Source of the DNA: Xanthobacteraceae bacterium
Lineage (GTDB): Bacteria; Pseudomonadota; Alphaproteobacteria; Rhizobiales; Xanthobacteraceae
Length of the DNA stretch: 64,000 nucleotides
Reading direction: 5' to 3'
NCBI GenBank assembly: GCA_023954195.1
Contig: JAMLIK010000004.1
Location: 310,001 to 374,000 of the forward strand
Part shown: one piece after another, positions 1 to 64,000 of the stretch
Layout of the letters: the number at the start of each line of letters is the position of its first letter
Numbering within the stretch: the first letter of the stretch is position 1
Program-made: the position numbers and the translations under genes
Notes under the pieces: generated by a model
What the model was told of the DNA's origin: nothing
The model's database searches: none
Seen by the model: the letters and a program-made list of their open reading frames with translations, nothing else

Positions 1-159
1 ACCGGCGGGCCGGCGCCCGCGGCCGGCGTCTCGGCGGGGTTCGGCAGCCGGCTGGAGCGAAGCCTGATTCGCGCTTTGGGCGCCGCGATCGAGCGTGACT
101 GGCGCCGGACCGGCCTGGTCGTCACGATCGTCGTCCCGTGCGCGATCCTGGCGGTCTGA
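1..159 (+). CDS. possible 3' end of an unidentified protein (partial)
   Basis: The reading frame starting at base 1 is open for 52 codons and ends in TGA at 157-159. The visible tail is Gly/Ala/Pro-rich, then has charged residues and a short hydrophobic end (VVTIVVPCAILAV), which would suit a membrane-anchored C-terminus. The start lies outside the window and no motif is recognisable. High GC makes chance open frames common, so this is only a weak call. Confidence 0.3.
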   Translation, partial: TGGPAPAAGVSAGFGSRLERSLIRALGAAIERDWRRTGLVVTIVVPCAILAV

Positions 160-182
160 TCGCCGGTGCGGCGGGTTTCGCC

Positions 183-210
183 TTGACTCGCCGCCGATGC
201 CGGCTATAAG
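183..210 (+). promoter_or_regulatory. predicted sigma-70-type promoter of rplU-rpmA
   Basis: TTGACT at 183-188 and TATAAG at 205-210 are separated by 16 bases, close to the housekeeping consensus. Transcription would begin near 217 and leave an untranslated leader of about 145 bases before rplU at 361. I see no riboswitch or attenuator fold that I can name in that leader. Confidence 0.6.
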
Positions 211-360
211 TCCCGACACGCGGCGCCGGGGCTTCCCTGCGCCGATTGTTTTTGCGCGGCTGGCGGGCAGGGCCTGAAGCTGAAGTTTGTCCTAACGACT
301 GAACAAGAAGCCGGGCCGGAGCGATCCGAGCGCCGGAATCGAACACGAAGGAATGAAACG

Positions 361-747
361 ATGTTCGCAGTCATCAAAACCGGCGGCCGGCAATACCGCG
401 TCGTTCCGGAAGATGTGCTCGAAGTAGGCAAGATCGCCGGCGAAGTCGGCACGATCGTGCAACTGGATAACGTGCTCGTGCTCGGCGGCGACACGCCGGT
501 GCTCGGCACGCCCACCGTGGCGGGCGCTTCGGTGGCGGCGGAAGTGCTGGACCACAAGCGCGGCCCCAAGGTCATCGCGTTCAAGAAGCGCCGCCGCAAG
601 AATTCGAAGCGCAAGCGCGGCTATCGCGACGAGATCACCGTGCTGCGGATCACCGAGATCCTCGCCGACGGCAAGACGCCCACGGTCGGTCCGCGCCCGA
701 AGCGCGAGAAGGCCGCCGCGAAGCCGGCGGAAGACGCCGCGGAATGA
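361..747 (+). CDS. rplU: 50S ribosomal protein L21
   Basis: Structural protein of the large ribosomal subunit that contacts 23S rRNA. The 128-residue product begins MFAVIKTGGRQYRV, the typical L21 N-terminus, and carries the basic loop KKRRRKNSKRKRGYR around residues 76-90. The body is about 100 residues as usual, followed by a Lys/Ala-rich tail of roughly 25 residues, a common extension in alphaproteobacteria. AAGGA lies 8 bases before the ATG. It is followed after 100 bases by rpmA, the conserved L21-L27 pair, and both are probably transcribed from the promoter at 183-210. Confidence 0.98.
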   Translation: MFAVIKTGGRQYRVVPEDVLEVGKIAGEVGTIVQLDNVLVLGGDTPVLGTPTVAGASVAAEVLDHKRGPKVIAFKKRRRKNSKRKRGYRDEITVLRITEILADGKTPTVGPRPKREKAAAKPAEDAAE

Positions 748-847
748 TCGCGCAAGAAATTTGAGCGATTACATTTTGCGAGACAAAAAGTGAGATGATT
801 CCGTCACGGAATCAAACTACTGTGTTCTGGAGATTTGGAGACGAGCC

Positions 848-1120
848 ATGGCTCACAAAAAGGCAGGCGGTTCATCACGTAACGGCCGCGATTCCGCAGG
901 CAAGCGCCTCGGCATCAAGGCTTACGGCGGCCAGCACGTGATTCCCGGCAACATCATTGCGCGTCAGCGCGGCACCACCTGGCATCCCGGCCTTAATGTC
1001 GGCATGGGGACGGATCATACGTTGTTCGCCAAGATTGAAGGCCGCGTCGAGTTCCGTGCCAAAGCCAACGGCCGCACTTTCGTATCGGTTCTCCCGATGA
1101 TGGAAGCCGCGGCCGAGTAG
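848..1120 (+). CDS. rpmA: 50S ribosomal protein L27
   Basis: Large-subunit protein whose N-terminus reaches the peptidyl-transferase centre. The 90-residue product begins [16 protein letters not shown], the diagnostic L27 start, without the cleavable extension seen in Firmicutes. GGAG lies about 7 bases before the ATG. It is the second gene of the rplU-rpmA unit and is followed by a strong terminator at 1182-1211, which closes the operon before the acetyltransferase gene. Confidence 0.98.
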
Positions 1121-1181
1121 AGACGGTGGAAACATTCGATTCCGCCGGGTCCTGTTGAACCGGCGGAGTCGTCAAGGCTCC

Positions 1182-1211
1182 AGGGGAGGCGGGAAACCGG
1201 CCTCCCCTTTT
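1182..1211 (+). terminator. rho-independent terminator of rplU-rpmA
   Basis: AGGGGAGG (1182-1189) pairs with CCTCCCCT (1201-1208). The stem can be extended inward around a GAAA-like loop with one mismatch, and a TTTT run with a second T-rich stretch follows. A smaller hairpin (CCGCCGG/CCGGCGG, 1144-1166) sits just upstream. Confidence 0.85.
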
Positions 1212-1285
1212 CGTTTTGCGTCTTTTTGTTTTGCGTCGTCGCGATGTTCGCGTTTCGCAAAGCTCTGACGTCCAAGGAGCCGGCC

Positions 1286-1879
1286 ATGTTGCAGGAATTC
1301 CCGACATCAATTTCACGGCAGCCGGGGCCTGTCGTTCTCGAAACCGAGCGGCTGACCCTGCGCCGGCCGACGCTCGCGGATGTCAGGGCCATCGCCGCCC
1401 TCGCCAACGATCGCCGCATCGCCGAGAACATGCGCGTGCTGCCGCATCCGTACCGGCGGGAGGACGCCACGCACTTCGTCAAGAGTGTCGCCGGCGACGG
1501 CGCCAACACCGTGTTCCTGATCGAGCACCATCATAACCCTGTCGGTGTGGTCGGCGTCGATTGGCGACGGCCGGAGACGCCCGAACTTGGCTACTGGCTC
1601 GGGGTCGAGCATTGGGGCCGCGGCTTCGGCACCGAGGCGGCGCGCGCCGCGATCGACTTCGCCTTCGAGGAGTTCGCCATCTCACAGATGATCTCGGTGG
1701 CCCGCGTCGTCAATCCGGCGTCGCGCAACATCCTGGAGAAGTGCGGCTTCCAGTGGAGCGGCGTCGAACTGCACCGCTTCGCGGCGCTCGGCTCGTCCTC
1801 GCCGGTGGATTGCTTCCGGCTGACGCGCGGGGTGTGGTCGTCGCTGAAGAACTGGGGCCACGCGCGGCGCGGGGCGTGA
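1286..1879 (+). CDS. GNAT family N-acetyltransferase (RimJ/RimL-like)
   Basis: Predicted acetyl-CoA-dependent N-acetyltransferase of about 197 residues. It begins near a strand reading VVLETERLTLRRPTLAD, characteristic of the Acetyltransf_3 (RimJ/RimL) group. It has the motif-A region ELGYWLGVEHWGRGFGTEAA, where the R/Q-x-x-G-x-G/A acetyl-CoA loop is expected, then NPASRNILEKCGF, the usual motif-B segment. The ATG at 1286 is preferred over upstream in-frame codons because AAGGAG lies at 1274-1279. The substrate (ribosomal protein N-terminus or small amine) cannot be told. A GNAT gene between rpmA and obgE is common in this bacterial group. Confidence 0.9.
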   Translation: MLQEFPTSISRQPGPVVLETERLTLRRPTLADVRAIAALANDRRIAENMRVLPHPYRREDATHFVKSVAGDGANTVFLIEHHHNPVGVVGVDWRRPETPELGYWLGVEHWGRGFGTEAARAAIDFAFEEFAISQMISVARVVNPASRNILEKCGFQWSGVELHRFAALGSSSPVDCFRLTRGVWSSLKNWGHARRGA

Positions 1880-1893
1880 ACGGCGTCACTCTC

Positions 1894-2020
1894 TCATCAT
1901 GGCCGGGCTTAGCCGTTCGAAGAACGGCATCGCTTCGCTCGCCTATGTCCCGGCCATCCACGTCTTTCTTGTCTGCGACTCATCAAGGCGTGGATGGCCG
2001 GAATAAATCCGGCCATGACG
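1894..2020. repeat. intergenic palindromic repeat, family D
   Basis: Imperfect long inverted repeat. The left end TCATCATGGCCGGGCTTAG and the right end AAATCCGGCCATGACG are near-complementary, as are the inner arms (CCGGCCATCCACG / CGTGGATGGCCGG). It lies between convergent genes (acetyltransferase and DMT exporter) and may end transcripts from both sides. A related element is at 8881-8951. Confidence 0.7.
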
Positions 2021-2056
2021 CGGTGCGGGGCGATGCCGCCAAAACGACGGACCACA

Positions 2057-2974
2057 TCACGCCGGCGGGTTGACGCTGGCGTCCGCGCGTCCCAGCGCCT
2101 GCTCGCGCAGGAAGATGTAGAAGCCGGCGCCGATGATGATGGCGGCGCCGATCAGGGTCGCCGCCGTCGGCACGTCGTCGAACACCAGATAGCCGAACAT
2201 CACCGCCCAGACGATCATCGAATACTGATACGGCACCACGACGGAGGCCGGCGCGAGCTTCAGCGAGCGGTTGACGCACAGCAGCGCTCCCACCGAAATC
2301 GCGCCCGCCAGCGCGAACAGGCCGAGGCCCGGCAGGCTCGGCGTCACCCAGCCGAACGGCAAGAGCAGCGCCCCGAAGGTCAGCGTGCCGACGAATTGCG
2401 ACGACGCCAGCACCACGTCGGACGCGCCGCGCAGCGACCGGGTGATGAGCATCAGCACGGCGAAGCTGGTCGAGCCGCCGAGCGCGATCAGCGCCGGCCA
2501 GGTGACGGTCTGCGCCGACGGCTGCATCGCGATCAGCACGCCGCAGAACCCGGCCGCGACCGCGCACCAGCGGCGCCAGCCGACCTGCTCGCGCAGCACC
2601 AGCGCCGACAGCGCGGTGACGAAGATCGGACAGGCGAGATAGAAGGTGATGACGTCCGCCAGCGGCAGATAGCGCACCGCGACGAAAAAGGCGGCGACCT
2701 CCGCCGTCGACAGCACGACGCGCAGCAGGTGCAGGCCCGGCCGCTCCAGCCGCAAAAATTCGGCGCGGCTGCGCCAGATCAGCGGCGACAGCAGCGCCAG
2801 CGAGGCGACGGCGCGCAGGAACAGCAATTGCCCGACCGGATAGGCGGCGACGATGTATTTGCCGATCGCATCGCCGAACGAGAACGCCCATATCCCCGCC
2901 AGCATCAGGCCGATGCCGGCGAGCCGCGCCGTTCGCTCGTTCGTGCCGGTGGCAATTTTGCTCAGCGGACCCAT
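2057..2974 (-). CDS. DMT superfamily transporter, EamA type
   Basis: Inner-membrane drug/metabolite exporter-like protein of 305 residues with about ten hydrophobic segments arranged as two EamA halves. The first half begins GIGLMLAGIWAFSFGDAIGKYIV; the second contains a segment near FALAGAISVGALLCVN. The RLPLADVITFY-like stretch at the end of the first half is typical of the S-adenosylmethionine/amino-acid exporter subgroup, but substrate cannot be assigned. It is divergent from obgE, leaving only 73 bases for both promoters. Confidence 0.9.
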   Translation of the reverse strand: MGPLSKIATGTNERTARLAGIGLMLAGIWAFSFGDAIGKYIVAAYPVGQLLFLRAVASLALLSPLIWRSRAEFLRLERPGLHLLRVVLSTAEVAAFFVAVRYLPLADVITFYLACPIFVTALSALVLREQVGWRRWCAVAAGFCGVLIAMQPSAQTVTWPALIALGGSTSFAVLMLITRSLRGASDVVLASSQFVGTLTFGALLLPFGWVTPSLPGLGLFALAGAISVGALLCVNRSLKLAPASVVVPYQYSMIVWAVMFGYLVFDDVPTAATLIGAAIIIGAGFYIFLREQALGRADASVNPPA

Positions 2975-3044
2975 CTATGATTTCCGTGGCGAAGGCGACG
3001 CGCCGCGCGAGGTTGCCGCGGGCGCGGCCCTGAGATACGCATAA

Positions 3045-4109
<1,065 letters not shown>

Positions 4110-4143
4110 TGCGGATCGGCTTGCTTTCACAGGGGGAAGATCG

Positions 4144-5052
4144 ATGACAATCGCCGAGAAGACTGCCGACGTCGCCGCGTTCTGGGCCTGGTGCAAGGAG
4201 CGCGCGGCGACGCGCGCGAACATGTCGCTGGCGGAAACCCGCGAATCCTTCGACACCGAAATGGCGCGTATTCCACTGGCCGACGGGACCGCGGCGCAAA
4301 GCCTGGGTTTTGGCGACGTCGGCGCCGAGAAGATCACCCCGGCCGACGCCGTGACCGGCAAGGCGTTGCTGTATCTGCACGGCGGCGGCCATGTCTTCGG
4401 CAGCATCAAGAGCCATCGCCATCTGGTGTCGCGGCTCGCGGCGTCGGCGCGGGTCACCGCCTGGCACATCGATTATCGCCTGGCGCCGGAGCATCCCTAT
4501 CCGGCGGCGATCGAGGATGCGCTGACCGCCTATCGCGCCCTGCTCGACAGCGGCATCGCGCCCGCCGATCTGGTGGTCGGCGGCGAATCCGCCGGCGGCA
4601 ATCTCGCCGCGGCCCTGGTGCTGAAGCTCAAGGAGGAGAACCTGCCGCAGCCGGCCGGGCTCTATCTGCTCAGCCCGTGGCTCGACATGACCACCACCGC
4701 CGAATCCTACGACAAGGTCGGTGCGCGCGATCCGATGATTACCCGCGAGGGCATCGTCGGCGTCATCGCCGCCTATCTCGGCGGCCAGCCCGACACGCCG
4801 CTGGCCTCGCCGGTGCGCGCCGACCTCTCCGGCCTGCCGCCGATGCTGATCCAGGTCGGCAGCGAGGAGGTGCTGCTGTCGGATTCGTTGACCTTCGCGG
4901 GCAAGGCTGCATTGGCCGGCATCGACGTCAGTTTGCGGGTATGGGGAGGAATGCCGCACGCCTGGCTGCTGTTCCACCCGTTCCTGCGCGCCGGCCTGCC
5001 GGCGATCGAGGAAGCCGGGGCCTGGATGCGCAAGCGGCTGGGCACTGGCTAA
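4144..5052 (+). CDS. alpha/beta hydrolase, HSL-type esterase
   Basis: Cytoplasmic carboxylester hydrolase of the hormone-sensitive-lipase family, 302 residues. The oxyanion motif HGGGH is at residues 79-83, the nucleophile elbow GESAGGN has Ser149, and the catalytic His is in PHAW (His272). At the acid position the usual Asp appears as Glu in SEEVLL (241-242), a known variant. The ATG at 4144 has AGGGGGAAG just upstream; an earlier in-frame ATG would overlap obgE. It begins 34 bases after obgE and may be co-transcribed with it. Substrate unknown. It is not closely similar to the second HSL-type esterase at 32942. Confidence 0.9.
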   Translation: MTIAEKTADVAAFWAWCKERAATRANMSLAETRESFDTEMARIPLADGTAAQSLGFGDVGAEKITPADAVTGKALLYLHGGGHVFGSIKSHRHLVSRLAASARVTAWHIDYRLAPEHPYPAAIEDALTAYRALLDSGIAPADLVVGGESAGGNLAAALVLKLKEENLPQPAGLYLLSPWLDMTTTAESYDKVGARDPMITREGIVGVIAAYLGGQPDTPLASPVRADLSGLPPMLIQVGSEEVLLSDSLTFAGKAALAGIDVSLRVWGGMPHAWLLFHPFLRAGLPAIEEAGAWMRKRLGTG

Positions 5053-5058
5053 ACCCAA

Positions 5059-5145
5059 CCGTCATTGCGAGCGAAGCGAAGCAACCCAGAAGGCCACGAA
5101 GCAAGGACTGGATTGCTTCGGAGCTCACGCTCCTCGCGATGACGG
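5059..5145. repeat. intergenic palindromic repeat, family A (copy 1)
   Basis: 87-base element beginning CCGTCATTGCGAGCGAAGCG and ending in the near-complementary CTCGCGATGACGG. Inner arms include GAAGCAA and TTGCTTC. It lies between the convergent esterase and antiporter genes. A second copy of the same family is at 61861-61945. Confidence 0.85.
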
Positions 5146-5161
5146 GGACGACTCAGCAAGA

Positions 5162-7438
5162 TCACTTCGTTCCGCCGTTCGAGACCAGCAGCACCGAGCC
5201 CTCCGCCTTGCGCAGCACTTCGGCGGCGACGCCGCCGAAGTTGAGGGTGTCGCCCTCGATGCGATCGACGCCCATCACCACCAGATCGATGGCGCTGTCG
5301 CGCATCTCCTGGAGGATCGCCGCTTCCGGCGCGGTGTTGGTGCGCAGCGTGGTGACGACATCGACATCGTAGCGCGCGGCGAGCGCGATGGTTTCCTTCA
5401 ACACCGCTTCCTCCTGAAGCAGCGACACGCTGACATTGCGGCGGCGCCGGCCCTTGTCGCGCGTCGTCGTCACGTAGATCACCCGCAGCGGGTGATTGCT
5501 GCTGCGCGCCAGCGCCACCGCCACCTCGGCGCCGCGCCGCGACACGCCGCTGCCGGACACCGGCACCAGAATCTTCAATTCATCGGTATCCGGCCGGCTC
5601 AAATGGTGGCCCTTGGCGGCGACCACGGCGAGCGGCCCCTCGAAGCCCGCCGTCACGGTCTCGACGTTGCGGTTGAAGTCGCCATCCGGGCCGATCACCT
5701 TGCCGAGCCCGACCACCAGCAGGTCGAACCCCTTGCGGGCCTCGTCGACCACGGCGTCGACCGCTTTCTTCTGACGCGCCCGCGTGGTGACGTCGATCTC
5801 GCGCACCGGCTCGCCGTCTTCCTTGCTGGTGTCGGCGCTGACCTTGGCGGCGTTCTTGACCGTCGATTCGTGGCTCTCCTCGTCGGTGCGCCGCTTCTCC
5901 CGCGCCTTGGCCCGCGGCCCGAGATGCAGCACCGTGGTCGGGATGCCGCGCGCGCCGGCGATCAGGCCGGCGATGCGCGAGGCGAAGCGGGCGTTGGCGC
6001 TTTCATCGACGGCGAGCAGCAGGCGTTCGAGATTGGCGACGAATCCCTTCTCCTCGAATTCCTCGCGCTCCAGACGCTCCTTCTCCGTCTTCTCCAGCGG
6101 CAGCCGCTTGAGCGCCGCGCGCAGCATCGGCGGCATCGCCATGGTGGTGATGATGGCCATCGCCACGATCATGGTGAACAGGTTCTGGCTCAGCACGCCC
6201 ATCGACAGGCCGATGGTGGCGATGATGACCTCGGTCGAGCCGCGCGCGTTCATGCCGCTGGCGAGCGCGAAGGATTCGCGGCGGTTGAGGCCGCCGAGCG
6301 CGCCGCCGACATAGGCGCCGCCGAACTTGCCGATGCTGGCGATCAGCACCAGCAGCGCGGTGAGGAATAGCAGTTTGGGGTCCTTCAGCACCGAGAGGTC
6401 GGCGCTCAGGCCGGCCAGGCCGAAGAAGATCGGCATGAACAGGCTGGTAATCAGGCCGCGCAGCCGCTCGTCGATCTGCTTGGTCAGGATCGGCGATTCG
6501 CCGACCAGCACGCCGGCGACGAAGGCGCCAAGCACGGTATGCACGCCGATCCAGTGGGTAATCAGCGCCATGCAGCTCATCAGCAGCAGGATCACGGTGA
6601 TGACCGCCGCCGAACTGACCAGGGTGTCGTTGGCCCATCGGATCAGCTTGAACACCAGGCGGCGGCCGAGGGTGAAGGACACGGCGAGGAACGCCAGCGT
6701 GCCCAGCACCGCCTGCGCCACCGACATCATGTCGAGCCGGCCGCGCGAGGCGAGGCTGAAGATCACCGCGATGATGACCCAGCCGATGGTGTCGTCGATC
6801 ACAGCAGTCGCGACGATGATCTGGCCGACGTTGCGGCGCATGAAGTGCATCTCCCGCACCACCACCGCGACGATCTTGACCGAGGAAATCGACAACGCGG
6901 TGCCGAGAAACAGCGACGCCACCAGCCGCTGTTCCGGATGCGGCAGCAGGCTTTCGGGCAGAAGCTGGCCGAGCGCGAAGCCGCAGCCGAACGGCACCAC
7001 GATGCCGGCGATGGAAATGGTGAACGCGGCCTTGCCGACCTTGCGCACCAGCTTGAGATCGGTCTCCATGCCGGTCAGCAGCAGCAGCAGCAGAACCCCG
7101 ACCTGGGCGAGGCCGTTGATGAGCGCCTTCTGCTCGGGATCGGCCGGAAAGATCGCGCTCTGCGCCTGAGGCCACAGCGCGCCGAAGATCGATGGCCCGA
7201 GCACCAGCCCCGCCAGCAGTTCGCCCATCACCGATGGCTGGCCCAGCCGCTGCATGATTTCGCCGAGCCCGCGGCCGACCGCGATCAACAGGATGATTTG
7301 CAGGATGAAGATCGCCTCGGACGGATGCCCGCTGCCGCCGCTCGCGGCGGCGGCGGACGTGGCGTCCGCCAGTTGCATGACGAGGCCGCCCAGCAGGACG
7401 CTTCCCCAGAAGCGGACTCGGGGCGACTTCAGCAGCAT
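5162..7438 (-). CDS. Kef-type cation:proton antiporter with C-terminal universal-stress domains
   Basis: Large inner-membrane CPA2-family exchanger, 758 residues. An N-terminal leader and hydrophobic segment precede an antiporter core of about twelve membrane spans (PSVMGELLAGLVLGPSIFG early; NARGSTEVIIATIGL late). After about residue 450 the soluble part has a dibasic linker and two UspA-like regions; the second starts near ELKILVPVSGSGVSRRGAEVAVALA and ends with a VMGVDR segment. There is no TrkA-N domain, so nucleotide gating would be through Usp. The ATG at 7438 is chosen because GGAGG precedes it; a longer upstream frame (to 7675) lacks support. It interrupts the usual obgE-proB neighbourhood on the opposite strand. 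Confidence 0.9.
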   Translation of the reverse strand: MLLKSPRVRFWGSVLLGGLVMQLADATSAAAASGGSGHPSEAIFILQIILLIAVGRGLGEIMQRLGQPSVMGELLAGLVLGPSIFGALWPQAQSAIFPADPEQKALINGLAQVGVLLLLLLTGMETDLKLVRKVGKAAFTISIAGIVVPFGCGFALGQLLPESLLPHPEQRLVASLFLGTALSISSVKIVAVVVREMHFMRRNVGQIIVATAVIDDTIGWVIIAVIFSLASRGRLDMMSVAQAVLGTLAFLAVSFTLGRRLVFKLIRWANDTLVSSAAVITVILLLMSCMALITHWIGVHTVLGAFVAGVLVGESPILTKQIDERLRGLITSLFMPIFFGLAGLSADLSVLKDPKLLFLTALLVLIASIGKFGGAYVGGALGGLNRRESFALASGMNARGSTEVIIATIGLSMGVLSQNLFTMIVAMAIITTMAMPPMLRAALKRLPLEKTEKERLEREEFEEKGFVANLERLLLAVDESANARFASRIAGLIAGARGIPTTVLHLGPRAKAREKRRTDEESHESTVKNAAKVSADTSKEDGEPVREIDVTTRARQKKAVDAVVDEARKGFDLLVVGLGKVIGPDGDFNRNVETVTAGFEGPLAVVAAKGHHLSRPDTDELKILVPVSGSGVSRRGAEVAVALARSSNHPLRVIYVTTTRDKGRRRRNVSVSLLQEEAVLKETIALAARYDVDVVTTLRTNTAPEAAILQEMRDSAIDLVVMGVDRIEGDTLNFGGVAAEVLRKAEGSVLLVSNGGTK

Positions 7439-7686
7439 CCTCGACTTCCTCCCCAACCGTGCCGGCGAGGCGGACGAGGAACCCCACGCCGTCCGCCGGC
7501 GCGCGCAACGCCATCCACCATTATGTTTAAGGCGATCGGCCGCGAAAAGCGACGGCCAACGCATCGCGGGAACCTCGATGGAACCCGCGCGAGCGCTGGA
7601 AACAGGCGGGCCGCGTCCGGGTTCCCTTGACGAAATCGCCGCGACGGAACATTGAACTCCCCCACGCCTCCGCACCGATGATCGTC

Positions 7687-8817
7687 ATGAGCCGCCCCGA
7701 CCTGAAGAATTTCCGCCGTATCGTCGTCAAGGTCGGCTCGTCGCTGCTGATCGACGCCGCCGCCGGCGTCGTCAAGGAAACCTGGCTGGAGGCGCTGGCC
7801 GCCGATCTCGCCGCGCTTCATGCCGAGGGCCGCGACGTGCTGGTGGTGTCGTCGGGCTCGATCGCGCTCGGTCGCTCGAAGCTGAAGCTGCCGCGCGGGC
7901 CGCTCAAGCTGGAGGAGAGCCAGGGCGCGGCGGCGGTCGGGCAGATCGCGCTGGCGCGGCTGTGGTCCAAGGTGCTGGCCGCGCACGGCATCGACGCCGG
8001 CCAGATTCTCGTCACCTTGCAGGACACCGAGGAGCGCCGCCGCTACCTCAACGCCCGCTCGACCATCGCCAAGCTGCTGGAATGGCGCGCGATTCCGGTC
8101 ATCAACGAGAACGACACGGTGGCCACTACCGAGATCCGCTACGGCGACAACGACCGCCTCGCCGCGCGCGTCGCCACCATGGCCAGCGCCGACCTGCTGA
8201 TCCTGCTCTCGGATATCGACGGCCTCTACGACGCTCCGCCCGGCGCCAACCCGAACGCCCGGCTGATTCCGGTGGTGGAATCGGTGTCGGCCGCGATCGA
8301 GGCGATGGCGGGAGCGGCGGAATCCGAACTGTCGCGCGGCGGCATGACCACCAAGATCGAGGCGGCCAAGATCGCCACCACCGCCGGCACCCACATGCTG
8401 ATCGCCTCCGGCAAGATCGCCCATCCGTTGCGGGCGATCGCCGAGGGCGGCCGCTGCACCTGGTTCCTGACCCCCGCGAACCCCGTCACCGCGCGAAAGC
8501 GCTGGATCGCCGGCTCGCTGGAGCCGAAGGGCACGCTGACCATCGACGCCGGCGCCGTCGCCGCGCTGCGCGGCGGCGCCAGCCTGCTGCCGGCCGGGGT
8601 GGTCCGGGTCGAGGGCCATTTCGCGCGCGGCGACGCGGTGGTGGTGCGCGGCCCCGACACCCACGAGATCGGTCGGGGCCTCGTCGCCTATGACGCCGAG
8701 AACGCGGAAAGGATCAAAGGGCATTCGTCGTCGGAAGCCGCCCGCATCCTCGGCGTGCATGGCCGCGCCGAGATGATCCACCGCGACGATCTGGTGGTCG
8801 GCGTTGCGCCGGCATGA
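7687..8817 (+). CDS. proB: glutamate 5-kinase
   Basis: First step of proline synthesis: ATP-dependent phosphorylation of glutamate. 376 residues, normal for the two-domain form: an amino-acid kinase domain with VVKVGSSLL near the start, SSGSIALG and the INENDTVA / YGDNDRLAA segments, then a C-terminal PUA domain (from about residue 275, ending [10 protein letters not shown]). ATGs at 7678 and 7687 are both in frame; 7687 ([11 protein letters not shown]) best matches homologue length. It is followed by proA after 197 bases that contain a family D repeat. Confidence 0.96.
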
Positions 8818-8880
8818 CCGGCCGGTGGCTCGCGAGCGCCGGATTTCCGTGCTAAAATTGATCGGAAATATCACGAGGCG

Positions 8881-8951
8881 TCATTGCCGGGCTTGACCCG
8901 GCAATCCATCATTTTCAAGAAGATGGATGCCCGGATCAAGTCCGGGCATGA
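8881..8951. repeat. intergenic palindromic repeat, family D (short form)
   Basis: Two hairpins in tandem: TTGCCGGGCTTGACCCGGCAA and GCCCGGATCAAGTCCGGGC, with TCATTGCC at the left end and a matching CATGA at the right. It sits between proB and proA and could affect transcript stability within the pro genes. Confidence 0.75.
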
Positions 8952-9014
8952 CACACGGTAATTCCATCCGAAGGCAATACGCTCTAAAGCACGGCATCAA
9001 GCGATGGAACCGAC

Positions 9015-10307
9015 ATGACCACCCCCCTGAAAGCCGTCGACAACGACAGCGACCTCGCCGCCCTGATGACCCGGCTGGCGCAAGACGCGCGTGCCGCCGC
9101 GAAGGTGCTGGCGCTGGCCCCGGCGGCGCAGAAGAACCGCGCGCTGGAGGCGATGGAGCGGGCGATCCGCGCCAACTGTCCGGACATCCTCAAGGCCAAC
9201 GCCGAGGACGTGGCGGAGGCCGCGGCGTCCGGCGCGACAGCCGCCTTCATCGACCGCCTGACGCTGACCGAGGCGCGGGTCGCGGCGATGGCCGACGGCC
9301 TCGCCGTGGTGCGCGGCATCACCGATCCGGTCGGCGCGGTGACCGAGCGATGGCAACGCCCCAACGGCATGACCATCGCGCGGGTGCGGGTGCCGCTCGG
9401 CGTCATCGCGGTGATCTTCGAGAGCCGTCCCAATGTCTGCGCCGATGCCGGCGCGCTGTGCCTCAAGTCCGGCAACGCGGTGATTTTGCGCGGCGGCTCG
9501 GACAGTTTCCGGTCGTGCCGCGCCATCCACGCCTGCCTTGTGCAGGGACTGCGCGAAGCCAACCTGCCCGAGGCGGCGATCACGCTGGTGCCGACCCGCG
9601 ACCGCGCCGCCGTCGGCCTGCTGCTGGGCGGCCTCGACGGCGGCGTCGACCTGATCGTGCCGCGCGGCGGCAAGAGCCTGGTGGCGCGGGTCGAAGCGGA
9701 GGCGCGGGTGCCGGTGTTCGCGCATCTCGAAGGCATCAACCACGTCTATGTCGATCATGCCGCCAGACTCGACATGGCGAAATCCATTGTGCTCAACGCC
9801 AAGATGCGCCGTCCCGGCGTCTGCGGCGCGGCCGAGACGCTGCTGATCGAGCGCGCCGCCGCCCCGACCCATCTCAAGCCGCTGGTGGAGATGCTGCTCG
9901 ACGCCGGCTGCGAGGTGCGCGGCGACGCCGCCGTTCAGCAGGCGGATGCGCGGGTGAAACCCGCCGCCGACGCCGACTGGGACACCGAATACGAGGACGC
10001 CATCATCGCGGCGAAGGTTGTCGACGACCTCGACGGCGCGATCGCGCATATCGCCCGGCACGGCTCGCGGCACACCGAGGCCATCGTCACCGAGGATGCG
10101 ACGACGGCCCAGAAATTCCTCGACGAGGTCGACGCCGCCATCGTCCTGCACAACGCCTCGACGCAGTTCGCCGACGGCGGCGAGTTCGGCTTCGGCGCGG
10201 AGATCGGCATCGCCACCGGGAAATTCCACGCGCGCGGCCCGGTCGGCGCCGAGCAACTGACGACGTTCAAGTATCAAGTCCACGGCAGCGGGCAGACGCG
10301 GCCGTGA
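9015..10307 (+). CDS. proA: gamma-glutamyl phosphate reductase
   Basis: NADPH-dependent reduction of gamma-glutamyl phosphate to glutamate semialdehyde, second step of proline synthesis. 430 residues of the aldehyde dehydrogenase fold. Visible landmarks are the cofactor segment [16 protein letters not shown] (about 118-133), the catalytic-Cys region [13 protein letters not shown] (about 264-276) and the C-terminal [19 protein letters not shown] signature. It pairs functionally with proB upstream and is followed by nadD after 6 bases, so proA-nadD are likely co-transcribed. Confidence 0.97.
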
Positions 10308-10313
10308 TCGATC

Positions 10314-10964
10314 GTGCGCCGACGCGCGGAGACTGAATTGGCCAAGCCGCCCGTCGCGCCCGCGCCAGCGATTCCGTTCTACACCGCCGGGATGCGGATC
10401 GGGCTGCTCGGCGGCTCGTTCAATCCGCCGCACGCCGCCCATCGCGCCATCAGCCTGTTCGCGATCAAGCGGCTGCGGCTCGACCGGGTGTGGTGGCTGG
10501 TGTCGCCGGGCAATCCGCTGAAGAACGGCTACGGCCCCAACGATATTGTCGCGCGCGCCAAAGCCGCCCGCCGCATCGCGCGGGATCCGCGCATCGACGT
10601 GACCTGTCTCGAAGCCGTCATCGGCACCCGCTACACCGTCGATACCATCGGTTATTTGCGCCGCCGCTGCGGCGACGCGCGCTTCGTCTGGATCATGGGC
10701 GCCGACAACCTCGCGCAATTCCATCGCTGGGAGGACTGGCAGCGCATCGCCGCCATGGTGCCGATCGCGGTGATCGACCGCCCGCCGCGCAGTCTTCGCG
10801 CGCTCGCGGCCCCGGCGGCGCAGGCGCTGGCGCGGCACCGCCTGCCCGAGCGCGCGGCGGCGCGGCTGGCCGGAATGGAGCCTCCGGCGTGGGTGTTCCT
10901 GGGCGGGATGAAACTCGACCTGTCGTCCACCAGCCTGCGGAATCCGGACGGCAGTTGGAAGTGA
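10314..10964 (+). CDS. nadD: nicotinate-nucleotide adenylyltransferase
   Basis: Adenylates nicotinate mononucleotide in NAD synthesis. The nucleotidyltransferase motif [14 protein letters not shown] starts about 30 residues in, and the C-terminal ISSTS-like signature appears as LSSTSLR. The in-frame GTG at 10314 gives 216 residues; a TTG at 10338 with GGAG 6 bases upstream is an equally good or better start and would remove 8 residues. The N-terminal Pro-rich leader before the Rossmann motif is typical of this bacterial group. Confidence 0.93.
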
Positions 10965-11137
10965 TTCCGGGCGCGGCGACTGGAATATTGAAACCAGCCG
11001 TCCCACATGCGTATGATGGTAGCCGGAGATCCGAAGATTCGGATCTCCATCACAGCGAAAGGAAATGGTCCCTGACCGTATCTGTCCTGTCCTCGTCCGC
11101 CCCGTCCCGGAAGCGGATATCGTCAGCCCCCGCCACG

Positions 11138-11515
11138 GTGTCGAAGGCGCGGCCTGATGTCGAACGATCCCTGCAAATCATCCTCGCCCGCCTCGACGAC
11201 ATGAAGGCGGAAGACACTGTCAGCATCGACCTGCGCGGCAAATCCTCCGTGACGGACTACATGGTCGTGACCACAGGCCGGGCCAACCGGCACGTCGGCG
11301 CGATCGCGGAGAATGTCGTGAAGGCGCTCAAGGACAGCGGCATTCCCAACGTCCATGTCGAGGGTCTGACCAATTGCGACTGGGTGCTGATCGATTCCGG
11401 GGATGTCGTCGTCCACATTTTTCGCCCCGAGGTCCGCGAGTTCTACAATCTGGAGCGGTTGTGGACCCAGGGTCCGAAACACGGCCCGAAGGGCGCGGCG
11501 GTGAAACAAGCCTGA
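11138..11515 (+). CDS. rsfS: ribosome silencing factor RsfS
   Basis: Binds L14 (uL14) and blocks 30S/50S joining in stationary phase. The conserved core runs from LDDMKAEDTVSIDLRGKS to the end, with VTDYMVVTTGRANRHV, NCDWVLIDSGDVVVHIF and REFYNLERLW. There is no in-frame ATG near the expected start; GTG at 11138 (VSKARPDVERSL) gives 125 residues, a normal length. An ATG with a good AAAGGA site at 11065 is in another frame and stops at 11157 after 30 residues. The start is therefore uncertain. It lies in the nadD-rsfS-rlmH order usual for the group. Confidence 0.9.
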   Translation: MSKARPDVERSLQIILARLDDMKAEDTVSIDLRGKSSVTDYMVVTTGRANRHVGAIAENVVKALKDSGIPNVHVEGLTNCDWVLIDSGDVVVHIFRPEVREFYNLERLWTQGPKHGPKGAAVKQA

Positions 11516-11604
11516 TCGCGGTCGCGGTCGGCCCTGACGATCGAACCGGCGCCGGACTGGCGCGAGGATATCGTTCGCTGTCGGGAACCGGATAGGCCGC
11601 CTTG

Positions 11605-12087
11605 ATGCGGATCATGGTGATGGCGGTCGGCCGCCTCAAGCAGGGGCCGGAGCGGGAACTGGCGGAGCGCTACGCGGCGCGCTTCGACGAAGCCGGCCGC
11701 AGGCTGGGCTTTCGCGGCATCGAGGTGCGCGAGATCGCCGAGAGCCGGGCGCGCGACGCCGCCACGCGGATCGCCGAGGAGGCCGCCGCCATCGCCGCGA
11801 TGATTCCGGAGAAGGCGGCCATCGTCGCGCTCGACGAGCACGGCGACAGCATCGACAGTTCCGCCTTCGCGCGGCATCTCGGCCGCTGGCGCGACGAGCA
11901 GGTCGCCAATAATGTTTTCGTGATCGGGGGCGCGGACGGACTTTCGCCCGAATTGCAGCGCAAAGCCAGATTGCGGATGGCTTTCGGCCGCGCGACCTGG
12001 CCGCACCAGTTGGTGCGCGTCCTGTTGCTGGAACAGATTTATCGCGCCGCGACGATTTTGGCGGGCCACCCTTACCACCGCGCTTGA
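11605..12087 (+). CDS. rlmH: 23S rRNA (pseudouridine1915-N3)-methyltransferase
   Basis: SPOUT-class methyltransferase that modifies helix 69 of 23S rRNA on assembled 70S ribosomes. 160 residues, standard length, with GRLKQGPERELAERY near the N-terminus, the SAM-knot segment VFVIGGADGLSPEL and the C-terminal LVRVLLLEQIYRA(A) with HPYH at the very end. An in-frame TTG lies 3 bases before the chosen ATG. It follows rsfS by 89 bases. Confidence 0.97.
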   Translation: MRIMVMAVGRLKQGPERELAERYAARFDEAGRRLGFRGIEVREIAESRARDAATRIAEEAAAIAAMIPEKAAIVALDEHGDSIDSSAFARHLGRWRDEQVANNVFVIGGADGLSPELQRKARLRMAFGRATWPHQLVRVLLLEQIYRAATILAGHPYHRA

Positions 12088-12096
12088 TGCCACTAC

Positions 12097-13503
12097 ATGC
12101 CACGATGCAATTGGTCGGTTGATTCAGAGCACGATGTGATTCGAAAGTCGCCTCACGCGTTTCCGCTACGTGCTTCGGCCGCCGCGCTGCTGGCGACCGG
12201 CATCGCCGGCGCTTGGCCGTCGGTTGCAGCGGCGCAGGCGACGGAGACGCTGGCCACGGCCTCACCCGCCGCGACGACGCCGTCGGCCGACGACATCGCG
12301 CAGCGCGCGCAGGAGCTTGAAGCCGCGCGCGCCCGGCAAAAGGCCGCCGCCGAGTTGCAGGACAAACTCAGGGCCGAGATCGCGGCCATTGGTCAGGATC
12401 GCGGCAAGCTCAATCAGGAACTGATCGACATCGCCGCCAAGGTGCGCACCATCGAAACCCGCATCGCCGACGCCGAATCCCGCCTTGGCGGTCTCGATAC
12501 CCGCGAGCAGGCGCTTCGCGGCTCGTTACACTCGCGCCGCGCGGAAATCGTCGAGGTGCTCGCGGCCTTGCAGCGCGCCGGCCGCCGCGCGCCGCCGGCC
12601 TTGCTGGTCAGCCCGGAAGACGCGCTGCAATCGCTGCGCACCGCGATCATGCTCGGCGCGGTGGTGCCGGAGATGCGCGCGCGGTCGGTGAAGCTGGTCA
12701 CCGACCTGAGCGAACTGGTCGCCCTGCGTAACGCCATCGCCACCGAACGCGACCGGCTGGCGGCGGACCGCGACGGCTTGCGGATCGACCAGACCCGCCT
12801 CGCCTCGCTGATCGACGAGCGCCAGAAGCAGCAAAGCGCCGCCGAACGCAACATGCAGGCCGAGGCCGCCCGCGCGCTCGAACTCTCGCGTAAAGTGGAT
12901 GACCTGCAAAGCCTGATCGCCAAGATGGAGCAGGATTTGCAGAGCGCGGCCAGGGCGGCGGCGGCGGCCAAGTTGGCGACCGAAAGAGCCGCGGCGGCGG
13001 CCGCGAGCGGCAAGCCCAATCTCGCCGCGCTGAACGATCCCGGCCGGCTCAGCCCGGCGATCGCTTTCGCATCGGCCAAGGGACTGCTGGCGCTACCGGT
13101 CAACGGCACCCGGATCCGGGCGTTCGGCGGCTCCAACGGCGCCGGCGGGACCGAAAAAGGCATTTCGATCGCGACCGGGCCGGGGGCTCAGGTCACAACC
13201 CCGTGCGATGGCTGGGTTGTGTATGCCGGGCCGTTTCGCAGCTATGGACAACTCTTGATCCTGAACGCGGGGGGCGGGTATCATGTCCTGATCGCCGGGA
13301 TGGAGCGCATTTCGGTCAATATCGGCCAGTTCGTTTTGACGGGCGAGCCGATCGCGACCATGGGGACGGCGTCCCGGATCGCTTCCATCCTCGCGACCAG
13401 CGTGAGCCGGCCCGTTCTGTACGTCGAGTTCCGTAAGGACGGAACTCCTATCGATCCTGGCCCATGGTGGGCCGCAAATGAAGGCGAAAAGGTTCGCGGA
13501 TGA
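12097..13503 (+). CDS. EnvC-like murein hydrolase activator (degenerate M23/LytM)
   Basis: Periplasmic protein predicted to activate amidases during septum splitting. A signal peptide (RASAAALLATGIAGAWPSVAAAQA) is followed by a long coiled coil, about residues 65-300, rich in Ala, Glu, Arg and Gln. A LytM-fold domain occupies about 325-468. The metal-binding His and Asp of active M23 peptidases are not seen at the expected places (TEKGISI where HxGID is usual; YHVLIAG where HxH occurs), as in non-catalytic EnvC/NlpD proteins. ATG 12097 is used; GTG at 12136, directly before the signal peptide, is an alternative. The stop overlaps the ctpA start as ATGA. Confidence 0.88.
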   Translation: MPRCNWSVDSEHDVIRKSPHAFPLRASAAALLATGIAGAWPSVAAAQATETLATASPAATTPSADDIAQRAQELEAARARQKAAAELQDKLRAEIAAIGQDRGKLNQELIDIAAKVRTIETRIADAESRLGGLDTREQALRGSLHSRRAEIVEVLAALQRAGRRAPPALLVSPEDALQSLRTAIMLGAVVPEMRARSVKLVTDLSELVALRNAIATERDRLAADRDGLRIDQTRLASLIDERQKQQSAAERNMQAEAARALELSRKVDDLQSLIAKMEQDLQSAARAAAAAKLATERAAAAAASGKPNLAALNDPGRLSPAIAFASAKGLLALPVNGTRIRAFGGSNGAGGTEKGISIATGPGAQVTTPCDGWVVYAGPFRSYGQLLILNAGGGYHVLIAGMERISVNIGQFVLTGEPIATMGTASRIASILATSVSRPVLYVEFRKDGTPIDPGPWWAANEGEKVRG

Positions 13504-14873
13504 TGCGCAAAACCTCTGTTATGCTTCTCGGTGCCGCGGCCGGCGCCGCCCTGACCTTGTTCGTCACGCAGCCGCGCTCGATGCTGATGGGATCGACCGC
13601 GCGCGCCGCCACCTCGGACACCTACCGTCAGCTCAATCTCCTGGGCGACGTGTTCGAGCGCGTCCGCTCCGATTATGTCGAGAAGCCGGATGACAGCAAG
13701 CTGGTCGAATCCGCCATCAGCGGCATGCTGACCGGGCTCGATCCGCATTCGAGCTACATGGACGCCAAGAGCTTCAAGGACATGCAGGTGCAGACCCGCG
13801 GCGAGTTCGGCGGGCTCGGCATCGAGGTCACCATGGAGGACGGCCTGATTAAGGTGGTGTCGCCGATCGACGACACCCCGGCGTCCAAGGCCGGCATCCA
13901 GGCCAACGACATCATCACCACGCTCGACGACGAGGCGGTGCAGGGCCTCACCCTGAACCAGGCCGTCGACAAGATGCGCGGCCCGGTCAACACCAAGATC
14001 AGGCTGAAGATCATCCGCAAGGGCCAGGACAACCCGATCGACGTGACGCTGGTGCGCGACAACATCCGCGTCCGCTCGGTACGCGCCCGCGTCGAGGCGG
14101 ACGACATCGGCTATATCCGCATCACCACCTTCAACGAGCAGACCACAGAGGGGCTGAAGCGGGAGATCGCATCGCTCACCAAGCAGATCGGCGAGGACAA
14201 GCTGAAGGGTTTTATTCTCGACCTGCGCAACAATCCCGGCGGCCTGCTTGAGGAAGCCGTCACCGTGTCGGATGCTTTCCTCGAACGCGGCGAAATCGTT
14301 TCGACGCGCGGCCGCAACGCCGAGGAAACCCAGCGTCGCGTCGCCCACGCCGGCGACCTCACCAAGGGCAAGAAGCTGATCGTGCTCATCAACGGCGGCT
14401 CGGCCTCGGCCTCGGAAATCGTCGCCGGCGCGTTGCAGGACCACAAGCGCGCCACCGTGGTCGGCACCCGCTCGTTCGGCAAGGGCTCGGTGCAGACCAT
14501 CATCCCGCTCGGCGCCGGCAACGGCGCGCTGCGGCTGACCACGGCGCGGTACTACACGCCGTCCGGCAAGTCGATCCAGGCCAAGGGCATCACTCCGGAC
14601 ATCGAGGTGATGCAGGACGTGCCCGACGACCTGAAGGCGCGCACCGACACCAAGGGCGAGGCCTCCCTGCGCGGCCACCTCAAGGGCGACGAGGGCAAGG
14701 AGCAGACCGGGTCGCAATCCTACGTGCCGCCGGACGCCAAGGACGACAAGGCGCTGAAGATGGCCGACGACCTGCTGCACGGCGTCAAGGTCGACACCCA
14801 GGCCGCCAACAAGGCGGCGGTCGACAAGGCCGCCGTCGACAAGCCGGCCGACAAGGCCAAGGCCGCGAACTAA
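13500..14873 (+). CDS. ctpA: S41 family carboxy-terminal processing peptidase
   Basis: Periplasmic serine protease cleaving the C-termini of envelope proteins. 457 residues: an N-terminal signal or anchor (VMLLGAAAGAALTLFV), a PDZ domain about residues 95-185 (EFGGLGIEV start), then the peptidase domain with FILDLRNNPGGLL, the catalytic serine in GGSASASEI (about Ser305) and the catalytic lysine in SFGKGSVQ (about Lys328). The C-terminal tail is a Lys/Asp/Ala repeat (AVDKAAVDK). Translation is coupled to the EnvC-like gene by a 4-base overlap, supporting a shared role in peptidoglycan turnover control. A terminator follows at 14923. Confidence 0.96.
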   Translation: MMRKTSVMLLGAAAGAALTLFVTQPRSMLMGSTARAATSDTYRQLNLLGDVFERVRSDYVEKPDDSKLVESAISGMLTGLDPHSSYMDAKSFKDMQVQTRGEFGGLGIEVTMEDGLIKVVSPIDDTPASKAGIQANDIITTLDDEAVQGLTLNQAVDKMRGPVNTKIRLKIIRKGQDNPIDVTLVRDNIRVRSVRARVEADDIGYIRITTFNEQTTEGLKREIASLTKQIGEDKLKGFILDLRNNPGGLLEEAVTVSDAFLERGEIVSTRGRNAEETQRRVAHAGDLTKGKKLIVLINGGSASASEIVAGALQDHKRATVVGTRSFGKGSVQTIIPLGAGNGALRLTTARYYTPSGKSIQAKGITPDIEVMQDVPDDLKARTDTKGEASLRGHLKGDEGKEQTGSQSYVPPDAKDDKALKMADDLLHGVKVDTQAANKAAVDKAAVDKPADKAKAAN

Positions 14874-14922
14874 GAAGGGGGCCGGCGGTTCAATCCGCCG
14901 ATCCACCGGCGTTGACGATCCT

Positions 14923-14951
14923 CGGGCGGCCCATCGGCCGCCCGTTTCGTT
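14923..14951 (+). terminator. rho-independent terminator after ctpA
   Basis: A perfect 9-bp stem CGGGCGGCC (14923-14931) / GGCCGCCCG (14936-14944) with a 4-base loop is followed by TTTCGTTT. It separates the envC-ctpA unit from the deacetylase gene. Confidence 0.85.
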
Positions 14952-15037
14952 TCGGCCGCCGGATGTCCGCGAGCGGGGCCCGGCGTGATAAAGTCGCTGC
15001 GGCTGATTCGCGAAAAGGCCGGCAGGAGGCCACGGCA

Positions 15038-16231
15038 GTGACGACGGACGATCTCAGCACGCCGCTCGGACAGGACCAGCGGCCGCGCCGGCGGCGTCTC
15101 CCCGTCTCCGGGATGCGGCTTGTCGCCGCCGCCCTGGCGCTGTTCCTGCTGGCGTTCGCCGCCGTCGCGTTATTCCATCAGGATCGTCTCGGCGGCGAGC
15201 CGGTGGCGCGGGTCGCGCTGCAACCGGATGGCGGCGCCGGCAAGGAGATCGCGCCGCCGCCCTCCGCCGATGCCGCCAAGCCGGCCGCGAAAGCCGTCGC
15301 GGCGCCGCCGCCGAGCGGGCGCAAGACCGTCACCATCATCGACGGATCGAGCGGCGCGCGGCAGGAGGTGGTGGTCGGAAGCGACGACACGCCGACGGCG
15401 TCTTCCGATTCCGGACCCGCGGTCATGCCCGGCATCGACGCCCGGCTCCTGGAAAAATCCCGTTACGGCATGATTCCGGTGGCCGCCGACGGGCTGACGC
15501 CTTTCACCGCTTACGCCGCCGCCACTCCGGCCGACCGCGCCAGGGCCGCGACCGTGCCGACCGTCGCCGTGGTGGTCGGCGGGCTCGGCATCGGCGCCGC
15601 CAAAACCGCCGAGTCGATCCTGAAATTGCCGGGCGCGGTGACGCTGGCGTTCACGCCCTACGGCCACGACCCGGCCCGGCTGGTCGCGCGCGCCCGCGCC
15701 GAGGGCCATGAAGTCGTGCTGCAAGTGCCGATGGAGCCGTTCGATTATCCCGATAACGATCCCGGCCCGCAAACCCTGCTCACCGCCCAGAGTCCGGAGC
15801 AGAATCTCGACCGGCTGTTTTGGCATCTCAGCCGCTTCCAGGGCTATGTCGGACTGACCGGCTTCATGGGCGGCCGCTTCACGGTTTCGGACGCGGCGAT
15901 GCAGCCGGTCATTCACGAAGCCGCCAAGCGCGGGCTCGGTTATCTCGATGATGGCGCATCCCCGCGCAGCGTCGCCCCGGCGCTGGCGCAACGCCAGGCC
16001 ATGCCGTTCGGCAAGGCCGACCTCACCATCGACGCGGTGCCGACGGCGGCTGAGATCGACAAGGCGCTGGCGCAACTGGAAGCCCTGGCCAAGGCGCGCG
16101 GCAACGCCATCGGCATGGCGTCGAGCCTGCCGGTCTCGATCGAGCGCATCGGCGCCTGGGCGCGGACGCTGGAGAGCCGCGGCATCCTGCTGGTGCCATT
16201 GACAACCGCGATGCTGAAATCAAAATCGTGA
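15038..16231 (+). CDS. divergent polysaccharide deacetylase family protein (YibQ-like)
   Basis: Envelope protein of 397 residues with one N-terminal transmembrane segment (LVAAALALFLLAFAAVALF), a low-complexity Pro/Ala linker to about residue 150 and a divergent NodB-like barrel from about residue 165 (VAVVVGGLGIG start; VLQVPMEPFDYPDNDPGP; GYVGLTGFMGGRF). It is usually found beside EnvC and CtpA, as here, and is thought to act in cell-wall turnover. GTG at 15038 is chosen because AGGAGG precedes it by 8 bases and the product then starts TTDDLSTPLG; longer in-frame starts at 14912 and 14963 overlap the terminator or lack a binding site. Confidence 0.88.
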   Translation: MTTDDLSTPLGQDQRPRRRRLPVSGMRLVAAALALFLLAFAAVALFHQDRLGGEPVARVALQPDGGAGKEIAPPPSADAAKPAAKAVAAPPPSGRKTVTIIDGSSGARQEVVVGSDDTPTASSDSGPAVMPGIDARLLEKSRYGMIPVAADGLTPFTAYAAATPADRARAATVPTVAVVVGGLGIGAAKTAESILKLPGAVTLAFTPYGHDPARLVARARAEGHEVVLQVPMEPFDYPDNDPGPQTLLTAQSPEQNLDRLFWHLSRFQGYVGLTGFMGGRFTVSDAAMQPVIHEAAKRGLGYLDDGASPRSVAPALAQRQAMPFGKADLTIDAVPTAAEIDKALAQLEALAKARGNAIGMASSLPVSIERIGAWARTLESRGILLVPLTTAMLKSKS

Positions 16232-16332
16232 CATGATCCGGACGCGGCCGGTCGATTCCGGGTACAGGACATGAGGTGAAGGCGAGCGATGCGGCTCAGC
16301 GGACTTCGATCGACCGAAAGGGCACGACGGCA

Positions 16333-16839
16333 ATGACACGGTTTGACGATCTGCCCTATCGCACGTGCGTCGGCATGATGCTGATTAACGCCACCGGGCT
16401 GGTGTTCATCGGCCGTCGCGCCGGAGGCCCCGAGCACGTCGACGCCACCCACGTCTGGCAGATGCCGCAAGGCGGCGTCGATCCCGGCGAGGACACCTGG
16501 GAAGCCGCCAAGCGCGAATTGTTCGAGGAGACCAGCGTCCGCTCGGTCGAGCGGCTCGGCGAGGTGCCGGACTGGCTGATCTATGACATTCCGCGCACGG
16601 TGGCCGGACGCGCCTGGAAGGGCCGCTATCGCGGCCAGCGCCAGAAATGGTACGCGATGCGGTTCACCGGCAAGGATTCCGAGATCGACGTGCTCAGCCC
16701 GGGCGATGGCCACAAGCCCGAATTCATCAACTGGCGCTGGGAGCCGATGCAGAATCTCCCCGACCTGATCGTGCCGTTCAAGCGGCCGGTCTATGAGCGG
16801 GTGGTCAGGGAGTTTTCCGGTCTCGCCGGCCGAGGGTAA
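16333..16839 (+). CDS. rppH: RNA pyrophosphohydrolase
   Basis: Nudix hydrolase that removes pyrophosphate from mRNA 5' ends and starts decay. 168 residues from ATG 16333 ([14 protein letters not shown]). The Nudix box is [21 protein letters not shown] (about residues 46-68), and the signature WQMPQGG lies just before it. [11 protein letters not shown] is typical of RppH rather than of other Nudix enzymes. An in-frame ATG at 16276 would add 19 residues with no family support. Confidence 0.95.
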
Positions 16840-16850
16840 CCGCGCGCCAC

Positions 16851-16923
16851 GAAAGCCGTCATGCTCCGCCAACGGTCCGGCTTCGCGCGGACCCGTTGGC
16901 GGACGATGACGCCTCGTTTCCGG
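16851..16923. repeat. intergenic palindromic repeat, family C (short form)
   Basis: Starts GAAAGCCGTCATGCTCCGCC and ends GGCGGACGATGACGCCTCG-TTTCCGG. Arms CTCCGCCAACGG and CCGTTGGCGGA are complementary around a second hairpin (GTCCG..CGGAC). Compared with the copy at 35277-35423 it lacks the central portion while keeping both ends. It lies between convergent rppH and the binding-protein gene. Confidence 0.8.
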
Positions 16924-16957
16924 AGAGCGATTGCGCTCCGGCAAAAAGCGGGAAACG

Positions 16958-17995
16958 TTACCGGATCGGCGGCGCGTACTGGATGCCGCCTTCGTTCCAC
17001 AGGTGATTGAGGCCGCGGGGAATCCCGAGCTTGGAGCCGGCGCCGACATTGCGGTCATAGGATTCGGCGTAGTTGCCGACCTGGCGGATGATGCGCGCCG
17101 CCCAGTCCTTGGTCAGGCCGATCCGCTCGCCGTAATTGCCCTCGCTGCCCACCAGCCGCTTGACGTCCGGCTTCTGCGACTTCAGCGCCTCGTCGATGTT
17201 TTTCGAGGTGACGCCGAGTTCCTCGGCGTTGAGCATGGCGAAATACGCCCACTTGACGATCTCCAGCCACTGGCTGTCGCCCTGCCGCACCGCCGGCCCG
17301 AGCGGCTCCTTGGAAATCACGTCGGGCAGGATGACGTGGTCGTCCGGCTTGGACAGCACCAGCCGTTCCGAGTAGAGCTGCGACACGTCGCTGGTGAAGA
17401 CGTCGCAGGCGCCGCTGTCGTAAGCCTTCAGGGTCTCGGTGACGTTCGGGAACGGCATCTCCTGATACTTGATGTTGTTGGCGCGGAAGTAGTCGCCGAG
17501 ATTGAGCTGCGTGGTGGTGCCGGACTGCACGCAGACCTTGGCGCCGTCGAGCGCCAGCGCCGAATCCTTGTTGGCGCTCTTGCGGACCATGAAGCCCTGG
17601 CCGTCGTAGTAATTCACGGCGGCGAAGCTCAGGTTGAAGTCCGCCTCGCGCGACATTGTCCAGGTCGAATTGCGCGACAACAGGTCGATCTCGCCGGATT
17701 GCAACGCCTTGAAGCGTTGCTCGGCGTTGAGCGGAACGTATTTCACCTTGCCGGGATCGTCGAAGATCGCGACCGCGACGGCGCGGCAGAGGTCGACGTC
17801 GAGGCCGGACCAGTTGCCCTTGTCGTCGGGATTGGAGAAGCCCGGCAGGCCGTTGGAAACGCCGCAGATCAGTTGTCCCCTGTCCTTGACGGTCTTCAGC
17901 GTCTGCGCCTCGGCGCTGCCGAAGGCGCCCAGCGCGGCGGTGGCGGCGACCACGGCGACAACGCGACGGGCCAGGGAAAGTCCGGGGTTCAGCAT
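16958..17995 (-). CDS. aapJ: amino-acid ABC transporter substrate-binding protein, AapJ type
   Basis: Periplasmic binding protein for general L-amino acids. 345 residues: a signal peptide (VVAVVAATAALGAFGSAEA), then the SBP_bac_3 fold with TLKTVKDRGQLICGVSNGLPGFS, WSGLDVDLCRAVAVAIF and LLSRNSTWTMSRE, which match the AapJ/BztA group. No permease or ATPase gene lies beside it, so it is an orphan here and would need a complex encoded elsewhere (such as AapQMP). Neighbours give no further clue. Confidence 0.93.
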   Translation of the reverse strand: MLNPGLSLARRVVAVVAATAALGAFGSAEAQTLKTVKDRGQLICGVSNGLPGFSNPDDKGNWSGLDVDLCRAVAVAIFDDPGKVKYVPLNAEQRFKALQSGEIDLLSRNSTWTMSREADFNLSFAAVNYYDGQGFMVRKSANKDSALALDGAKVCVQSGTTTQLNLGDYFRANNIKYQEMPFPNVTETLKAYDSGACDVFTSDVSQLYSERLVLSKPDDHVILPDVISKEPLGPAVRQGDSQWLEIVKWAYFAMLNAEELGVTSKNIDEALKSQKPDVKRLVGSEGNYGERIGLTKDWAARIIRQVGNYAESYDRNVGAGSKLGIPRGLNHLWNEGGIQYAPPIR

Positions 17996-18061
17996 GATGA
18001 TATCTCGTTCATGAAGAAAAAAGGGGACGGGCGGCGACCGGCGGTGGATCGCGACGGCGGA

Positions 18062-18664
18062 TTACAGCGTCGGCCGCTGTTTGACGACGACCTTGGTGCC
18101 CACCGGGACGCGGGCGTAGAGATCGATGATATCGGCGTTGACCATGCCGAAGCACCCCGACGACACCGCCTTGCCGATGGTGTCCGGCTGATTGGTGCCG
18201 TGAATGCGATAGACCGTGGCGCCGAGATACATCGCCCGCGCGCCGAGCGGATTGCCGGGTCCGCCGGCCATGAAGCGCGGCAGATAAGGCTGGCGCTGGA
18301 TCATTTCCGGCGGCGGCGTCCAGTCGGGCCACTCCGCCTTGCGGGTGATCTTCAGGAGGCCCTGCCACTGAAAGCCCTCGCGGCCGACGCGCACGCCGTA
18401 ACGGATCGCGCGGCCGTCGCCCTGCACCAGATAGAGCATGCGCTCGTTGGTGTGAACGATGATGGTGCCGGCCGGCTCGTTGGTGCGGTAGAGCACCATT
18501 TGCCGTTGGAACTGCGGCGGCAATTGCGCCGCTTCGTCCGGGATGCGGCCGGGCTCGTCGCCGATGCTCATGTCCTCGCTCTGGCTGAAGCCGTGCGAGG
18601 GCGAGACGGCGATGAACAGGGCGGTCAGCAACGGCAGGCAGAGCAGGTGGCGAAAGCGAAACAT
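18062..18664 (-). CDS. L,D-transpeptidase (YkuD domain)
   Basis: Periplasmic enzyme forming 3-3 peptidoglycan cross-links or attaching proteins to peptidoglycan. 200 residues with a signal peptide (LLCLPLLTALFIAVSPSHGFS) and a YkuD domain from about residue 65. The catalytic motif HGTN (His155) followed by SSGCFGM (Cys171) is complete. The ATG at 18664 has AAGGA 7 bases upstream; an in-frame ATG 21 codons earlier is less likely. Confidence 0.94.
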   Translation of the reverse strand: MFRFRHLLCLPLLTALFIAVSPSHGFSQSEDMSIGDEPGRIPDEAAQLPPQFQRQMVLYRTNEPAGTIIVHTNERMLYLVQGDGRAIRYGVRVGREGFQWQGLLKITRKAEWPDWTPPPEMIQRQPYLPRFMAGGPGNPLGARAMYLGATVYRIHGTNQPDTIGKAVSSGCFGMVNADIIDLYARVPVGTKVVVKQRPTL

Positions 18665-18762
18665 CGGCGATCCTTGTTGTCGTTGGCGCGAACCGTCGGA
18701 CGATGTCGCGAGATCAAGCGACATCAAACCCTACCGTCGCGGGGATGGCAAGCTGGCTCCGG

Positions 18763-18870
18763 CTAGAGCCATTCCGTTCCGATCAAATCGGAACGGGGCT
18801 CTAGGTTCTTGTTTTGACGCGCTTTCCTTACGCGGACCGGTATCCACTTCGCGCGAAAGCGCTTTACAGC
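18763..18870 (+). repeat. intergenic repeat, family E (copy 1), in a 367-base gene-free stretch
   Basis: A hairpin (CCGTTCCGAT / ATCGGAACGG within flanking AGAGCC/GGCTCT) is followed by TTCTTGTTTTGACGCG and a second structured part with TATCCACTTCGCGCGAAAGCGCTTT. The same element, inverted, lies at 50271-50376. The rest of 18665-19094 holds no gene I can support; the last 200 bases are AT-richer and could carry promoter signals, but I cannot assign them. Confidence 0.8.
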
Positions 18871-19094
18871 GCATGCGCGCGAAGCGCCGCCCGGCATGCC
18901 TTGGGCACGGGCCGGGAGTGGGCGCTGATTCGCGTTAACAAATCACATCGGAACAGAGAGCCGGAACCCCTCACCATTCCGTACAATGGCGAAAGGCTCC
19001 GGTCGAATGAATCATTATTAATTATTGCCGGACGGAGTCACATCGGCGTGACCCGAGGCATGCCGAATCGCCGCGGCGTCGCGAACGCCGGCGG

Positions 19095-19706
19095 CTAGGC
19101 GGCCAGGGTGTCGACGCCGCAATTCTTCAGCAATTCGGCGAGCTGCTTGCGGGCGTAGAACATGCGGGTCTTCACCGTGCTTTGCGGAATCCCGAGGATC
19201 CGGCCGGCTTCCTCGACCGAGGTCTCGTGGTAATAGACCAGATCGATGATCTCGCGGTGCGCCGGCGACAGCCGAGCGATGCAGGCGCGCAGGATGGCGC
19301 GGGTGGCGCTGCGTTCGAGGGCTGCTTCCGGCGTGTCGGCATGGTCGGCGATGTTCAGCACGCCGTCCTGGTCGAGATCCTCGTGCGCGCGCTGGCGCAG
19401 CGCGGTCAGCGCCTTGAAGCGGGCGATCGACAACAGCCAGGTCGAGACCTGCGCGCGCCCCTCGAACTGGCCGGCGGTGCGCCAGACGTCGAGAAACACC
19501 TGGCTGACGAGATCTTCCGCGATGGTGGCGTCGCGGACCATGCGCAGGATGAAGCGATACACCCGCACGCGATGGCGCGCGTAAAGGAGATGCATCGCGG
19601 CCTTGCTCCCCTCGGCGACGCTCTCCAGCAACATGTCATCGGACGTGGCCTGGGCCGCGAGAATGCCTTGCTGGGCGGCGGCGCTGATGGCGACGATGTT
19701 CTGCAT
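19095..19706 (-). CDS. ECF-type RNA polymerase sigma factor
   Basis: Alternative sigma factor of 203 residues. Region 2 is seen in LYARHRVRVYRFILRMVRDATIAEDLVSQVFLDVWR, with the helix-turn-helix of region 4 in SVEEAGRILGIPQSTVKTRMFYARKQL. No adjacent anti-sigma factor with a recognisable zinc or membrane motif is present. The sensor kinase and response regulator genes lie upstream on the same strand, with 186 bases between, so joint regulation is possible but unproven. The target promoters cannot be told. Confidence 0.93.
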   Translation of the reverse strand: MQNIVAISAAAQQGILAAQATSDDMLLESVAEGSKAAMHLLYARHRVRVYRFILRMVRDATIAEDLVSQVFLDVWRTAGQFEGRAQVSTWLLSIARFKALTALRQRAHEDLDQDGVLNIADHADTPEAALERSATRAILRACIARLSPAHREIIDLVYYHETSVEEAGRILGIPQSTVKTRMFYARKQLAELLKNCGVDTLAA

Positions 19707-19892
19707 GACCGGCTCCCTCTCGCCGCTTGTGCGGCGTTGTTATGGGGCTTTTGTAGCCGGCGGCTGTTTCAGGGAATCTGCGTTGAGGGACAAAACGGTT
19801 TCGTGGGAAGAAAGAATTGTTTCGTCGCGGCGGGTCGGGACGAAATATTCGGGCGGATTACCCACGCTGCGCCGCAATAAAAAGACAACCCG

Positions 19893-20627
19893 TCAGGCTT
19901 TCTCGCCGGCCGGGCTGAACAAATAGCCGCCGCCGCGAATGGTGCGGATGACCGACGGCTTGGCCGGATCGGGCTCGATCTTGCGGCGGATCCGCATGAT
20001 CCGCAGATCGACGGCGCGGTCGAACGCCTCGGCGTCGCGGGCGTTGGCCAGTTCCAGGAGCCGTTCGCGCGACAGCACGCGCTTGGGATTGGCGGCGAAG
20101 ACCTTCAGGAGGCCGAACTCCGACGCCGTCAGCGGATGCTCGTTGCCCTCGTCGTCGCGCAGCGCCTGGGCTTCGAGGTCCAGCCACCGGGTGCCGAAGC
20201 GAACCAGATGATCGTTTCCGGGCTTGGCGGAGGCGGCTTCGGTCGCGGCTTTCGCCGCCGTGGTGCGCCGCAAGACGGAGCGGATGCGGGCCATCAGCTC
20301 GCGCAGCTCGCACGGCTTGGCGACATAGTCGTCGGCGCCGAGTTCGAGGCCGACGACGCGGTCGATCGGGCTCGCGGTCGCCGTCAGCATAATCACCGGC
20401 ACGTCGGTCCGGGCCTTGAGGTCGCGAATGATCGACAGGCCGTCTTCCTCGGGCATATTGAGGTCGAGCACCACGAGATCCGGCCGGACGGCGGCGATCG
20501 CCGCCCGCAGGCTTTCGCCGCCGTCGCACAGCGTGACGGTGAAGCCGTGCATCCGCAGATAGTCGCCGACCATTTCGCGGGCGGGGGCTTCGTCGTCGAC
20601 GATAACGATATGGTGGCTCTGGCTCAT
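19893..20627 (-). CDS. OmpR-family response regulator
   Basis: Two-component DNA-binding regulator, 244 residues. The receiver domain has acidic pocket Asp11/Asp12, phosphoacceptor Asp55 (VVLDLNMPEEDG) and Lys104 (DDYVAKP). The winged-helix output domain starts about residue 140, with HPLTASEFGLLKVFAANP and the C-terminal RTIRGGGYLFSP. Its start lies one base after the stop codon of the sensor kinase at 20629-22374, so the two are co-transcribed and almost certainly partners. Confidence 0.95.
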   Translation of the reverse strand: MSQSHHIVIVDDEAPAREMVGDYLRMHGFTVTLCDGGESLRAAIAAVRPDLVVLDLNMPEEDGLSIIRDLKARTDVPVIMLTATASPIDRVVGLELGADDYVAKPCELRELMARIRSVLRRTTAAKAATEAASAKPGNDHLVRFGTRWLDLEAQALRDDEGNEHPLTASEFGLLKVFAANPKRVLSRERLLELANARDAEAFDRAVDLRIMRIRRKIEPDPAKPSVIRTIRGGGYLFSPAGEKA

Positions 20628-20628
20628 G

Positions 20629-22374
20629 TCACGCTGCGGTTGTCACCGGGAGTTCGATGGTGAAGGTCGCTCCCTGTCCGGGGCCGGGGCTGTCGGCGGC
20701 GATGGTGCCGCCATGCATATCGATAATGCGTTTAACAATCGATAGCCCGAGGCCGGTGGAGCTTTCGCCGGCGGTCGGCTTGGCGGACAGCCGCTGGAAG
20801 CGGCCGAACAGGCGGCCGAGATCCTCCGGCGACAGCCCGGCGCCCTGGTCGGTGACGGAAATGACGACGCGCGCCGGATCGTGGGCGACGCGCAGCGCGA
20901 TGTTGCCGCCGATCGGGCTATATTTGATGGCGTTGCTGACCAGGTTGTCGATCGCCTCGCGCATCCGGTCGGCGTCGCACATGATCTGCTGGTCCGGCAG
21001 CGCCGACACCTCGATGACCTGCTGCTTGTTGGCGGCCGACAGGCGGTTGGCTTCCGCGACCTCGCCGACCAGCGCCGCGATATCCACCGGCTCGCGCCGG
21101 ATGGTGATGTCGAACGCGTCCGCCATGGCGTCGGAGATCAGGTGATCGACCATCGAGGTCAGGCGTCGCGTCGCGTCGCGGATGTGGGTGACCTGCGCGG
21201 CGAGGCTGTCGCGCGAGGCGTCGGTGCCGATCAGCTCGGTGAGCATCTCGGTGCGGCCGAGGATGACGCCGAGCGGATTCTTCAGGTCGTGGGCGACGGT
21301 GCCGAGGATTTCGTTCTTGAAGCCGTTGGCGCGTTGCAGCCGCAGCCACTGCGCCGAGAGCCGCCGGTTCGCCAGCATCAGGGCGCGGGTGCGCTGCGCC
21401 ACGCGGTCCTCCAGCTGGGTGTTGGCGGCGTGCAGCTGCTGGTAGAGGATGACGTTGTCGAACGCGATCGACAGCCGGCTGCCGAAGATTTCCACCAGCG
21501 CGCGGTCGGTCTCCGACAGCGGCCGCTCGGCCTGCAACAGCACCACGACCTCGCGGCCGCTGCCGGTGCGGATATACAGCACGGTGCGCTGGTCGGCGAA
21601 CTCGTGCTTGCGGCGGCGGAACGCCTCCTCCACCATCTGCCGCAGGTCGGTGTCGAGCGATTTCGGCCCGGCGTGGCCGATGAAGCGGCTGTAGCAGCCC
21701 GATCCGGCCAGCACCGCGAACTCGTCGCTGATCGCCCCGCCGTCGCGCAGCACGAGGATGCCGGCGCAATCGACGTTGAGCAGCGAGGCGATCTGCGTCA
21801 GCACGCCCTCGGCAAGGCGCTGCATCGATTTGAAATCGTACAGCGTCGAGGCGGCGTCGATGATGATCTCCAGCCCGCGCCGGGTCTGCACCATGCGTTC
21901 GAGCTGCTGATAGCTGCGCAGCGCCGCGGTCAGCGAGGTGAACAGCTTGTCGGCGGTCAGCTCGGTCTTCGCCTTGTAGTCGTTGATGTCGTAGTCGACG
22001 ATGACGCGGCGCTCGGGCGCCTGTCCGGGCTGGCCGGTGCGCAGCACGATGCGCACGGTCTCGTTGCGGATCTCGTTGCGGATGAATTCGACCAGATCGA
22101 GCCCGGCGGAATCGGTCTCCATGATGACGTCGAGCAGCACGGCGGCGATATCGGCGTGCCGGCGCATCAGTTCGCGGCCCTCGGCGGCGGAATAGGCCGA
22201 GAGAATCTCCAGGCCCTGGCCGTTCAGGGAATAATCGCTGAGCGCGAACCGGGTGCCGTCATGGACCGCCGGATCGTCGTCGATGACGGCGATTTTCCAT
22301 TTGCGCGAGCTGCTCGATGCGACGGCGGGTTCGCCATCGTCGATCAGGTGGAGAAGATCGTCCTGGTCGGCCAT
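20629..22374 (-). CDS. sensor histidine kinase with N-terminal receiver and DUF3369 domain
   Basis: Soluble, hybrid-like kinase of 581 residues with no membrane segment. In order: a receiver domain (about 26-150; phosphoacceptor Asp82 in VLLDVIM), a DUF3369/GAF-like sensory region (about 165-310), a coiled coil, HisKA with phospho-accepting His362 (GTVAHDLKNPLG), then the ATPase with N box DNLVSNAIKYS, G1 DQGAGLSPEDLG and G2 GLGLSIVKRI. The N-terminal receiver before the kinase suggests a phosphorelay or input from another kinase. The cognate regulator follows directly. Signal unknown. Confidence 0.93.
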   Translation of the reverse strand: MADQDDLLHLIDDGEPAVASSSSRKWKIAVIDDDPAVHDGTRFALSDYSLNGQGLEILSAYSAAEGRELMRRHADIAAVLLDVIMETDSAGLDLVEFIRNEIRNETVRIVLRTGQPGQAPERRVIVDYDINDYKAKTELTADKLFTSLTAALRSYQQLERMVQTRRGLEIIIDAASTLYDFKSMQRLAEGVLTQIASLLNVDCAGILVLRDGGAISDEFAVLAGSGCYSRFIGHAGPKSLDTDLRQMVEEAFRRRKHEFADQRTVLYIRTGSGREVVVLLQAERPLSETDRALVEIFGSRLSIAFDNVILYQQLHAANTQLEDRVAQRTRALMLANRRLSAQWLRLQRANGFKNEILGTVAHDLKNPLGVILGRTEMLTELIGTDASRDSLAAQVTHIRDATRRLTSMVDHLISDAMADAFDITIRREPVDIAALVGEVAEANRLSAANKQQVIEVSALPDQQIMCDADRMREAIDNLVSNAIKYSPIGGNIALRVAHDPARVVISVTDQGAGLSPEDLGRLFGRFQRLSAKPTAGESSTGLGLSIVKRIIDMHGGTIAADSPGPGQGATFTIELPVTTAA

Positions 22375-22556
22375 GATCTGGTTCCGTGCTGGTCAGGTCG
22401 GTTCCCATGCGCGTCGTGCGGCTTCACGCGGCATGATAGTCTGAAAGATGGGGGTTTGTCGCGGCCGGAGGGTCGCAGGCCATATGTCTGCGCAACCGCC
22501 ATCCGGTTCACGCGCGGGCAATTTTCCCGCGCGCGACGCGGGATCAACCAACCTCG

Positions 22557-22674
22557 GCGTCGTCCTCGCGCAGGCGAGGACCCATAACCGCATTGGCCGT
22601 TTTGAACGGTCTCGCCCGGATTGATTGACCCGAACCGCTGCGACGCATGGGTCCCGCCTACGCGGGGACGACGA
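22557..22674. repeat. intergenic repeat, family B (copy 1), in a 348-base gene-free stretch
   Basis: Paired hairpins: CGTCCTCGCGCAGGCGAGGACCCATAA on the left and ATGGGTCCCGCCTACGCGGGGACGACG on the right, with ACCGAACCGCTGCG inside. It matches elements at 49245, 52293, 54865 and a half copy at 59234. The remainder of 22375-22722 shows a small palindrome-rich section (GCGCGCGACGCG) but no gene. Confidence 0.85.
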
Positions 22675-22722
22675 TGTTCGTGTGGGGGATCCGTGCGCCA
22701 AACGAACTTTCGGTTAGGACTC

Positions 22723-23481
22723 TCAGGATGCGGCGGCGGCGGCGCGCTCGACCTTCTTGCGCAGGTTCATGGTGAGGCGCGCCTGCTTCTGGAAGTGAGC
22801 CTGAAGAAGGCGCACCGCGCGATCCTCGTCGCGGTCGAGCGCCGCCTTCATGATGGCCTCGTGCTCGCCGTCGGCGGCGACGGCCCGCTCGGCGTATTTC
22901 CAGAAATAGCGCCGGTAGCGCTCCATGTGATCGTATAATTCATCGAAGAAGTGCAGCAGCCAGGGCGAGCCGCAGCCCTTGCACAGCGCATAGTGGAATT
23001 CACGGTGGCGGTCTTCCCACTCGGTGCGGCGCCCGTCGTCATCCTGATCGGCCGAGACCGCGATGCCGGCCAGCTTGAGGCGATGGAAGGCCGACAGCAG
23101 GTCCACTTCCCAATCCTCGCGGCCGTCCTGGATGGCGCCGCGAATGGCGTAGGCTTCCAGGTTGGCGCGCAGATTGGAGACGTCCAGCATCTCGTCGAAC
23201 TGGATCGGCGCGACGACGAAGCCTTTATGGTCCTCGGCGATCACCAGGCCCTGCGCGGCGACCTGGAACAGGGCTTCGCGCAGCGGGCTGGTGCCGACCT
23301 CGTAACGCTTGCTCAGCTTCTCGAATTGCAGCCGCTCGCCGGGCGCGAGCCGATGGCGGATGATGTCGTGGCGCAGTTGCTGGGCGACCCGGCCGGCGAG
23401 TGTTTTCGGCGCGCCGTCCCGCGAGGGATGCAGGCTGGGGCCCCATCGCCGCGTCGGCTGTTGTTTGGACACATTCGTCAT
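22723..23481 (-). CDS. GntR/FadR-family transcriptional regulator
   Basis: DNA-binding regulator of 252 residues. The winged helix (about 35-100) contains LAGRVAQQLRHDIIRHRLAPGERLQFEKLSKRYEVGTSPLREAL, the GntR signature. The C-terminal helical FCD ligand-binding domain includes DVSNLRANLEAYAIR and the metal-site-like ..DRHREFHYAL. It is divergent from the class III dioxygenase gene at 23615, whose promoter region carries AT-rich palindromes. It is the likely local regulator of the catabolic operon, sensing a pathway acid. ATG 23481 (MTNVSKQQ) is used; the frame is open further upstream without a binding site. Confidence 0.92.
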   Translation of the reverse strand: MTNVSKQQPTRRWGPSLHPSRDGAPKTLAGRVAQQLRHDIIRHRLAPGERLQFEKLSKRYEVGTSPLREALFQVAAQGLVIAEDHKGFVVAPIQFDEMLDVSNLRANLEAYAIRGAIQDGREDWEVDLLSAFHRLKLAGIAVSADQDDDGRRTEWEDRHREFHYALCKGCGSPWLLHFFDELYDHMERYRRYFWKYAERAVAADGEHEAIMKAALDRDEDRAVRLLQAHFQKQARLTMNLRKKVERAAAAAS

Positions 23482-23549
23482 GGGTGCGCCTGTTTGTCGC
23501 GAATCCGCGCTTACTATGGGCGAGCGCCGCCTAAAATCCAAGCGCGAAC

Positions 23550-23583
23550 ATATTTTCGAAAATGTTGACATTTTTGGAAATAT
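23550..23583. promoter_or_regulatory. predicted operator pair for the divergent GntR regulator
   Basis: A perfect 12-base palindrome ATTTTCGAAAAT (23552-23563) is followed 18 bases on by the imperfect copy ATTTTTGGAAAT (23570-23581). A TTGACA at 23565-23570 lies between them and could serve as a -35 box, but no convincing -10 follows. The stretch is strikingly AT-rich in a GC-rich region and lies 31 bases before the dioxygenase start codon. Confidence 0.6.
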
Positions 23584-23614
23584 AGCCCAGCTTTGGGCCA
23601 GCAAGGAGAACGCC

Positions 23615-24493
23615 ATGGCCGAGATCGTCTATGCCGCCGGCGCGCCGCACGCGCCGGGCCTGATCGGACTGCTGGAAGCGGCGCCCCCCGACGTCAAGGA
23701 CGTCGTGGCCCACACCTATCGCAGCCTCGCCGAGGCGATGGCTTCGGCCAAGGCGGACGTGCTGATCGTGTTCGCGAACGACCATCTCGCCAACAGCCGG
23801 GTGCGCGCCTATCCCGACTTCCTGATCGGCATGGCGGCGGAGCATCGCGGGCCCTACGAGTGGTTCAAGCCGTGGATCGGTTGCGAGGACTACACCGTGA
23901 AGGGCGCGCCGGACGTGGCGGCGGCGCTGTTCGACGGCATGACCCGGCGCGGCGTCCGGATGTTCGCGCAAAGCGAGAACCTGAAATTCGACGACAATAT
24001 CTCGGTGCCGGTGCTGCTCACCAACGTCGCCGGCAGCGGCATTCCGATGGTGCCGGTGCTGCAAAACTGCACCGTCCCGCCGATTCCAGATCAGCGCCGC
24101 TGCTACGAGGTCGGCCAGGCGCTCGGCGATTTCATCCGCCACGATCTTCCGGCCGACATGCGGGTGGCGTTGCTGGGCTCCGGCGGGCTGAGCCATGAGC
24201 CGGGCGGGGCGCGCTATTACTTCATCGACGAGGCGTTCGATCGCTGGTTCCTCGATCTGGTCGCCTCCGGCGATCATGAGACGCTGCTGAACGAACTGAC
24301 GCTGGAGAAGATGGAGGCGGCCGGCTCCGGCGGCACGGCGGAGCTGCTGGCATGGATCGTCGTGCTCGGCGCGATCGGCCCGAAGCCGGGCAAGAGCTTC
24401 GGCTACACCGTGCACAAGGACTTCAAGTGCGGCGTCGGCGGCGTGTTGTGGGACATGAGCCCGAACATGCCGAAGTCGCGCGCGGCGGCCTGA
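23615..24493 (+). CDS. class III extradiol ring-cleavage dioxygenase, catalytic (LigB-like) subunit
   Basis: Fe(II) enzyme of 292 residues opening a catechol-type or aminophenol-type ring. Residues matching those of protocatechuate 4,5-dioxygenase LigB are all visible: iron ligands His12 (GAPHAP), His57 (FANDHLAN) and Glu243 (GGTAELLAW), and catalytic-base His194 (GGLSHEPGG). AAGGAG lies 7 bases before the ATG at 23615. A small LigA-like partner follows 14 bases later. Substrate cannot be fixed: protocatechuate, gallate, aminophenol and related dioxygenases share these residues. A palindromic operator lies directly upstream. Confidence 0.9.
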   Translation: MAEIVYAAGAPHAPGLIGLLEAAPPDVKDVVAHTYRSLAEAMASAKADVLIVFANDHLANSRVRAYPDFLIGMAAEHRGPYEWFKPWIGCEDYTVKGAPDVAAALFDGMTRRGVRMFAQSENLKFDDNISVPVLLTNVAGSGIPMVPVLQNCTVPPIPDQRRCYEVGQALGDFIRHDLPADMRVALLGSGGLSHEPGGARYYFIDEAFDRWFLDLVASGDHETLLNELTLEKMEAAGSGGTAELLAWIVVLGAIGPKPGKSFGYTVHKDFKCGVGGVLWDMSPNMPKSRAAA

Positions 24494-24507
24494 GACGGGG
24501 GACGACT

Positions 24508-24816
24508 ATGGGCCTTGAGAAATTCAACCCGTCGCTGGCGACGCACGATCTGATCCAGGATCTGAAATGGTCGCCGGAGCTGCGCGAGGCGTTCGCCGCC
24601 GATGAAGCCGCCGTGCTCGATCGCTACCCGCTGCGGCAGGACGAGCGGCGCGCGATCGAGACGCGCAACTTTCTCGCGCTCTACGACATGGGTCTTCATC
24701 CCTATCTCGGCGGACAATTCGCCCGGCTGATCTTCGGCAACGAGGCCGGCAAGGGCGCCACCGTCGCCGTCAACAAACTGGTCGAATCGCTTCAGGGCAA
24801 GGGGTCCGTCGCCTAG
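24508..24816 (+). CDS. class III extradiol dioxygenase, small (LigA-like) subunit
   Basis: 102-residue helical protein resembling the alpha subunit of protocatechuate 4,5-dioxygenase. DLKWSPELREAFAADEAAVLDRYPLRQDERRAIETRNFLALYDMGLHPYLGGQFARL carries the LigA-type helix pattern and the conserved L..MG.HP.L segment that caps the active site of the large subunit. It is placed just after the LigB-like gene, an order (large then small) reversed relative to sphingomonad ligAB. It has no catalytic residues of its own. Confidence 0.85.
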   Translation: MGLEKFNPSLATHDLIQDLKWSPELREAFAADEAAVLDRYPLRQDERRAIETRNFLALYDMGLHPYLGGQFARLIFGNEAGKGATVAVNKLVESLQGKGSVA

Positions 24817-24967
24817 AGACTGATCCTCGACCCAAGGCAGACAAGTAAAGGATCGCAGCTTCGGCTGGTGGGCGCGTGCTCTCCGGAGACGAGACCGTGC
24901 GGCGGATGGCCGTCGCCAGAATACCAGAGTCGGAGCGGATTGAACCGCCAGGGAAGGAAAACGTGAA

Positions 24968-26227
24968 ATGGGTACTCGCTTGAACTGGATCAATTCGGCC
25001 TTGGCCGCGGCTTCCATGCTGGCGATAGCGACATCGAGCGTCGCGGCAGCCGATCCCGGCATCACCGATACCGAAATCAAGATCGGCGGCATCTGCCCGA
25101 GCACCGGGCCGATCGCCTCCTTCGTCACCATCTGCGCGATGCAGGACGCCTATTTCAAATACGTCAACGCCCGCGACGGCGGCGTGATGATGAGCGACGG
25201 CAAGCGGCGCAAGATTTCCTATGTCTACTATGACGACGGCTATTCGCCGCCGCGCACCGTGGAACAGGCCAAGCGTCTGGTCGAGCGCGATCAGGTCGGC
25301 CTGATTATCGGGCCGCTCGGCAGCGCCACCGGTCTCGCGATCCGCGACTATCTCAACAAGCGCGGCGTGCCGCAGCTCTCGGTCGGCAGCGGCCTGTCGG
25401 CGTTCAGCACCGAGATGGACAAGTATCCGTGGACCGTCGGCTGGCAGCCGTCCTACACCACCGAGGGCAGCATCTACGCCGAGTTCGTGCGGTCGCACAA
25501 ACCCAACGCCAAGGTGGCGATCCTTTATCAGAACGACGACTTCGGCAAGGAACTCCTGAATGCGTTCAAGCACGCCTCCGAAGGCAGCGGCGTCACCGTC
25601 GCCGAGGCGCAATCCTACGAGGTGACCTCGCCGACCGTGGATTCCCAGGTCTCGAATCTCGCGGCGACCAATGCCGACGTGCTGCTGATTTTCGCGGTGC
25701 CCAAGTTCACCGCCCAGACGCTGCGCAAGGTGCAGGACGGCTCATGGCGGCCGATGGTGATCGTCTCCAACATCAGCGCGTCGAAGAAGACCGTGATGGA
25801 GCCGGCCGGCGCCGAAGCGTCCGAGGGCGTCTATTCGGTGGTCAGCCTGATGGATCCGACGGCGGCGGCCTATGCCAACACCAAGGACATGCAGGTCTAT
25901 CGCGATATCGGCACGAAATTCAGCTCCGCGGGGCTCAATCTTGACGATCCGATGACGATGTACGGATTCGGCCAGGCCCAGACCATGGTCGCGGTGCTGG
26001 AGAGGGCCAAGGCGCCGACGCGCGCGGCGATCATGGAATCGGCCCGCCATCTGTGCGGCGTGCCGATCCTCGGCATGGTGCCCGGCGTCAAGGTCTGCGT
26101 CGACGGCAAGGCGGATCCGTTCTACGTCGAGTCGATGCAGGTGGTCCGCTACACCAAGGGCAACTGGGAGGCGGTCGGCGACGTCATCACCAAGTTCGAA
26201 GGCAAGACGCCTCGTCAGGCCCGGTAA
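24968..26227 (+). CDS. branched-chain-type ABC transporter substrate-binding protein (system 1)
   Basis: Periplasmic binding protein of 419 residues. A signal peptide (ALAAASMLAIATSSVAAA) is followed by the Peripla_BP_6 fold: ITDTEIKIGGICPSTGP, VGLIIGPLGSATGLAI, NDDFGKELL and the hinge strand near VLLIFAVPKFTAQTLRK. Such LivJ-like proteins often bind aromatic acids, amides or urea rather than branched-chain amino acids. It is the first gene of a long operon with its own ATPases and permeases (27882-31274) and with amide hydrolases, so the ligand may be an amide or aromatic acid. Confidence 0.92.
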   Translation: MGTRLNWINSALAAASMLAIATSSVAAADPGITDTEIKIGGICPSTGPIASFVTICAMQDAYFKYVNARDGGVMMSDGKRRKISYVYYDDGYSPPRTVEQAKRLVERDQVGLIIGPLGSATGLAIRDYLNKRGVPQLSVGSGLSAFSTEMDKYPWTVGWQPSYTTEGSIYAEFVRSHKPNAKVAILYQNDDFGKELLNAFKHASEGSGVTVAEAQSYEVTSPTVDSQVSNLAATNADVLLIFAVPKFTAQTLRKVQDGSWRPMVIVSNISASKKTVMEPAGAEASEGVYSVVSLMDPTAAAYANTKDMQVYRDIGTKFSSAGLNLDDPMTMYGFGQAQTMVAVLERAKAPTRAAIMESARHLCGVPILGMVPGVKVCVDGKADPFYVESMQVVRYTKGNWEAVGDVITKFEGKTPRQAR

Positions 26228-26242
26228 GAGGCGCGCGCGATC

Positions 26243-26935
26243 ATGGCTACCGAATTGCTGAACGAGGTTCTGCCGCCGAAAACCGGACGGGCGCTGATCG
26301 TCCGCGCCGGCGAGGTTCTCAGGATCACCGATCTGGAGGGCCAGCAGGTCGTCGACGTCGCGATCTTCAATGCCGACAACCATCGCGACCGTCTGTCATT
26401 GTCCTACTCCACCACGCGCTACGCGATGCAATACAGCGCGCGGCGCGCGGGGCGGCCGGAGCCGACGGTGGCCATGTCCAAGGATTTCATCACCGAGGGC
26501 GACGTGTTGATGTCCACCATCTACACGCCGCTGATGACCCTCATCAAGGAAACGCCGGAGCCGAAGGGCGTCCATAAGGTCAACCAGCGCATGTGCAACC
26601 GGCGCTTCTACGAAAGCTTCGGCCTGTCCGGAATCGACGGCTGCCACGAGATCATCAGCGGCGTCGTGGCGCCCTACGGCATTCGCCCGGAGGACATTCC
26701 CGACACCATCGACTTCTTTATGAACTATCATCACGATTGCGCCAGCCATTCCTGGGTGGCCGAATCGCCGGTCTCCAAACCGGGCGACTATGTCGAGTTG
26801 CGCGCGGAGATCGATTGCCTGGTCGCAATCTCCAATTGCCCGGAAGATCATGTCAGCCAGATCAACGGCGGACGCTGCACGCCGATGCGGTTGCAGGTGT
26901 TCGCCGCCGATGACGCGGCGGCGCGGGCGAATTGA
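26243..26935 (+). CDS. DUF1989 (urea carboxylase-associated) family protein
   Basis: 230 residues matching the DUF1989 pattern: an N-terminal strand GRALIVRAGEVLRITDLEGQQVVDV, FITEGDVLMS, then NQRMCNRRFYESFG and a C-terminal INGGRCTPMRLQV. Members occur beside urea carboxylase or amidase genes and are of uncertain biochemical function; some are proposed to act on amino or guanidino compounds. Its stop and the next gene's ATG overlap as TGATG, so translation is coupled to the acetamidase-like gene. Confidence 0.85.
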   Translation: MATELLNEVLPPKTGRALIVRAGEVLRITDLEGQQVVDVAIFNADNHRDRLSLSYSTTRYAMQYSARRAGRPEPTVAMSKDFITEGDVLMSTIYTPLMTLIKETPEPKGVHKVNQRMCNRRFYESFGLSGIDGCHEIISGVVAPYGIRPEDIPDTIDFFMNYHHDCASHSWVAESPVSKPGDYVELRAEIDCLVAISNCPEDHVSQINGGRCTPMRLQVFAADDAAARAN

Positions 26936-27885
26936 TGGCCACGCACGTTCTCAAGGCCAGCGCGTCGACGGTTCAGGCCGGGATCATCGATCCGAAAGCC
27001 AAGCCCGTCCACACGGTGGCCTCCGGCGACACCGTGATCCTCGACACCTGGGCGATGTGGGACAATGCCGGCGGCGCGTCGCTAGACCTTGAGCAGGCCA
27101 TGACGTTACGCGAGCGGTTCCGCGCCGAGGGGCGCGGGCCGCACAGTCTCACCGGGCCGATCGCCGTCGAAACCGCGCGTCCCGGCGACGTTCTCAAGGT
27201 CGAGATCGAGAGCCTCGATATCGCCGATCACGGCATCAACCTGATTTTCCCCGGAGGACGCAGTCGCGGCTTGCTGAGCGACATTTTCCCGGAGGCCGAG
27301 CTGCGCCATTTCAAGCTCGACCGGGAGACCATGACCACGCGCTTCGGCCAAGGCGTCAGAATGCCGCTGCGGCCGTTCCTCGGCATCATGGGCGTGCTGC
27401 CGTCGCTTGATGAGGCCGCGCGCAGTTCCGCCATCCCCGGCAATTTCGGCGGCAATATCGATTGCGCCGATCTGGTCGCGGGCAGCACGTTGTATCTCCC
27501 GGTCTTCGTCGACGGCGCGGGCTTCTACGCGGGCGACGCGCACGCGGCGCAGGGCTGCGGCGAAGTGGTGCAGACCGCGCTGGAAACCGCGATGACCGCG
27601 GCACGGCTGCGGCTGACGGTGCAGAAGGGCCGCTCGATCCTTCGCCCGTGGGCCGAAACCCGCGAGCATTTCATCACCATGGGCCTGGATGAGGACCTGC
27701 GCGAGGCGGCGCGGCAGGCGGTGCGCGACATGATCGACCTGATGGCGGCGACCAAGGGCATGACGCGGTCCGACGCCTATGCGCTATGCTCCCTGCAAGC
27801 CGACCTGATGGTGACTCAGCTCGTCAACGGCGTCAGCGGCATTCACGCCCGCATGCCGAAATCGATTTTCCAGGGTGGCACATGA
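26935..27885 (+). CDS. acetamidase/formamidase family hydrolase (FmdA/AmdA)
   Basis: 316-residue metal-dependent amidase predicted to hydrolyse formamide, acetamide or a short amide to the acid and ammonia. Family landmarks are IPGNFGGNIDC (about 163-173) and the metal/ligand region GDAHAAQGCGE (about 198-208), followed by a helical C-terminus. It sits between DUF1989 and the ABC ATPase genes with a TGATG overlap before and ATGA after, so it belongs to the transporter operon and may process the imported compound or an amide released in its breakdown. Confidence 0.9.
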   Translation: MATHVLKASASTVQAGIIDPKAKPVHTVASGDTVILDTWAMWDNAGGASLDLEQAMTLRERFRAEGRGPHSLTGPIAVETARPGDVLKVEIESLDIADHGINLIFPGGRSRGLLSDIFPEAELRHFKLDRETMTTRFGQGVRMPLRPFLGIMGVLPSLDEAARSSAIPGNFGGNIDCADLVAGSTLYLPVFVDGAGFYAGDAHAAQGCGEVVQTALETAMTAARLRLTVQKGRSILRPWAETREHFITMGLDEDLREAARQAVRDMIDLMAATKGMTRSDAYALCSLQADLMVTQLVNGVSGIHARMPKSIFQGGT

Positions 27886-28642
27886 CCGGGCTGCTCGAAG
27901 TGCGCCATGTCGGCATCCGGTTCGGCGGCGTGCGCGCGCTTCAGGATGTGTCGTTCGAGGTCGAGGACGGCATGATCTGCGGGTTGATCGGGCCGAACGG
28001 CGCCGGCAAGACCACCCTGTTCAACGCCATCTCCCGCGTCTACGACGTCAGCCAGGGGTCGATCCATTTCGCCGGGCTGGATATCACCGCGCTGCCGGCG
28101 AGCCGGATCATCGGACTCGGCATCGCCCGCACGTTGCAGAATGTCGGACTGTTCGGCGCGATGTCGGTGACGGAGAACGTGCTGCTCGGCGCGCATCACC
28201 GGCTGCGGCCGGGCTTCGTCAACGCCATTTTCGACAAGGGCGCGGTGATCGACCCGGCCGCGATCGAGCGCGAGGCGCGCGACATCCTGCAAGAACTCGG
28301 CCTGACGGCGGTCGCCGACCATCTGGCCGGCGGCCTGCCGTTCGGCACGCTGAAGCGGATCGAGCTGGCGCGCGCCCTGATCGCGCAGCCGCGCCTCCTG
28401 ATGCTGGACGAACCCGCCAACGGCCTCTCCCACGGCGAGGTCGACGAGTTGTCCGAGGTCATCCTGCGGGTGCGGCGGCGCCATGGCCTCACGGTGCTGC
28501 TGGTCGAGCATCACATGCGGATGCTGATGCGGATTTCCGATCGCGTCGTCGTGCTTGAGAACGGCGTCAAGATCGCCGACGGGCCGCCGGCCGAGGTCAA
28601 GGCCGACCCCGGCGTCGCCGCCGCTTACCTGGGGACGGTGGC

Positions 28643-28646
<4 letters not shown>
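27882..28646 (+). CDS. ABC transporter ATP-binding protein, LivG type (system 1)
   Basis: Cytoplasmic ATPase subunit, 254 residues. Walker A GPNGAGKT lies near residue 38, the Q-loop segment RTLQNVGLFG near 85, and Walker B RLLMLDEPA near 165. The ABC signature is the relaxed LPFGTLKRIELARAL form normal for LivG, and HH in VEHHM is the switch region. The insertion AHHRLRPGFVNAIF is typical of LivG. It overlaps the amidase stop by 4 bases (ATGA) and the LivF start in the same way. Confidence 0.95.
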
Positions 28647-29349
<703 letters not shown>

Positions 29350-29353
<4 letters not shown>

Positions 29354-30231
29354 CGCTGTTCGCCAGCCAGATTGTCGATGGCCTCGCCGACGGCGCGATC
29401 TATGCGTCGCTGGCGCTCGCGCTTGTCTTCAGCTACCGCTCCACCGGCATCGTCAATTTCGCGCAGGGCGAGATGGCGATGCTGTCGGCCTATCTGGTGT
29501 GGCAGTTGATGGCCTGGGGCCTGCCGCTCATTCCGGCGGCGCTGGTGTCCATCGCGGTGTCGTTCGTCGCCGGCGCGCTGCTGTATGCGTCGATCGTCAG
29601 GCCGCTGTCCCATGCCAGCCTGCTGACCGTGGTCAGCGTGCTGATCGGCTTGTATCTGGCGCTCAACAGCCTCGCCGGATTCATCTGGACCTACACCATC
29701 AAGCCGCTGCCGAGCCTGTTTCCCAAGGGTCACTTCCGGCTCGGCTGGTTCAACATTTCGGCGGAAACCGCCGGGATCATCATCGTGGTCGCGGTGGTGC
29801 TGCTGCTGCTCTATCTGCTGTTCGAGACCACCAAGATCGGGCTGGCGATGCGCGGCGCGGCGTCGACGCCGGATTCGGCGGTGCTGGTCGGGGTGTCGGT
29901 GCCGCTGATGCTGCTGATCGGCTGGGGCATCGCGGCGGCGCTCGGAGCGCTGTCGGGCATTCTGGTCGCGCCACGGGTGTTCCTCAACCCGACGATGATG
30001 TTCGGCGTCATCATCTACGCTTTCGCGGCAGCGACGCTGGGCGGGTTCGACAGCATCGTCGGCGCGGTGGTCGGCGGCCTTCTGGTCGGCGTGGTGGAGA
30101 ATCTGGTCGGCACCTACATTCCCTGGATCGGCCCCGATCTCAAGATCATCGTGGCGCTGGTGCTGATTTTCGGCACGCTGCTGATTAAGCCGGACGGCTT
30201 GTTCGGCCGCAGCAAGGTGGTGCGGCTATGA
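29350..30231 (+). CDS. branched-chain-type ABC transporter permease, LivH type (system 1)
   Basis: Inner-membrane permease of 293 residues with about eight hydrophobic spans. The signatures GIVNFAQGEMAMLSAYL (second span) and AAATLGGFDSIVGAVVGGLLVGVVENL (the ATPase-coupling loop) mark the LivH family. It is chained by 4-base overlaps to livF before and livM after. Confidence 0.95.
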
Positions 30232-31274
30232 GCGTCGTCATCAAACCGAGATTGCCGGTCGCCGCGCGCGTGCTCGCCGGGGCGGCGCTCGCCGTGGTCC
30301 TGCTCTACGTCATTCCGTTCGCGATTCCGGGGTATCTGGTGAGCCAGTTCGCGACCGTGCTGGTGTTCGCCATCGCCATCGTCGGCATCAACCTGGTGAC
30401 CGGATTCGGCGGCGCCATCACGCTGGGCCATGCCGCGTTCGTCGCGCTCGGTTCCTACACCACCGCGATCCTGGTGGTGCGGTACGGCTGGAGCCCTTAC
30501 GCGACGGTTCCGGTCGCCGCCGCGCTGAGCTGGGTCGCGGGCTGGTGTCTCGGCTTTCCGGCGCTGCGGCTTCAAGGGCTGTATCTCGCGCTCGGCACGC
30601 TGGTGCTTTCGATCACGGTGCCGCCGCTGCTGAAGCGGTTCGAGGCGTTCACCGGCGGCGTGCAGGGGCTCAATGTCGGCAATCCGGAAGCGCCGGCGTT
30701 TCTGCCGATCGACGACTCGCAATGGATCTATTTCCTGTGCCTCGCCGTGGCGGCGGTGCTTTACGTGGTGGCGCGCCGCATTCTGTCGGGGCCGCTGCGG
30801 CGCGCGCTGGTGGCGGCGCGTGACAATCAGCTCGTCGGCGCCGTGATGGGCGTCGACCGCGCCAACCTGACCACCGCGACCTTCGCGATGAGCAGTCTCT
30901 ATGCGGGTGTCGCGGGCTCGCTCTATGCGATGATCGTCGGCTTCGTGTCGCCGGATACCTTCAACGTGATGATGAGCCTCAGCCTGTTCGTCGGCGCCGT
31001 GGTCGGCGGCATCACCTCGCTCAACGGCGCCATCGTCGGCGCCATGTTCATCCAGTTCGTGCCGATCTGGGCCAGCGACATCGACGTCGCGCTCGGCGGC
31101 CTGGTGTTCGGTTGCGCACTGATCGTGACGCTGGTTGTGATTCCGGCGGGCATCGGCGGATTGGGCGAGCGCGCCTTCATCTGGCTGTGCCGCCGGCTCG
31201 GTTGGGTGGAGCGCGCCGAGGCGCGGCGCGACAACATCGCGGTGACGGGGAGCGCGCGGAATGAGCCAGCATGA
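30228..31274 (+). CDS. branched-chain-type ABC transporter permease, LivM type (system 1)
   Basis: Partner permease of 348 residues. The signature GINLVTGFGGAITLGHAAFVALGSYT is followed by the coupling loop RRALVAARDNQLVGAVMGVD and the late segment FVGAVVGGITSLNGAIVGA. The C-terminus carries a short basic tail. Its last 14 bases overlap the amidohydrolase start at 31261, which ties that enzyme to transport. Confidence 0.95.
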   Translation: MSVVIKPRLPVAARVLAGAALAVVLLYVIPFAIPGYLVSQFATVLVFAIAIVGINLVTGFGGAITLGHAAFVALGSYTTAILVVRYGWSPYATVPVAAALSWVAGWCLGFPALRLQGLYLALGTLVLSITVPPLLKRFEAFTGGVQGLNVGNPEAPAFLPIDDSQWIYFLCLAVAAVLYVVARRILSGPLRRALVAARDNQLVGAVMGVDRANLTTATFAMSSLYAGVAGSLYAMIVGFVSPDTFNVMMSLSLFVGAVVGGITSLNGAIVGAMFIQFVPIWASDIDVALGGLVFGCALIVTLVVIPAGIGGLGERAFIWLCRRLGWVERAEARRDNIAVTGSARNEPA

Positions 31275-32931
31275 CATCGATCACATCCTGACCGGCAAGG
31301 TCATCACGCTGGATCGGGCCGGGCGCATCACCGATGCGGTCGCGATCGCCGGCGACCGCATCGTCGCGGTAGGCGAGCGGCGCGAAATCCTGCAATTGAA
31401 AGGGCCGCGAACCCGCGTCACCGAAACCTCTGGCGCGATCATTCCCGGATTCAACGACGCCCACGCCCACATGGACACCGAGGGGCTGCGCGACCGCTTC
31501 CCCTCGCTCGGGCGGGTCCGCAGCATCGATGACGTGCTGGCGCGGATTGCAGAACTCGCCCATGCGACGCCGCGCGGCGAATGGATCGTCACCATGCCGG
31601 TCGGCGACGCGCCGTTCTATTTCGGCGGTCCGATCGTGCTGCGCGAGCGGCGGATGCCGACCCGCGAGGAACTGGATCGCGCCGCGCCCGATCATCCGGT
31701 CTGCATCCTGCCGCCATCGGGCTATTGGAGCCTGCTGCCGTGCTACACGGCGCTGAATTCGCTGGCGTTGAAGCTGAACGGGCTCGACCGCGCGTCGGTG
31801 TCGCCGGTCGCGGGCATCGAACTGCAACGCGACGCGGCGGGCGAACTCACCGGCGTCGTCGTCGAGCACAACTATCCCGATTCCGCGCAGATCGCGCTGC
31901 TGCCAGCGGTGCCGCGCTTCTCGCCACAGGATCGCCGTGATGGCATCCTGCGCTCGGTGCGGGCCTATCACGCGGTCGGCACCACCAGCGTTTACGAAGG
32001 GCACGGCTGCGCGCCGGAGGTGATCGCCGCCTATCGCGACCTGTGGCAGGCCGGCGACCTGACGATGCGGATGCACCTCGTCGTCAGCCCGACCTGGGCG
32101 ACCTGCGATGAGGCCGAAGTGATGATGCGCGACTGGCTCGCCTATGCGCGCGGCGCGGGCGTCGGCGACGCAACGCTGCGGATCGGCGGCATCTTCGTCG
32201 GCTATGGCGGCGAGCCGACGGCGGCGCGCGCGGCGCGGATCGATCCGGCGGATCTCGGCTGGTCGTGCTACATCAAGCACGCCAACGACCCGGCGGAGTT
32301 CGAGAAGCTGTGCATGCTCGCGGCCATGCATGATCTGCGGATCCATACCATCGCCGTGGACAAGCTGTGCGAACTGCTGCCGATCTTCGAGCGCGTCCAT
32401 GCGGCTCACGACATTTCGCGCCGCCGCTGGGTGGTGGAGCATATGAGCCATGCGGCGGCGTCCGATCTGGCGCGCCTGAAGGCGCTCGGCATCGGCGTCA
32501 CCCTGATCCCGGACTATCATGTCTGGAAAGTCGGCACCCGCTTCTTCCCGTTGTCGGAGGCCGATCGCGAACTGGTGTCGCCGGCCGCGCAGCTCGACGC
32601 CCTCGGCGTGCCGGTCGCCTGCGGCACCGACAACAGCCCGCTCAACCCGCTGGCGGCCATGCGGGCGATGCGCACCCGCCGCGAGCGCACCACCGGCGAG
32701 GTGCTGGGCGCGGGCGGCCGAACCTCCGCCGAGCTGGCGCTGCGCGCGATGACGCGAAACGGCGCGTGGTTCTCGTTCGAGGAAAACGTCAAGGGACGGA
32801 TCATGCCAGGCTACCTCGCCGATCTCGCGGTGCTCAGCGGCTGTCCGCTGACCACGCCGGGCGAGGATCTGGAGGGGCTGTCCTGTCTCGCCACCCTGAT
32901 CGGCGGACGTTTCGTTCACGGCAATATCTAG
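31261..32931 (+). CDS. YtcJ-like metal-dependent amidohydrolase (first)
   Basis: 556-residue amidohydrolase_3 family enzyme, cytoplasmic. The HxH metal motif is in GFNDAHAHMD near residue 67. Later metal-site regions are the lysine near CYIKHAND, VVEHMSH, and CGTDNSPLNP around residue 460. The C-terminal PGYLADLAVL segment is typical of this class. Such enzymes hydrolyse amides, carbamates or cyclic imides, and substrate cannot be predicted. It overlaps livM by 14 bases and is followed after 10 bases by an esterase, so uptake, amide and ester hydrolysis appear linked. Confidence 0.9.
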   Translation: MSQHDIDHILTGKVITLDRAGRITDAVAIAGDRIVAVGERREILQLKGPRTRVTETSGAIIPGFNDAHAHMDTEGLRDRFPSLGRVRSIDDVLARIAELAHATPRGEWIVTMPVGDAPFYFGGPIVLRERRMPTREELDRAAPDHPVCILPPSGYWSLLPCYTALNSLALKLNGLDRASVSPVAGIELQRDAAGELTGVVVEHNYPDSAQIALLPAVPRFSPQDRRDGILRSVRAYHAVGTTSVYEGHGCAPEVIAAYRDLWQAGDLTMRMHLVVSPTWATCDEAEVMMRDWLAYARGAGVGDATLRIGGIFVGYGGEPTAARAARIDPADLGWSCYIKHANDPAEFEKLCMLAAMHDLRIHTIAVDKLCELLPIFERVHAAHDISRRRWVVEHMSHAAASDLARLKALGIGVTLIPDYHVWKVGTRFFPLSEADRELVSPAAQLDALGVPVACGTDNSPLNPLAAMRAMRTRRERTTGEVLGAGGRTSAELALRAMTRNGAWFSFEENVKGRIMPGYLADLAVLSGCPLTTPGEDLEGLSCLATLIGGRFVHGNI

Positions 32932-32941
32932 AGGATATCTC

Positions 32942-33868
32942 ATGGCCATCGATCCGCAACTCGCCCCGTTCATCGCGCGCCTGGAGGAAGCCTGGCCGGA
33001 GCCGCCGCTGTCGTTGCCGGTCGAGGTCTGGCGCGCGCGCGTCGAGCGGCTGTCGGCGGCGGCGCGCACGCCCTATCCCGAGGGGCTCGATGTCGAGACC
33101 CGCACCATCGACGGCCCGCGCCCGGTTCGCGTCCGCGTCTATCGCCCGCGCGCGGCGCGGCCGCTTCCGGCGCTGGTCTACATGCATGGCGGCGGCTGGG
33201 TGATCGGCAGCATCGACAGCCACGATTCCATCACCGCCGCGCTCGCCGCCGACACGCCTTGCGTGGTTGTGAGCGTCGATTACGCCCGCGCGCCGGAGCA
33301 TCCGTTTCCCGCGCCGATGGAGGACTGCCGCGCCGTGGTCGCGTGGCTGTTCGCCAATGCCGCCGCGGTTGGCGTCGACCCCGCCGCGATTTTCGTCGGC
33401 GGCGATTCCGCCGGCGGCAACCTCGCGGCGGCGATGACCCTCGCGTTTCGTGACGCTCCGCAGCGCCTGCGCGGGCAGTTGCTGCTTTACCCTTGCGTCG
33501 ACACCGATTTCGAGCGCCCGTCCTACATCAGCGAAGCCGAGGCGCCCTATCTGAAGGGGCGGGAAATGGTCTGGTTCTGGAATCAGTATTGTCCCGCGCC
33601 GGAGCAGCGCCAGGATCCGCTGGCGGTGCCGATGCGCTGCGACGATCTCGCCGGTCTGCCGCCCGCCTTCATCGTGGTCGCCGAACACGATCCGCTGCGC
33701 GACGACGGCCACGCCTATGCGGAGCGCCTGAAGGCGGCCGGGGTCGCCGTGACGTTTCGCCCCGGTCTCGGGCTCATTCACGGCTTTGTGCGCGCGCGGG
33801 CGCTTTGCGACGCGGCGCAAGTCGAGCATGAAGCCATGACACAGTGGTTGCGCGCCACGGCGGCGTGA
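32942..33868 (+). CDS. alpha/beta hydrolase, HSL-type esterase (second)
   Basis: 308-residue carboxylesterase of the hormone-sensitive-lipase family. The oxyanion motif HGGGW is at 82-86, the nucleophile Ser156 in GGDSAGGN, the acid Asp250 in AEHDPLRD and the base His280 in LIHGF, a complete triad. AGAGGATAT precedes the ATG. It is probably the last gene of the system-1 transporter operon, where it could release an aromatic or amide acid from an ester. Confidence 0.93.
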   Translation: MAIDPQLAPFIARLEEAWPEPPLSLPVEVWRARVERLSAAARTPYPEGLDVETRTIDGPRPVRVRVYRPRAARPLPALVYMHGGGWVIGSIDSHDSITAALAADTPCVVVSVDYARAPEHPFPAPMEDCRAVVAWLFANAAAVGVDPAAIFVGGDSAGGNLAAAMTLAFRDAPQRLRGQLLLYPCVDTDFERPSYISEAEAPYLKGREMVWFWNQYCPAPEQRQDPLAVPMRCDDLAGLPPAFIVVAEHDPLRDDGHAYAERLKAAGVAVTFRPGLGLIHGFVRARALCDAAQVEHEAMTQWLRATAA

Positions 33869-33925
33869 TAGAGGTGTGAGAGAAGCGGCGTCTTTTTCGT
33901 CCGCCGCGGCTCGGGGAGAGACGAC

Positions 33926-34624
33926 ATGTCCCGGATGCAGGAGACCGCCCCCAAGCTGGTGCGTCCGGGCGTCAGCGAGACGTTGCGCGTGCCGCAGGCG
34001 ATGCTGGCCTATCTGCTCGGCCTGTCGCCGGCGCTGGCGCGCCGCAAGTTTCCCAAGGGACATGCGCTGTACCGGCAGGACGAGGTCAGCGATCAGGTGT
34101 TCGTGGTGATGTCGGGGCGCGTCGGCATCACCATGCTTCGCGCCGACGGGCAGGAACTGCTGATCGATATCGTCGGCGTCGGCGCGCTGTGCGGCGAGGG
34201 GGCGGCCTTTGACGGGCTGCCGCGGTTTTCCAGTGCCAGCGCGCTGGAGGATTGCGAAATGCTGGCGATCCCGACCGCGGACTTCTGCAAGCTGATGGCC
34301 GGGAACACCGAGTTCGCGCGGCTCGTGGTCGGGACCATCGCGCTGAAGCAACGGATGTTGGCGATGCGCCTGGCGCAGGTGGCGCAAGCCTCGCCGGAAC
34401 ACCGCATCACCGAATTGCTGTCGCAGATCGTGACGCCGGATTCGTCGACGATCGTCCTGACCCACCAGCAGATCGCCAACCTGATCGGCGCCTCGCGCAT
34501 CACCGTGACGCGGGCGATGCAGCGGCTGCGGCGCGACGGCACCGTGCGTTGCCGGCGCGGCAACTACGAACTGGTGCGCGCGCCGCGCTACGGCGCGGTT
34601 GACGGCGCCTGCGCTCAAGCCTGA
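33926..34624 (+). CDS. Crp/Fnr family transcriptional regulator (first)
   Basis: 232 residues: a cyclic-nucleotide-binding-like domain (VFVVMSGRVGITMLRADGQELLIDIVG; GEGAAFDGLPRFSSASA) and a C-terminal HTH_Crp with LTHQQIANLIGASRITVTRAMQRLR. There is no N-terminal cysteine cluster, so it is not an oxygen-sensing Fnr. The GEGAAFDGLPRFSSA loop is shared with the regulator at 35457-36119, which marks them as paralogues. It sits in the middle of the catabolic island, with a flavin reductase gene downstream. Confidence 0.94.
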   Translation: MSRMQETAPKLVRPGVSETLRVPQAMLAYLLGLSPALARRKFPKGHALYRQDEVSDQVFVVMSGRVGITMLRADGQELLIDIVGVGALCGEGAAFDGLPRFSSASALEDCEMLAIPTADFCKLMAGNTEFARLVVGTIALKQRMLAMRLAQVAQASPEHRITELLSQIVTPDSSTIVLTHQQIANLIGASRITVTRAMQRLRRDGTVRCRRGNYELVRAPRYGAVDGACAQA

Positions 34625-34647
34625 CAGCCGTCGCCGGCGCGGCCTGT

Positions 34648-34659
34648 GTACCGCGATAC
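34648..34659. promoter_or_regulatory. weak candidate Crp-type site before the flavin reductase
   Basis: GTACCGCGATAC is a near-palindrome resembling the stronger elements at 36190 and 37972 but with a 2-base instead of a 4-base spacer. It lies about 60 bases before the flavin reductase start. The difference in spacing makes it a poor match. Confidence 0.25.
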
Positions 34660-34719
34660 GACATTTGTCGCCGCGATCCGTCATGCTGCCCGCCGATGCA
34701 ACCGCCGAGAGCGATTCCG

Positions 34720-35217
34720 ATGCCACATGCCGCCGCCCCGATTTTTCGCCGCCTGATGGGCCGGTTCACCACCGGCGTCGCGGTGGTATTGACGGCCGGC
34801 GACGCAGGGCCGGTCGGCTTGACGGTGAATTCGCTGACGTCGCTCAGCCTCGATCCGCCGCTGCTATTGTTCTGCGCGCGCAACGAAAGCCGCGCCGGGC
34901 GGGCGGTGGTGGCGCGCGGCTCGTTCTCGGTCAACATTCTGTCGGACGCGCAGCAGGACGTGTCCGGGTACTTCGCCGGACAGAGCGGCAACTGGAACGC
35001 CGGCGCCTGCCGCCGCCACCGCGGCTGGTTCACGATCCCGGATTGCAACGCGGCGATCTTCTGCGATGTCGCCGATACCTATCCCGGCGGCGACCATGTC
35101 ATCATTGTCGGCGCGGCGCGGGAGATCGTCGGCCCCGCGACGGCGAAGTCACCGCTGCTCTACCACGAGGGCCGCTATAGCGTGATGCGCCCGCATCCGC
35201 TCGGCGCGTGCGGATAG
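34720..35217 (+). CDS. flavin reductase, reductase component of a two-component monooxygenase
   Basis: 165-residue FMN-binding split-barrel protein (HpaC/flavin_reduct family) that supplies reduced flavin. Landmarks are FRRLMGRFTTGVAVVLT, GLTVNSLTSLSLDPPLLLFC and SFSVNILSDAQQDVSGYFA, then GDHVIIVG near the C-terminus. ATG 34720 has GAGAG upstream; an in-frame ATG at 34696 is an alternative. The matching oxygenase is probably the acyl-CoA-dehydrogenase-fold protein at 36235. The gene lies between the two Crp-type regulators. Confidence 0.9.
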   Translation: MPHAAAPIFRRLMGRFTTGVAVVLTAGDAGPVGLTVNSLTSLSLDPPLLLFCARNESRAGRAVVARGSFSVNILSDAQQDVSGYFAGQSGNWNAGACRRHRGWFTIPDCNAAIFCDVADTYPGGDHVIIVGAAREIVGPATAKSPLLYHEGRYSVMRPHPLGACG

Positions 35218-35276
35218 GCCGGCGCTATCCTGCGCGTCAGTCCGCGGCTTCGCTGTTTGGGATGAATGCGCAATAC

Positions 35277-35423
35277 GAAAGCCGTCATGCTCCGCGAAGG
35301 CGGAGCATCCAGTAAGCGGTTTCCCATTGCCTCCGCCACGGACTACTGGATCGTCCGACGGAGCATGTCGTCGGGCCGCGCTTTGCGCGGACCCGTTGGC
35401 GGACGATGGCGCCGCGTTTCCGG
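35277..35423. repeat. intergenic palindromic repeat, family C (long form)
   Basis: The left end GAAAGCCGTCATGCTCCGCG is followed by a hairpin (CTCCGCGAAGGCGGAG), a middle section containing CCAGTA..TACTGG inverted arms, and the right end GCGGACCCGTTGGCGGACGATGG-CGCCGCGTTTCCGG. Shares both ends with 16851-16923 and overall plan with 47643-47759. It lies between convergent flavin-reductase and Crp genes. Confidence 0.8.
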
Positions 35424-35456
35424 CTTGAACCCGAGGCGGGAATGGAAAAAAACCTG

Positions 35457-36119
35457 CTAACCGCCATCGCGCCGGCGCTTCAGCAAAATGTGGCCGTCGA
35501 TGATGTCGATGCGGTTCTGTTCGCGCAGCCGCTGCAGGGTGCGGGTCACCGTCACGCGCGAGGTGCCGGTCATGGTCGCGATCTGCTCGTGGGTCAGGTG
35601 GGTCACCAGCAGGCGGCCCTTGGGATGATCGATCGCGAACATGTCCTCAAGCCGCGTCAACAACTCCATGATGCGATCCTGCGGCTCGCGCGAGGCGAGA
35701 TGCTTGAGCCGGACCGCGAGGACGCGCTGCTTCAGGCTGGTGACGCGCAGCAGCAAGGCGGCGAATTCCGGACGGGCGCGGAAAATCTCGGTCATCTTCG
35801 CGGTGTCGAACTCGATCGCCTCGGTGTCCTCGATCGCCGCCGCGCTGGAAAAGCGCGGCAGCCCGTCGAAGGCCGCGCCCTCGCCGCACACCGTTTCCGG
35901 CCCCATCAGCTCCAGCACCACCTCGGAGCCGTCGGCGCGGAAGATCGAGATCTGCACCAGCCCCTTGAGCACGAAATAGAACCGCGTCGAGACCTCGCCC
36001 TGCTCGTAGAGCACGGTGTTCTTCTTGAATTTGCGGCGGCGCCCGAAGGCGGCGTGTCGGCTGATGTCCTCGACCAGTTGACGGTCGATGCGCCATGTGC
36101 CGAGTTTTTCTTTCGTCAT
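35457..36119 (-). CDS. Crp/Fnr family transcriptional regulator (second)
   Basis: 220 residues with the cNMP-binding-like fold (FYFVLKGLVQISIFRADGSEVVLELMGPE; CGEGAAFDGLPRFSSAAA) and an HTH_Crp domain containing LTHEQIATMTGTSRVTVTRTLQRLR. The recognition helix SRxTVTR is the same as in the regulator at 33926, so both may read one operator type. It has no Fnr-type cysteines. It is divergent from the monooxygenase gene; a palindrome GTATC-N4-GATAC lies between them. Confidence 0.94.
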   Translation of the reverse strand: MTKEKLGTWRIDRQLVEDISRHAAFGRRRKFKKNTVLYEQGEVSTRFYFVLKGLVQISIFRADGSEVVLELMGPETVCGEGAAFDGLPRFSSAAAIEDTEAIEFDTAKMTEIFRARPEFAALLLRVTSLKQRVLAVRLKHLASREPQDRIMELLTRLEDMFAIDHPKGRLLVTHLTHEQIATMTGTSRVTVTRTLQRLREQNRIDIIDGHILLKRRRDGG

Positions 36120-36189
36120 GCCATGCGTATTCCGGGCCGTGCGTTCCGGGTTCTGGGCCGCAGATTGAAGGGAAAAGAAATACCGTCTC

Positions 36190-36203
36190 GTATCGGGCGA
36201 TAC
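36190..36203. promoter_or_regulatory. candidate Crp-type operator before the monooxygenase gene
   Basis: GTATCGGGCGATAC reads as inverted half-sites GTATC and GATAC with a 4-base spacer. It lies in the 115-base divergent region between the second Crp regulator and the monooxygenase. A related sequence, GTAGCGGGTGATAC, is before the dioxygenase gene at 37972. The two Crp paralogues are the natural candidates to bind it. Confidence 0.5.
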
Positions 36204-36234
36204 AGCCCGGCGGAAATCGATCGATCTAGGGTCG

Positions 36235-37485
36235 ATGACAGCAGTTTTCCGGATGGAGCCGATGACGTCAATGGCACGCGCGCAGGCGGAGGAGCGGTCG
36301 GAACAGGATCATGGCGGCGCGGCCGCCGTGGTCGCCAACGCGGCGGACATGCAGGACTGGCTTCGCGGCAAGGCGGTCGAGATCGAGCAGCGCCGCAGCC
36401 TGTCTCCGGAGGTGGTCGAGCGGCTGGTCGACAACGACCTGTTTCGCATCACCCAGCCGAGCCTCTATGGCGGCCTCGGGCTTTCGCCGCGCGCCGCATG
36501 GGAAGCGACCTACGAGATCGCGCGCGGCTGTTCGTCCACCGCCTGGATCCTCGGCCTTTCCAGCGCCAACGTGGTGATGATCGGCAAGTTCTCGGCGCAG
36601 GCCCAGCGCGATGTCTTTCTCTCCGGCAAGCCGACCATCGTGTCGCTGTTGACCGGCGGCGTCGGTCAGGACATCGTCGCCGAGCCGGTGGAGGGCGGTG
36701 TGCTGCTCAGCGGCCGCTGGCGCTATGCCTCCGGCATCGATGTCGCGACCTGGGCCGGCCTTCTGGTGCCGATTCCGGTGGAGGGGCGAATGGTGCCGCA
36801 TGTGGTGCTGGTGCCGGCGGATGCCTTCGCCATCGATCAGGCGAGCTGGAACGTGCTGGGCATGCGCGGCACCGGCAGCAAGGACATTTCGTTGACGAAG
36901 ACGTTCGTTCCGGCGCATCGCTGGATGGACTGGCAGGTGTTGCAGGACGGCGGCTGTCATCCGACCTGCCCGCGCCACGGCGCCATCACCGCCGCGCCGC
37001 TCAATCCGATCAACGCCATGTCGACGCTGGCGCCGACGCTGGGTGTCGCCTCGGCGGTGGCGGAGGAATTCCGCGCCATCGCCAAGGCCAAGGTCAGCCC
37101 GGCGGCGCAAAAGGCGCTGGTGGAGGATCGCGTCGCCCAGATCGAGGCCGCAACCAGCGAGGCGACCATGGCGATGCTGCGCCGCGCCCTGCTCGACGAT
37201 GCCGACGCCATTCTCGAATTATCCGGCGCAGGGCCCGTCAGCCTGATCGAGCGCGCCGCGATGCGCACCCGCTTCGCCGTCGCCTCGCGGCTGGCGTTGC
37301 AGACCACGCAGCGGCTGTTCGCCGCGCTGGGGGGCTCGGTGCTGCCGAGCGGCACGCGGATCGAGCGGCTGTTCCGCGACGTCCACGCCATGAGCAGCCA
37401 CATGCTGCTGCAACCGGGGGCGATCGGCGAGCCTTACGGCCGGCTGCTGCTCGACCTGCCGCTGCCGCCGACGGCGCGAATCTGA
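36235..37485 (+). CDS. acyl-CoA dehydrogenase-fold flavin monooxygenase, oxygenase component
   Basis: 416-residue protein of the group D flavin monooxygenase family (4-hydroxyphenylacetate 3-hydroxylase C2 / HsaA-like), which uses reduced flavin and O2 to hydroxylate a phenol. Landmarks are the N-terminal helix up to LVDNDLFRITQPSLYGGLGL, RGCSSTAWIL (about 96), LSGRWRYASGID (about 161), VLGMRGTGSKDI and the C-terminal ALGGSVLPSGTRIERLFRD. It has no glutamate base of true acyl-CoA dehydrogenases that I can place. ATGs at 36235, 36253 and 36262 are in frame; GGAG precedes 36262. Partner reductase at 34720; RidA and HpaD-like genes follow. Confidence 0.85.
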   Translation: MTAVFRMEPMTSMARAQAEERSEQDHGGAAAVVANAADMQDWLRGKAVEIEQRRSLSPEVVERLVDNDLFRITQPSLYGGLGLSPRAAWEATYEIARGCSSTAWILGLSSANVVMIGKFSAQAQRDVFLSGKPTIVSLLTGGVGQDIVAEPVEGGVLLSGRWRYASGIDVATWAGLLVPIPVEGRMVPHVVLVPADAFAIDQASWNVLGMRGTGSKDISLTKTFVPAHRWMDWQVLQDGGCHPTCPRHGAITAAPLNPINAMSTLAPTLGVASAVAEEFRAIAKAKVSPAAQKALVEDRVAQIEAATSEATMAMLRRALLDDADAILELSGAGPVSLIERAAMRTRFAVASRLALQTTQRLFAALGGSVLPSGTRIERLFRDVHAMSSHMLLQPGAIGEPYGRLLLDLPLPPTARI

Positions 37486-37511
37486 ATGTCATTCACCGGA
37501 GACTCCCAAGA

Positions 37512-37925
37512 ATGAAGAAACAGGCCATCGACTCCCGCAATCCGATTTTCGCCACGGCGGACGGATCGACGATCTTCAAGAAATTCGGCTATTCGCCGGC
37601 GGTGCGCGCGGGCGATTTCCTCTATGTCGCCGGCCAGATCGGCCTCAATCCGGACGGCTCGATGCCGGCGAACGACGAGGGGCAGATCGTCAACGCCTTC
37701 GACCGGCTCAAGATTGTGCTGGAGGAAGCCGGCGCCTCGCTCGACGATATCGTCGAACTGGTCAGCTACCATGTCGGGTTGCAGAACCATCTCGGGAAGT
37801 TCGTCGAGATCAAGAGCCGTTACATCCGCGAGCCGTTCCCGACCTGGACCATCCTCGAAATCGCCGGGCTGGCGCGGCCGGGCCTGGTGATCGAGATCAA
37901 GGCGGTGGCCTACGCGCCGAAATAG
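37512..37925 (+). CDS. RidA/YjgF family protein, catalytic Arg replaced (first)
   Basis: 137-residue small trimeric enzyme of the Rid superfamily. The fold is clear: GDFLYVAGQIGLNPDG, EEAGASLDDIVELVSYHV and the C-terminal strand GLVIEIKAVAY. The position of the essential Arg105 of imine-deaminating RidA is Trp112 here (PTWT). It is therefore probably not a general imine deaminase but one of the pathway-specific subfamilies, some of which deaminate 2-aminomuconate-like ring-cleavage products. It begins 26 bases after the monooxygenase and precedes the HpaD-like dioxygenase. Confidence 0.9.
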   Translation: MKKQAIDSRNPIFATADGSTIFKKFGYSPAVRAGDFLYVAGQIGLNPDGSMPANDEGQIVNAFDRLKIVLEEAGASLDDIVELVSYHVGLQNHLGKFVEIKSRYIREPFPTWTILEIAGLARPGLVIEIKAVAYAPK

Positions 37926-37971
37926 CGCCGGGCCGGCCGCGGCGGGCGGGGCAAAGAATGTCTCCGGTTTG

Positions 37972-37985
37972 GTAGCGGGTGATAC
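37972..37985. promoter_or_regulatory. candidate Crp-type operator before the HpaD-like gene
   Basis: GTAGCGGGTGATAC differs from GTATCGGGCGATAC (36190-36203) at two positions and is followed, like it, by AG. It lies about 100 bases before the dioxygenase start. Occurrence of the same 14-mer pattern before two functionally linked genes supports joint control. Confidence 0.5.
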
Positions 37986-38087
37986 AGACAGTCCCCGCCC
38001 GACGGCTAACCTGAAAGCCGTATCGAGCCGCCGGGCGGCGGAGGCTCCCGCCGTCCGGGAGCTTTTGCCGCCGCAACAAGCAAGGGG

Positions 38088-39101
38088 ATGAAAGTGAGCG
38101 CTGGCCGCATCAAGGATATCGCCAACATCCAGAAGCTGGGACACATCGAGTTCCGCACCACCGATCTCGAACGGGCGCGCGATTTCTACGTCAACCTGGT
38201 CGGTCTGCACGAGACCGCGCGCGACGAAAGCCGCATCTACCTGCGCTGCACCGAGGACAAGCAGCATCACACCTTCGTGTTGCGCAAGGCGGAGTCCGCC
38301 GGCGTCGGCCATATCGGCTTCGTGGTGTCGGGGGAGGACGATCTCGACCGCATGAAGGTCCGCTTCGAGGAGCTGGGCCTGCCGACGCGCTGGGCCGGCA
38401 ACGACATGCTCGGGCAGGGCCGCACGTTGCGGATGCAGGACCCGTTCGGCTTCATCATCGATTACTATGCCGAGATCGCCCCGGTGCCGTGGCTGGTGCA
38501 GCAGTATCACCTGCACCGCGGTGCCTCGCCGACCCGCATCGATCACGCCAACGTGCTGACGCCGGACGCGCAGGCGGGCTATGAATGGTACACGCAGGAA
38601 CTCGGCTTCGGTTGCGCCGAACTGACCGAATCCGACCCGCCGGAGAAACGGATCTGGGCGAGCTGGTTGTTCCGCAAGTCGACCGTGCATGATATCGCGG
38701 TGATGACCGGCGCGGGTCCGGCCGCGCATCACGTCGGCTTTTCGCTGCCCGACACGGTGTCGATCATCCGCGCCTGCGACATGCTGGCGGGGGCCGGCTA
38801 TCACGATTCGATCGAGCGCGGTCCGGCGCGCCACGGCATTTCCAACGCGCTGTTCGTCTATGTCCGCGATCCCGACGGCAACCGCTTCGAGCTTTACACC
38901 GGCGATTACCTGACCGGAAACACCGCCGTCGAACCGATCCGCTGGAACCTGAACAACCCGGTGCGGCAGACGCTGTGGGGCGCGCCGCCGCCGCGCCGCT
39001 GGTTCGAGGAGGCGATGGCGGTGGAAACCTTCGACGGCGCCGCGATGCAGAGCACGAAGCCGCCGCTGCTGCCGGCGATTCCGACCTACGTCCTGGACTG
39101 A
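38088..39101 (+). CDS. hpaD: homoprotocatechuate 2,3-dioxygenase-like class I extradiol dioxygenase
   Basis: 337-residue VOC-fold Fe/Mn ring-cleavage enzyme. Residues aligning to those known from the Brevibacterium enzyme are all visible: metal ligands His153 (IDHANV), His214 or 215 (AAHHVGF) and Glu268 (NRFELY); catalytic His201; substrate-side Asn155, Trp193, Arg244, His249 and Tyr258. The C-terminal tail TGDYLTGNTAVEP..WNLNNPVRQTLWG also fits this subfamily. Conservation of the Trp and Arg that hold the substrate carboxylate suggests an arylacetate-like catechol. Numbering is by my own count and recalled literature positions. The matching hydroxylase is just upstream. Confidence 0.9.
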   Translation: MKVSAGRIKDIANIQKLGHIEFRTTDLERARDFYVNLVGLHETARDESRIYLRCTEDKQHHTFVLRKAESAGVGHIGFVVSGEDDLDRMKVRFEELGLPTRWAGNDMLGQGRTLRMQDPFGFIIDYYAEIAPVPWLVQQYHLHRGASPTRIDHANVLTPDAQAGYEWYTQELGFGCAELTESDPPEKRIWASWLFRKSTVHDIAVMTGAGPAAHHVGFSLPDTVSIIRACDMLAGAGYHDSIERGPARHGISNALFVYVRDPDGNRFELYTGDYLTGNTAVEPIRWNLNNPVRQTLWGAPPPRRWFEEAMAVETFDGAAMQSTKPPLLPAIPTYVLD

Positions 39102-39204
39102 GCCGCGGGACGACGACGCGACCGATCACCAAGCGACCGAGGCGGTTCGGATCACCCGCGCCGCCCCGGTCGGCATTTCGTTGTTTTATCAGGGAGGGAA
39201 AATT

Positions 39205-40389
39205 ATGAGAATGCTTTCAGCCATATCCGCGTTGGCCGCCTTGGCGATGTCGGCGACCGCGACTTTTGCCGCCGACCGGCCGGAACTGCGGATCGGCTCG
39301 GTGGTCGCGATGACCGGGCCGGCGTCGGCGCTCGGCCTGCCGGAGAAGAACGCGATCGAGCTGTTGCAGGAGCGGCTTGCCAACGACACCAGCCTGCCCT
39401 TCACCGTCAAGTTCATCACCTATGACGACGGCTCCGACCCGACCAAGGCCGTCAACAACGTCCGCAAGCTGATTACCGAGGATCAGGTTCACGTGGTGAT
39501 CTGCTGCACCACCACGCCGACCTCGATGGCGATTCTCGAAACCGTGACGCAGGCGAAGGTGCCCAACATCTCGCTGGCGCTCGGCCAGAGCGTGATCGAG
39601 CCGGCGGCCGAACGCCGCTGGATCTTCAAGACGCCGAGCACCGACCAGCTTCAGGTCACCGGACTGGTCGACGACATGGTCAAGCGCGGGGTCAAGAAGG
39701 TCGCGTTCCTCGGCCTTGAGGATTCCTTCGGCGAGGGCGGCTGGATCGCGATGCAGAGCGTCGCCAAGGCCAAGGGCGTCGAGATCGTCGCCTCTGAGCG
39801 CTTCTCGCGCACCGACACCAACTTCACCCCGCAGGCGCTGAAGGTGCGCCAGTCCAATCCGGACGCGGTCTACATCCATGCCATTCCGCCGTCCTCGGCG
39901 CTGGTGCATCAGGCGCTCAAGCGCGTCGGCTACACCGGGCCGATCTATCACTCGGGCGGCTCCGCCAATAACGCCTTCATCTCGATCGGCAAGAAGGACG
40001 TCGAGGGCGCGCTGGTCGGCACCACGCCGGTGCTGGTCTACACCGACATGCCGGACAGCAACCCGCTGAAGCCGGTGATCGCCAAGTTCGCCGCGCTCTA
40101 CGAGAAGCGCTTCAACGTGCCGAAGGTCGACATCTTCCCCGGCCAGTCCTGGGATGCCGTCAACATCACGCTGCGGGCGGCCGAGGACGCGATGAAGGCC
40201 GGCGTCAATCTCGCCGACGTGCCGGCCGCGCGCGCCATGCTGCGCGACAAGATCGAGGGCGTGAAGGAGTTCGTCGGCGTCGGCGGCATCTTCAACTACA
40301 GCCCGACCGATCACCTCGGTCTCGACAAGCGGAGCACCTTCATCTCCGTGGTCAAGAACGGTGAGTTCCGCCTGTACGAATCCAAGTAA
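39205..40389 (+). CDS. branched-chain-type ABC transporter substrate-binding protein (system 2)
   Basis: 394-residue periplasmic protein with a signal peptide (LSAISALAALAMSATATFAAD) and the Peripla_BP_6 fold: LRIGSVVAMTGPASALGLPEKNA, VHVVICCTTTPTSMAIL, SFGEGGWIAMQ and IYHSGGSANNAF. Its ligand region differs clearly from the system-1 protein. GGGAGGGAAAATT precedes ATG 39205. It opens an operon running through 43944 and beyond to the second amidohydrolase. Aromatic acids are plausible ligands given its place just after the HpaD-like gene. Confidence 0.93.
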   Translation: MRMLSAISALAALAMSATATFAADRPELRIGSVVAMTGPASALGLPEKNAIELLQERLANDTSLPFTVKFITYDDGSDPTKAVNNVRKLITEDQVHVVICCTTTPTSMAILETVTQAKVPNISLALGQSVIEPAAERRWIFKTPSTDQLQVTGLVDDMVKRGVKKVAFLGLEDSFGEGGWIAMQSVAKAKGVEIVASERFSRTDTNFTPQALKVRQSNPDAVYIHAIPPSSALVHQALKRVGYTGPIYHSGGSANNAFISIGKKDVEGALVGTTPVLVYTDMPDSNPLKPVIAKFAALYEKRFNVPKVDIFPGQSWDAVNITLRAAEDAMKAGVNLADVPAARAMLRDKIEGVKEFVGVGGIFNYSPTDHLGLDKRSTFISVVKNGEFRLYESK

Positions 40390-40392
40390 GGC

Positions 40393-41411
40393 ATGACCGA
40401 CACCGTTCTGTTCCTGCTGGTCGACGGCCTGACCAACGGCCTCGTCTATGCGCTGCTCGCGCTCAGCCTTGTGCTGGTGTTCACCGTCACGCGCGTGGTG
40501 AACATCGCGCAAGGCGAGTACGTGATGCTCGGCGCGCTCACGCTCGCCGATCTGCTGCAAGGCCGGATGCCGGGCACGCTGTATCTGCTGATCGGCGGAT
40601 TGGTGTTGTGCGCGGTGCTCGATGCCGGCCGCTGGCGGCGCGACTGGCGGCGGGCGTCGCTTTACACCGGTGGCCTGATCGTCGCCGGTGTCGCCGCGCT
40701 GGCGGTGACGCGCGGCGCGCTGGCGCTACAACTGCCGGTGATCGGCATGATGGCGGTGGCGCTGCTGCTGGTGGCGCCGCTCGGCGCGCTGATCTACCGC
40801 TTCACCGTGCATCCGATCCCGAACGCCAGCACCATCGTCTTCGTCATCATCTCGGTCGGCGTGTCGATGAGCGTGCAGGGGCTCGGCCTCTTGATCTGGG
40901 GCGCCAACCCGTATCCCGTCGATCCGATCGCGGCCGGCGGGGTGATGATGGGACCGGTGTTCATCCCCTATCAGAGCTTCGCCATTCTCATCACCGCCCT
41001 GCTGGCGATGGGCGGGCTCTATCTGTTCTCGGAATTCACCCTGATCGGCAAGGCGTTGCAGGCATCGGCGATGAACCGGCTCGGCGCGCAGTTCTGCGGC
41101 ATTCCGGTCAATTTGACCGGCGCGCTGGCGTTCCTGCTGGCCGCGGCCTTCAGCGCGGTCAGCGGCATGCTGCTGGCGCCGCTGATTACCGCCAACTACG
41201 AAATGGGCTTCATGGTCGGCTTGAAAGGCTTCGTCGGCGGCGCCATGGGCGGGCTGATCGATTATCCGCTGTCGCTGCTAGGCGTGATGATCGTCGGCGG
41301 CCTGGAATCGACCTCGGCCTATGTCGCCAGCGCCTATCGTGACGTGCTGGTGTTCAGCCTGCTGATTCCCATCCTGCTGTGGCGCAACACCCGCGCGCGG
41401 GCGGAGGCGAG

Positions 41412-41415
<4 letters not shown>
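40393..41415 (+). CDS. branched-chain-type ABC transporter permease, LivH type (system 2)
   Basis: 340-residue inner-membrane permease, longer than the system-1 LivH because of an extra hydrophobic stretch in the middle (LLIGGLVLCAVLDAGRWRRDW...). Family signature RVVNIAQGEYVMLGALTLADLL near residue 35; coupling loop LKGFVGGAMGGLIDYPLSLLGVMIVGGLES near the C-terminus. It begins 3 bases after the binding-protein gene and overlaps the next start by ATGA. Confidence 0.95.
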
Positions 41416-43944
<2,529 letters not shown>

Positions 43945-43947
43945 AGC

Positions 43948-44343
43948 ATGTCACGCACCGTCGTCGTCCCGCCCACCGGCCTGCGTCCGGGCATCCCCTA
44001 TTCGCCGGCGATCCGCTGGGACAAATTGCTGTTCGTCTCGGGTCAGACCGGCTCCGATCCGGTGACCCGCGAATTTCCCGAGGACATCAAGGCGCAGACC
44101 CGCATCGCGCTGGAGAACGTCAAGGCGCTGGCGGAAGCCGGCGGCGCCTCGCTCGACACCGCGCTGAAGATGACCATCCACATGACCGACATGATGAACG
44201 AGTTCGCCGCGATGAACGAGGTGTTCCGCGAGTTCTTTCCCAAGGACCCGCCGTCGCGCACCACGGTCGGCGTCGCTCATCTCGCCCGCGCCGGCCTCAA
44301 GATCGAGATCGACATGATCGCGGTGGTGAAGGATGCCGTCTGA
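43948..44343 (+). CDS. RidA/YjgF family protein with conserved Arg (second)
   Basis: 131-residue Rid-superfamily enzyme. LLFVSGQTGSDPVTRE, FPEDIKAQTRIALENVKALAEAGGASLD and PPSRTTVGVAHLARAGLKIEIDMIAV show the fold, and Arg104 (PSRT) occupies the position needed for 2-iminoacid deamination, unlike the RidA at 37512. It begins 3 bases after livF, and its end overlaps the following amidohydrolase by 11 bases, so it is part of the system-2 operon. Likely roles are imine/enamine hydrolysis or aminomuconate-type deamination. Confidence 0.92.
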   Translation: MSRTVVVPPTGLRPGIPYSPAIRWDKLLFVSGQTGSDPVTREFPEDIKAQTRIALENVKALAEAGGASLDTALKMTIHMTDMMNEFAAMNEVFREFFPKDPPSRTTVGVAHLARAGLKIEIDMIAVVKDAV

Positions 44344-45934
44344 GGCGACCACAATTCTTCTGCGCGGCGGCCCCTTGGCGACCGCCGCGCGGGGTGATGC
44401 CGACAGCCTGCTGATCGAGGCCGGCCGCATCGCCTGGATCGGGCCGGCGCGGGAAGCGCCGCGCGCCGCCCGCGTCATCGATCTGGAGGGCAGCCGCGTG
44501 GTGCCGGGACTCACCGACGCCCACGCCCATCTGTTCATGCGGGCGCAGGAGCTGTTGAACCTGCAACTCGGTCCCGCCGCCGACACCATCGCCGCGCTGT
44601 TGCAGCGGCTGCGCGCCGCCTGCGCGGCCGCCGCGCCCGATCAATGGGTGATGTCGGCCGACTATAGCGAGCAATTTCTCGCCGAGCGCCGTCACCCGAC
44701 CCGCGAGGAACTGGATGCCGTCTCCGGCGGGCGACCGGTGCTGCTGCGCCGCACCGGCGGTCACCTGTCGGTCGCCAATTCGGCGGCGCTGCAACGCGCG
44801 GGCTTCGACGACACCACGCCCGATCCGGCGGGCGGCACCATCGAGCGCACCAACGGCCGGCTCAACGGCGTGCTGACCGAAAACGCCGCCGACATCGTCG
44901 CCGCGCTGATCCCGCCGCCGTCCGCGGCGCGCACCCTCGCCGCCATCCGCAGGGTGGCCGGCGAATGCCTGAGCTACGGCATCGTCGCCGTCACCGAGGC
45001 GGCGGTCGGCTTCAACAACGGCTTTGGGGTCGAGTGGGACATCTGGAATGCGCTGCGCGCCGATGGCGGCTTGCCGCTGCGCATGGGGTTCATGCTGCGC
45101 ATCGATCCGGAGGAGGCGCGGGCGCGCGGCCTCGCGCCGTCCGGTATCGACGATCGCTGGCAGGCGCGGACGCTGAAGTTCTTCGTCGACGGCATCATCG
45201 GCGCGCGCACCGCCGCGTTCTTCGAGCCCTATGCGGGCAGCGATAACGCCGGCCTGCTGATGGAGCCGCCGGCCGATCTGCGCGCCAAGGTGATCGACGG
45301 CCATGCCTGCGGCTGGCAACTCGCCGCCCATGTGATCGGCGATCGCGGCATTGCGCAGTGGCTGGATTGCCTGACGGCGGCGCATCGCGCCTGGCCGCGC
45401 GACGACGCGCGGCACCGCATCGAGCATTTCGCGGTGCGCGGCCCGATGGCGGTCGAGCAGGCGCGCGCGCTCGGCGCTATCGTGGTGCCGCAATACGGTT
45501 TTCTGCGCCGGCTCGGCGCGTCGTTCGCGGAAGCGGTGGGCGAGCCGCGCGCGGCGCGGCTTTATCCGGGCCGGACGTTGCGCGACGCCGGCATCGTCGT
45601 CGCCGGCAGTTCGGATCATCCGATCGGACCGCTGTCGCCCTATCTCGGCATCGCCGCCGCGATCGATCGCACGGCGGCGGGCGGGCTGGTTCTCAACGCC
45701 GCCGAAGCCCTGACCGCCGCCGAGGCGCTGGCGGCCTATACCGAGGGCGGGGCCTTCGCGATGGGGCACGAACGGCGGCGCGGCCGCATCGCGGTCGGGC
45801 AATATGCCGATCTCGCGGTGTTGGATCGCGACATTCTCGACCTGCCGCCCGACCGGATCGAGGCGGCGCGGGCGCGGCTGACGCTGGTGGGCGGCGAGAT
45901 CGCTTTTTCCGACGGCGCGCTGGCGGCTTCATGA
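44333..45934 (+). CDS. YtcJ-like metal-dependent amidohydrolase (second)
   Basis: 533-residue amidohydrolase_3 family protein. HxH metal motif in GLTDAHAHLFM (near 63), KFFVDGIIGARTA (near 281, where the bridging region is expected), HVIGDRG (near 330), RIEHF (near 362) and SSDHPIGPLSP (near 425). The C-terminal GQYADLAVLDRD is typical. It is only distantly similar to the first amidohydrolase (31261): GLTDAHAHL versus GFNDAHAHM. It ends the system-2 transporter operon, as the other does in system 1. Confidence 0.9.
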   Translation: MPSEATTILLRGGPLATAARGDADSLLIEAGRIAWIGPAREAPRAARVIDLEGSRVVPGLTDAHAHLFMRAQELLNLQLGPAADTIAALLQRLRAACAAAAPDQWVMSADYSEQFLAERRHPTREELDAVSGGRPVLLRRTGGHLSVANSAALQRAGFDDTTPDPAGGTIERTNGRLNGVLTENAADIVAALIPPPSAARTLAAIRRVAGECLSYGIVAVTEAAVGFNNGFGVEWDIWNALRADGGLPLRMGFMLRIDPEEARARGLAPSGIDDRWQARTLKFFVDGIIGARTAAFFEPYAGSDNAGLLMEPPADLRAKVIDGHACGWQLAAHVIGDRGIAQWLDCLTAAHRAWPRDDARHRIEHFAVRGPMAVEQARALGAIVVPQYGFLRRLGASFAEAVGEPRAARLYPGRTLRDAGIVVAGSSDHPIGPLSPYLGIAAAIDRTAAGGLVLNAAEALTAAEALAAYTEGGAFAMGHERRRGRIAVGQYADLAVLDRDILDLPPDRIEAARARLTLVGGEIAFSDGALAAS

Positions 45935-45949
45935 AAGGGCTTGCCGCAA

Positions 45950-45971
45950 GATACTTAACACGTTAAATATC
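45950..45971. promoter_or_regulatory. near-palindromic operator before the aldehyde dehydrogenase gene
   Basis: GATACTTAACACGTTAAATATC is a 22-base inverted repeat with only the centre and one pair mismatched (core TTAAC-AC-GTTAA). It is AT-rich against the local GC-rich background and lies 77 bases before the start of the aldehyde dehydrogenase gene and 16 after the amidohydrolase stop. MarR or TetR family repressors use such sites, but none is encoded nearby. Confidence 0.6.
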
Positions 45972-46047
45972 TATCCGTGGCTGCGGCCGATGACCGGTCG
46001 TCCTGGCCAAATGATTTCCGATCCAGCCGATTCAACAGGAGAGCGAC

Positions 46048-47586
46048 ATGAACAAGCCTCTCGCCAACGACGCCCTCGCCGACAACCTGCGCAAGGCGCA
46101 GAGTTTCCTCGCCCGCTTCAAGAGCGGCCCGGTGCCGCACCGGATCGCCGGCGAAAGCGTGGTGAGCGCCGCGACGTTCGAGAATAACGACCCGGCCGAC
46201 AATTCGGTGCTGTGCCAGGTCTCGTCCGGCGGAGCGGCGGAAATCGATCGCGCGGCGCGCGCGGCGGAAGACGCCTTCAAGGTGTGGCGCGCGGTGCCGG
46301 GAGAGAAGCGCCGGGCACTGCTGCACAAGATCGCCGACAAGATCGAGGCCCGCGCCGAGGAAATCGCGCTGGTCGAGAGCGTCGATAGCGGACAGGCGAT
46401 CCGCTACATGGCGAAGGCGGCGCTGCGCGGGGCCGAGAACTTCCGCTTCTACGCCGACAAGGCCCCGGAGGCCAATGACGGCCTGTCGCTGCCGACCGAA
46501 ACGCATCTGAACTACACCATCCGTCAGCCCATCGGCCCGGTCGGCGTCATCACGCCGTGGAACACGCCGTTCATGCTGTCGACCTGGAAGATCGCGCCGG
46601 CCCTGGCGGCGGGTTGCACCATCGTCCACAAGCCGGCCGAATGGAGTCCGCTGTCGGCGGTGATCCTGTCGGAGATCATGAGCGAGGTGTTCGAGGGCGC
46701 GGGCCTGCCCAAGGGCATCGTCAACCTGGTGCACGGCTTCGGCGAAAGCGCCGGCAAGGCGCTGACCGAGCACCCGTCGATCAAGGCCATCGCCTTCGTC
46801 GGCGAGTCGATCACCGGCAGCCACATCATGGCGCAGGGCGCGCCGACCCTGAAGCGCGTCCACTTCGAGCTGGGCGGCAAGAATCCGGTGATCGTGTTCG
46901 ACGACGCCGATCTCGACCGCGCCCGCGACGCCGTGCTGTTCATGATCTACAGTCTCAACGGCCAGCGCTGCACCTCGTCCAGCCGCGCGCTGGTGCAGCG
47001 CTCGATCTACGACAAGTTCACGGCCGAGCTGAAGGCGCGGGTCGAGAAGATCAAGGTCGGCCATCCGCTCGATCCGGCCACCGAGATCGGACCGCTGATC
47101 CACAAGCGGCATGTCGAGAAGGTGCTGAGCTACGCCGACCACGCGCGCGCCGACGGCGCCACCGTCGCCACCGGCGGCAAGCGGGCGATGGAAGGCCAGG
47201 GCAATTTTGTTTGCCCGACGCTGTTCACCGACGCCAGCAACGCGATGAAGATCGCGCAGGAGGAAATCTTCGGCCCCGTGCTGACCGCGATTCCGTTCGA
47301 CGACGAGGCGGACGCGCTGCGCATCGCCAACGACGTGCGTTACGGCCTCGCCGCCTATATCTGGACCGGCGACGTCGGCCGCGCCCATCGCGTGGCGCAA
47401 AGCGTCGAGGCCGGCATGGTGTGGGTGAATTCGGAGAACGTGCGGCATTTGCCGACTCCGTTCGGCGGCGTCAAGGCCAGCGGCATCGGCCGCGACGGCG
47501 GTGACTATGCCTTCGAGATCTACATGGAGCAGAAGAACATCGCCATCGGCCTCGACAAGCATCAACCGCCGAAGATCGGGATTTAG
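46048..47586 (+). CDS. hpaE: aldehyde dehydrogenase, HpaE-like semialdehyde dehydrogenase
   Basis: 512-residue NAD(P)-dependent aldehyde dehydrogenase. GVITPWNTPFML (cofactor loop), FELGGKNPV (general-base Glu) and NGQRCTSSSRALV (catalytic Cys) are intact. The pattern NYTIRQPIGPVGV, DAVLFMIYSLNGQRCTSSS and IWTGDVGRAHRVAQSVEAGMVWVNSENVR resembles 5-carboxymethyl-2-hydroxymuconate semialdehyde dehydrogenase (HpaE) and related ring-fission-product dehydrogenases. It would oxidise the product of the HpaD-like enzyme; AmnC/DmpC-type substrates remain possible. It has its own AT-rich operator at 45950. AGGAG lies before the ATG. Confidence 0.9.
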   Translation: MNKPLANDALADNLRKAQSFLARFKSGPVPHRIAGESVVSAATFENNDPADNSVLCQVSSGGAAEIDRAARAAEDAFKVWRAVPGEKRRALLHKIADKIEARAEEIALVESVDSGQAIRYMAKAALRGAENFRFYADKAPEANDGLSLPTETHLNYTIRQPIGPVGVITPWNTPFMLSTWKIAPALAAGCTIVHKPAEWSPLSAVILSEIMSEVFEGAGLPKGIVNLVHGFGESAGKALTEHPSIKAIAFVGESITGSHIMAQGAPTLKRVHFELGGKNPVIVFDDADLDRARDAVLFMIYSLNGQRCTSSSRALVQRSIYDKFTAELKARVEKIKVGHPLDPATEIGPLIHKRHVEKVLSYADHARADGATVATGGKRAMEGQGNFVCPTLFTDASNAMKIAQEEIFGPVLTAIPFDDEADALRIANDVRYGLAAYIWTGDVGRAHRVAQSVEAGMVWVNSENVRHLPTPFGGVKASGIGRDGGDYAFEIYMEQKNIAIGLDKHQPPKIGI

Positions 47587-47642
47587 AGCCTGATCGGCCG
47601 AAATGGACAATCGCGTTTGGGCGGTGAATGTGCAGCACGACA

Positions 47643-47759
47643 ACCGTCATCCTCCGCGAAAGCGGAGGATCCGGTATCCCCTGTCGGGTCGATTTTCCCT
47701 ACACGCGCTCCGACTACCGGATCGTCCGCCTTCGCGGACGATGACGCCTCGTTTCCAGG
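47643..47759. repeat. intergenic palindromic repeat, family C (third copy)
   Basis: Left end AACCGTCATCCTCCGCGAAAGCGGAGGATCCGGTA, right end TACCGGATCGTCCGCCTTCGCGGACGATGACGCCTCGTTTCCAGG. The hairpins CCTCCGC/GCGGAGG and GTCCGC/GCGGAC are intact and CCGGTA/TACCGG form the inner inverted arms. It separates the dehydrogenase from the cyclase gene. Confidence 0.8.
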
Positions 47760-47825
47760 TGAGGCTCGCGTGTTTCGATCTTCGAAAATCACGGTCTAGA
47801 ATTGATTTCAACGGGAGGGATAGCG

Positions 47826-48650
47826 ATGGACAGCAGGCTTCCACGTTTCGACGCCGGCATTTTCAGCAGCATCGCCGCCGGCGCGCGGCTCTATGAGCTG
47901 TCGCACGCGATGGCGCCGTCGATGCCGGTCTATCACCAGCACATTCCGTTCTCGCTGGCGCTGCATCGCCGCCATGGCGATCCGCACCCGGTGAAGCGCG
48001 AGGACGGCTCCAGCTTCGCCAACGAGGTGATCGTCACCTCGGGTCATTCCGGCACCCATATCGACGCGCTCGGGCATTTCTCCCGCGACGGCTGCCTGCA
48101 TGGCGGCGTCCATGTCGCGGACGTCGAAACCCGCGACGGCTATCGCGAGCATTCGGTGGCGGACATTCCGCCGATCGTTCAGGGCGCGGTGCTGCTGGAT
48201 GTCGCCGCCGCCAGGGGCGTCGATTGCCTCGCGCCGGCGCAGGAGATCACCGTCGCCGATATCGAGGCGGCGCTGGCGTTGAGCGGCGCGCGGATCGCGC
48301 CGGGCGACGCGGTGCTGATCCGCACCGGCTGGGCCAAACACTGGTCGGACGCCGAGACGTTCATCGGCCGCCGCGGCGGCATGCCCGGCCCCGGCGAGAC
48401 GGCGGCGCGCTGGCTGATCGCGCGCGGCGCGAGTTTGATGGGATCGGACACGCCCGGTTTCGAATGCCTGCCGACGCCCGGCGTCTCGGTTCACGCCATC
48501 CTGCTGGTGGATGCCGGTATTCACATCATCGAGAACCTCGATCTTGAGGCGCTGGCGCGCGCGCGTCCGTCGCGCTTTCTGTTTGTGGCGCTGCCGCTGC
48601 GCCTGACCGGCGCGACCGGGTCGCCGATCCGGCCGGTCGCCATCGCCTGA
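47826..48650 (+). CDS. cyclase family protein (kynurenine formamidase / isatin hydrolase fold)
   Basis: 274-residue metal-dependent hydrolase. The family motif HxGTHxDxxxH appears in SGHSGTHIDALGHF (about residues 74-87), with LYELSHAMAPSMPVY near the start. A GDAVLIRTGW segment follows, and SDTPGFECLPTPGVSVHAILLVDAGIHIIENLDL near the end completes the pattern. Members hydrolyse N-formyl or cyclic amides and related bonds (kynurenine formamidase, isatin hydrolase). GGGAGGG lies 6 bases before the ATG. It stands at the end of the catabolic island and fits a pathway with amide intermediates. Confidence 0.9.
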   Translation: MDSRLPRFDAGIFSSIAAGARLYELSHAMAPSMPVYHQHIPFSLALHRRHGDPHPVKREDGSSFANEVIVTSGHSGTHIDALGHFSRDGCLHGGVHVADVETRDGYREHSVADIPPIVQGAVLLDVAAARGVDCLAPAQEITVADIEAALALSGARIAPGDAVLIRTGWAKHWSDAETFIGRRGGMPGPGETAARWLIARGASLMGSDTPGFECLPTPGVSVHAILLVDAGIHIIENLDLEALARARPSRFLFVALPLRLTGATGSPIRPVAIA

Positions 48651-48730
48651 ATGCGGCGTTGCCGCTTGCCGGGAACGCTTGCTTCGTGCGAGACAGTCGG
48701 TCCTTCGAAGCGCAACAAGCGGGTTCCCCT

Positions 48731-49177
48731 GTGACAGCCTCTCTCGATGGCGAGATTCGCGACGGCCGCCATCACATGCGGCTGCGGGTCTATTTCGAGG
48801 ATACCGACGCCGGCGGGATCGTCTATCACGCCAGCTTCCTGCGCTTCATGGAGCGCGGCCGGACCAATTACCTGCGCCTGCTCGGAACCAGTCAGCAGGC
48901 GCTGCTGGCGCAAGCCCGCGACGACGCGCCGGGCTTTGCCTTCGTGGTCCGCTCGATGGCGATCGATTTCCTGAAACCGGCGCTGCTCGACGACGTGCTT
49001 GAGGTTGTCACCACCACGCAGGAGGTGCGGGGCGCCTCGATCCGCCTGTTTCAGGAATGCCGGCGCGGCGACGAGGTTTTGGCCGCCGCGCGCGTCCGCG
49101 TGGCGTTTATCTCCGGCGGCCGCGCCCGGCCGATCCCCAAGCCGCTGCGCATCGCCATGGCGGCGGATGCGGAATAG
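48731..49177 (+). CDS. ybgC: YbgC/FadM-type acyl-CoA thioesterase
   Basis: Hot-dog fold thioesterase of 148 residues. RVYFEDTDAGGIVYHASFLRFMERGRTNYLRLLG carries the catalytic Asp and the tyrosine/His motif of the YbgC family; FVVRSMAIDFLKPALLDDVLEV is the long helix and strand. GTG at 48731 gives the family length; longer frames from TTG 48659 add an unlikely N-terminus. It normally precedes tolQRAB, but no tol gene is present downstream. Confidence 0.88.
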   Translation: MTASLDGEIRDGRHHMRLRVYFEDTDAGGIVYHASFLRFMERGRTNYLRLLGTSQQALLAQARDDAPGFAFVVRSMAIDFLKPALLDDVLEVVTTTQEVRGASIRLFQECRRGDEVLAAARVRVAFISGGRARPIPKPLRIAMAADAE

Positions 49178-49244
49178 GGCGGGATGGTCCGACGCTGAAA
49201 CGCCGAACCGTCGCCTTGGAGCACATTATTCGCAACACCGAAAT

Positions 49245-49366
49245 CGTCGTCCCCGCGCAGGCGGGGACCCAGACTCCGCAGCGATTCGGTGCAATTATCG
49301 GGGCGAAACTATTCTGTCACAACCAGGGTCAGGGGTAATGGGTCCTCGCCTGCGCGAGGACGACGC
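49245..49366. repeat. intergenic repeat, family B (copy 2, inverted)
   Basis: CGTCGTCCCCGCGCAGGCGGGGACCCA at the left and TGGGTCCTCGCCTGCGCGAGGACGACG at the right. The inner ACTCCGCAGCGATTCGGTG reads as the reverse complement of the inner part of the other copies. It fills most of the gap between ybgC and the phosphatase gene. Confidence 0.85.
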
Positions 49367-49392
49367 CGGGGTTGGAGCAGGGATCCGACCGA

Positions 49393-50187
49393 TCACTTCT
49401 TCAACGGTCGCAGGATCTTCGTCAGTTCGGCGTGGATAGCCTCGTTGCCGCAGACCACGTCGCCGGTCACGAGCGGATCGCCGGCCGTCTGGATGTCGCT
49501 GACCACGCCGCCGGCCTCGCGGATCATGATGACGCCCGCCGCCATGTCCCAGGGCTTGAGATTGCGCTCCCAATAGCCGTCGAGCCGGCCCGCCGCGACA
49601 TAGGCGAGATCGAGCGAGGCCGCGCCGAAGCGGCGCAAGCCGGCGACGCGCGGCTGCAACGCCGCCATCTCGTCGCGCGACAGCGGCAGGTCGCCGCGGC
49701 CGATATGCGGCAGCCCGCAGGCGATGACGCAATCCTGCAACTGCTTGCGGGCGGCGACCCGCAACCGCGTGTCGTTGAGGAACGCGCCCTTGCCGCGCTC
49801 GGCGACGAACAGCTCGTCGGTGGCCGGGTTATAGATCACGCCGGCGATCATCGTGCCCTCGCGTTGCAGGCCGATGGAGATGGCGAACTGCGGAATGCCG
49901 TGCAGGAAATTGGTGGTGCCGTCGAGCGGATCGACGATCCAGGTGTGGGTCTTGTCGGCGCCCTCGCGGTTGCCGCCTTCCTCGCCGATGAAGCCGTAGC
50001 CGGGCCGCGCCTTGGCGAGGTCGCTGTACAGCATCTCCTCGGCGCGCTTGTCGGCGGCGCTGACGAAATTGGCCGGGCCCTTCAGCGACACCTGGAGATT
50101 TTCAACTTCACCGAGGTCGCGGCTCAGGCTGCGGCCGGCGCGGCGCGCGGCCTTGACCATGACGTTGATGAGGGCGGAATGCAGCAT
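49393..50187 (-). CDS. suhB: inositol monophosphatase family protein (SuhB-like)
   Basis: 264-residue Mg-dependent phosphatase. The metal motif EEGG (FIGEEGGNREG), DPLDGTTNF (about 86-94) and the second signature WDMAAGVIMIREAGG (about 215-229) are complete. SuhB-like members also act in rRNA transcription antitermination; here only the phosphatase fold is visible. A weak start context (cat at 50185-50187) follows a family E repeat upstream. Confidence 0.93.
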   Translation of the reverse strand: MLHSALINVMVKAARRAGRSLSRDLGEVENLQVSLKGPANFVSAADKRAEEMLYSDLAKARPGYGFIGEEGGNREGADKTHTWIVDPLDGTTNFLHGIPQFAISIGLQREGTMIAGVIYNPATDELFVAERGKGAFLNDTRLRVAARKQLQDCVIACGLPHIGRGDLPLSRDEMAALQPRVAGLRRFGAASLDLAYVAAGRLDGYWERNLKPWDMAAGVIMIREAGGVVSDIQTAGDPLVTGDVVCGNEAIHAELTKILRPLKK

Positions 50188-50270
50188 GATTGTCTCGATT
50201 CACGCTCCCGCATGGGAAGCGACCTGTGGGGGATTGGGTGCCTTGCGCCGCGCGCGCCGTCAAGGCTCGA

Positions 50271-50376
50271 TACTATAGCGTTTTCGAGCGAAGTGGATGC
50301 CGGTTCGCGTGAAGAAAACGCGTCAAAACAAGAATAGGAGCCCCGCTCCGATTCCATCGGAGCGGAAATGGCTCCA
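50271..50376 (-). repeat. intergenic repeat, family E (copy 2, inverted)
   Basis: The reverse complement matches 18763-18870 throughout: hairpin CCGCTCCGAT / ATCGGAGCGG in a GGAGCC/GGCTCC frame, then TTCTTGTTTTGACGCG, then ATCCACTTCGCTCGAAAACGC. The two stems differ by a compensated base pair (GTTCC/GGAAC versus GCTCC/GGAGC). It lies between the phosphatase and the Sel1-repeat protein. Confidence 0.85.
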
Positions 50377-50383
50377 GGTTCGG

Positions 50384-51556
50384 TCATTTGGCGCCGAGCC
50401 ATTTGCGCGCGGCGGCCTCGACCTTGGCGCGTTCCTCCGGGGTCAGCCGTGCCAGCGCCTCGTCGAGCAGCGGATCGCCCTTGCCGGCGGTTTTCGCCAC
50501 CAGATGCCATTTCAGCCCTTCGATCATATCGACCGGCACGCCCAGCCCCTGCGTCAGCGCCAGCGCCAGCCGGTTCTGCGCGATCGGGTTGTTCTGCCGC
50601 GCCGCCTTGCGCAGCAGCGAAATCGCGGCGACCCGGTTCTTGCTGGTGCCGGTGCCGTTGAACAGCGCGATGGCGTATTCGACCTCGGCGGGGACGTTGC
50701 CGGCGAGCGCCGCGGCTTGCAATAGCCGCACCGACTTGTCGATGTCTTTCTCGACGCCGGTGCCTTCCTTGTAGAAGCTCGCCAGCGCGTATTGCGCGTC
50801 GTCGTTGCCGGCGTCGGCGGCGATGCGCAGCAATTCGGCGGCGCGCTTGAAGTCCTGCGGGAAGGTCTGGCCGTCGACATAGAGCAGCGCCAGATTGTAG
50901 GCGGCCTTCGGCTCGCCCAGCTTCGCGGCGGAGGCCAGCCAGGTCGCGCCGGCCTCGCGGTCCGCCGGACCGCCCTGGCCGCCGATCTTCAGCATCGCCA
51001 GCGCGAACATCGCCTCGCGGTCGCCGAGATCGGCGGCGCGCTTGTACCATTCGACCGCCTTGACGTAGTCGCGCTTGACGCCCTGACCGGTGGCGTAGAG
51101 TTCGCCCAGCATGGTCATGGCGGCGGTGTCGTTCTTCTGCTCGGCGCGCTTTTGCGCAAGCTCGAACGCGGTGCGATAGAAGCCGCGCTGATAGGCGCCG
51201 TAGACCAGGTCGACATTCGGCGCCTCGTTGAGCACGGCATCGAGATCGTTGCTGGCGGCGGCGGGGGGCTTGCCCGCCTCGCGGGCGGGCGGCTTGTCGG
51301 TCGCGGTCGATTTCCGCGCCGGAGCCGGGGCGGCCTTGGTTTCCTGCCTGGCTTGCGGCTTGGCTTCCGGTTTCGGCGCGGCCTTCGGCGTGTGCCTGGG
51401 CGCTGCTTTCGGTGCGGGAGGCGGTGGCGGCTCGGGAGCGGGCTGGGCCTGCGGCAGCGGAATCGGGGCAGGCGGCACCGGCGGAGCCTGCGCCTGCGTG
51501 CCGGCCGCGCCCAGCGCGATACCCAGCAAAATCATCGCTGCGCGCAGCATCTTCAT
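50384..51556 (-). CDS. Sel1-like repeat protein with Pro-rich linker
   Basis: 390-residue exported protein. A signal peptide (AAMILLGIALGAAGTQAQA) is followed by a Pro/Ala/Lys-rich linker (about 20-100), then about six Sel1-like repeats of roughly 36 residues (e.g. AMTMLGELYATGQGVKRDYVKAVEWYKRAADLGD, then AKLGEPKAAYNLALLYVDGQ). The final segment is LTPEERAKVEAAARKWLGAK. Sel1 proteins act as scaffolds; no enzyme domain is visible. ATG 51556 (MKMLRAAMIL) is preferred to the longer frame from 51634 because the signal peptide follows directly. It begins 7 bases after the thiE-like gene stop. Confidence 0.88.
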   Translation of the reverse strand: MKMLRAAMILLGIALGAAGTQAQAPPVPPAPIPLPQAQPAPEPPPPPAPKAAPRHTPKAAPKPEAKPQARQETKAAPAPARKSTATDKPPAREAGKPPAAASNDLDAVLNEAPNVDLVYGAYQRGFYRTAFELAQKRAEQKNDTAAMTMLGELYATGQGVKRDYVKAVEWYKRAADLGDREAMFALAMLKIGGQGGPADREAGATWLASAAKLGEPKAAYNLALLYVDGQTFPQDFKRAAELLRIAADAGNDDAQYALASFYKEGTGVEKDIDKSVRLLQAAALAGNVPAEVEYAIALFNGTGTSKNRVAAISLLRKAARQNNPIAQNRLALALTQGLGVPVDMIEGLKWHLVAKTAGKGDPLLDEALARLTPEERAKVEAAARKWLGAK

Positions 51557-51563
51557 GCCCGCG

Positions 51564-52241
51564 TCAGTCCCGTCCGGGGAGAGGATGTGCCGCTGCCGCA
51601 TAACCTTCCTTGAGCGCTGCGGCCACATCCGCAAGCGCCGCGGCCGGTCCCGCTTGATCGGACCAAATCATGTCAGCGACAAGGACAAAATCCGCGCCGG
51701 CGGCGGTGAAGGCGCGCGCCTCGTCACGGGTCGCGGCATAGCCGACGCAGGGCGGCTCGAACAGTTCGGCCCACCAGTTCAGTCGTTCCGCGATGGCTTC
51801 CGCCGAGGGCCGCCCGCCGCGCGCATCCGGCTCGCCGAACAGCACGTAGTCGGCGCCGGCCTCGCCCGCGATCATGGCGTCGTGGCGGGTGTGCAGGCTG
51901 CCGACGCCCGCGATCCGATCCGGCTTCAGGCCGGGCAGCGCCTCCCGCATCGCGTCGAGCCCGGCGAGGTGCGCGCCGTCGGCCCCGCCGCGCGCCACCA
52001 GGTCGGCATGGCCGTCCAGCAGCAGCGCCGCGCCGGCGGCCTGCACCACGGGGGCGAGCCGCTTGATGCGGCCGAGCAGGGTGCGCGGATCGCCATCCGC
52101 GAGCCGCAGCAGCACGGCGGCGACGTCGGCGCGCGCGAGAATATCGGGCAGCGCGGCGGCCAGCGCCGCCGCGTCGTCCATCGCGGGCGTCGCCAGATAC
52201 AGGCGCGGCATCGGGCGGGCGGGGGTGGATTTCGCGGACAT
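51564..52241 (-). CDS. thiE: ThiE-like thiamine phosphate synthase
   Basis: 225-residue TIM-barrel protein of the TMP-TENI family. LYLATPAMDD at the start, ALLLDGHADLVARGGADGAHL (ThiE-like phosphate/pyrimidine region), GVGSLHTRHDAMIAGEAGADYVLFGEP, and the C-terminal TAAGADFVLVADMIW strand. Joining hydroxymethylpyrimidine pyrophosphate to thiazole phosphate is the family reaction; the Lys and Arg usually binding the pyrophosphate are not clearly seen, so a divergent (TenI-like) member is possible. It is found next to fba in related genomes. Confidence 0.78.
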   Translation of the reverse strand: MSAKSTPARPMPRLYLATPAMDDAAALAAALPDILARADVAAVLLRLADGDPRTLLGRIKRLAPVVQAAGAALLLDGHADLVARGGADGAHLAGLDAMREALPGLKPDRIAGVGSLHTRHDAMIAGEAGADYVLFGEPDARGGRPSAEAIAERLNWWAELFEPPCVGYAATRDEARAFTAAGADFVLVADMIWSDQAGPAAALADVAAALKEGYAAAAHPLPGRD

Positions 52242-52292
52242 CGGCGGGCCTCGCTCGGTTCGGAATTGATCGCGAAGCGCTCAAACACCCGC

Positions 52293-52416
52293 GGCGTCGT
52301 CCCCGCGAAGGCGGGGACCCATAACCCCTGGCGTTGGTTGTTACGAACAACCGCGCCCTTGGTTGATGGAGCCGAAGCGCTGCGGCGTATGGGTCCCCGC
52401 CTTCGCGGGGACGACG
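52293..52416. repeat. intergenic repeat, family B (copy 3)
   Basis: GCGTCGTCCCCGCGAAGGCGGGGACCCATAACCCC at the left, GTATGGGTCCCCGCCTTCGCGGGGACGACG at the right, TGATGGAGCCGAAGCGCTGCGGC inside. A short hairpin GGCGCCC/GGGCGCC (52461-52483) next to the fba stop may end that transcript but has no T-run. Confidence 0.85.
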
Positions 52417-52484
52417 ATCGTCCTGTTTGAAAATCCGTCTATATGGCGAATTTCCGGTCAGGCGCCCGGAGAACGAGGGCGCCC

Positions 52485-53510
52485 TTACGCCGCCTTCTTC
52501 TCCAGGTCGGCCTTCCATTCACCCTTGGAGGCGAGGCCGTTCATGTGGGCGCGGTGGGTGAAGGCCTGCTGGCCGGCGCCGAGATTTTCCGCCTTGCCCG
52601 ACCACGCCTTCTGCGGCGCGGCTTGCAGCGCGCGGCCGTAGGAGAAGGTGAGCTTCCACGGCAGGCCGCCGATCCTGTTCATGGCGTCGAGATGGGCGGT
52701 GGCTTCTTCGTCGCTCTGGCCGCCGGAGAGGAAGGCGATGCCCGGCACCGCCGACGGCACGCATTCCTTCAACAGCTTCACGGTCTTCTCGGCCACCTGC
52801 TGCACGTTGGCGCGATCCTTCGCCTTCTTGCCGGAGATCGCCATGTTCGGCTTCAGGATCATGCCTTCGAGCGCGACCTTCTGGTAATAGAGTTCCTGGA
52901 AGGTTTCCTTGAGCACGAACTCGGTGACCTCGTAGCAGCGGTCGATCGAGTGATCGCCGTCCATCAGCACTTCCGGCTCGACGATCGGCACGATCTGCGC
53001 CGCCTGGCACAGCGCGGCGTAGCGCGCCAGCGCATGCGCATTGGTGCGCACGGCGGTGTAGCTCGGGATGCCCTGTCCGATATCGATCACCGCGCGCCAC
53101 TTGGCGAAGCGCGCGCCCTGCTTGTAGTAATCGGCGAGGCGGCCGGCGAGCTTGTCGAGGCCCACGGTGATGAGTTCGCCGGGGCAGCCGGGCAGGGCCT
53201 GGGTGCCTTCGTCGACCTTGATGCCGGGAATGCAGCCGGCCTGCTCGATCAGCTTGACCAGCGGGGTGCCGTCCTTGGCCTTCTGCCAGATGGTTTCGTC
53301 GTAGAGGATGACGCCGGAGATGTACTTGGTCATCGCATCGTTGGAGCGGAACAGCATCTCGCGATAGTCGCGGCGGTTGTCCTCGGTCGATTCGACGTTG
53401 ATGGCGTCGAAGCGCTTCTTGATGGTGCCGGAGGATTCATCGGCGGCGAGAATGCCTTTGCCGGGGGCCACCATGGCCTGGGCGACTTTGTTGAGGTCTG
53501 CGAGGTTCAT
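52485..53510 (-). CDS. fba: class I fructose-bisphosphate aldolase
   Basis: Cleaves or forms fructose 1,6-bisphosphate (also sedoheptulose bisphosphate) in glycolysis and the Calvin cycle. 341 residues, class I: the Schiff-base lysine is Lys220 in MILKPNMAI, with GKGILAADESSGTIKKRF near the start and FLSGGQSDEEATAHL near the end. No metal ligands of class II enzymes are present. GGAGGCATCA precedes the ATG at 53510. It is separated from pgk by 136 bases; both run on the minus strand with gap and tkt. Confidence 0.97.
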   Translation of the reverse strand: MNLADLNKVAQAMVAPGKGILAADESSGTIKKRFDAINVESTEDNRRDYREMLFRSNDAMTKYISGVILYDETIWQKAKDGTPLVKLIEQAGCIPGIKVDEGTQALPGCPGELITVGLDKLAGRLADYYKQGARFAKWRAVIDIGQGIPSYTAVRTNAHALARYAALCQAAQIVPIVEPEVLMDGDHSIDRCYEVTEFVLKETFQELYYQKVALEGMILKPNMAISGKKAKDRANVQQVAEKTVKLLKECVPSAVPGIAFLSGGQSDEEATAHLDAMNRIGGLPWKLTFSYGRALQAAPQKAWSGKAENLGAGQQAFTHRAHMNGLASKGEWKADLEKKAA

Positions 53511-53646
53511 TGATGCCTCCTGCATGCGTCTGGTACGAAGTGAGAGCGTTGGCGTCGAAATTGAAAAGTGCGGAATGCGTTCCGTGATTGTTGGCCCGTG
53601 CCGCTGACCGCCATTCAAGACGGCCTTCGCGGCAAGGGCAGGGCGC

Positions 53647-54840
53647 TTATTTGGCGCGCAACACCTCGACCCCCGGCAGCGGCTTGCCTTCCATCCATTC
53701 GAGGAAAGCGCCGCCCGCGGTCGAGACATAGGTGAAATCCTGCGCCACGCCGGCGTGGTTGAGCGCCGCGACGGTGTCGCCGCCGCCAGCCACCGACACC
53801 AGCTTGCCGAGTTTGGTGCGCTGGGCGGCGTACTTCGCGGCGACCACGGTGCCGCGGTCGAACGGCGTCAGTTCGAACGCGCCGACCGGGCCGTTCCATA
53901 CCAGCGTCGCGGCGTCGTCGATGGCGGCGTGGATGCGTTCGATCGATTGCGGGCCGACGTCGAGGATCATGCCGTCGGCGGGAATGGCGTCGAGGCCGTA
54001 GGCGTGCGCCGGCGCGTCGGCCTCGAAGTGATAGGCGACCACCGCGTCCACCGGCAGGATGATGGCGCAATTGGCGGCCTCCGCCTTGGCCAGGATGCGC
54101 AGCGCGGTGGCGGCGAGGTCCTTTTCCGCAAGCGACTTGCCGATGCCAAAACCCTGCGCGTGCAGGAAAGTGTTGGCCATGCCGCCGCCGATCACCAGCG
54201 CGTCGACCTTGTTCACCAGATTTTCCAAAAGGTCGATCTTGGTCGAGACTTTCGCGCCGCCGATGATCGCGATCACCGGCTTGGCGGGCGCTTCCAGCGC
54301 CTTGTTCAGGGCGTCGAGTTCGGCCTGCATGGTGCGCCCGGCATAGGCCGGCAGTCTGTGTCCGAGCCCTTCGGTCGAGGCATGGGCGCGGTGCGCGGCG
54401 GAGAACGCGTCGTTGACCCAGAGGTCGCCGAGCTTGGCGAGTTGCGCGACGAAGGCGGGATCGTTCTTTTCTTCCTCTTTATGGAAGCGGGTGTTTTCCA
54501 GACAGAGGATGTCGCCGTCGGCCATCGCCGCGACCGCCGTTTCAGCCGGCTCGCCGACGCAGTCCTCGGCGAAAGCGACGGGACGCTTGATGATCTTCGC
54601 CAACTCCGCCGCGACGGGCTTCAGCGAGTCCTTGGCGTCGCGGCCCTTGGGCCGGCCGAAATGCGCCAGCAGGATCACCTTGCCGCCCTTGTCGGCGATT
54701 TCGGTGATGGTCGGCGCGATGCGCTCCAGCCGGGTCGCGTCGGTGACGCGCCCCTGGTCCATCGGCACGTTGAGATCGACGCGCAGCAGCACGCGCCGGC
54801 CCTTCACGTCGGCGTCGTCGAGGGTGCGGAAGTTGCTCAT
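53647..54840 (-). CDS. pgk: phosphoglycerate kinase
   Basis: Reversible transfer of phosphate between 1,3-bisphosphoglycerate and ADP. 397 residues, standard two-lobe length: [14 protein letters not shown] at the start, [11 protein letters not shown], the hinge region with [21 protein letters not shown] (about 200-220), GGGMANTFL, and the C-terminal [12 protein letters not shown] with [18 protein letters not shown]. It follows gap downstream of a family B repeat, in the order tkt-gap-pgk-fba. Confidence 0.97.
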
Positions 54841-54864
54841 CGGCTATCCTCGGATGTCATCTCG

Positions 54865-54986
54865 GCGTCGTCCCCGCGCCGGCGGGGACCCATAACCCCT
54901 GGCGCCTGTCGTTAAAAACAACCTCGCCTCAGGTGATGGAACCGAACCGCTGCGGCGTATGGGTCCCCGCCGGCGCGGGGACGACG
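54865..54986. repeat. intergenic repeat, family B (copy 4)
   Basis: GCGTCGTCCCCGCGCCGGCGGGGACCCATAACCCC left and GTATGGGTCCCCGCCGGCGCGGGGACGACG right, with GTGATGGAACCGAACCGCTGCGGC inside, on the same plan as 52293-52416. After the right arm both copies continue TTGAAAATCCG..CGAATTTCCGGTC, so the repeated unit is longer than the hairpins. It lies between gap and pgk. Confidence 0.85.
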
Positions 54987-55079
54987 ATTTTCGCATTGAA
55001 AATCCGGCCACAAAACGAATTTCCGGTCGGGACCCGAGGCGTGCCAGCGCACACCTCGGGATGACACGTCATCGTCGTC

Positions 55080-56087
<1,008 letters not shown>

Positions 56088-56202
56088 TCAATTTCTCCTT
56101 CGAAGATTCGATAGACCTGATGTTTGGGCGGTTTCATGCCCCGAATGCGCCGGCGTTGCAATGCGTCACGTTGCAATTGTGCCGATAGCGTTACCGGTGT
56201 TG

Positions 56203-58197
56203 TTACTTCTGGCCCAGCCGCTTGGCGGCGGCCTCGGTCACCGCCTCGGCGGTGATGCCGAAGTGCTTGTAGAGGTCCTTGGCCGGGGCGCTGTGGCCGA
56301 AGCCGTGCATGCCGATGAAGACGCCGTCGGCCCCGATTACCGCGTCCCAGCCGAACCGCACCTGCGCCTCCACGGCGATCTTCACTGGCGCGTCGCCGAT
56401 GATCGCCGCGCGGATCGCGGGGGGCTGCTCCAGCAGCAGTTCGAGCGAGGGCACCGAGACGACGCGCGCCGGGATGCCGCGCTCTGTCAGTTGCTTCTGC
56501 GCCGCCACCGCGATCTCGACCTCGGAGCCGGAGGCGAAGATCGACACGGCGGCCGCGCCGTTCGCCGCCACCAGTTCGTAGCCGCCGCTGGCGCAGCGGT
56601 TGGCGGCGTCGGGCGCGGTGCGCACCGGAGTCAGGTTCTGCCGCGACAGCGCCAGCACGGTGGGGCCGTGCAGCCGTTCCAGCGCCAGTTGCCAGCATTC
56701 GGCGGTTTCCATCGCGTCCGCCGGGCGGAACACCCGCATGTTCGGCATCGCCCGCAGCGCCGCGATGTGCTCCACCGGCTGGTGGGTCGGGCCGTCCTCG
56801 CCGAGCCCGATCGAATCGTGGGTCATGATGTAGATCACCGGGACATGCGCCAGCGCCGAGATCCGCATCGCCGGGCGGGCGTAGTCGGTGAAGCACAGGA
56901 AGGTGCCGCCGGCCGGGCGGAAGCCGCCATGCAGCGCGATGCCGTTCATGGCGGCGGCCATGCCCAGTTCGCGGATGCCGTAATGGATGTAGCGGCCGTC
57001 GTAGTGGCCGGGCTGCACGTCCTTCAGGTTCTTGGTGCGGGTGTTGTTGGAGGGCGTGAGATCCGCCGAGCCGAGCAGCAGTTCCGGCACCGCCGGCACC
57101 AGCACGTCGAGCGCCAGTTCGCTGGCCTTGCGGGTCGCCACGGTCGGCGGCTCGGCGGCGAGCTTGTCCTTGAGCCTGCCGATCACGGCGTCGAGGTCGG
57201 CCGGCAACTTGCGGTCGATGACGCGGCGCTGGAACTCGTTGCGCTGGGCGTCCGGCATGGCCTCGAACCGCTTGCGCCAGTTCTTGCGCGCGGCGGAGCC
57301 TTTCTTGCCGGCCTTGCGCCAGGCCGCCAGCACGTCGTCGGGGATTTCGAACGGGCCGTGGTTCCAGCCCAGCGCCTTCTTGGTGGCGGCCAGTTCGTCG
57401 GCGCCCAGCGGCTCTCCGTGCGCCTTGGAGGTGCCGGCCTTGTGCGGCGCGCCGAAGCCGATGGTGGTCTTGCAGGCGATCATCGTCGGCCGGTCGGATT
57501 TTTGCGCGCGGCGGATCGCGGAGGCGATCGCCTTGGGGTCATGGCCGTCGATTTGCCGGGCGTTCCAGCCATGCGCCTTGAAGCGCGCCACCTGATCGAC
57601 GTTGTCGGTCAGCGTGATCGGCCCGTCGATGGTGATGCCGTTGTCGTCATAGAGGAAAATCAGCTTGTTGAGCTTGAGGTGGCCGGCCAGCGCGATGGCC
57701 TCGTGGCTGATGCCCTCCATCAGGTCGCCGTCCGAGCACAGCACGTAGGTATAATGATCGACGACATCGCCGCCGAACTCGGCCGCCAAGAGCCGCTCCG
57801 CCAGCGCGAAGCCGACCGCGGTCGCGATCCCCTGGCCGAGCGGGCCGGTGGTGGTTTCGACGCCGGAGGTGACGAAGTTCTCCGGGTGGCCGGGGGTCTT
57901 CGAGTCGAGCTGGCGGAAGTTCTTGATCTGGTCCAGCGTCATCTCCTTGTTCCCGGTCAGGTAAAGGAGCGCGTAGAGCAGCATCGAGCCATGGCCGGCG
58001 GAGAGGATGAAGCGGTCGCGGTCCGGCCAGTTCGGTTCCGCGGCGTCGTATTTCAGGAACTGGGTGAACAGCACGGTGGCAACGTCGGCGGCGCCCATCG
58101 GCAGGCCGGGATGGCCGGATTTGGCCTTCTCCACCGCGTCCATCGCCAGCGCGCGCACCGCGTTGGCCATTGTCGAGGGTTCTACGCGCGAGGTCAT
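56203..58197 (-). CDS. tkt: transketolase
   Basis: Thiamine-diphosphate enzyme moving two-carbon units in the pentose phosphate and Calvin pathways. 664 residues, standard: the start [33 protein letters not shown], the ThDP-binding [12 protein letters not shown] region in CSDGDLMEG, then [32 protein letters not shown] and [16 protein letters not shown] (substrate His). The start at 58197 has family support; the open frame upstream to 58398 does not. It begins the tkt-gap-pgk-fba block. The 312 bases before it hold divergent promoters with DUF4164. Confidence 0.97.
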
Positions 58198-58509
58198 GGG
58201 CTCTGCCTGCAAATCAACGGTTTCGGGGCCGGCTGTCGCCGGTGGGTGGAAAAGCTGCCGTTTGATGGAATGGGATGGGCAGCGCTGAATAGCACCTGCA
58301 CCCCTTGAGTCCAAGGGCGGCAGGCCGCCCCCGCCCCGCTTCCGGCCGCTTTGCGGTGCATAGCTGCCCGGCGGCGTTGCGCGGGGCGGTCTTGCCAAGT
58401 AGATTCACCGTTTAAATTTCCGTGGCTAAACGTTTGCCGGGGGACGGTTTTTGCCATGCGGCGGACCGCGATGGACGCCCCGGCGGAATGTTGTTCTTGA
58501 AAGGTCGGC
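58198..58509. other. divergent intergenic region between tkt and DUF4164
   Basis: 312 bases between divergent genes. I see no gene. One AT-rich patch (CACCGTTTAAATTTCCG at about 58406-58424) with TTGCCA 15-16 bases before TAAATT could be a plus-strand promoter. No RNA fold or repeat is recognised. Confidence 0.4.
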
Positions 58510-58845
58510 ATGACCCATCGGCCTCCTCAACCCGGCCCGGACGAACCGGTCGCCACGACCGGCGGATCGGTGGAGATCGAACGCGCCACGCGACGGCTGG
58601 TTGCCGCGCTCGACGCGCTGGAAAGCGCGGTGGAGCAGCGGCGCGACGCCGACCGCGACGAGGACGAACTCGCCAACCGCATTCAGGCGCTGGGAGCGGA
58701 CCGTTCGCGGCTCGCCGACGAGCTTGACACGACGCTGGTGCGCGCGCGCCAGCTCGAACGCGTCAACCGCGAGATCGCCGGGCGGCTCGACGCGGCGATC
58801 GACACGCTCCGCACCCTGCTCGACGAGGACGAGGACGGACGATGA
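58510..58845 (+). CDS. DUF4164 coiled-coil protein
   Basis: 111-residue protein, mostly one predicted coiled coil (about residues 22-105) rich in Ala, Asp, Glu, Leu and Arg: ATRRLVAALDALESAVEQRRDADRDEDELAN, then ADELDTTLVRARQLERVNREIAGRLDAAIDTLR. It overlaps the zapA start by 4 bases (ATGA) and is a usual partner of zapA in this group, suggesting a role at the division ring; its exact function is unknown. Confidence 0.85.
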   Translation: MTHRPPQPGPDEPVATTGGSVEIERATRRLVAALDALESAVEQRRDADRDEDELANRIQALGADRSRLADELDTTLVRARQLERVNREIAGRLDAAIDTLRTLLDEDEDGR

Positions 58846-59225
58846 ATCACATCAACGTCACCATCAACGGCCGCCAGTACCGCATGGCCTGCGAGGACGG
58901 CCAGGAGCGCCGCCTCATGGGGCTGGCGGAGGATTTCGAGGCGCGCATCGGCGAGTTGCGCGGCAGGTTCGGCGAGATCGGCGATGCCCGGCTCACGGTG
59001 ATGGCGGCGCTGATGGTGGCCGACGAACTGTTCGACGCCAACGCCCGCATCCATGCGCTTCAGGAGGAGGTGGAGTCGCTGCGCCACGTGCGCGTCGCCG
59101 CCGCCGAGCGCAACCGCGCCACGCAATACGCCGTCTCCGCGGCGCTCAACGCCGCCGCCGAGCGGATCGAGAAGACCACGCAGGCGCTCAATCGCAGCAT
59201 CGGCAACGGCATCGCGATCGGGTGA
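58842..59225 (+). CDS. zapA: cell division protein ZapA
   Basis: Stabilises FtsZ filaments at mid-cell. 127 residues: the N-terminal strand HINVTINGRQYRMACEDGQERRLMGLAEDFEARI is the ZapA head, and a long C-terminal helix (VMAALMVADELFDANARIHALQEEVESL) supports the coiled coil. It is coupled to DUF4164 by ATGA. Downstream lie the 6S RNA and 5-formyl-THF cyclo-ligase, the classic arrangement zapA-ssrS-ygfA. Confidence 0.93.
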   Translation: MNHINVTINGRQYRMACEDGQERRLMGLAEDFEARIGELRGRFGEIGDARLTVMAALMVADELFDANARIHALQEEVESLRHVRVAAAERNRATQYAVSAALNAAAERIEKTTQALNRSIGNGIAIG

Positions 59226-59233
59226 CGACCGTT

Positions 59234-59280
59234 GTCGTCGTCCCGGCGCAGGCCGGGACCCATACGCCGCAGCAATCATG
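59234..59280. repeat. intergenic repeat, family B (half copy)
   Basis: GTTGTCGTCGTCCCGGCGCAGGCCGGGACCCATACGCCGCAGC corresponds to one end of the family B element only; the opposite hairpin is absent. The stem here is CCCGG/CCGGG instead of CCCCG/CGGGG, again with both arms changed. It lies between zapA and the 6S RNA. Confidence 0.75.
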
Positions 59281-59353
59281 GGGCTGAAAACGCCAGTCGG
59301 CTGTCATCTCGCGCTCACGATGAAGGCCAGGGAGGGAAGTTCACCCATCCCGC

Positions 59354-59520
59354 TCTGGCGTTCCCGCGCGGTCGCGACTACATTGCTCCCCGCGAGGCTG
59401 CGTCGCGCGTCAGGAGCCATATATCCCCGGGGCCTTATCGATCCTTTAGGGAACTGTCCCTGGCCGGGCCCGTGGGCCCGGACATATGGTGCCCACCTAC
59501 TTTCGTAGGGAACTCCGGGA
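59354..59520 (+). ncRNA. ssrS: 6S RNA
   Basis: Small RNA mimicking an open promoter that binds sigma-70 RNA polymerase in stationary phase. It lies in the hallmark place between zapA and the 5-formyl-THF cyclo-ligase gene. The closing stem CTCTGG..GTTCCC (59354-59365) pairs with GGGAAC..CCGGG (59508-59519). Inside are a hairpin arm (CGCGAGG..), CCATAT / ATATGG long-range arms and the GGGCCCGTGGGCCC hairpin; the interior between 59366 and 59410 would form the large bubble. Ends are estimated from pairing, within about 5-10 bases. Confidence 0.78.
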
Positions 59521-59572
59521 TCGAGCGTTCCAACGGCTATCGTGGCTTCGCACTTTTCATTTGTTCCCGCGC

Positions 59573-60148
59573 ATGGATGAATCCGACTTGAAAGCACGAC
59601 TGCGCGCCGCCGCATTGGCGCGGCGCGCGGCGCTGGACGACCAGGCGCGCGAGGCCACCGCGCAATGCCTCGCGACCTTCGCGGATATCTTCGAGGTCAC
59701 CCCGGATACGGTGGTCGCCGGCTATATGCCGATGCGCGGTGAGGCCGACCCGCTGCCGCTGATGCGGCGGCTGGCGTCGCGCGGCGCGCGGCTGGCGCTG
59801 CCGGTTGTCGTCGCGCGCGAAACGGCGCTCAGGTTCCGCGCCTGGCGCGAGGGCGAGGCGCTGGTGGCCGGGCCGCACGGCACGCGGCATCCGGAAGGCG
59901 CCGCCCCCGACATCGTGCCGCATATCGTGCTGGCGCCGCTCGCCGCCTTCGACCGGCGCGGCCATCGCATCGGCTATGGCGGCGGGTACTACGACCGCAC
60001 GCTGGCGGGCTTGCGGGCGCGGGGCCAGGTCACCGCCGCCGGAGTTGCTTTTGCAACGCAGGAGGTCGAGACTGTTCCGGCATCCCCTCACGACGCGCTG
60101 CTCGATCTCGTGCTCACCGAGGTCGGTCCCATCGATTTCCGGAGTTAG
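59573..60148 (+). CDS. 5-formyltetrahydrofolate cyclo-ligase
   Basis: Converts 5-formyl-THF to 5,10-methenyl-THF with ATP (YgfA/FthC family). 191 residues: LKARLRAAALARRAAL at the start, VVAGYMPMRGEADPLPLMRRL, and the signature IVLAPLAAFDRRGHRIGYGGGYYDRTLA near residue 118-145 with the ATP loop GYGGGYYDR. ATG 59573 is used; a longer frame from 59486 would run into the 6S RNA. It precedes the YmdB-like gene by 5 bases. Confidence 0.94.
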   Translation: MDESDLKARLRAAALARRAALDDQAREATAQCLATFADIFEVTPDTVVAGYMPMRGEADPLPLMRRLASRGARLALPVVVARETALRFRAWREGEALVAGPHGTRHPEGAAPDIVPHIVLAPLAAFDRRGHRIGYGGGYYDRTLAGLRARGQVTAAGVAFATQEVETVPASPHDALLDLVLTEVGPIDFRS

Positions 60149-60153
60149 CTGAA

Positions 60154-60972
60154 TTGCGCATTCTGTTCATCGGCGACGTGGTCGGCCGCGCCGGCCGCGA
60201 CGCCATCATGGAGCACCTTCCCAGGGCCATCGCCGACTGGGCGGTCGATCTCGCTGTGGTCAACGGCGAGAATTCCGCCGGCGGCTTCGGCATCACCGAG
60301 GCGATCTATAACGACTTCATCGACGCCGGCGCCGACGCGGTGACGCTCGGCAACCATTCATGGAATCAGAAAGAGGCGCTGGTGTTCATCGAGCGCGCGC
60401 CGCGGCTGGTGCGCCCGATCAACTACATGCCGGGCACGCCGGGGCGCGGCGCGGCGCTGGTGGAGACCCGCACCGGCAAGCGGGCGCTGGTCATCAACGC
60501 GCTGGGCCGGCTGTTCATGGAGCCGGTGGACGATCCGTTCGCGCTGATCGACCGCGAACTCGAAGCCTGCCCGCTGCGGCAGACGGTCGACGCCATCGTG
60601 GTCGATTTCCATTGCGAGGCCACCAGCGAGAAGCAGGGCGCGGGCTATTTCTGCGACGGCCGCGCCAGCCTCGTGGTCGGCACCCATACCCATATCCCGA
60701 CCGCCGATCACCAGATCCTGCCCGGCGGCACCGCCTACATGACCGACGCCGGCATGACCGGCGACTACGATTCCATCATCGGCATGAACAAGGAGGAGCC
60801 GCTGCGCCGCTTCACCACCGGGATTTCCTCGGCGCGTTTCGAGCCCGCGACCGGCGTCGCGACCATGAGCGGCATCGCGGTGGAGACCGACGACGCCACG
60901 GGGCTCGCGGTCCGGGTCGCGCCGGTGCGGATCGGCGGCCGGCTGGAACCGGCGGTGCCGTCGTTCTGGTGA
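60154..60972 (+). CDS. YmdB-type metallophosphoesterase (TIGR00282)
   Basis: 272-residue binuclear metal phosphodiesterase; YmdB of Bacillus acts on 2',3'-cyclic nucleotides. Landmarks are ILFIGDVVGRAGRDAI, VVNGENSAGGFGIT, LGNHSWNQKE, VDFHCEATSEKQ and VVGTHTHIPTADHQIL, giving all metal-binding Asp, Asn and His positions. The start is TTG at 60154 with GGAG about 10 bases upstream. It lies 5 bases after the cyclo-ligase, in one transcription unit. Confidence 0.93.
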   Translation: MRILFIGDVVGRAGRDAIMEHLPRAIADWAVDLAVVNGENSAGGFGITEAIYNDFIDAGADAVTLGNHSWNQKEALVFIERAPRLVRPINYMPGTPGRGAALVETRTGKRALVINALGRLFMEPVDDPFALIDRELEACPLRQTVDAIVVDFHCEATSEKQGAGYFCDGRASLVVGTHTHIPTADHQILPGGTAYMTDAGMTGDYDSIIGMNKEEPLRRFTTGISSARFEPATGVATMSGIAVETDDATGLAVRVAPVRIGGRLEPAVPSFW

Positions 60973-61005
60973 GGCGCGCAGCCCTCGGGGCCTGATTTTG
61001 CGTCT

Positions 61006-61033
61006 TTGATTTTGTCGGGGCCGCGCTTATAAG
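61006..61033 (+). promoter_or_regulatory. predicted sigma-70-type promoter of yebC
   Basis: TTGATT (61006-61011) and TATAAG (61028-61033) are separated by 16 bases, closely resembling the rplU promoter at 183-210. Transcription would start about 50 bases before the yebC ATG. Confidence 0.6.
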
Positions 61034-61090
61034 CCGCGCCTTGGACCCCGTTTGGTTGGACGAATTTCGAGCGCGAGGAGCTATTTCCGC

Positions 61091-61837
61091 ATGGCCGGGC
61101 ATTCCCAGTTCAAGAACATCATGCATCGCAAGGGCCGGCAGGACGCCCAGAAGTCGAAGCTGTTCAGCAAGCTGGCGCGCGAAATCACCGTGGCCGCCAA
61201 GCTCGGCACCCCGGACCCGGCGATGAACCCCCGGCTGCGCGCGGCGGTGCTGGCGGCGCGGGCGGAGAACATGCCCAAGGACAACATCGAGCGCGCCATC
61301 AAGAAGGCCAGCGGCAACGACGCCGAGAATTATGACGAACTGCGCTACGAGGGCTACGGCCCCGGCGGCGTCGCCGTCATCATGGAAGTCCTCACCGACA
61401 ACCGCAACCGCGCCGCTTCCGACATCCGCTCCTACTTCACCAAGTCCGGCGGCAACCTCGGCGAAACCGGCTCGGTGTCGTTCATGTTCGACCGGCTCGG
61501 CGTGATCGAATACGACGCCGGCAAGGCCAGCGCCGACGCCATGCTGGACGCCGCCATCGACGCCGGCGCCGACGACGTGGTGTCGGGCGAGGGCGGCCAC
61601 GAAATCTATGCCGCGCAGGAAACCTTTCGCGAGGTCGCGAAGGCGCTGGAAGGCAAGTTCGGTGAGGCGCGAAAGGTGGCGCTGATCTGGAAGCCGCAGA
61701 ACACCGTCGCGGTCGACGACGAGACCGGCGAGAAGCTGTTGAGGCTGATCGACCAGCTCAACGAGCACGACGACGTGCAGAACGTCTACGCCAATTTCGA
61801 GGTGTCGGACGCCTTGATGGCGAAGCTGGGCGGGTAA
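61091..61837 (+). CDS. yebC: YebC/PmpR family DNA-binding / translation regulatory protein
   Basis: 248 residues, standard. It begins [23 protein letters not shown], the family signature, with [17 protein letters not shown] and [22 protein letters not shown] following. Reported roles are transcription regulation and relief of ribosome stalling. GCGAGGAGC lies before the ATG at 61091; the open frame to 61052 is longer only by chance. In many relatives ruvC follows; here a repeat, a terminator and mgtE follow. Confidence 0.96.
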
Positions 61838-61860
61838 CGCGGGCCGATTGTCGTTCAACG

Positions 61861-61945
61861 CCGTCATTGCGCGGAGCGCAAGCGACGAAGCAATCCAGTG
61901 GCCACGAAGGAAAACTGGATTGCTTCGCTTCGCTCGCAATGACGG
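61861..61945. repeat. intergenic palindromic repeat, family A (copy 2)
   Basis: CCGTCATTGCGCGGAGCGC ... GCTTCGCTCGCAATGACGG with ACGAAGCAATCCAGTGGCCACGAAG in the interior, matching 5059-5145. The outer 11-base arms are exact complements. Confidence 0.85.
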
Positions 61946-61962
61946 TCATTGGCAATGACGGC

Positions 61963-61988
61963 CCGCGAGCACGCTCGCGCGCTTTTTT
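61963..61988 (+). terminator. rho-independent terminator after yebC
   Basis: CGCGAGC (61964-61970) and GCTCGCG (61973-61979) form a strong stem followed by CGC and a run of six T (61983-61988). The region from here to 62191 is the mgtE leader; I cannot recognise a magnesium riboswitch in it. Confidence 0.8.
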
Positions 61989-62191
61989 CTTGACGCCGCC
62001 GCATGGAGGGACCATGTCAGCGGCACGAGACGCGCCGGTCGCGGCCGCCGTCTCATCACTGGAAACCACGACATTATGCCAAGCGACAGTCCGGGTAATT
62101 TGCCGGCTATGTCGCCGATGACGGCACCTCGGATCTGAGCGTTCGCAAGCTCGCCGGGCGGATCGTTGTCGGCGGTCCCCGAAGGTGAGCG

Positions 62192-63562
62192 ATGAACGAA
62201 ATCCTCGAAACGGCGGATGGCGCCGTCGACGTGACGACCCTGGCCGCGCGACTGAGCGACGGCCATGTCGCCGACAATGTCGAAATCCTCAATCAGATCG
62301 ACCCCGACGACGCGGCGGCGGTGCTGCTGCGGCTGCCGGTCGAGATGTCGGTGCAGATTCTCGACAAGCCGGAATTGAACTTCGGCGCCGAGATCGTCGC
62401 GGCGCTGCCGCGCCGGACCGCGACCATCCTTCTCGCCGGCATGTCGGCGGACATGGCCGCCGACCTGGTGCAGCAACTCGACGAGCCGGCGCGGAGCGAA
62501 CTGCTGCAAGGGCTCGACGGCACGACGCGCGCGACCATCGAGGACCTGCTCGCCTATCCGCAGAACACCGCCGGCGCCATCATGACCACGGAGTTCGTCA
62601 GCGTGCCCGCCACCTGGACGGTGGGGCGCACCTTGCAGCATATCCGCGAGGTCGAGCGCACCCGCGAGACCGTCTACGCCATCTATGTGCTGGACGCCTA
62701 TACCCGCCGTCTGGTCGGCGCGGTGTCGCTGCGCCGCCTGATCGCCGGCGAGGCGACCGACAATATCATGGCGCTCGCCGTGCGCGAGCCGATCGCCACC
62801 TCGCCGCTGATCGACCGCGAGGACGTGGCGCGGCTGATTTCCAAGCACGACCTGTTGGCGGTGCCGGTGATCGACAAGGCCGGCCATGTACTTGGCATCG
62901 TCACGGTGGACGACATCATCGATACCATCATCGCCGAGAACACCGAGGACGTGCAGAAGTTCGGCGGCATGGAAGCCACCGACGAGCCCTATCTCCAGGT
63001 CGGGTTGCCGGGAATGATCCGCAAGCGCGGCGGCTGGCTCTGCGTGCTGTTTCTCGGCGAGATGTTGACCGCCAGCGCCATGCAGCATTTCGAGGGCCAA
63101 CTGGAAAAGGCCATCGTGCTGACGCTGTTCATTCCGCTAATCATGAGTTCCGGCGGCAATTCGGGCTCGCAGGCGACCTCGCTCCTGATCCGCGCGCTGG
63201 CGCTGCGCGAGGTCCGGCTCGGCGACTGGTGGCGCGTGGCGCTGCGCGAACTGCCGACCGGGCTGCTGCTCGGCGCGATGCTGGGTGCGATCGGCATGGT
63301 CCGCGTGGTGGCCTGGCAGAAGCTCGGCATTTACGATTACGGCGAGCACTGGCTGCTGGTCGGCTTCACGGTGGCGGCGGCGCTGGTCGGCGTGGTGACG
63401 TTCGGCTCGGTGGCCGGCTCGATGCTGCCGTTCATCCTGCAACGCGCCGGCTTCGACCCGGCCAGCGCCTCGGCCCCGTTCGTCGCCACCCTGGTCGATG
63501 TCACCGGGCTGATGATCTATTTTTCGGTGGCGCTGCTGATCCTGCGCGGCACGCTGCTGTAG
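62192..63562 (+). CDS. mgtE: magnesium transporter MgtE
   Basis: Mg2+ channel of the inner membrane, 456 residues. The N-terminal MgtE_N helical domain (about 30-135) is followed by two CBS domains (about 138-265; NTAGAIMTTEFVSV start, DLLAVPVIDKAGHVLGIVTVDDI end), a plug helix and five transmembrane spans from about residue 295 with the pore motif FIPLIMSSGGNSGSQATSLLIRAL. No SLC41-type change is seen. Intracellular Mg binding to the CBS part closes the channel in studied members. Confidence 0.96.
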   Translation: MNEILETADGAVDVTTLAARLSDGHVADNVEILNQIDPDDAAAVLLRLPVEMSVQILDKPELNFGAEIVAALPRRTATILLAGMSADMAADLVQQLDEPARSELLQGLDGTTRATIEDLLAYPQNTAGAIMTTEFVSVPATWTVGRTLQHIREVERTRETVYAIYVLDAYTRRLVGAVSLRRLIAGEATDNIMALAVREPIATSPLIDREDVARLISKHDLLAVPVIDKAGHVLGIVTVDDIIDTIIAENTEDVQKFGGMEATDEPYLQVGLPGMIRKRGGWLCVLFLGEMLTASAMQHFEGQLEKAIVLTLFIPLIMSSGGNSGSQATSLLIRALALREVRLGDWWRVALRELPTGLLLGAMLGAIGMVRVVAWQKLGIYDYGEHWLLVGFTVAAALVGVVTFGSVAGSMLPFILQRAGFDPASASAPFVATLVDVTGLMIYFSVALLILRGTLL

Positions 63563-63569
63563 CCCGCCC

Positions 63570-64000
63570 TTACTCCGCCGGGGCCACCACGTGGTGGCTC
63601 TCCCGCTGCGCCTCGCGCGAAAACAGCCGCTGCACGAACACGAAGAACACCGGCACCATCAGGAGCGCCAGGATCACCACCGCGATCATGCCGCCCATCA
63701 CGCCGGTGCCGAGCGCCTGCTGGCTGCGCGCGCCGGCGCCGCTGGCGATCACCATCGGCAGCACGCCGAACATGAAGGCGAGGCCGGTCATCACGATCGG
63801 CCGGAATCGCAGATGGCAGGCTTCCAGCGTCGCCGCCACCAGCGGCTTGCCCTGCGCCCGCAGATCCTTGGCGAACTCGATGATGAGAATGGCGTCCTTG
63901 GCGGCAAGGCCGATGATGGTCACCAGCCCCACCGTGAAATAGACGCCGTTGGGCAGGTCGCGCAGCATCGAGGCGATCACCGCGCCGACCATGCCGAGCG
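63570..64000 (-). CDS. RND efflux transporter, inner-membrane subunit (C-terminal part)
   Basis: Partial: the frame runs off the right edge of the window, so about 144 C-terminal residues of an expected 1000 or more are seen. YFTVGLVTIIGLAAKDAILIIEFAKDLRAQGK followed by CHLRFRPIVMTGLAFMFGVLPMVIASGAGARSQQALG and a last transmembrane helix (MIAVVILALLMVPVFFVFVQRL) are signatures of the AcrB/HAE1 family. Drug range cannot be told. The stop lies only 7 bases from the mgtE end on the other strand. Confidence 0.95.
   Translation of the reverse strand, partial: LGMVGAVIASMLRDLPNGVYFTVGLVTIIGLAAKDAILIIEFAKDLRAQGKPLVAATLEACHLRFRPIVMTGLAFMFGVLPMVIASGAGARSQQALGTGVMGGMIAVVILALLMVPVFFVFVQRLFSREAQRESHHVVAPAE

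What the first reader, a model, noticed from the sequence alone, without database searches (positions are those of the whole stretch)
22723..48650. A large catabolic island combining two ring-cleavage systems with two importers and many amide hydrolases
In 26 kb there are two Liv-type ABC systems, class I (HpaD-like) and class III (LigB/LigA-like) extradiol dioxygenases, a two-component flavin monooxygenase, an HpaE-like dehydrogenase, two RidA, two YtcJ-like amidohydrolases, FmdA-like and cyclase-family hydrolases, DUF1989 and an HSL esterase, with three regulators. No described pathway that I know unites these. The upper 4-hydroxyphenylacetate route is present but HpaF/G/H/I are absent. The amide hydrolases suggest that the starting compound or an intermediate is an amide, imide or N-formyl compound.
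Basis: partly seen in the sequence, partly recalled or inferred. Interest (0 to 1): 0.75.

Follow-up and report, generated by a model that had tools for sequence, protein, structure and literature searches.

The report
Twin aromatic-degradation operons sharing one dehydrogenase
The 26 kb stretch holds two separately controlled sets of genes for breaking open aromatic rings; the right-hand set looks like an undescribed route for a nitrogen-containing aromatic amide, and it also seems to lend one enzyme to the cell's ordinary 4-hydroxyphenylacetate pathway, which has lost its own copy.

Summary
The gene list is right, but it is two gene sets. Module 1 (22723-33868: LigBA, Liv importer, DUF1989, FmdA, YtcJ, esterase) has a GntR-type promoter. 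Module 2 (33926-48650: flavin monooxygenase, two RidA, extradiol HpaD2, Liv importer, YtcJ, HpaE, cyclase) recurs in Bradyrhizobium, Nitratireductor and Burkholderiales. RidA lies near HpaD in 21 of 21 HpaD2 loci examined and 0 of 38 other HpaD loci. Nineteen of 21 hold an amide hydrolase, YtcJ-type or amidase, never both; amidases alone also lie near 7 of 38 others. A palindrome GTATC-N4-GATAC precedes HpaD2 in 21 of 22 loci, 0 of 38 others. The genome has a separate HpaR-HpaF-HpaD locus without hpaE; its only close HpaE is in this island, and the window's single HpaR-type operator lies just upstream of it. Best reading: an amn-like route for an amide-derived, nitrogen-bearing arylacetate (HpaD2 cleavage, HpaE oxidation, RidA2 deamination) feeding the 4-hydroxyphenylacetate lower pathway, with HpaE shared by both. 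Substrate and chemistry are inferred. Module 1 stays poorly explained.

The parts
22723..23424 (-). GntR/FCD regulator of module 1 (start uncertain)
   Evidence: PF00392 + PF07729; HTH begins about residue 74 of the long ORF
23552..23570 (+). Module-1 promoter palindrome ATTTTCGAAAAT followed by TTGACA
   Evidence: Present in 7 of 8 promoters printed, with one mismatch in the eighth (L049); exact pattern in 11 fetched loci, 6 distinct places
23615..24493 (+). LigB-type class III extradiol dioxygenase, catalytic subunit
   Evidence: PF02900 114 bits; His61, His195, Glu242 positions kept, His127 position is Asp
24352..24816 (+). LigA-type small subunit (true start probably near 24500)
   Evidence: PF07746
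24968..26227 (+). Liv-type binding protein 1
   Evidence: PF13458
26243..26935 (+). DUF1989 protein
   Evidence: PF09347
26935..27885 (+). FmdA/AmdA-type hydrolase
   Evidence: PF03069; far below the NCBIfam formamidase cut-off (81 vs 500)
27786..31274 (+). LivG, LivF, LivH, LivM of importer 1
   Evidence: PF00005, PF02653
31261..32931 (+). YtcJ-type amidohydrolase 1 (AmH1)
   Evidence: PF07969
32942..33868 (+). HSL-type esterase, end of module 1
   Evidence: PF07859
33926..34624 (+). Crp/Fnr-type regulator 1; travels with module 2
   Evidence: PF00027; kept with module 2 where module 1 is absent from the locus (L011, L012, L015)
34646..34659 (.). Weak GTATC-N4-GATAC site (2 mismatches) before the flavin reductase
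   Evidence: not significant alone
34696..35217 (+). Flavin reductase
   Evidence: PF01613
35457..36119 (-). Crp/Fnr-type regulator 2
   Evidence: PF00027
36190..36203 (.). Palindrome GTATCGGGCGATAC (putative operator) between regulator 2 and the monooxygenase
   Evidence: one of two perfect sites in the genome; the other lies inside a predicted ORF
36235..37485 (+). Two-component flavin monooxygenase, oxygenase part, HsaA-like (FMOx)
   Evidence: below HsaA and HPA-hydroxylase cut-offs
37512..37925 (+). RidA1 (best PDB hit YjgH), Trp at the RidA catalytic-Arg position
37972..37985 (.). Putative operator GTAGCGGGTGATAC, 116 bp upstream of HpaD2
38088..39101 (+). HpaD2, class I (VOC) extradiol dioxygenase
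   Evidence: TIGR02295 369 bits (cut-off 321); tree; residues
39181..43944 (+). Liv importer 2: binding protein, LivH, LivM-LivG fusion, LivF
43948..44343 (+). RidA2 with the catalytic Arg
44333..45934 (+). YtcJ-type amidohydrolase 2 (AmH2)
   Evidence: PF07969
45955..45966 (.). HpaR-type operator TTAACACGTTAA, its first base 93 bp upstream of HpaE; only such site in the window
46048..47586 (+). HpaE, the only one in the genome at E <= 1e-150
   Evidence: TIGR02299 780 bits (cut-off 638)
47802..48650 (+). Cyclase-family hydrolase (superfamily of kynurenine formamidase and isatin hydrolase), end of module 2
   Evidence: PF04199

Best explanation
Two adjacent, separately regulated catabolic modules. 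Module 2 is a recurring pathway unit: a Liv importer brings in an aromatic amide; an amide hydrolase (YtcJ-type here, amidase-signature elsewhere) frees the amine or acid; the two-component flavin monooxygenase hydroxylates the ring next to an existing substituent; HpaD2 opens the ring (meta); HpaE oxidises the semialdehyde; RidA2 removes nitrogen from the enamine as 2-aminomuconate deaminase does; the product joins the 4-hydroxyphenylacetate (HPA) lower pathway, of which HpaF and an HpaG-like protein were found elsewhere in this genome (HpaH and HpaI were not identified). Most likely substrate class: an amide-derived arylacetate whose ring cleavage gives a 2-amino analogue of 5-carboxymethyl-2-hydroxymuconate, for example a 4-aminophenylacetate. 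In this genus the same HpaE also serves the ordinary HPA operon, which lost its own hpaE; an HpaR-type operator upstream of the island hpaE couples the two. Shown by sequence: gene content, RidA linkage, amide-hydrolase content, the two palindromes, the missing native hpaE. Inferred: every enzymatic step, the substrate, which regulators bind, and that HpaE serves both. Module 1 is a separate LigBA unit of unknown substrate.
For: RidA within 7 kb of HpaD in 21 of 21 HpaD2 loci and 0 of 38 other HpaD loci; YtcJ in 10 of 21 against 0 of 38; amidase-signature enzyme in 9 of 21 (in each directly after LivF), both types in 0, neither in 2. HpaD2 rows are one side of a branch (SH-aLRT 99, 23 of 61 rows, quick tree). 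RidA2 keeps the catalytic Arg wherever it was read. GTATC-N4-GATAC (up to 1 mismatch) within 300 bp upstream of HpaD2 in 21 of 22 loci, 0 of 38 others, chance mean 0.085 of 22, largest 2. HPA lower-pathway genes lie in 3 of 21 HpaD2 loci: L016 (HpaF, two FAA proteins, HpaI; same palindrome before HpaF), L022 (HpaI, three FAA, HpaF), L017 (HpaF). Own genome: HpaR-HpaF-HpaD-HpaG-like locus without HpaE; one HpaE at E <= 1e-150, in the island. TTAACANGTTAA: one site in the window, before HpaE; one in the canonical locus, about 60 bp before HpaF and beside divergent hpaR; 25 of 30 alphaproteobacterial canonical HpaD loci have a perfect site; 0 in 291,036 bp of 17 other loci. HpaR sites in the hpa promoter are reported as TTAA-N4-TTAA (PMC7180172, passages). 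HpaD2 keeps R243 and H248, recalled as carboxylate-binding.
Against: No substrate, activity or expression data. HpaD2 and HpaE both pass the ordinary HpaD/HpaE cut-offs, so plain homoprotocatechuate is not excluded. No HpaB-type (PF03241) hydroxylase was found in the genome, so FMOx could be its 4-HPA hydroxylase. Amidases are not specific: within 7 kb they lie near 5 of 21 HpaD2 and 7 of 38 other HpaD genes. FMOx is found in only 12 of 21 HpaD2 loci and HPA lower genes in 3 of 21 (some contigs are short). Burkholderiales HpaE belongs to another HpaE lineage. The HpaR-type site is absent in 12 of 21 HpaD2 loci. Four canonical loci without the island nearby (L112, L113, L116, L122) also show no HpaE, so its absence is not confined to island carriers. 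One genome with a native hpaE (G431) still has the site before the island HpaE.
Confidence: 0.48

Rival explanations
1. Module 2 is a second or replacement 4-hydroxyphenylacetate pathway: FMOx/reductase is the 4-HPA 3-hydroxylase, HpaD2 and HpaE act on homoprotocatechuate and its product, the amide hydrolases free 4-HPA from amides, and RidA only clears stray imines.
For: HpaD2 and HpaE exceed NCBIfam cut-offs; no PF03241 HpaB in the genome; HpaE carries an HpaR-type site; catalytic and recalled carboxylate-site residues kept.
Against: The genome already has an HpaD in a locus with HpaR; RidA is in 21 of 21 HpaD2 loci and 0 of 38 others; FMOx scores 131 against a cut-off of 650 for the HPA hydroxylase.
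Confidence: 0.28
2. The 26 kb is one pathway in which LigBA and HpaD2 act in sequence or on two rings of one compound.
For: Close LigB seen only with HpaD2 in the 391 family genomes sampled (7 of 7); same contig in 6 of 7 genus genomes; linked in another arrangement in L008.
Against: Different conserved promoter palindromes; HpaD2 without close LigB in G337 and G373.
Confidence: 0.13
3. The substrate bears its nitrogen on the side chain (DOPA, dopamine, tyramine or an N-acyl form) and RidA hydrolyses a side-chain imine, not a ring-derived enamine.
For: RidA proteins hydrolyse imines and enamines in general; amide hydrolases could remove an N-acyl group (general knowledge, no call).
Against: No amine oxidase, amino-acid decarboxylase or aminotransferase family was found among the module-2 proteins scanned; RidA2 is tied to HpaD2 across loci.
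Confidence: 0.1

Closest known systems
Homoprotocatechuate (HPA) meta-cleavage pathway, hpa genes with HpaR
   Same: HpaD and HpaE families; HpaR-type operator before HpaE; HPA lower-pathway genes beside HpaD2 in three other loci
   Different: RidA proteins, amide hydrolase, Liv importer, HsaA-like monooxygenase and another palindrome before HpaD2; the genome has another, canonical HpaD; no lower-pathway genes in the island
2-Aminophenol amn pathway (amnRJBACDFEHG, Burkholderia xenovorans LB400; PMC3790839, abstract and passages)
   Same: Logic: extradiol cleavage, semialdehyde dehydrogenase, 2-aminomuconate deaminase (Rid family in strain AP-3 according to PMC7118221, passages) and a second RidA-like protein (AmnJ)
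   Different: amn uses a LigB-type dioxygenase and the 4-oxalocrotonate lower route; here a VOC-type HpaD2 and HPA-type HpaE, with importer, amide hydrolase and monooxygenase
Proposed 4-aminocatechol route of Pseudomonas sp. TDA1 (PMC7118221, passages)
   Same: Proposes extradiol cleavage, HpaE-type oxidation and Rid-type deamination feeding HPA enzymes
   Different: A proposal with candidate genes at separate places; no conserved cluster in the passages seen
Protocatechuate/gallate dioxygenases LigAB and DesB
   Same: Module-1 LigB family; His61, His195 and Glu242 positions kept
   Different: 107 bits against the NCBIfam cut-off of 290; Asp at the His127 position

Membership tests
Homoprotocatechuate (HPA) meta pathway | HpaD and HpaE above curated cut-offs | tested here: met
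   TIGR02295 369 vs 321; TIGR02299 780 vs 638
Homoprotocatechuate (HPA) meta pathway | HpaF/G/H/I in the same cluster | tested here: not met
   None among the island proteins scanned; HpaF and an HpaG-like protein on contig C1
Homoprotocatechuate (HPA) meta pathway | HpaR operator (TTAA-N4-TTAA) | tested here: met
   Met for HpaE only; HpaD2 has a different palindrome
Homoprotocatechuate (HPA) meta pathway | Cleaves homoprotocatechuate | not testable with these tools
   No assay; catalytic residues kept
2-Aminophenol (amn) pathway | LigB-type AmnBA dioxygenase next to AmnC and AmnD | tested here: not met
   HpaD2 is VOC-type; module-1 LigB matched only gallate, protocatechuate and 2,3-dihydroxyphenylpropionate dioxygenase chains at E <= 0.001
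2-Aminophenol (amn) pathway | RidA-family protein beside ring-cleavage genes | tested here: met
   21 of 21 HpaD2 loci; Arg kept in RidA2
2-Aminophenol (amn) pathway | 2-Aminomuconate-type deamination | not testable with these tools
   No assay
HPA 3-hydroxylase (C2) / HsaA monooxygenase | Score above curated cut-off | tested here: not met
   HsaA 186 vs 450; HPA hydroxylase 131 vs 650
LigAB protocatechuate 4,5-dioxygenase | Score above curated cut-off; metal ligands and active-site His residues | tested here: not met
   107 vs 290; His127 position is Asp, His61/His195/Glu242 kept; the first ligand (a His at residue 12) was seen by eye only, as the reference stretch starts later
RidA enamine/imine deaminase | Catalytic Arg (E. 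coli R105, numbering recalled) | tested here: met
   Met by RidA2; RidA1 has Trp and does not meet it

The most novel reading that the evidence does not exclude
A previously undescribed aerobic pathway, shared by Bradyrhizobium relatives, Nitratireductor and Burkholderiales, breaks down an amide-derived aminoarylacetate through a VOC-type extradiol dioxygenase, an HPA-type dehydrogenase and a RidA deaminase, under a Crp/Fnr-type operator GTATC-N4-GATAC; in the window's genus the pathway's dehydrogenase came under HpaR control and replaced the native hpaE of the ordinary HPA operon.
Probability: 0.33. Interest if true: 0.65.

Novelty: new variant of a known kind. Interest (0 to 1): 0.52.

Why it matters
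It turns an eye-catching list of hydrolases into a testable pathway unit with a defined core, a defined palindrome and a proposed point of entry into known metabolism. It suggests that RidA proteins, often treated as housekeeping detoxifiers, serve as pathway enzymes beside a VOC-type dioxygenase. It also points to an enzyme shared by two pathways through an operator, with the native copy lost, a case of rewiring that one deletion can test.

Tried and rejected
HpaD residue 293 (Arg in the solved homoprotocatechuate dioxygenase, Gln in HpaD2) looked diagnostic but canonical alphaproteobacterial HpaD also has Gln (30 of 30): dropped. The idea that hpaE absence from a canonical locus is confined to island carriers failed in general (L112, L113, L116, L122); within the 18 loci whose HpaD is at least 77% like the window genome's canonical one, absence goes with an island-type HpaE elsewhere in 8 of 9. 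The perfect GTATC-N4-GATAC site at C1:725186 lies inside a predicted ORF and was discarded as a target. That palindrome with up to 2 mismatches is not above chance in the window (15 found, 10.1 expected); its weight rests on its position across loci. Amidase presence alone is not specific to HpaD2 loci. Auxin (iad/iac) and benzoxazinoid (bxd) pathways were considered: bxd (PMC11297187, passages) has a lactonase, an aldehyde dehydrogenase and a VOC protein, and 'RidA' does not occur in its main text; the auxin comparison is from recall only. A paracetamol study reports highly expressed RidA genes and extradiol dioxygenases, at no stated cluster in the passages seen (PMC9420511). Paper searches listed nothing whose title or abstract start describes this gene set; searches were about dioxygenase residues. 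No structure prediction was run.

Rows dropped and limits: L007 (6 kb contig); L033-L044 (partial or remote matches) from the HpaD2 counts; L118 is missing from the HpaE tree (coverage filter). The 21 HpaD2 loci are those found, which reaches close relatives only. L010 and L013 have identical HpaD2 proteins, and the genus genomes are close relatives, so counts are not independent events. Several loci are short (L024, L116, L140, L017, L021), which limits 'within 7 kb'. In canonical loci HpaD lies inside an operon, so the 300 bp upstream test is weaker there; whole-locus counts are given too. Confidence in the best explanation was lowered from 0.50 to 0.48 on re-checking, because of the amidase control.
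Full report
What is there. The region splits at about 33900. Module 1 is GntR(-), LigB, LigA, a binding protein, DUF1989, FmdA, LivGFHM, a YtcJ-type amidohydrolase and an HSL esterase. Module 2 is a Crp-type regulator, flavin reductase, a second Crp-type regulator(-), an HsaA-like monooxygenase, RidA1, HpaD2, a second Liv system with a fused LivM-LivG, RidA2, a second YtcJ-type protein, HpaE and a cyclase-family hydrolase. The next gene is YbgC, a tol-pal-associated thioesterase.

Are the modules one thing? In named genomes the order LivG1 to cyclase is kept in L003-L006 and L009; module 2 is seen without module 1 in the fetched stretch in L011, L012, L015, and in a reduced form in L010, L013, L014; in L008 both are present but divergently arranged and the monooxygenase is not in the stretch. 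In a sample of 391 genomes of the family, close LigB (at least 90%) is in 7, all of the window's genus; HpaD2 (at least 84%) is in those 7 plus G337 and G373, which lack the LigB. By their coordinates G337 and G373 are the Bradyrhizobium genomes of L011 and L014. One genus member, G007, lacks both. LigB and HpaD2 lie on one contig in 6 of 7 genus genomes. Module 1 has its own palindrome beside TTGACA in 7 of 8 promoters read, with one mismatch in the eighth. So the modules are separable and appear separately controlled, though close LigB was not seen without HpaD2 in this sample.

HpaD2 is a distinct, RidA-linked clade. A quick maximum-likelihood tree of 61 HpaD proteins puts the 23 HpaD2 rows on one side of a branch with SH-aLRT 99. 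Within 7 kb of HpaD (HpaD2 loci of 21, other HpaD loci of 38): RidA 21 and 0; FMOx 12 and 0; YtcJ 10 and 0; LivM-LivG type 17 and 1; HpaE 19 and 23; amidase 5 and 7; HpaF 3 and 27; HpaI 2 and 12; HpaH 2 and 17; cyclase 0 and 2 (it lies just beyond 7 kb in nine HpaD2 loci). Over the whole fetched stretch, YtcJ is in 10 of 21 and amidase in 9 of 21, both in none; of the two with neither, L021 is cut short upstream. In all 9 the amidase directly follows LivF; the YtcJ gene follows RidA2. Two unrelated amide hydrolases at this place argue that hydrolysis of an amide belongs to the pathway; that is inference, and the 7 of 38 other loci with an amidase (six of the window's genus and G373) count against its specificity. 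RidA2 keeps the catalytic Arg wherever it could be read; RidA1 has Trp there, from Bradyrhizobium to Candidimonas.

A shared palindrome. GTATC-N4-GATAC with at most one mismatch lies within 300 bp upstream of HpaD2 in 21 of 22 loci (the window included), against 0 of 38 other HpaD genes and 0.085 of 22 expected from first-order Markov resampling, largest 2. The exception, L023, has two perfect sites elsewhere in its stretch. Perfect sites number 24 in 409,786 bp of 21 HpaD2 loci and 0 in 521,438 bp of 38 others. Sites also lie between Crp-type regulator 2 and the monooxygenase in the window and in all 11 scanned relatives with that arrangement, before the importer in L018, L020, L022 and L026, and before HpaF in the Nitratireductor locus L016. 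Five-base half-sites with a four-base gap match the geometry of Fnr-type operators (recalled); which regulator binds is not shown. The window's genome has two perfect sites, one at 36190 and one inside a predicted ORF.

Link to the 4-hydroxyphenylacetate pathway. Three of 21 HpaD2 loci carry HPA lower-pathway genes: L016 (HpaF, two FAA-family proteins, HpaI), L022 (HpaI, three FAA-family proteins, HpaF) and L017 (HpaF). The window's genome has a canonical locus on contig C1: HpaR (TIGR02337 155 bits, cut-off 121), HpaF, an HpaD 45% like HpaD2, and an HpaG-like protein below its cut-off. Among the 18 loci whose HpaD is at least 77% like this one, nine have HpaE between HpaF and HpaD; nine do not: seven genus members, G014 and G337. 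Eight of those nine hold an island-type HpaE elsewhere; for the ninth, G004, a fragmented assembly, none was found. In the window's genome the island HpaE is the only one at E <= 1e-150. Four less similar canonical loci (L112, L113, L116, L122) also lack HpaE; no HpaE at that threshold was found in three of their genomes (G034, G018, G017), and the fourth, G040, was not in that search.

The HpaR-type operator. TTAACANGTTAA occurs once in the 64 kb window, ending 82 bp upstream of HpaE (none in 100 shuffles), and once in the fetched canonical locus, about 60 bp upstream of HpaF, beside divergent hpaR. In two relatives read gene by gene it lies between hpaR and hpaH. Perfect sites occur in 25 of 30 alphaproteobacterial canonical HpaD loci, one has a single mismatch, four have none; none occurs in 17 other loci (291,036 bp). 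HpaR sites in the hpa promoter of Yersinia, as in E. coli W, are reported as TTAA-N4-TTAA (PMC7180172, passages), the same architecture. The site is present in 9 of 21 HpaD2 loci, each time before HpaE, and absent in 12. Before the island-type HpaE it is present in all 8 genomes that lack a native hpaE and could be read, and in 1 of 5 that keep it (Fisher p 0.007); these reflect few evolutionary events, at least two, so the p-value overstates the case. The simplest reading is that the island HpaE came under HpaR control and the native hpaE was lost. In the HpaE tree the alphaproteobacterial island HpaE, with G014's, forms one group (97), and the Burkholderiales island HpaE another (100).

Mechanism. 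HpaD2 keeps the metal ligands and the catalytic residues of homoprotocatechuate dioxygenase, including R243 and H248, and differs from canonical HpaD at 16 fixed positions, among them 246, 254 and 256 near the active-site loop (roles recalled). With an HPA-type HpaE, HPA lower genes in three relatives and a RidA in every HpaD2 locus examined, the best fit is an arylacetate bearing nitrogen, opened to an aminomuconate-type product, oxidised, deaminated and passed to the HPA lower pathway. This works like the amn pathway (PMC3790839: AmnBA, AmnC, AmnD, with RidA-like AmnJ; abstract and passages), but with a different dioxygenase fold and another lower route. It is not filed as amn or as plain HPA, since each fails a tested feature.

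Module 1. LigB belongs to a subfamily with His61, His195 and Glu242 positions kept and Asp at His127 in the window and 15 of 19 homologues aligned (the other four keep His). Relatives at 62-66% identity lie beside GntR, Liv or other importers, YtcJ-type, Amidohydro_2, creatininase-type or RidA genes in varying sets, so a LigBA plus amidohydrolase theme recurs on its own. Its substrate is unknown; I make no stronger claim.

Novelty. Eight paper searches listed nothing whose title or abstract start describes this set; the library is open-access PMC only. New variant of a known kind: familiar enzymes in an undescribed, conserved combination that appears commonly regulated.

Noticed in passing
window 23615-24493 and relatives L008, L046-L051, L054, L081-L085, L143, L144: LigB subfamily with Asp in place of the His at LigB position 127, other aligned active-site positions kept.
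   Followed up: partly
G000:C2:953863-954717 (L081): A second LigBA pair (63-67% identical) beside an Amidohydro_2 protein and a RidA, with M81 and M20 peptidase-type genes and an ABC transporter nearby.
   Followed up: partly
window 37512-37925 and relatives incl. L019: RidA1 next to the monooxygenase has Trp in every copy read where RidA enzymes carry the catalytic Arg; function unknown.
   Followed up: no
window 35292-35310, 47654-47672, 47719-47737: Intergenic repeat CCGCGAANGCGGANSATCC, 3 copies in the window against 0.3 expected; looks like a dispersed intergenic palindromic element.
   Followed up: no
window 41379-43178: LivM and LivG of importer 2 are fused in one 599-aa ORF, also in relatives.
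   Followed up: no
G014 contig C10, locus L127 6587-8125: A lone island-type HpaE (88%) with an HpaR-type site about 54 bp upstream, in a genome whose canonical hpa locus lacks hpaE; no other module-2 gene in the 15 kb stretch.
   Followed up: partly
G000:C2:976818-977117: Weak FAA-hydrolase match that may be the genome's HpaH; not identified.
   Followed up: no
L019 11485-12513: An HPPD-like protein between RidA2 and RidA1 in the Candidimonas HpaD2 locus.
   Followed up: no
L086 14081-15535 and other canonical hpa loci of the genus: An amidase-signature gene lies 1.7-4.2 kb from the canonical HpaD in six genus genomes and 5.0 kb from it in G373; its role is unknown.
   Followed up: no

What the first reader, a model, noticed from the sequence alone, without database searches (positions are those of the whole stretch)
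24968..33868. Nine-gene transport-hydrolysis operon chained by overlapping start and stop codons
From DUF1989 to the first amidohydrolase every junction overlaps: TGATG (26935), ATGA (27882, 28643, 29350, 30228) and 14 bases (31261). The binding-protein gene lies 15 bases upstream and the esterase 10 bases downstream. Such tight coupling joins importer, formamidase-like enzyme, DUF1989, amidohydrolase and esterase in one functional unit and implies an amide or ester substrate.
Basis: seen in the sequence. Interest (0 to 1): 0.6.

Follow-up and report, generated by a model that had tools for sequence, protein, structure and literature searches.

The report
Importer, ring-cleavage and deformylation gene block
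The nine overlapping genes are real and conserved in related bacteria, but they are the middle of a larger gene block that most likely imports and breaks open a nitrogen-containing aromatic compound, so they are not a simple amide- or ester-using operon.

Summary
That supports one functional unit.

The unit does not start at the binding protein: it is preceded by ligB-ligA, a two-subunit class III ring-cleaving dioxygenase with intact catalytic residues. Between ligB and a divergent GntR/FCD gene lies a palindrome next to TTGACA, conserved in all eight genomes. About 26 kb (GntR to Cyclase) is conserved as a block; it also holds a two-component hydroxylase, a second ring-cleaving dioxygenase, two RidA proteins and a second importer-amidohydrolase operon.

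The LigB belongs to a rare, uncharacterised clade whose members sit beside C-N hydrolases; on a Corynebacterium plasmid ligB, ligA and a formamidase gene are consecutive. The nearest relative of characterised type is PydA (3-hydroxy-4-pyridone), but PydA's diagnostic motifs are absent.

Best reading: uptake and ring fission of a hydroxylated nitrogen-containing aromatic, after which formamidase, DUF1989 and amidohydrolase remove formyl or imino nitrogen. The substrate is unproven.

The parts
22726..23481 (-). GntR/FCD regulator, divergent from ligB (start codon chosen by me)
   Evidence: Pfam GntR and FCD above cut-off; 87-92% in congeners, 77% in RD5-C2
23552..23563 (.). Palindrome ATTTTCGAAAAT followed within 2 bases by TTGACA: candidate operator and -35 box of the ligB promoter
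   Evidence: Exact in 7 of 8 genomes, 1 mismatch in the eighth; with TTGACA unique in the genome; 0.04 matches expected in the window at 1 mismatch
23615..24493 (+). ligB: catalytic subunit of a class III extradiol dioxygenase
   Evidence: PF02900; His12, His57, His194, Glu243 conserved; clade
24508..24816 (+). ligA: small dioxygenase subunit
   Evidence: PF07746; 53% to the p48A neighbour of LigB
24968..26227 (+). Substrate-binding protein of a HAAT importer
   Evidence: PF13458; fold matches
26243..26935 (+). DUF1989 protein, presumed metal-dependent C-N hydrolase
   Evidence: PF09347; C118, C134, C199 conserved; fold
26935..27885 (+). Acetamidase/formamidase-family enzyme
   Evidence: PF03069; structure-based relatives
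27882..28646 (+). ABC ATPase, LivG type
   Evidence: PF00005, PF12399
28643..29353 (+). ABC ATPase, LivF type
   Evidence: PF00005
29350..30231 (+). Permease, LivH type
   Evidence: PF02653
30228..31274 (+). Permease, LivM type
   Evidence: PF02653
31261..32931 (+). Amidohydro_3 metal-dependent hydrolase
   Evidence: PF07969; candidate metal ligands H68, H70, K339, H362, H394, D457 invariant
32942..33868 (+). alpha/beta hydrolase (hormone-sensitive-lipase type)
   Evidence: PF07859; LipP1 model 327 of 350 bits
33926..34624 (+). Crp/FNR-type regulator
34696..35217 (+). Flavin reductase of a two-component hydroxylase
   Evidence: PF01613; HsaB-like, below cut-off
35457..36119 (-). Second Crp/FNR-type regulator
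36235..37485 (+). HsaA-like flavin-dependent hydroxylase
37512..37925 (+). RidA-family protein 1
   Evidence: PF01042
38088..39101 (+). Extradiol dioxygenase related to homoprotocatechuate 2,3-dioxygenase
   Evidence: 236 bits to 1f1x; residues
39181..43944 (+). Second HAAT importer (SBP2, permease, fused permease-ATPase, ATPase)
43948..45934 (+). RidA-family protein 2 and second Amidohydro_3
46048..47586 (+). HpaE-type semialdehyde dehydrogenase
   Evidence: TIGR02299, 780 bits, cut-off 638
47802..48650 (+). Cyclase-family hydrolase (kynurenine formamidase / isatin hydrolase relatives); distal end of the conserved block
   Evidence: PF04199; relatives; synteny

Best explanation
The nine genes are the import and C-N hydrolysis part of a catabolic operon that starts at ligB (23615), driven from the GntR-ligB gap and probably controlled through the ATTTTCGAAAAT palindrome. 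The importer takes up a hydroxylated nitrogen-containing aromatic, probably an acid. LigAB opens the ring next to nitrogen and leaves an N-formyl, formimino or enamine product. FmdA removes the formyl group or hydrolyses released formamide. The metal-binding DUF1989 protein and the RidA proteins of the block hydrolyse amidine, imine or enamine nitrogen to ammonia, and Amidohydro_3 and the alpha/beta hydrolase finish the open chain. The neighbouring conserved operons (hydroxylase, second dioxygenase, HpaE, second importer) handle a related or upstream aromatic. Shown here: gene content, conserved order and overlaps, intact catalytic residues, the conserved palindrome, and the company kept by this LigB clade. 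Inferred: substrate, order of reactions, role of each hydrolase, and co-transcription across the 151-bp ligA-SBP gap.
For: Conserved order and overlaps in two genera. ligB-ligA are 91-96% identical in the genus and 89-91% in RD5-C2, among the best conserved proteins of the block. Conserved palindrome at the ligB promoter, while the ligA-SBP gap is poorly conserved. The LigB clade (100/99) always sits beside C-N hydrolases: ligB-ligA-formamidase on C. glutamicum p48A (49/53/47% identity); isochorismatase, Amidohydro_2 and creatininase in Bosea and G053; Amidohydro_2 and RidA beside the own paralogue; a 36% FmdA about 4.4 kb from LigB in G892. PydA-type proteins score 136-138 bits against 64 for the best solved ring-cleaver, and pyd clusters also hold GntR, alpha/beta hydrolase, importer and RidA. 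Known chemistry: 3,4-dihydroxypyridine is opened to 3-(N-formyl)-formiminopyruvate and then deformylated (PMC7356986, PMC3637104). DUF1989 relatives at about 50% lie in other clusters with Amidohydro_3, ALDH and RidA, one with a 3-hydroxyanthranilate-dioxygenase-like protein.
Against: No substrate is known for any member of this LigB clade. Its link to PydA in the tree is weak (67/55), and PydA motifs are absent. FmdA homologues of 40-48% are common at loci without this LigB, and the own LigAB paralogue, Bosea and G053 show no FmdA nearby. No paper found describes this combination. The binding protein's fold matches mix aromatic, branched-chain amino acid and urea binders.
Confidence: 0.5

Rival explanations
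1. One reading: the nine genes alone import and hydrolyse an amide or ester, and the neighbouring aromatic genes are unrelated.
For: Importer, formamidase, amidohydrolase and alpha/beta hydrolase are tightly coupled; a 151-bp gap separates ligA from the SBP.
Against: ligAB stay directly upstream in all genomes compared, including RD5-C2, and ligB-ligA-formamidase are consecutive on p48A. The regulator's conserved palindrome is at ligB, not at the SBP.
Confidence: 0.13
2. An aminophenol-type meta-cleavage pathway: a carbocyclic aminophenol or aminocatechol is opened, oxidised by the HpaE-type dehydrogenase, and deaminated by RidA. The amide hydrolases release the aminophenol from an amide precursor.
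For: Two ring-cleaving dioxygenases, a semialdehyde dehydrogenase and two RidA proteins. DUF1989 relatives lie beside 3-hydroxyanthranilate-dioxygenase-like and 2-hydroxymuconic semialdehyde dehydrogenase genes. The 2-aminophenol pathway uses a dioxygenase, a semialdehyde dehydrogenase and a deaminase (PMC10470539).
Against: LigB gave no match to a solved aminophenol dioxygenase at E <= 1e-5. Formamidase is not expected in that pathway. No hydratase or aldolase genes were recognised in the block, and the FAA_hydrolase genes of the genome lie elsewhere.
Confidence: 0.18
3. Two independent pathways side by side: an N-heterocycle or amide pathway (ligB to 33868) and a 4-hydroxyphenylacetate-like pathway (34696 to 48650).
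For: The oxygenase, reductase, second dioxygenase and HpaE resemble the 4-hydroxyphenylacetate enzyme set. In RD5-C2 the two halves are rearranged and the closest HsaA relative is only 54% identical and at another place. Separate regulators and motifs.
Against: Both halves stay neighbours in two genera, and each holds an importer and an Amidohydro_3. Arg293 of homoprotocatechuate dioxygenase is Gln in all seven genomes, which argues against homoprotocatechuate itself; that Arg293 binds the carboxylate is from memory.
Confidence: 0.16

Closest known systems
pyd cluster (PydA dioxygenase and PydB hydrolase, 3-hydroxy-4-pyridone), with pyd-type clusters on plasmids of Rhizobium sp. CB3060 and Sinorhizobium terangae CB3126
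   Same: Class III LigB dioxygenase behind a divergent GntR gene, an importer, an alpha/beta hydrolase and RidA; same catalytic residues
   Different: 28% identity; motifs DDHFENH and EWICGM absent; separate LigA subunit; HAAT instead of sugar-type importer; formamidase, DUF1989 and Amidohydro_3 added
ligB-ligA-formamidase genes of Corynebacterium glutamicum plasmid p48A (uncharacterised)
   Same: Same three genes, 49/53/47% identical and consecutive
   Different: No importer or DUF1989 in that run; hydantoinase A/B precede it
Carboxyguanidine deiminase CgdAB / UAAP proteins and TMAO demethylase (DUF1989 family)
   Same: DUF1989 fold and three-cysteine zinc site
   Different: Curated models not reached; no GcvT domain; Tdm H276 replaced by I131
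Homoprotocatechuate 2,3-dioxygenase, for the downstream dioxygenase
   Same: 236 bits over 305 residues; Fe ligands and catalytic His kept
   Different: Arg293 replaced by Gln in all seven genomes compared

Membership tests
pyd pathway (3-hydroxy-4-pyridone degradation) | PydA motifs DDHFENH and EWICGM (primer sites in PMC3637104) | tested here: not met
   Window LigB reads NDHLANS and FKCGVG at these places; the CB3060 PydA-type protein has both motifs
pyd pathway (3-hydroxy-4-pyridone degradation) | Demonstrated substrate and products | not testable with these tools
   Needs enzyme assays or growth tests
Protocatechuate 4,5-dioxygenase / gallate dioxygenase | Curated NCBIfam model cut-offs | tested here: not met
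   Best 108.7 bits of 290 for a subfamily model; gallate 77.7 of 412
Class III (LigB) extradiol dioxygenases | PF02900 plus Fe-binding and catalytic residues | tested here: met
   115 bits of 26; His12, His57, His194, Glu243 conserved
DUF1989 (PF09347) | Pfam cut-off, fold and three zinc cysteines | tested here: met
   117.9 of 27 bits; C118, C134, C199; fold
Carboxyguanidine deiminase CgdAB (UAAP1/UAAP2) | TIGR03424 and TIGR03425 cut-offs | tested here: not met
   90 of 285 and 55 of 206 bits
TMAO demethylase | GcvT domain and iron-ligand His276 | tested here: not met
   230-aa protein without GcvT; His276 aligns with I131
Formamidase FmdA (equivalog) | NCBIfam NF045496 cut-off | tested here: not met
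   81 of 500 bits; the broader PF03069 is met with 133.8 of 27
HAAT (Liv-type) ABC importer | Peripla_BP_6 protein, two BPD_transp_2 permeases, two ATPases | tested here: met
2-aminophenol meta-cleavage pathway | Dioxygenase of the AmnAB type | tested here: inconclusive
   No match to a solved aminophenol dioxygenase at E <= 1e-5; AmnB itself was not compared directly

The most novel reading that the evidence does not exclude
An undescribed route for a nitrogen heteroaromatic: a new LigAB clade opens the ring, a co-inherited formamidase deformylates the product, and a DUF1989 enzyme with a new hydrolytic activity releases the ring nitrogen.
Probability: 0.33. Interest if true: 0.6.

Novelty: new variant of a known kind. 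Interest (0 to 1): 0.4.

Why it matters
Few DUF1989 proteins and class III dioxygenase clades have known substrates. This block ties an uncharacterised LigAB clade to a formamidase and a DUF1989 protein, with conserved order in two genera and a partial echo in an actinobacterium. It gives a short list of enzymes and candidate substrates with which an unassigned pathway for aromatic nitrogen compounds can be tested directly.

Tried and rejected
Urea/guanidine operon (UAAP, Urt models): all curated cut-offs missed. pyd member: diagnostic motifs absent. TMAO demethylase: no GcvT domain, iron-ligand His not kept. A regulon spanning the block through a second palindrome at 47778: not found in the congener stretches examined, so not used. 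Sigma-70 promoter scan: nothing found, uninformative for this group. Literature for the gene combination: nothing matching among the papers found. Wider searches for the DUF1989 and LigB clades across the phylum found no further genomes at the thresholds used. The SBP model (mean pLDDT 73.7) does not single out a ligand. Two family scans failed on a wrong frame for ligA, and RidA1 was first scanned in the wrong frame and repeated correctly.

Full report
Observation. In this window 6 of the 8 internal junctions overlap, against 7 of 35 elsewhere. Each ATGA overlap is an ordinary operon trait; the informative fact is conservation. In congeners G001-G006 the same junctions are -1, -4 (-1 in G005), -4, -4, -4 and -14 (the G004 contig ends inside the first permease). 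In Bradyrhizobium sp. RD5-C2 they are -1, -4, -4, -1, -4, -14. One more congener, G007, shows neither the formamidase nor the DUF1989 gene at the thresholds used.

What the genes are. Pfam names the nine: Peripla_BP_6, DUF1989, FmdA_AmdA, two ABC ATPases, two BPD_transp_2 permeases, Amidohydro_3 and Abhydrolase_3. None of them reaches a curated NCBIfam cut-off, including formamidase (81 of 500 bits), UAAP2 (90 of 285) and the Liv and Urt importer models. Candidate catalytic or metal-binding residues of the DUF1989 protein, amidohydrolase, alpha/beta hydrolase and formamidase are invariant in the congeners compared and RD5-C2.

The unit is larger. Upstream lie ligB (23615-24493) and ligA (24508-24816), both above their Pfam cut-offs, and a divergent GntR/FCD gene. 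The GntR-ligB gap carries ATTTTCGAAAAT just before TTGACA, exact in seven genomes and one mismatch off in the eighth; with TTGACA it occurs once in the genome. The ligA-SBP gap, in contrast, is poorly conserved. That favours transcription from the ligB promoter, though a promoter for the SBP itself is not excluded. Downstream follow a Crp/FNR gene, a flavin reductase, a divergent Crp/FNR gene, an HsaA-like oxygenase, RidA1, a homoprotocatechuate-dioxygenase-like enzyme, a second importer with RidA2 and Amidohydro_3, HpaE (above cut-off) and a Cyclase-family hydrolase.

The block. GntR to Cyclase is syntenic in the genus where the contigs reach. The window's own flanking genes are not found beside the block in the congener stretches examined, so the block keeps together while its surroundings change. 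In RD5-C2 ligAB and the nine genes are intact, and the second dioxygenase and second importer lie on their other side; the closest HsaA relative there is 54% identical and at another place.

Clue to function. LigB proteins of this type are rare: besides the window's genome, 5 of 396 genomes drawn from the order had a match at E <= 1e-30, and none of 397 drawn from the phylum at E <= 1e-35. A tree puts the window's LigB in a clade (100/99) with the genome's own 63% paralogue, C. glutamicum plasmid p48A, Bosea sp. Tri-49 and G053. All sit beside C-N hydrolases. On p48A ligB, ligA and a formamidase gene are consecutive after hydantoinase A/B. Bosea and G053 have isochorismatase, Amidohydro_2, creatininase and a HAAT importer (the isochorismatase and creatininase of G053 are my reading of the sequence). 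The paralogue has Amidohydro_2 and RidA. G892 has a 36% FmdA about 4.4 kb from LigB.

Nearest chemistry. The catalytic His12, His57, His194 and Glu243 are conserved through to PydA. PydA-type proteins of rhizobia from Leucaena and Desmanthus are the closest relatives of characterised type (136-138 bits; best solved structure 64 bits). Their clusters also hold GntR, an alpha/beta hydrolase, an importer and RidA. In that chemistry 3,4-dihydroxypyridine is opened to 3-(N-formyl)-formiminopyruvate, which a hydrolase then deformylates, possibly releasing formamide (PMC7356986; PMC3637104). But DDHFENH and EWICGM are absent here, so this is not PydA, and the branch joining the two in the tree is weak.

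DUF1989. The protein keeps the three cysteines that bind zinc in TMAO demethylase (C263, C279 and C343 there; PMC12560246) as C118, C134 and C199, while the proposed iron ligand H276 aligns with I131. Its model (mean pLDDT 74.3) matches only DUF1989 structures. Relatives at about 50% in G001, G006 and G097 lie in other clusters with Amidohydro_3, ALDH and (in G001 and G097) RidA. In G001 that cluster also holds a 3-hydroxyanthranilate-dioxygenase-like protein, 2-hydroxymuconic semialdehyde dehydrogenase and HpaH (both above cut-off), HpaI, a creatininase and a RutB-like hydrolase. So this branch of DUF1989 recurs in ring-cleavage clusters rich in C-N hydrolases.

Importer. The best structural matches of the binding protein include R. 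palustris proteins for coumarate and caffeate, but also leucine, valine and urea binders. An aromatic acid is compatible, not shown.

Mechanism. Most likely: uptake of a hydroxylated nitrogen aromatic, ring opening by LigAB, deformylation by FmdA, release of the remaining nitrogen by DUF1989 and RidA, and trimming by Amidohydro_3 and the alpha/beta hydrolase. The substrate and the order of steps are inference. The main alternatives are an aminophenol-type pathway and two independent neighbouring pathways. The second dioxygenase carries Gln in place of Arg293 of homoprotocatechuate dioxygenase in all seven genomes; that Arg293 binds the substrate carboxylate is from my own memory.

Verdict. Observation confirmed; one functional unit supported; an amide or ester as the imported substrate not supported; a new variant of a known kind of catabolic operon.

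Noticed in passing
39181-45934: A second tightly packed importer-amidohydrolase operon in the same block: SBP2, permease, fused permease-ATPase, ATPase, RidA2, Amidohydro_3, with gaps 3, -37, -17, 3, -11 in my gene calls.
   Followed up: partly
36189-36203: Inverted repeat CGTAT-N4-CGATAC between the divergent Crp/FNR gene and the HsaA-like gene, largely conserved in five congeners; possibly the Crp/FNR operator.
   Followed up: partly
47778-47789: Second near copy (one mismatch) of the ligB palindrome upstream of the Cyclase gene, in a 215-bp gap that congeners do not have.
   Followed up: partly
L087:11530-12712 (own genome, C2): A second ligB-ligA pair, 63-68% identical, beside Amidohydro_2 and RidA but without formamidase nearby.
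   Followed up: partly
L071, L072, L073: Clusters with a 50% DUF1989 relative, two Amidohydro_3, ALDH and HAAT importers; in L072 also 3-hydroxyanthranilate-dioxygenase-like, HpaH, HpaI, creatininase, RutB-like and pyridoxolactonase-like genes: possibly another aromatic-nitrogen pathway.
   Followed up: partly
3048-16839: The left neighbourhood of the block looks like housekeeping: Obg-type GTPase, proB/proA-like, nadD-like, M23 and S41 peptidase genes. Genes to the right of 49393 were only partly scanned.
   Followed up: no
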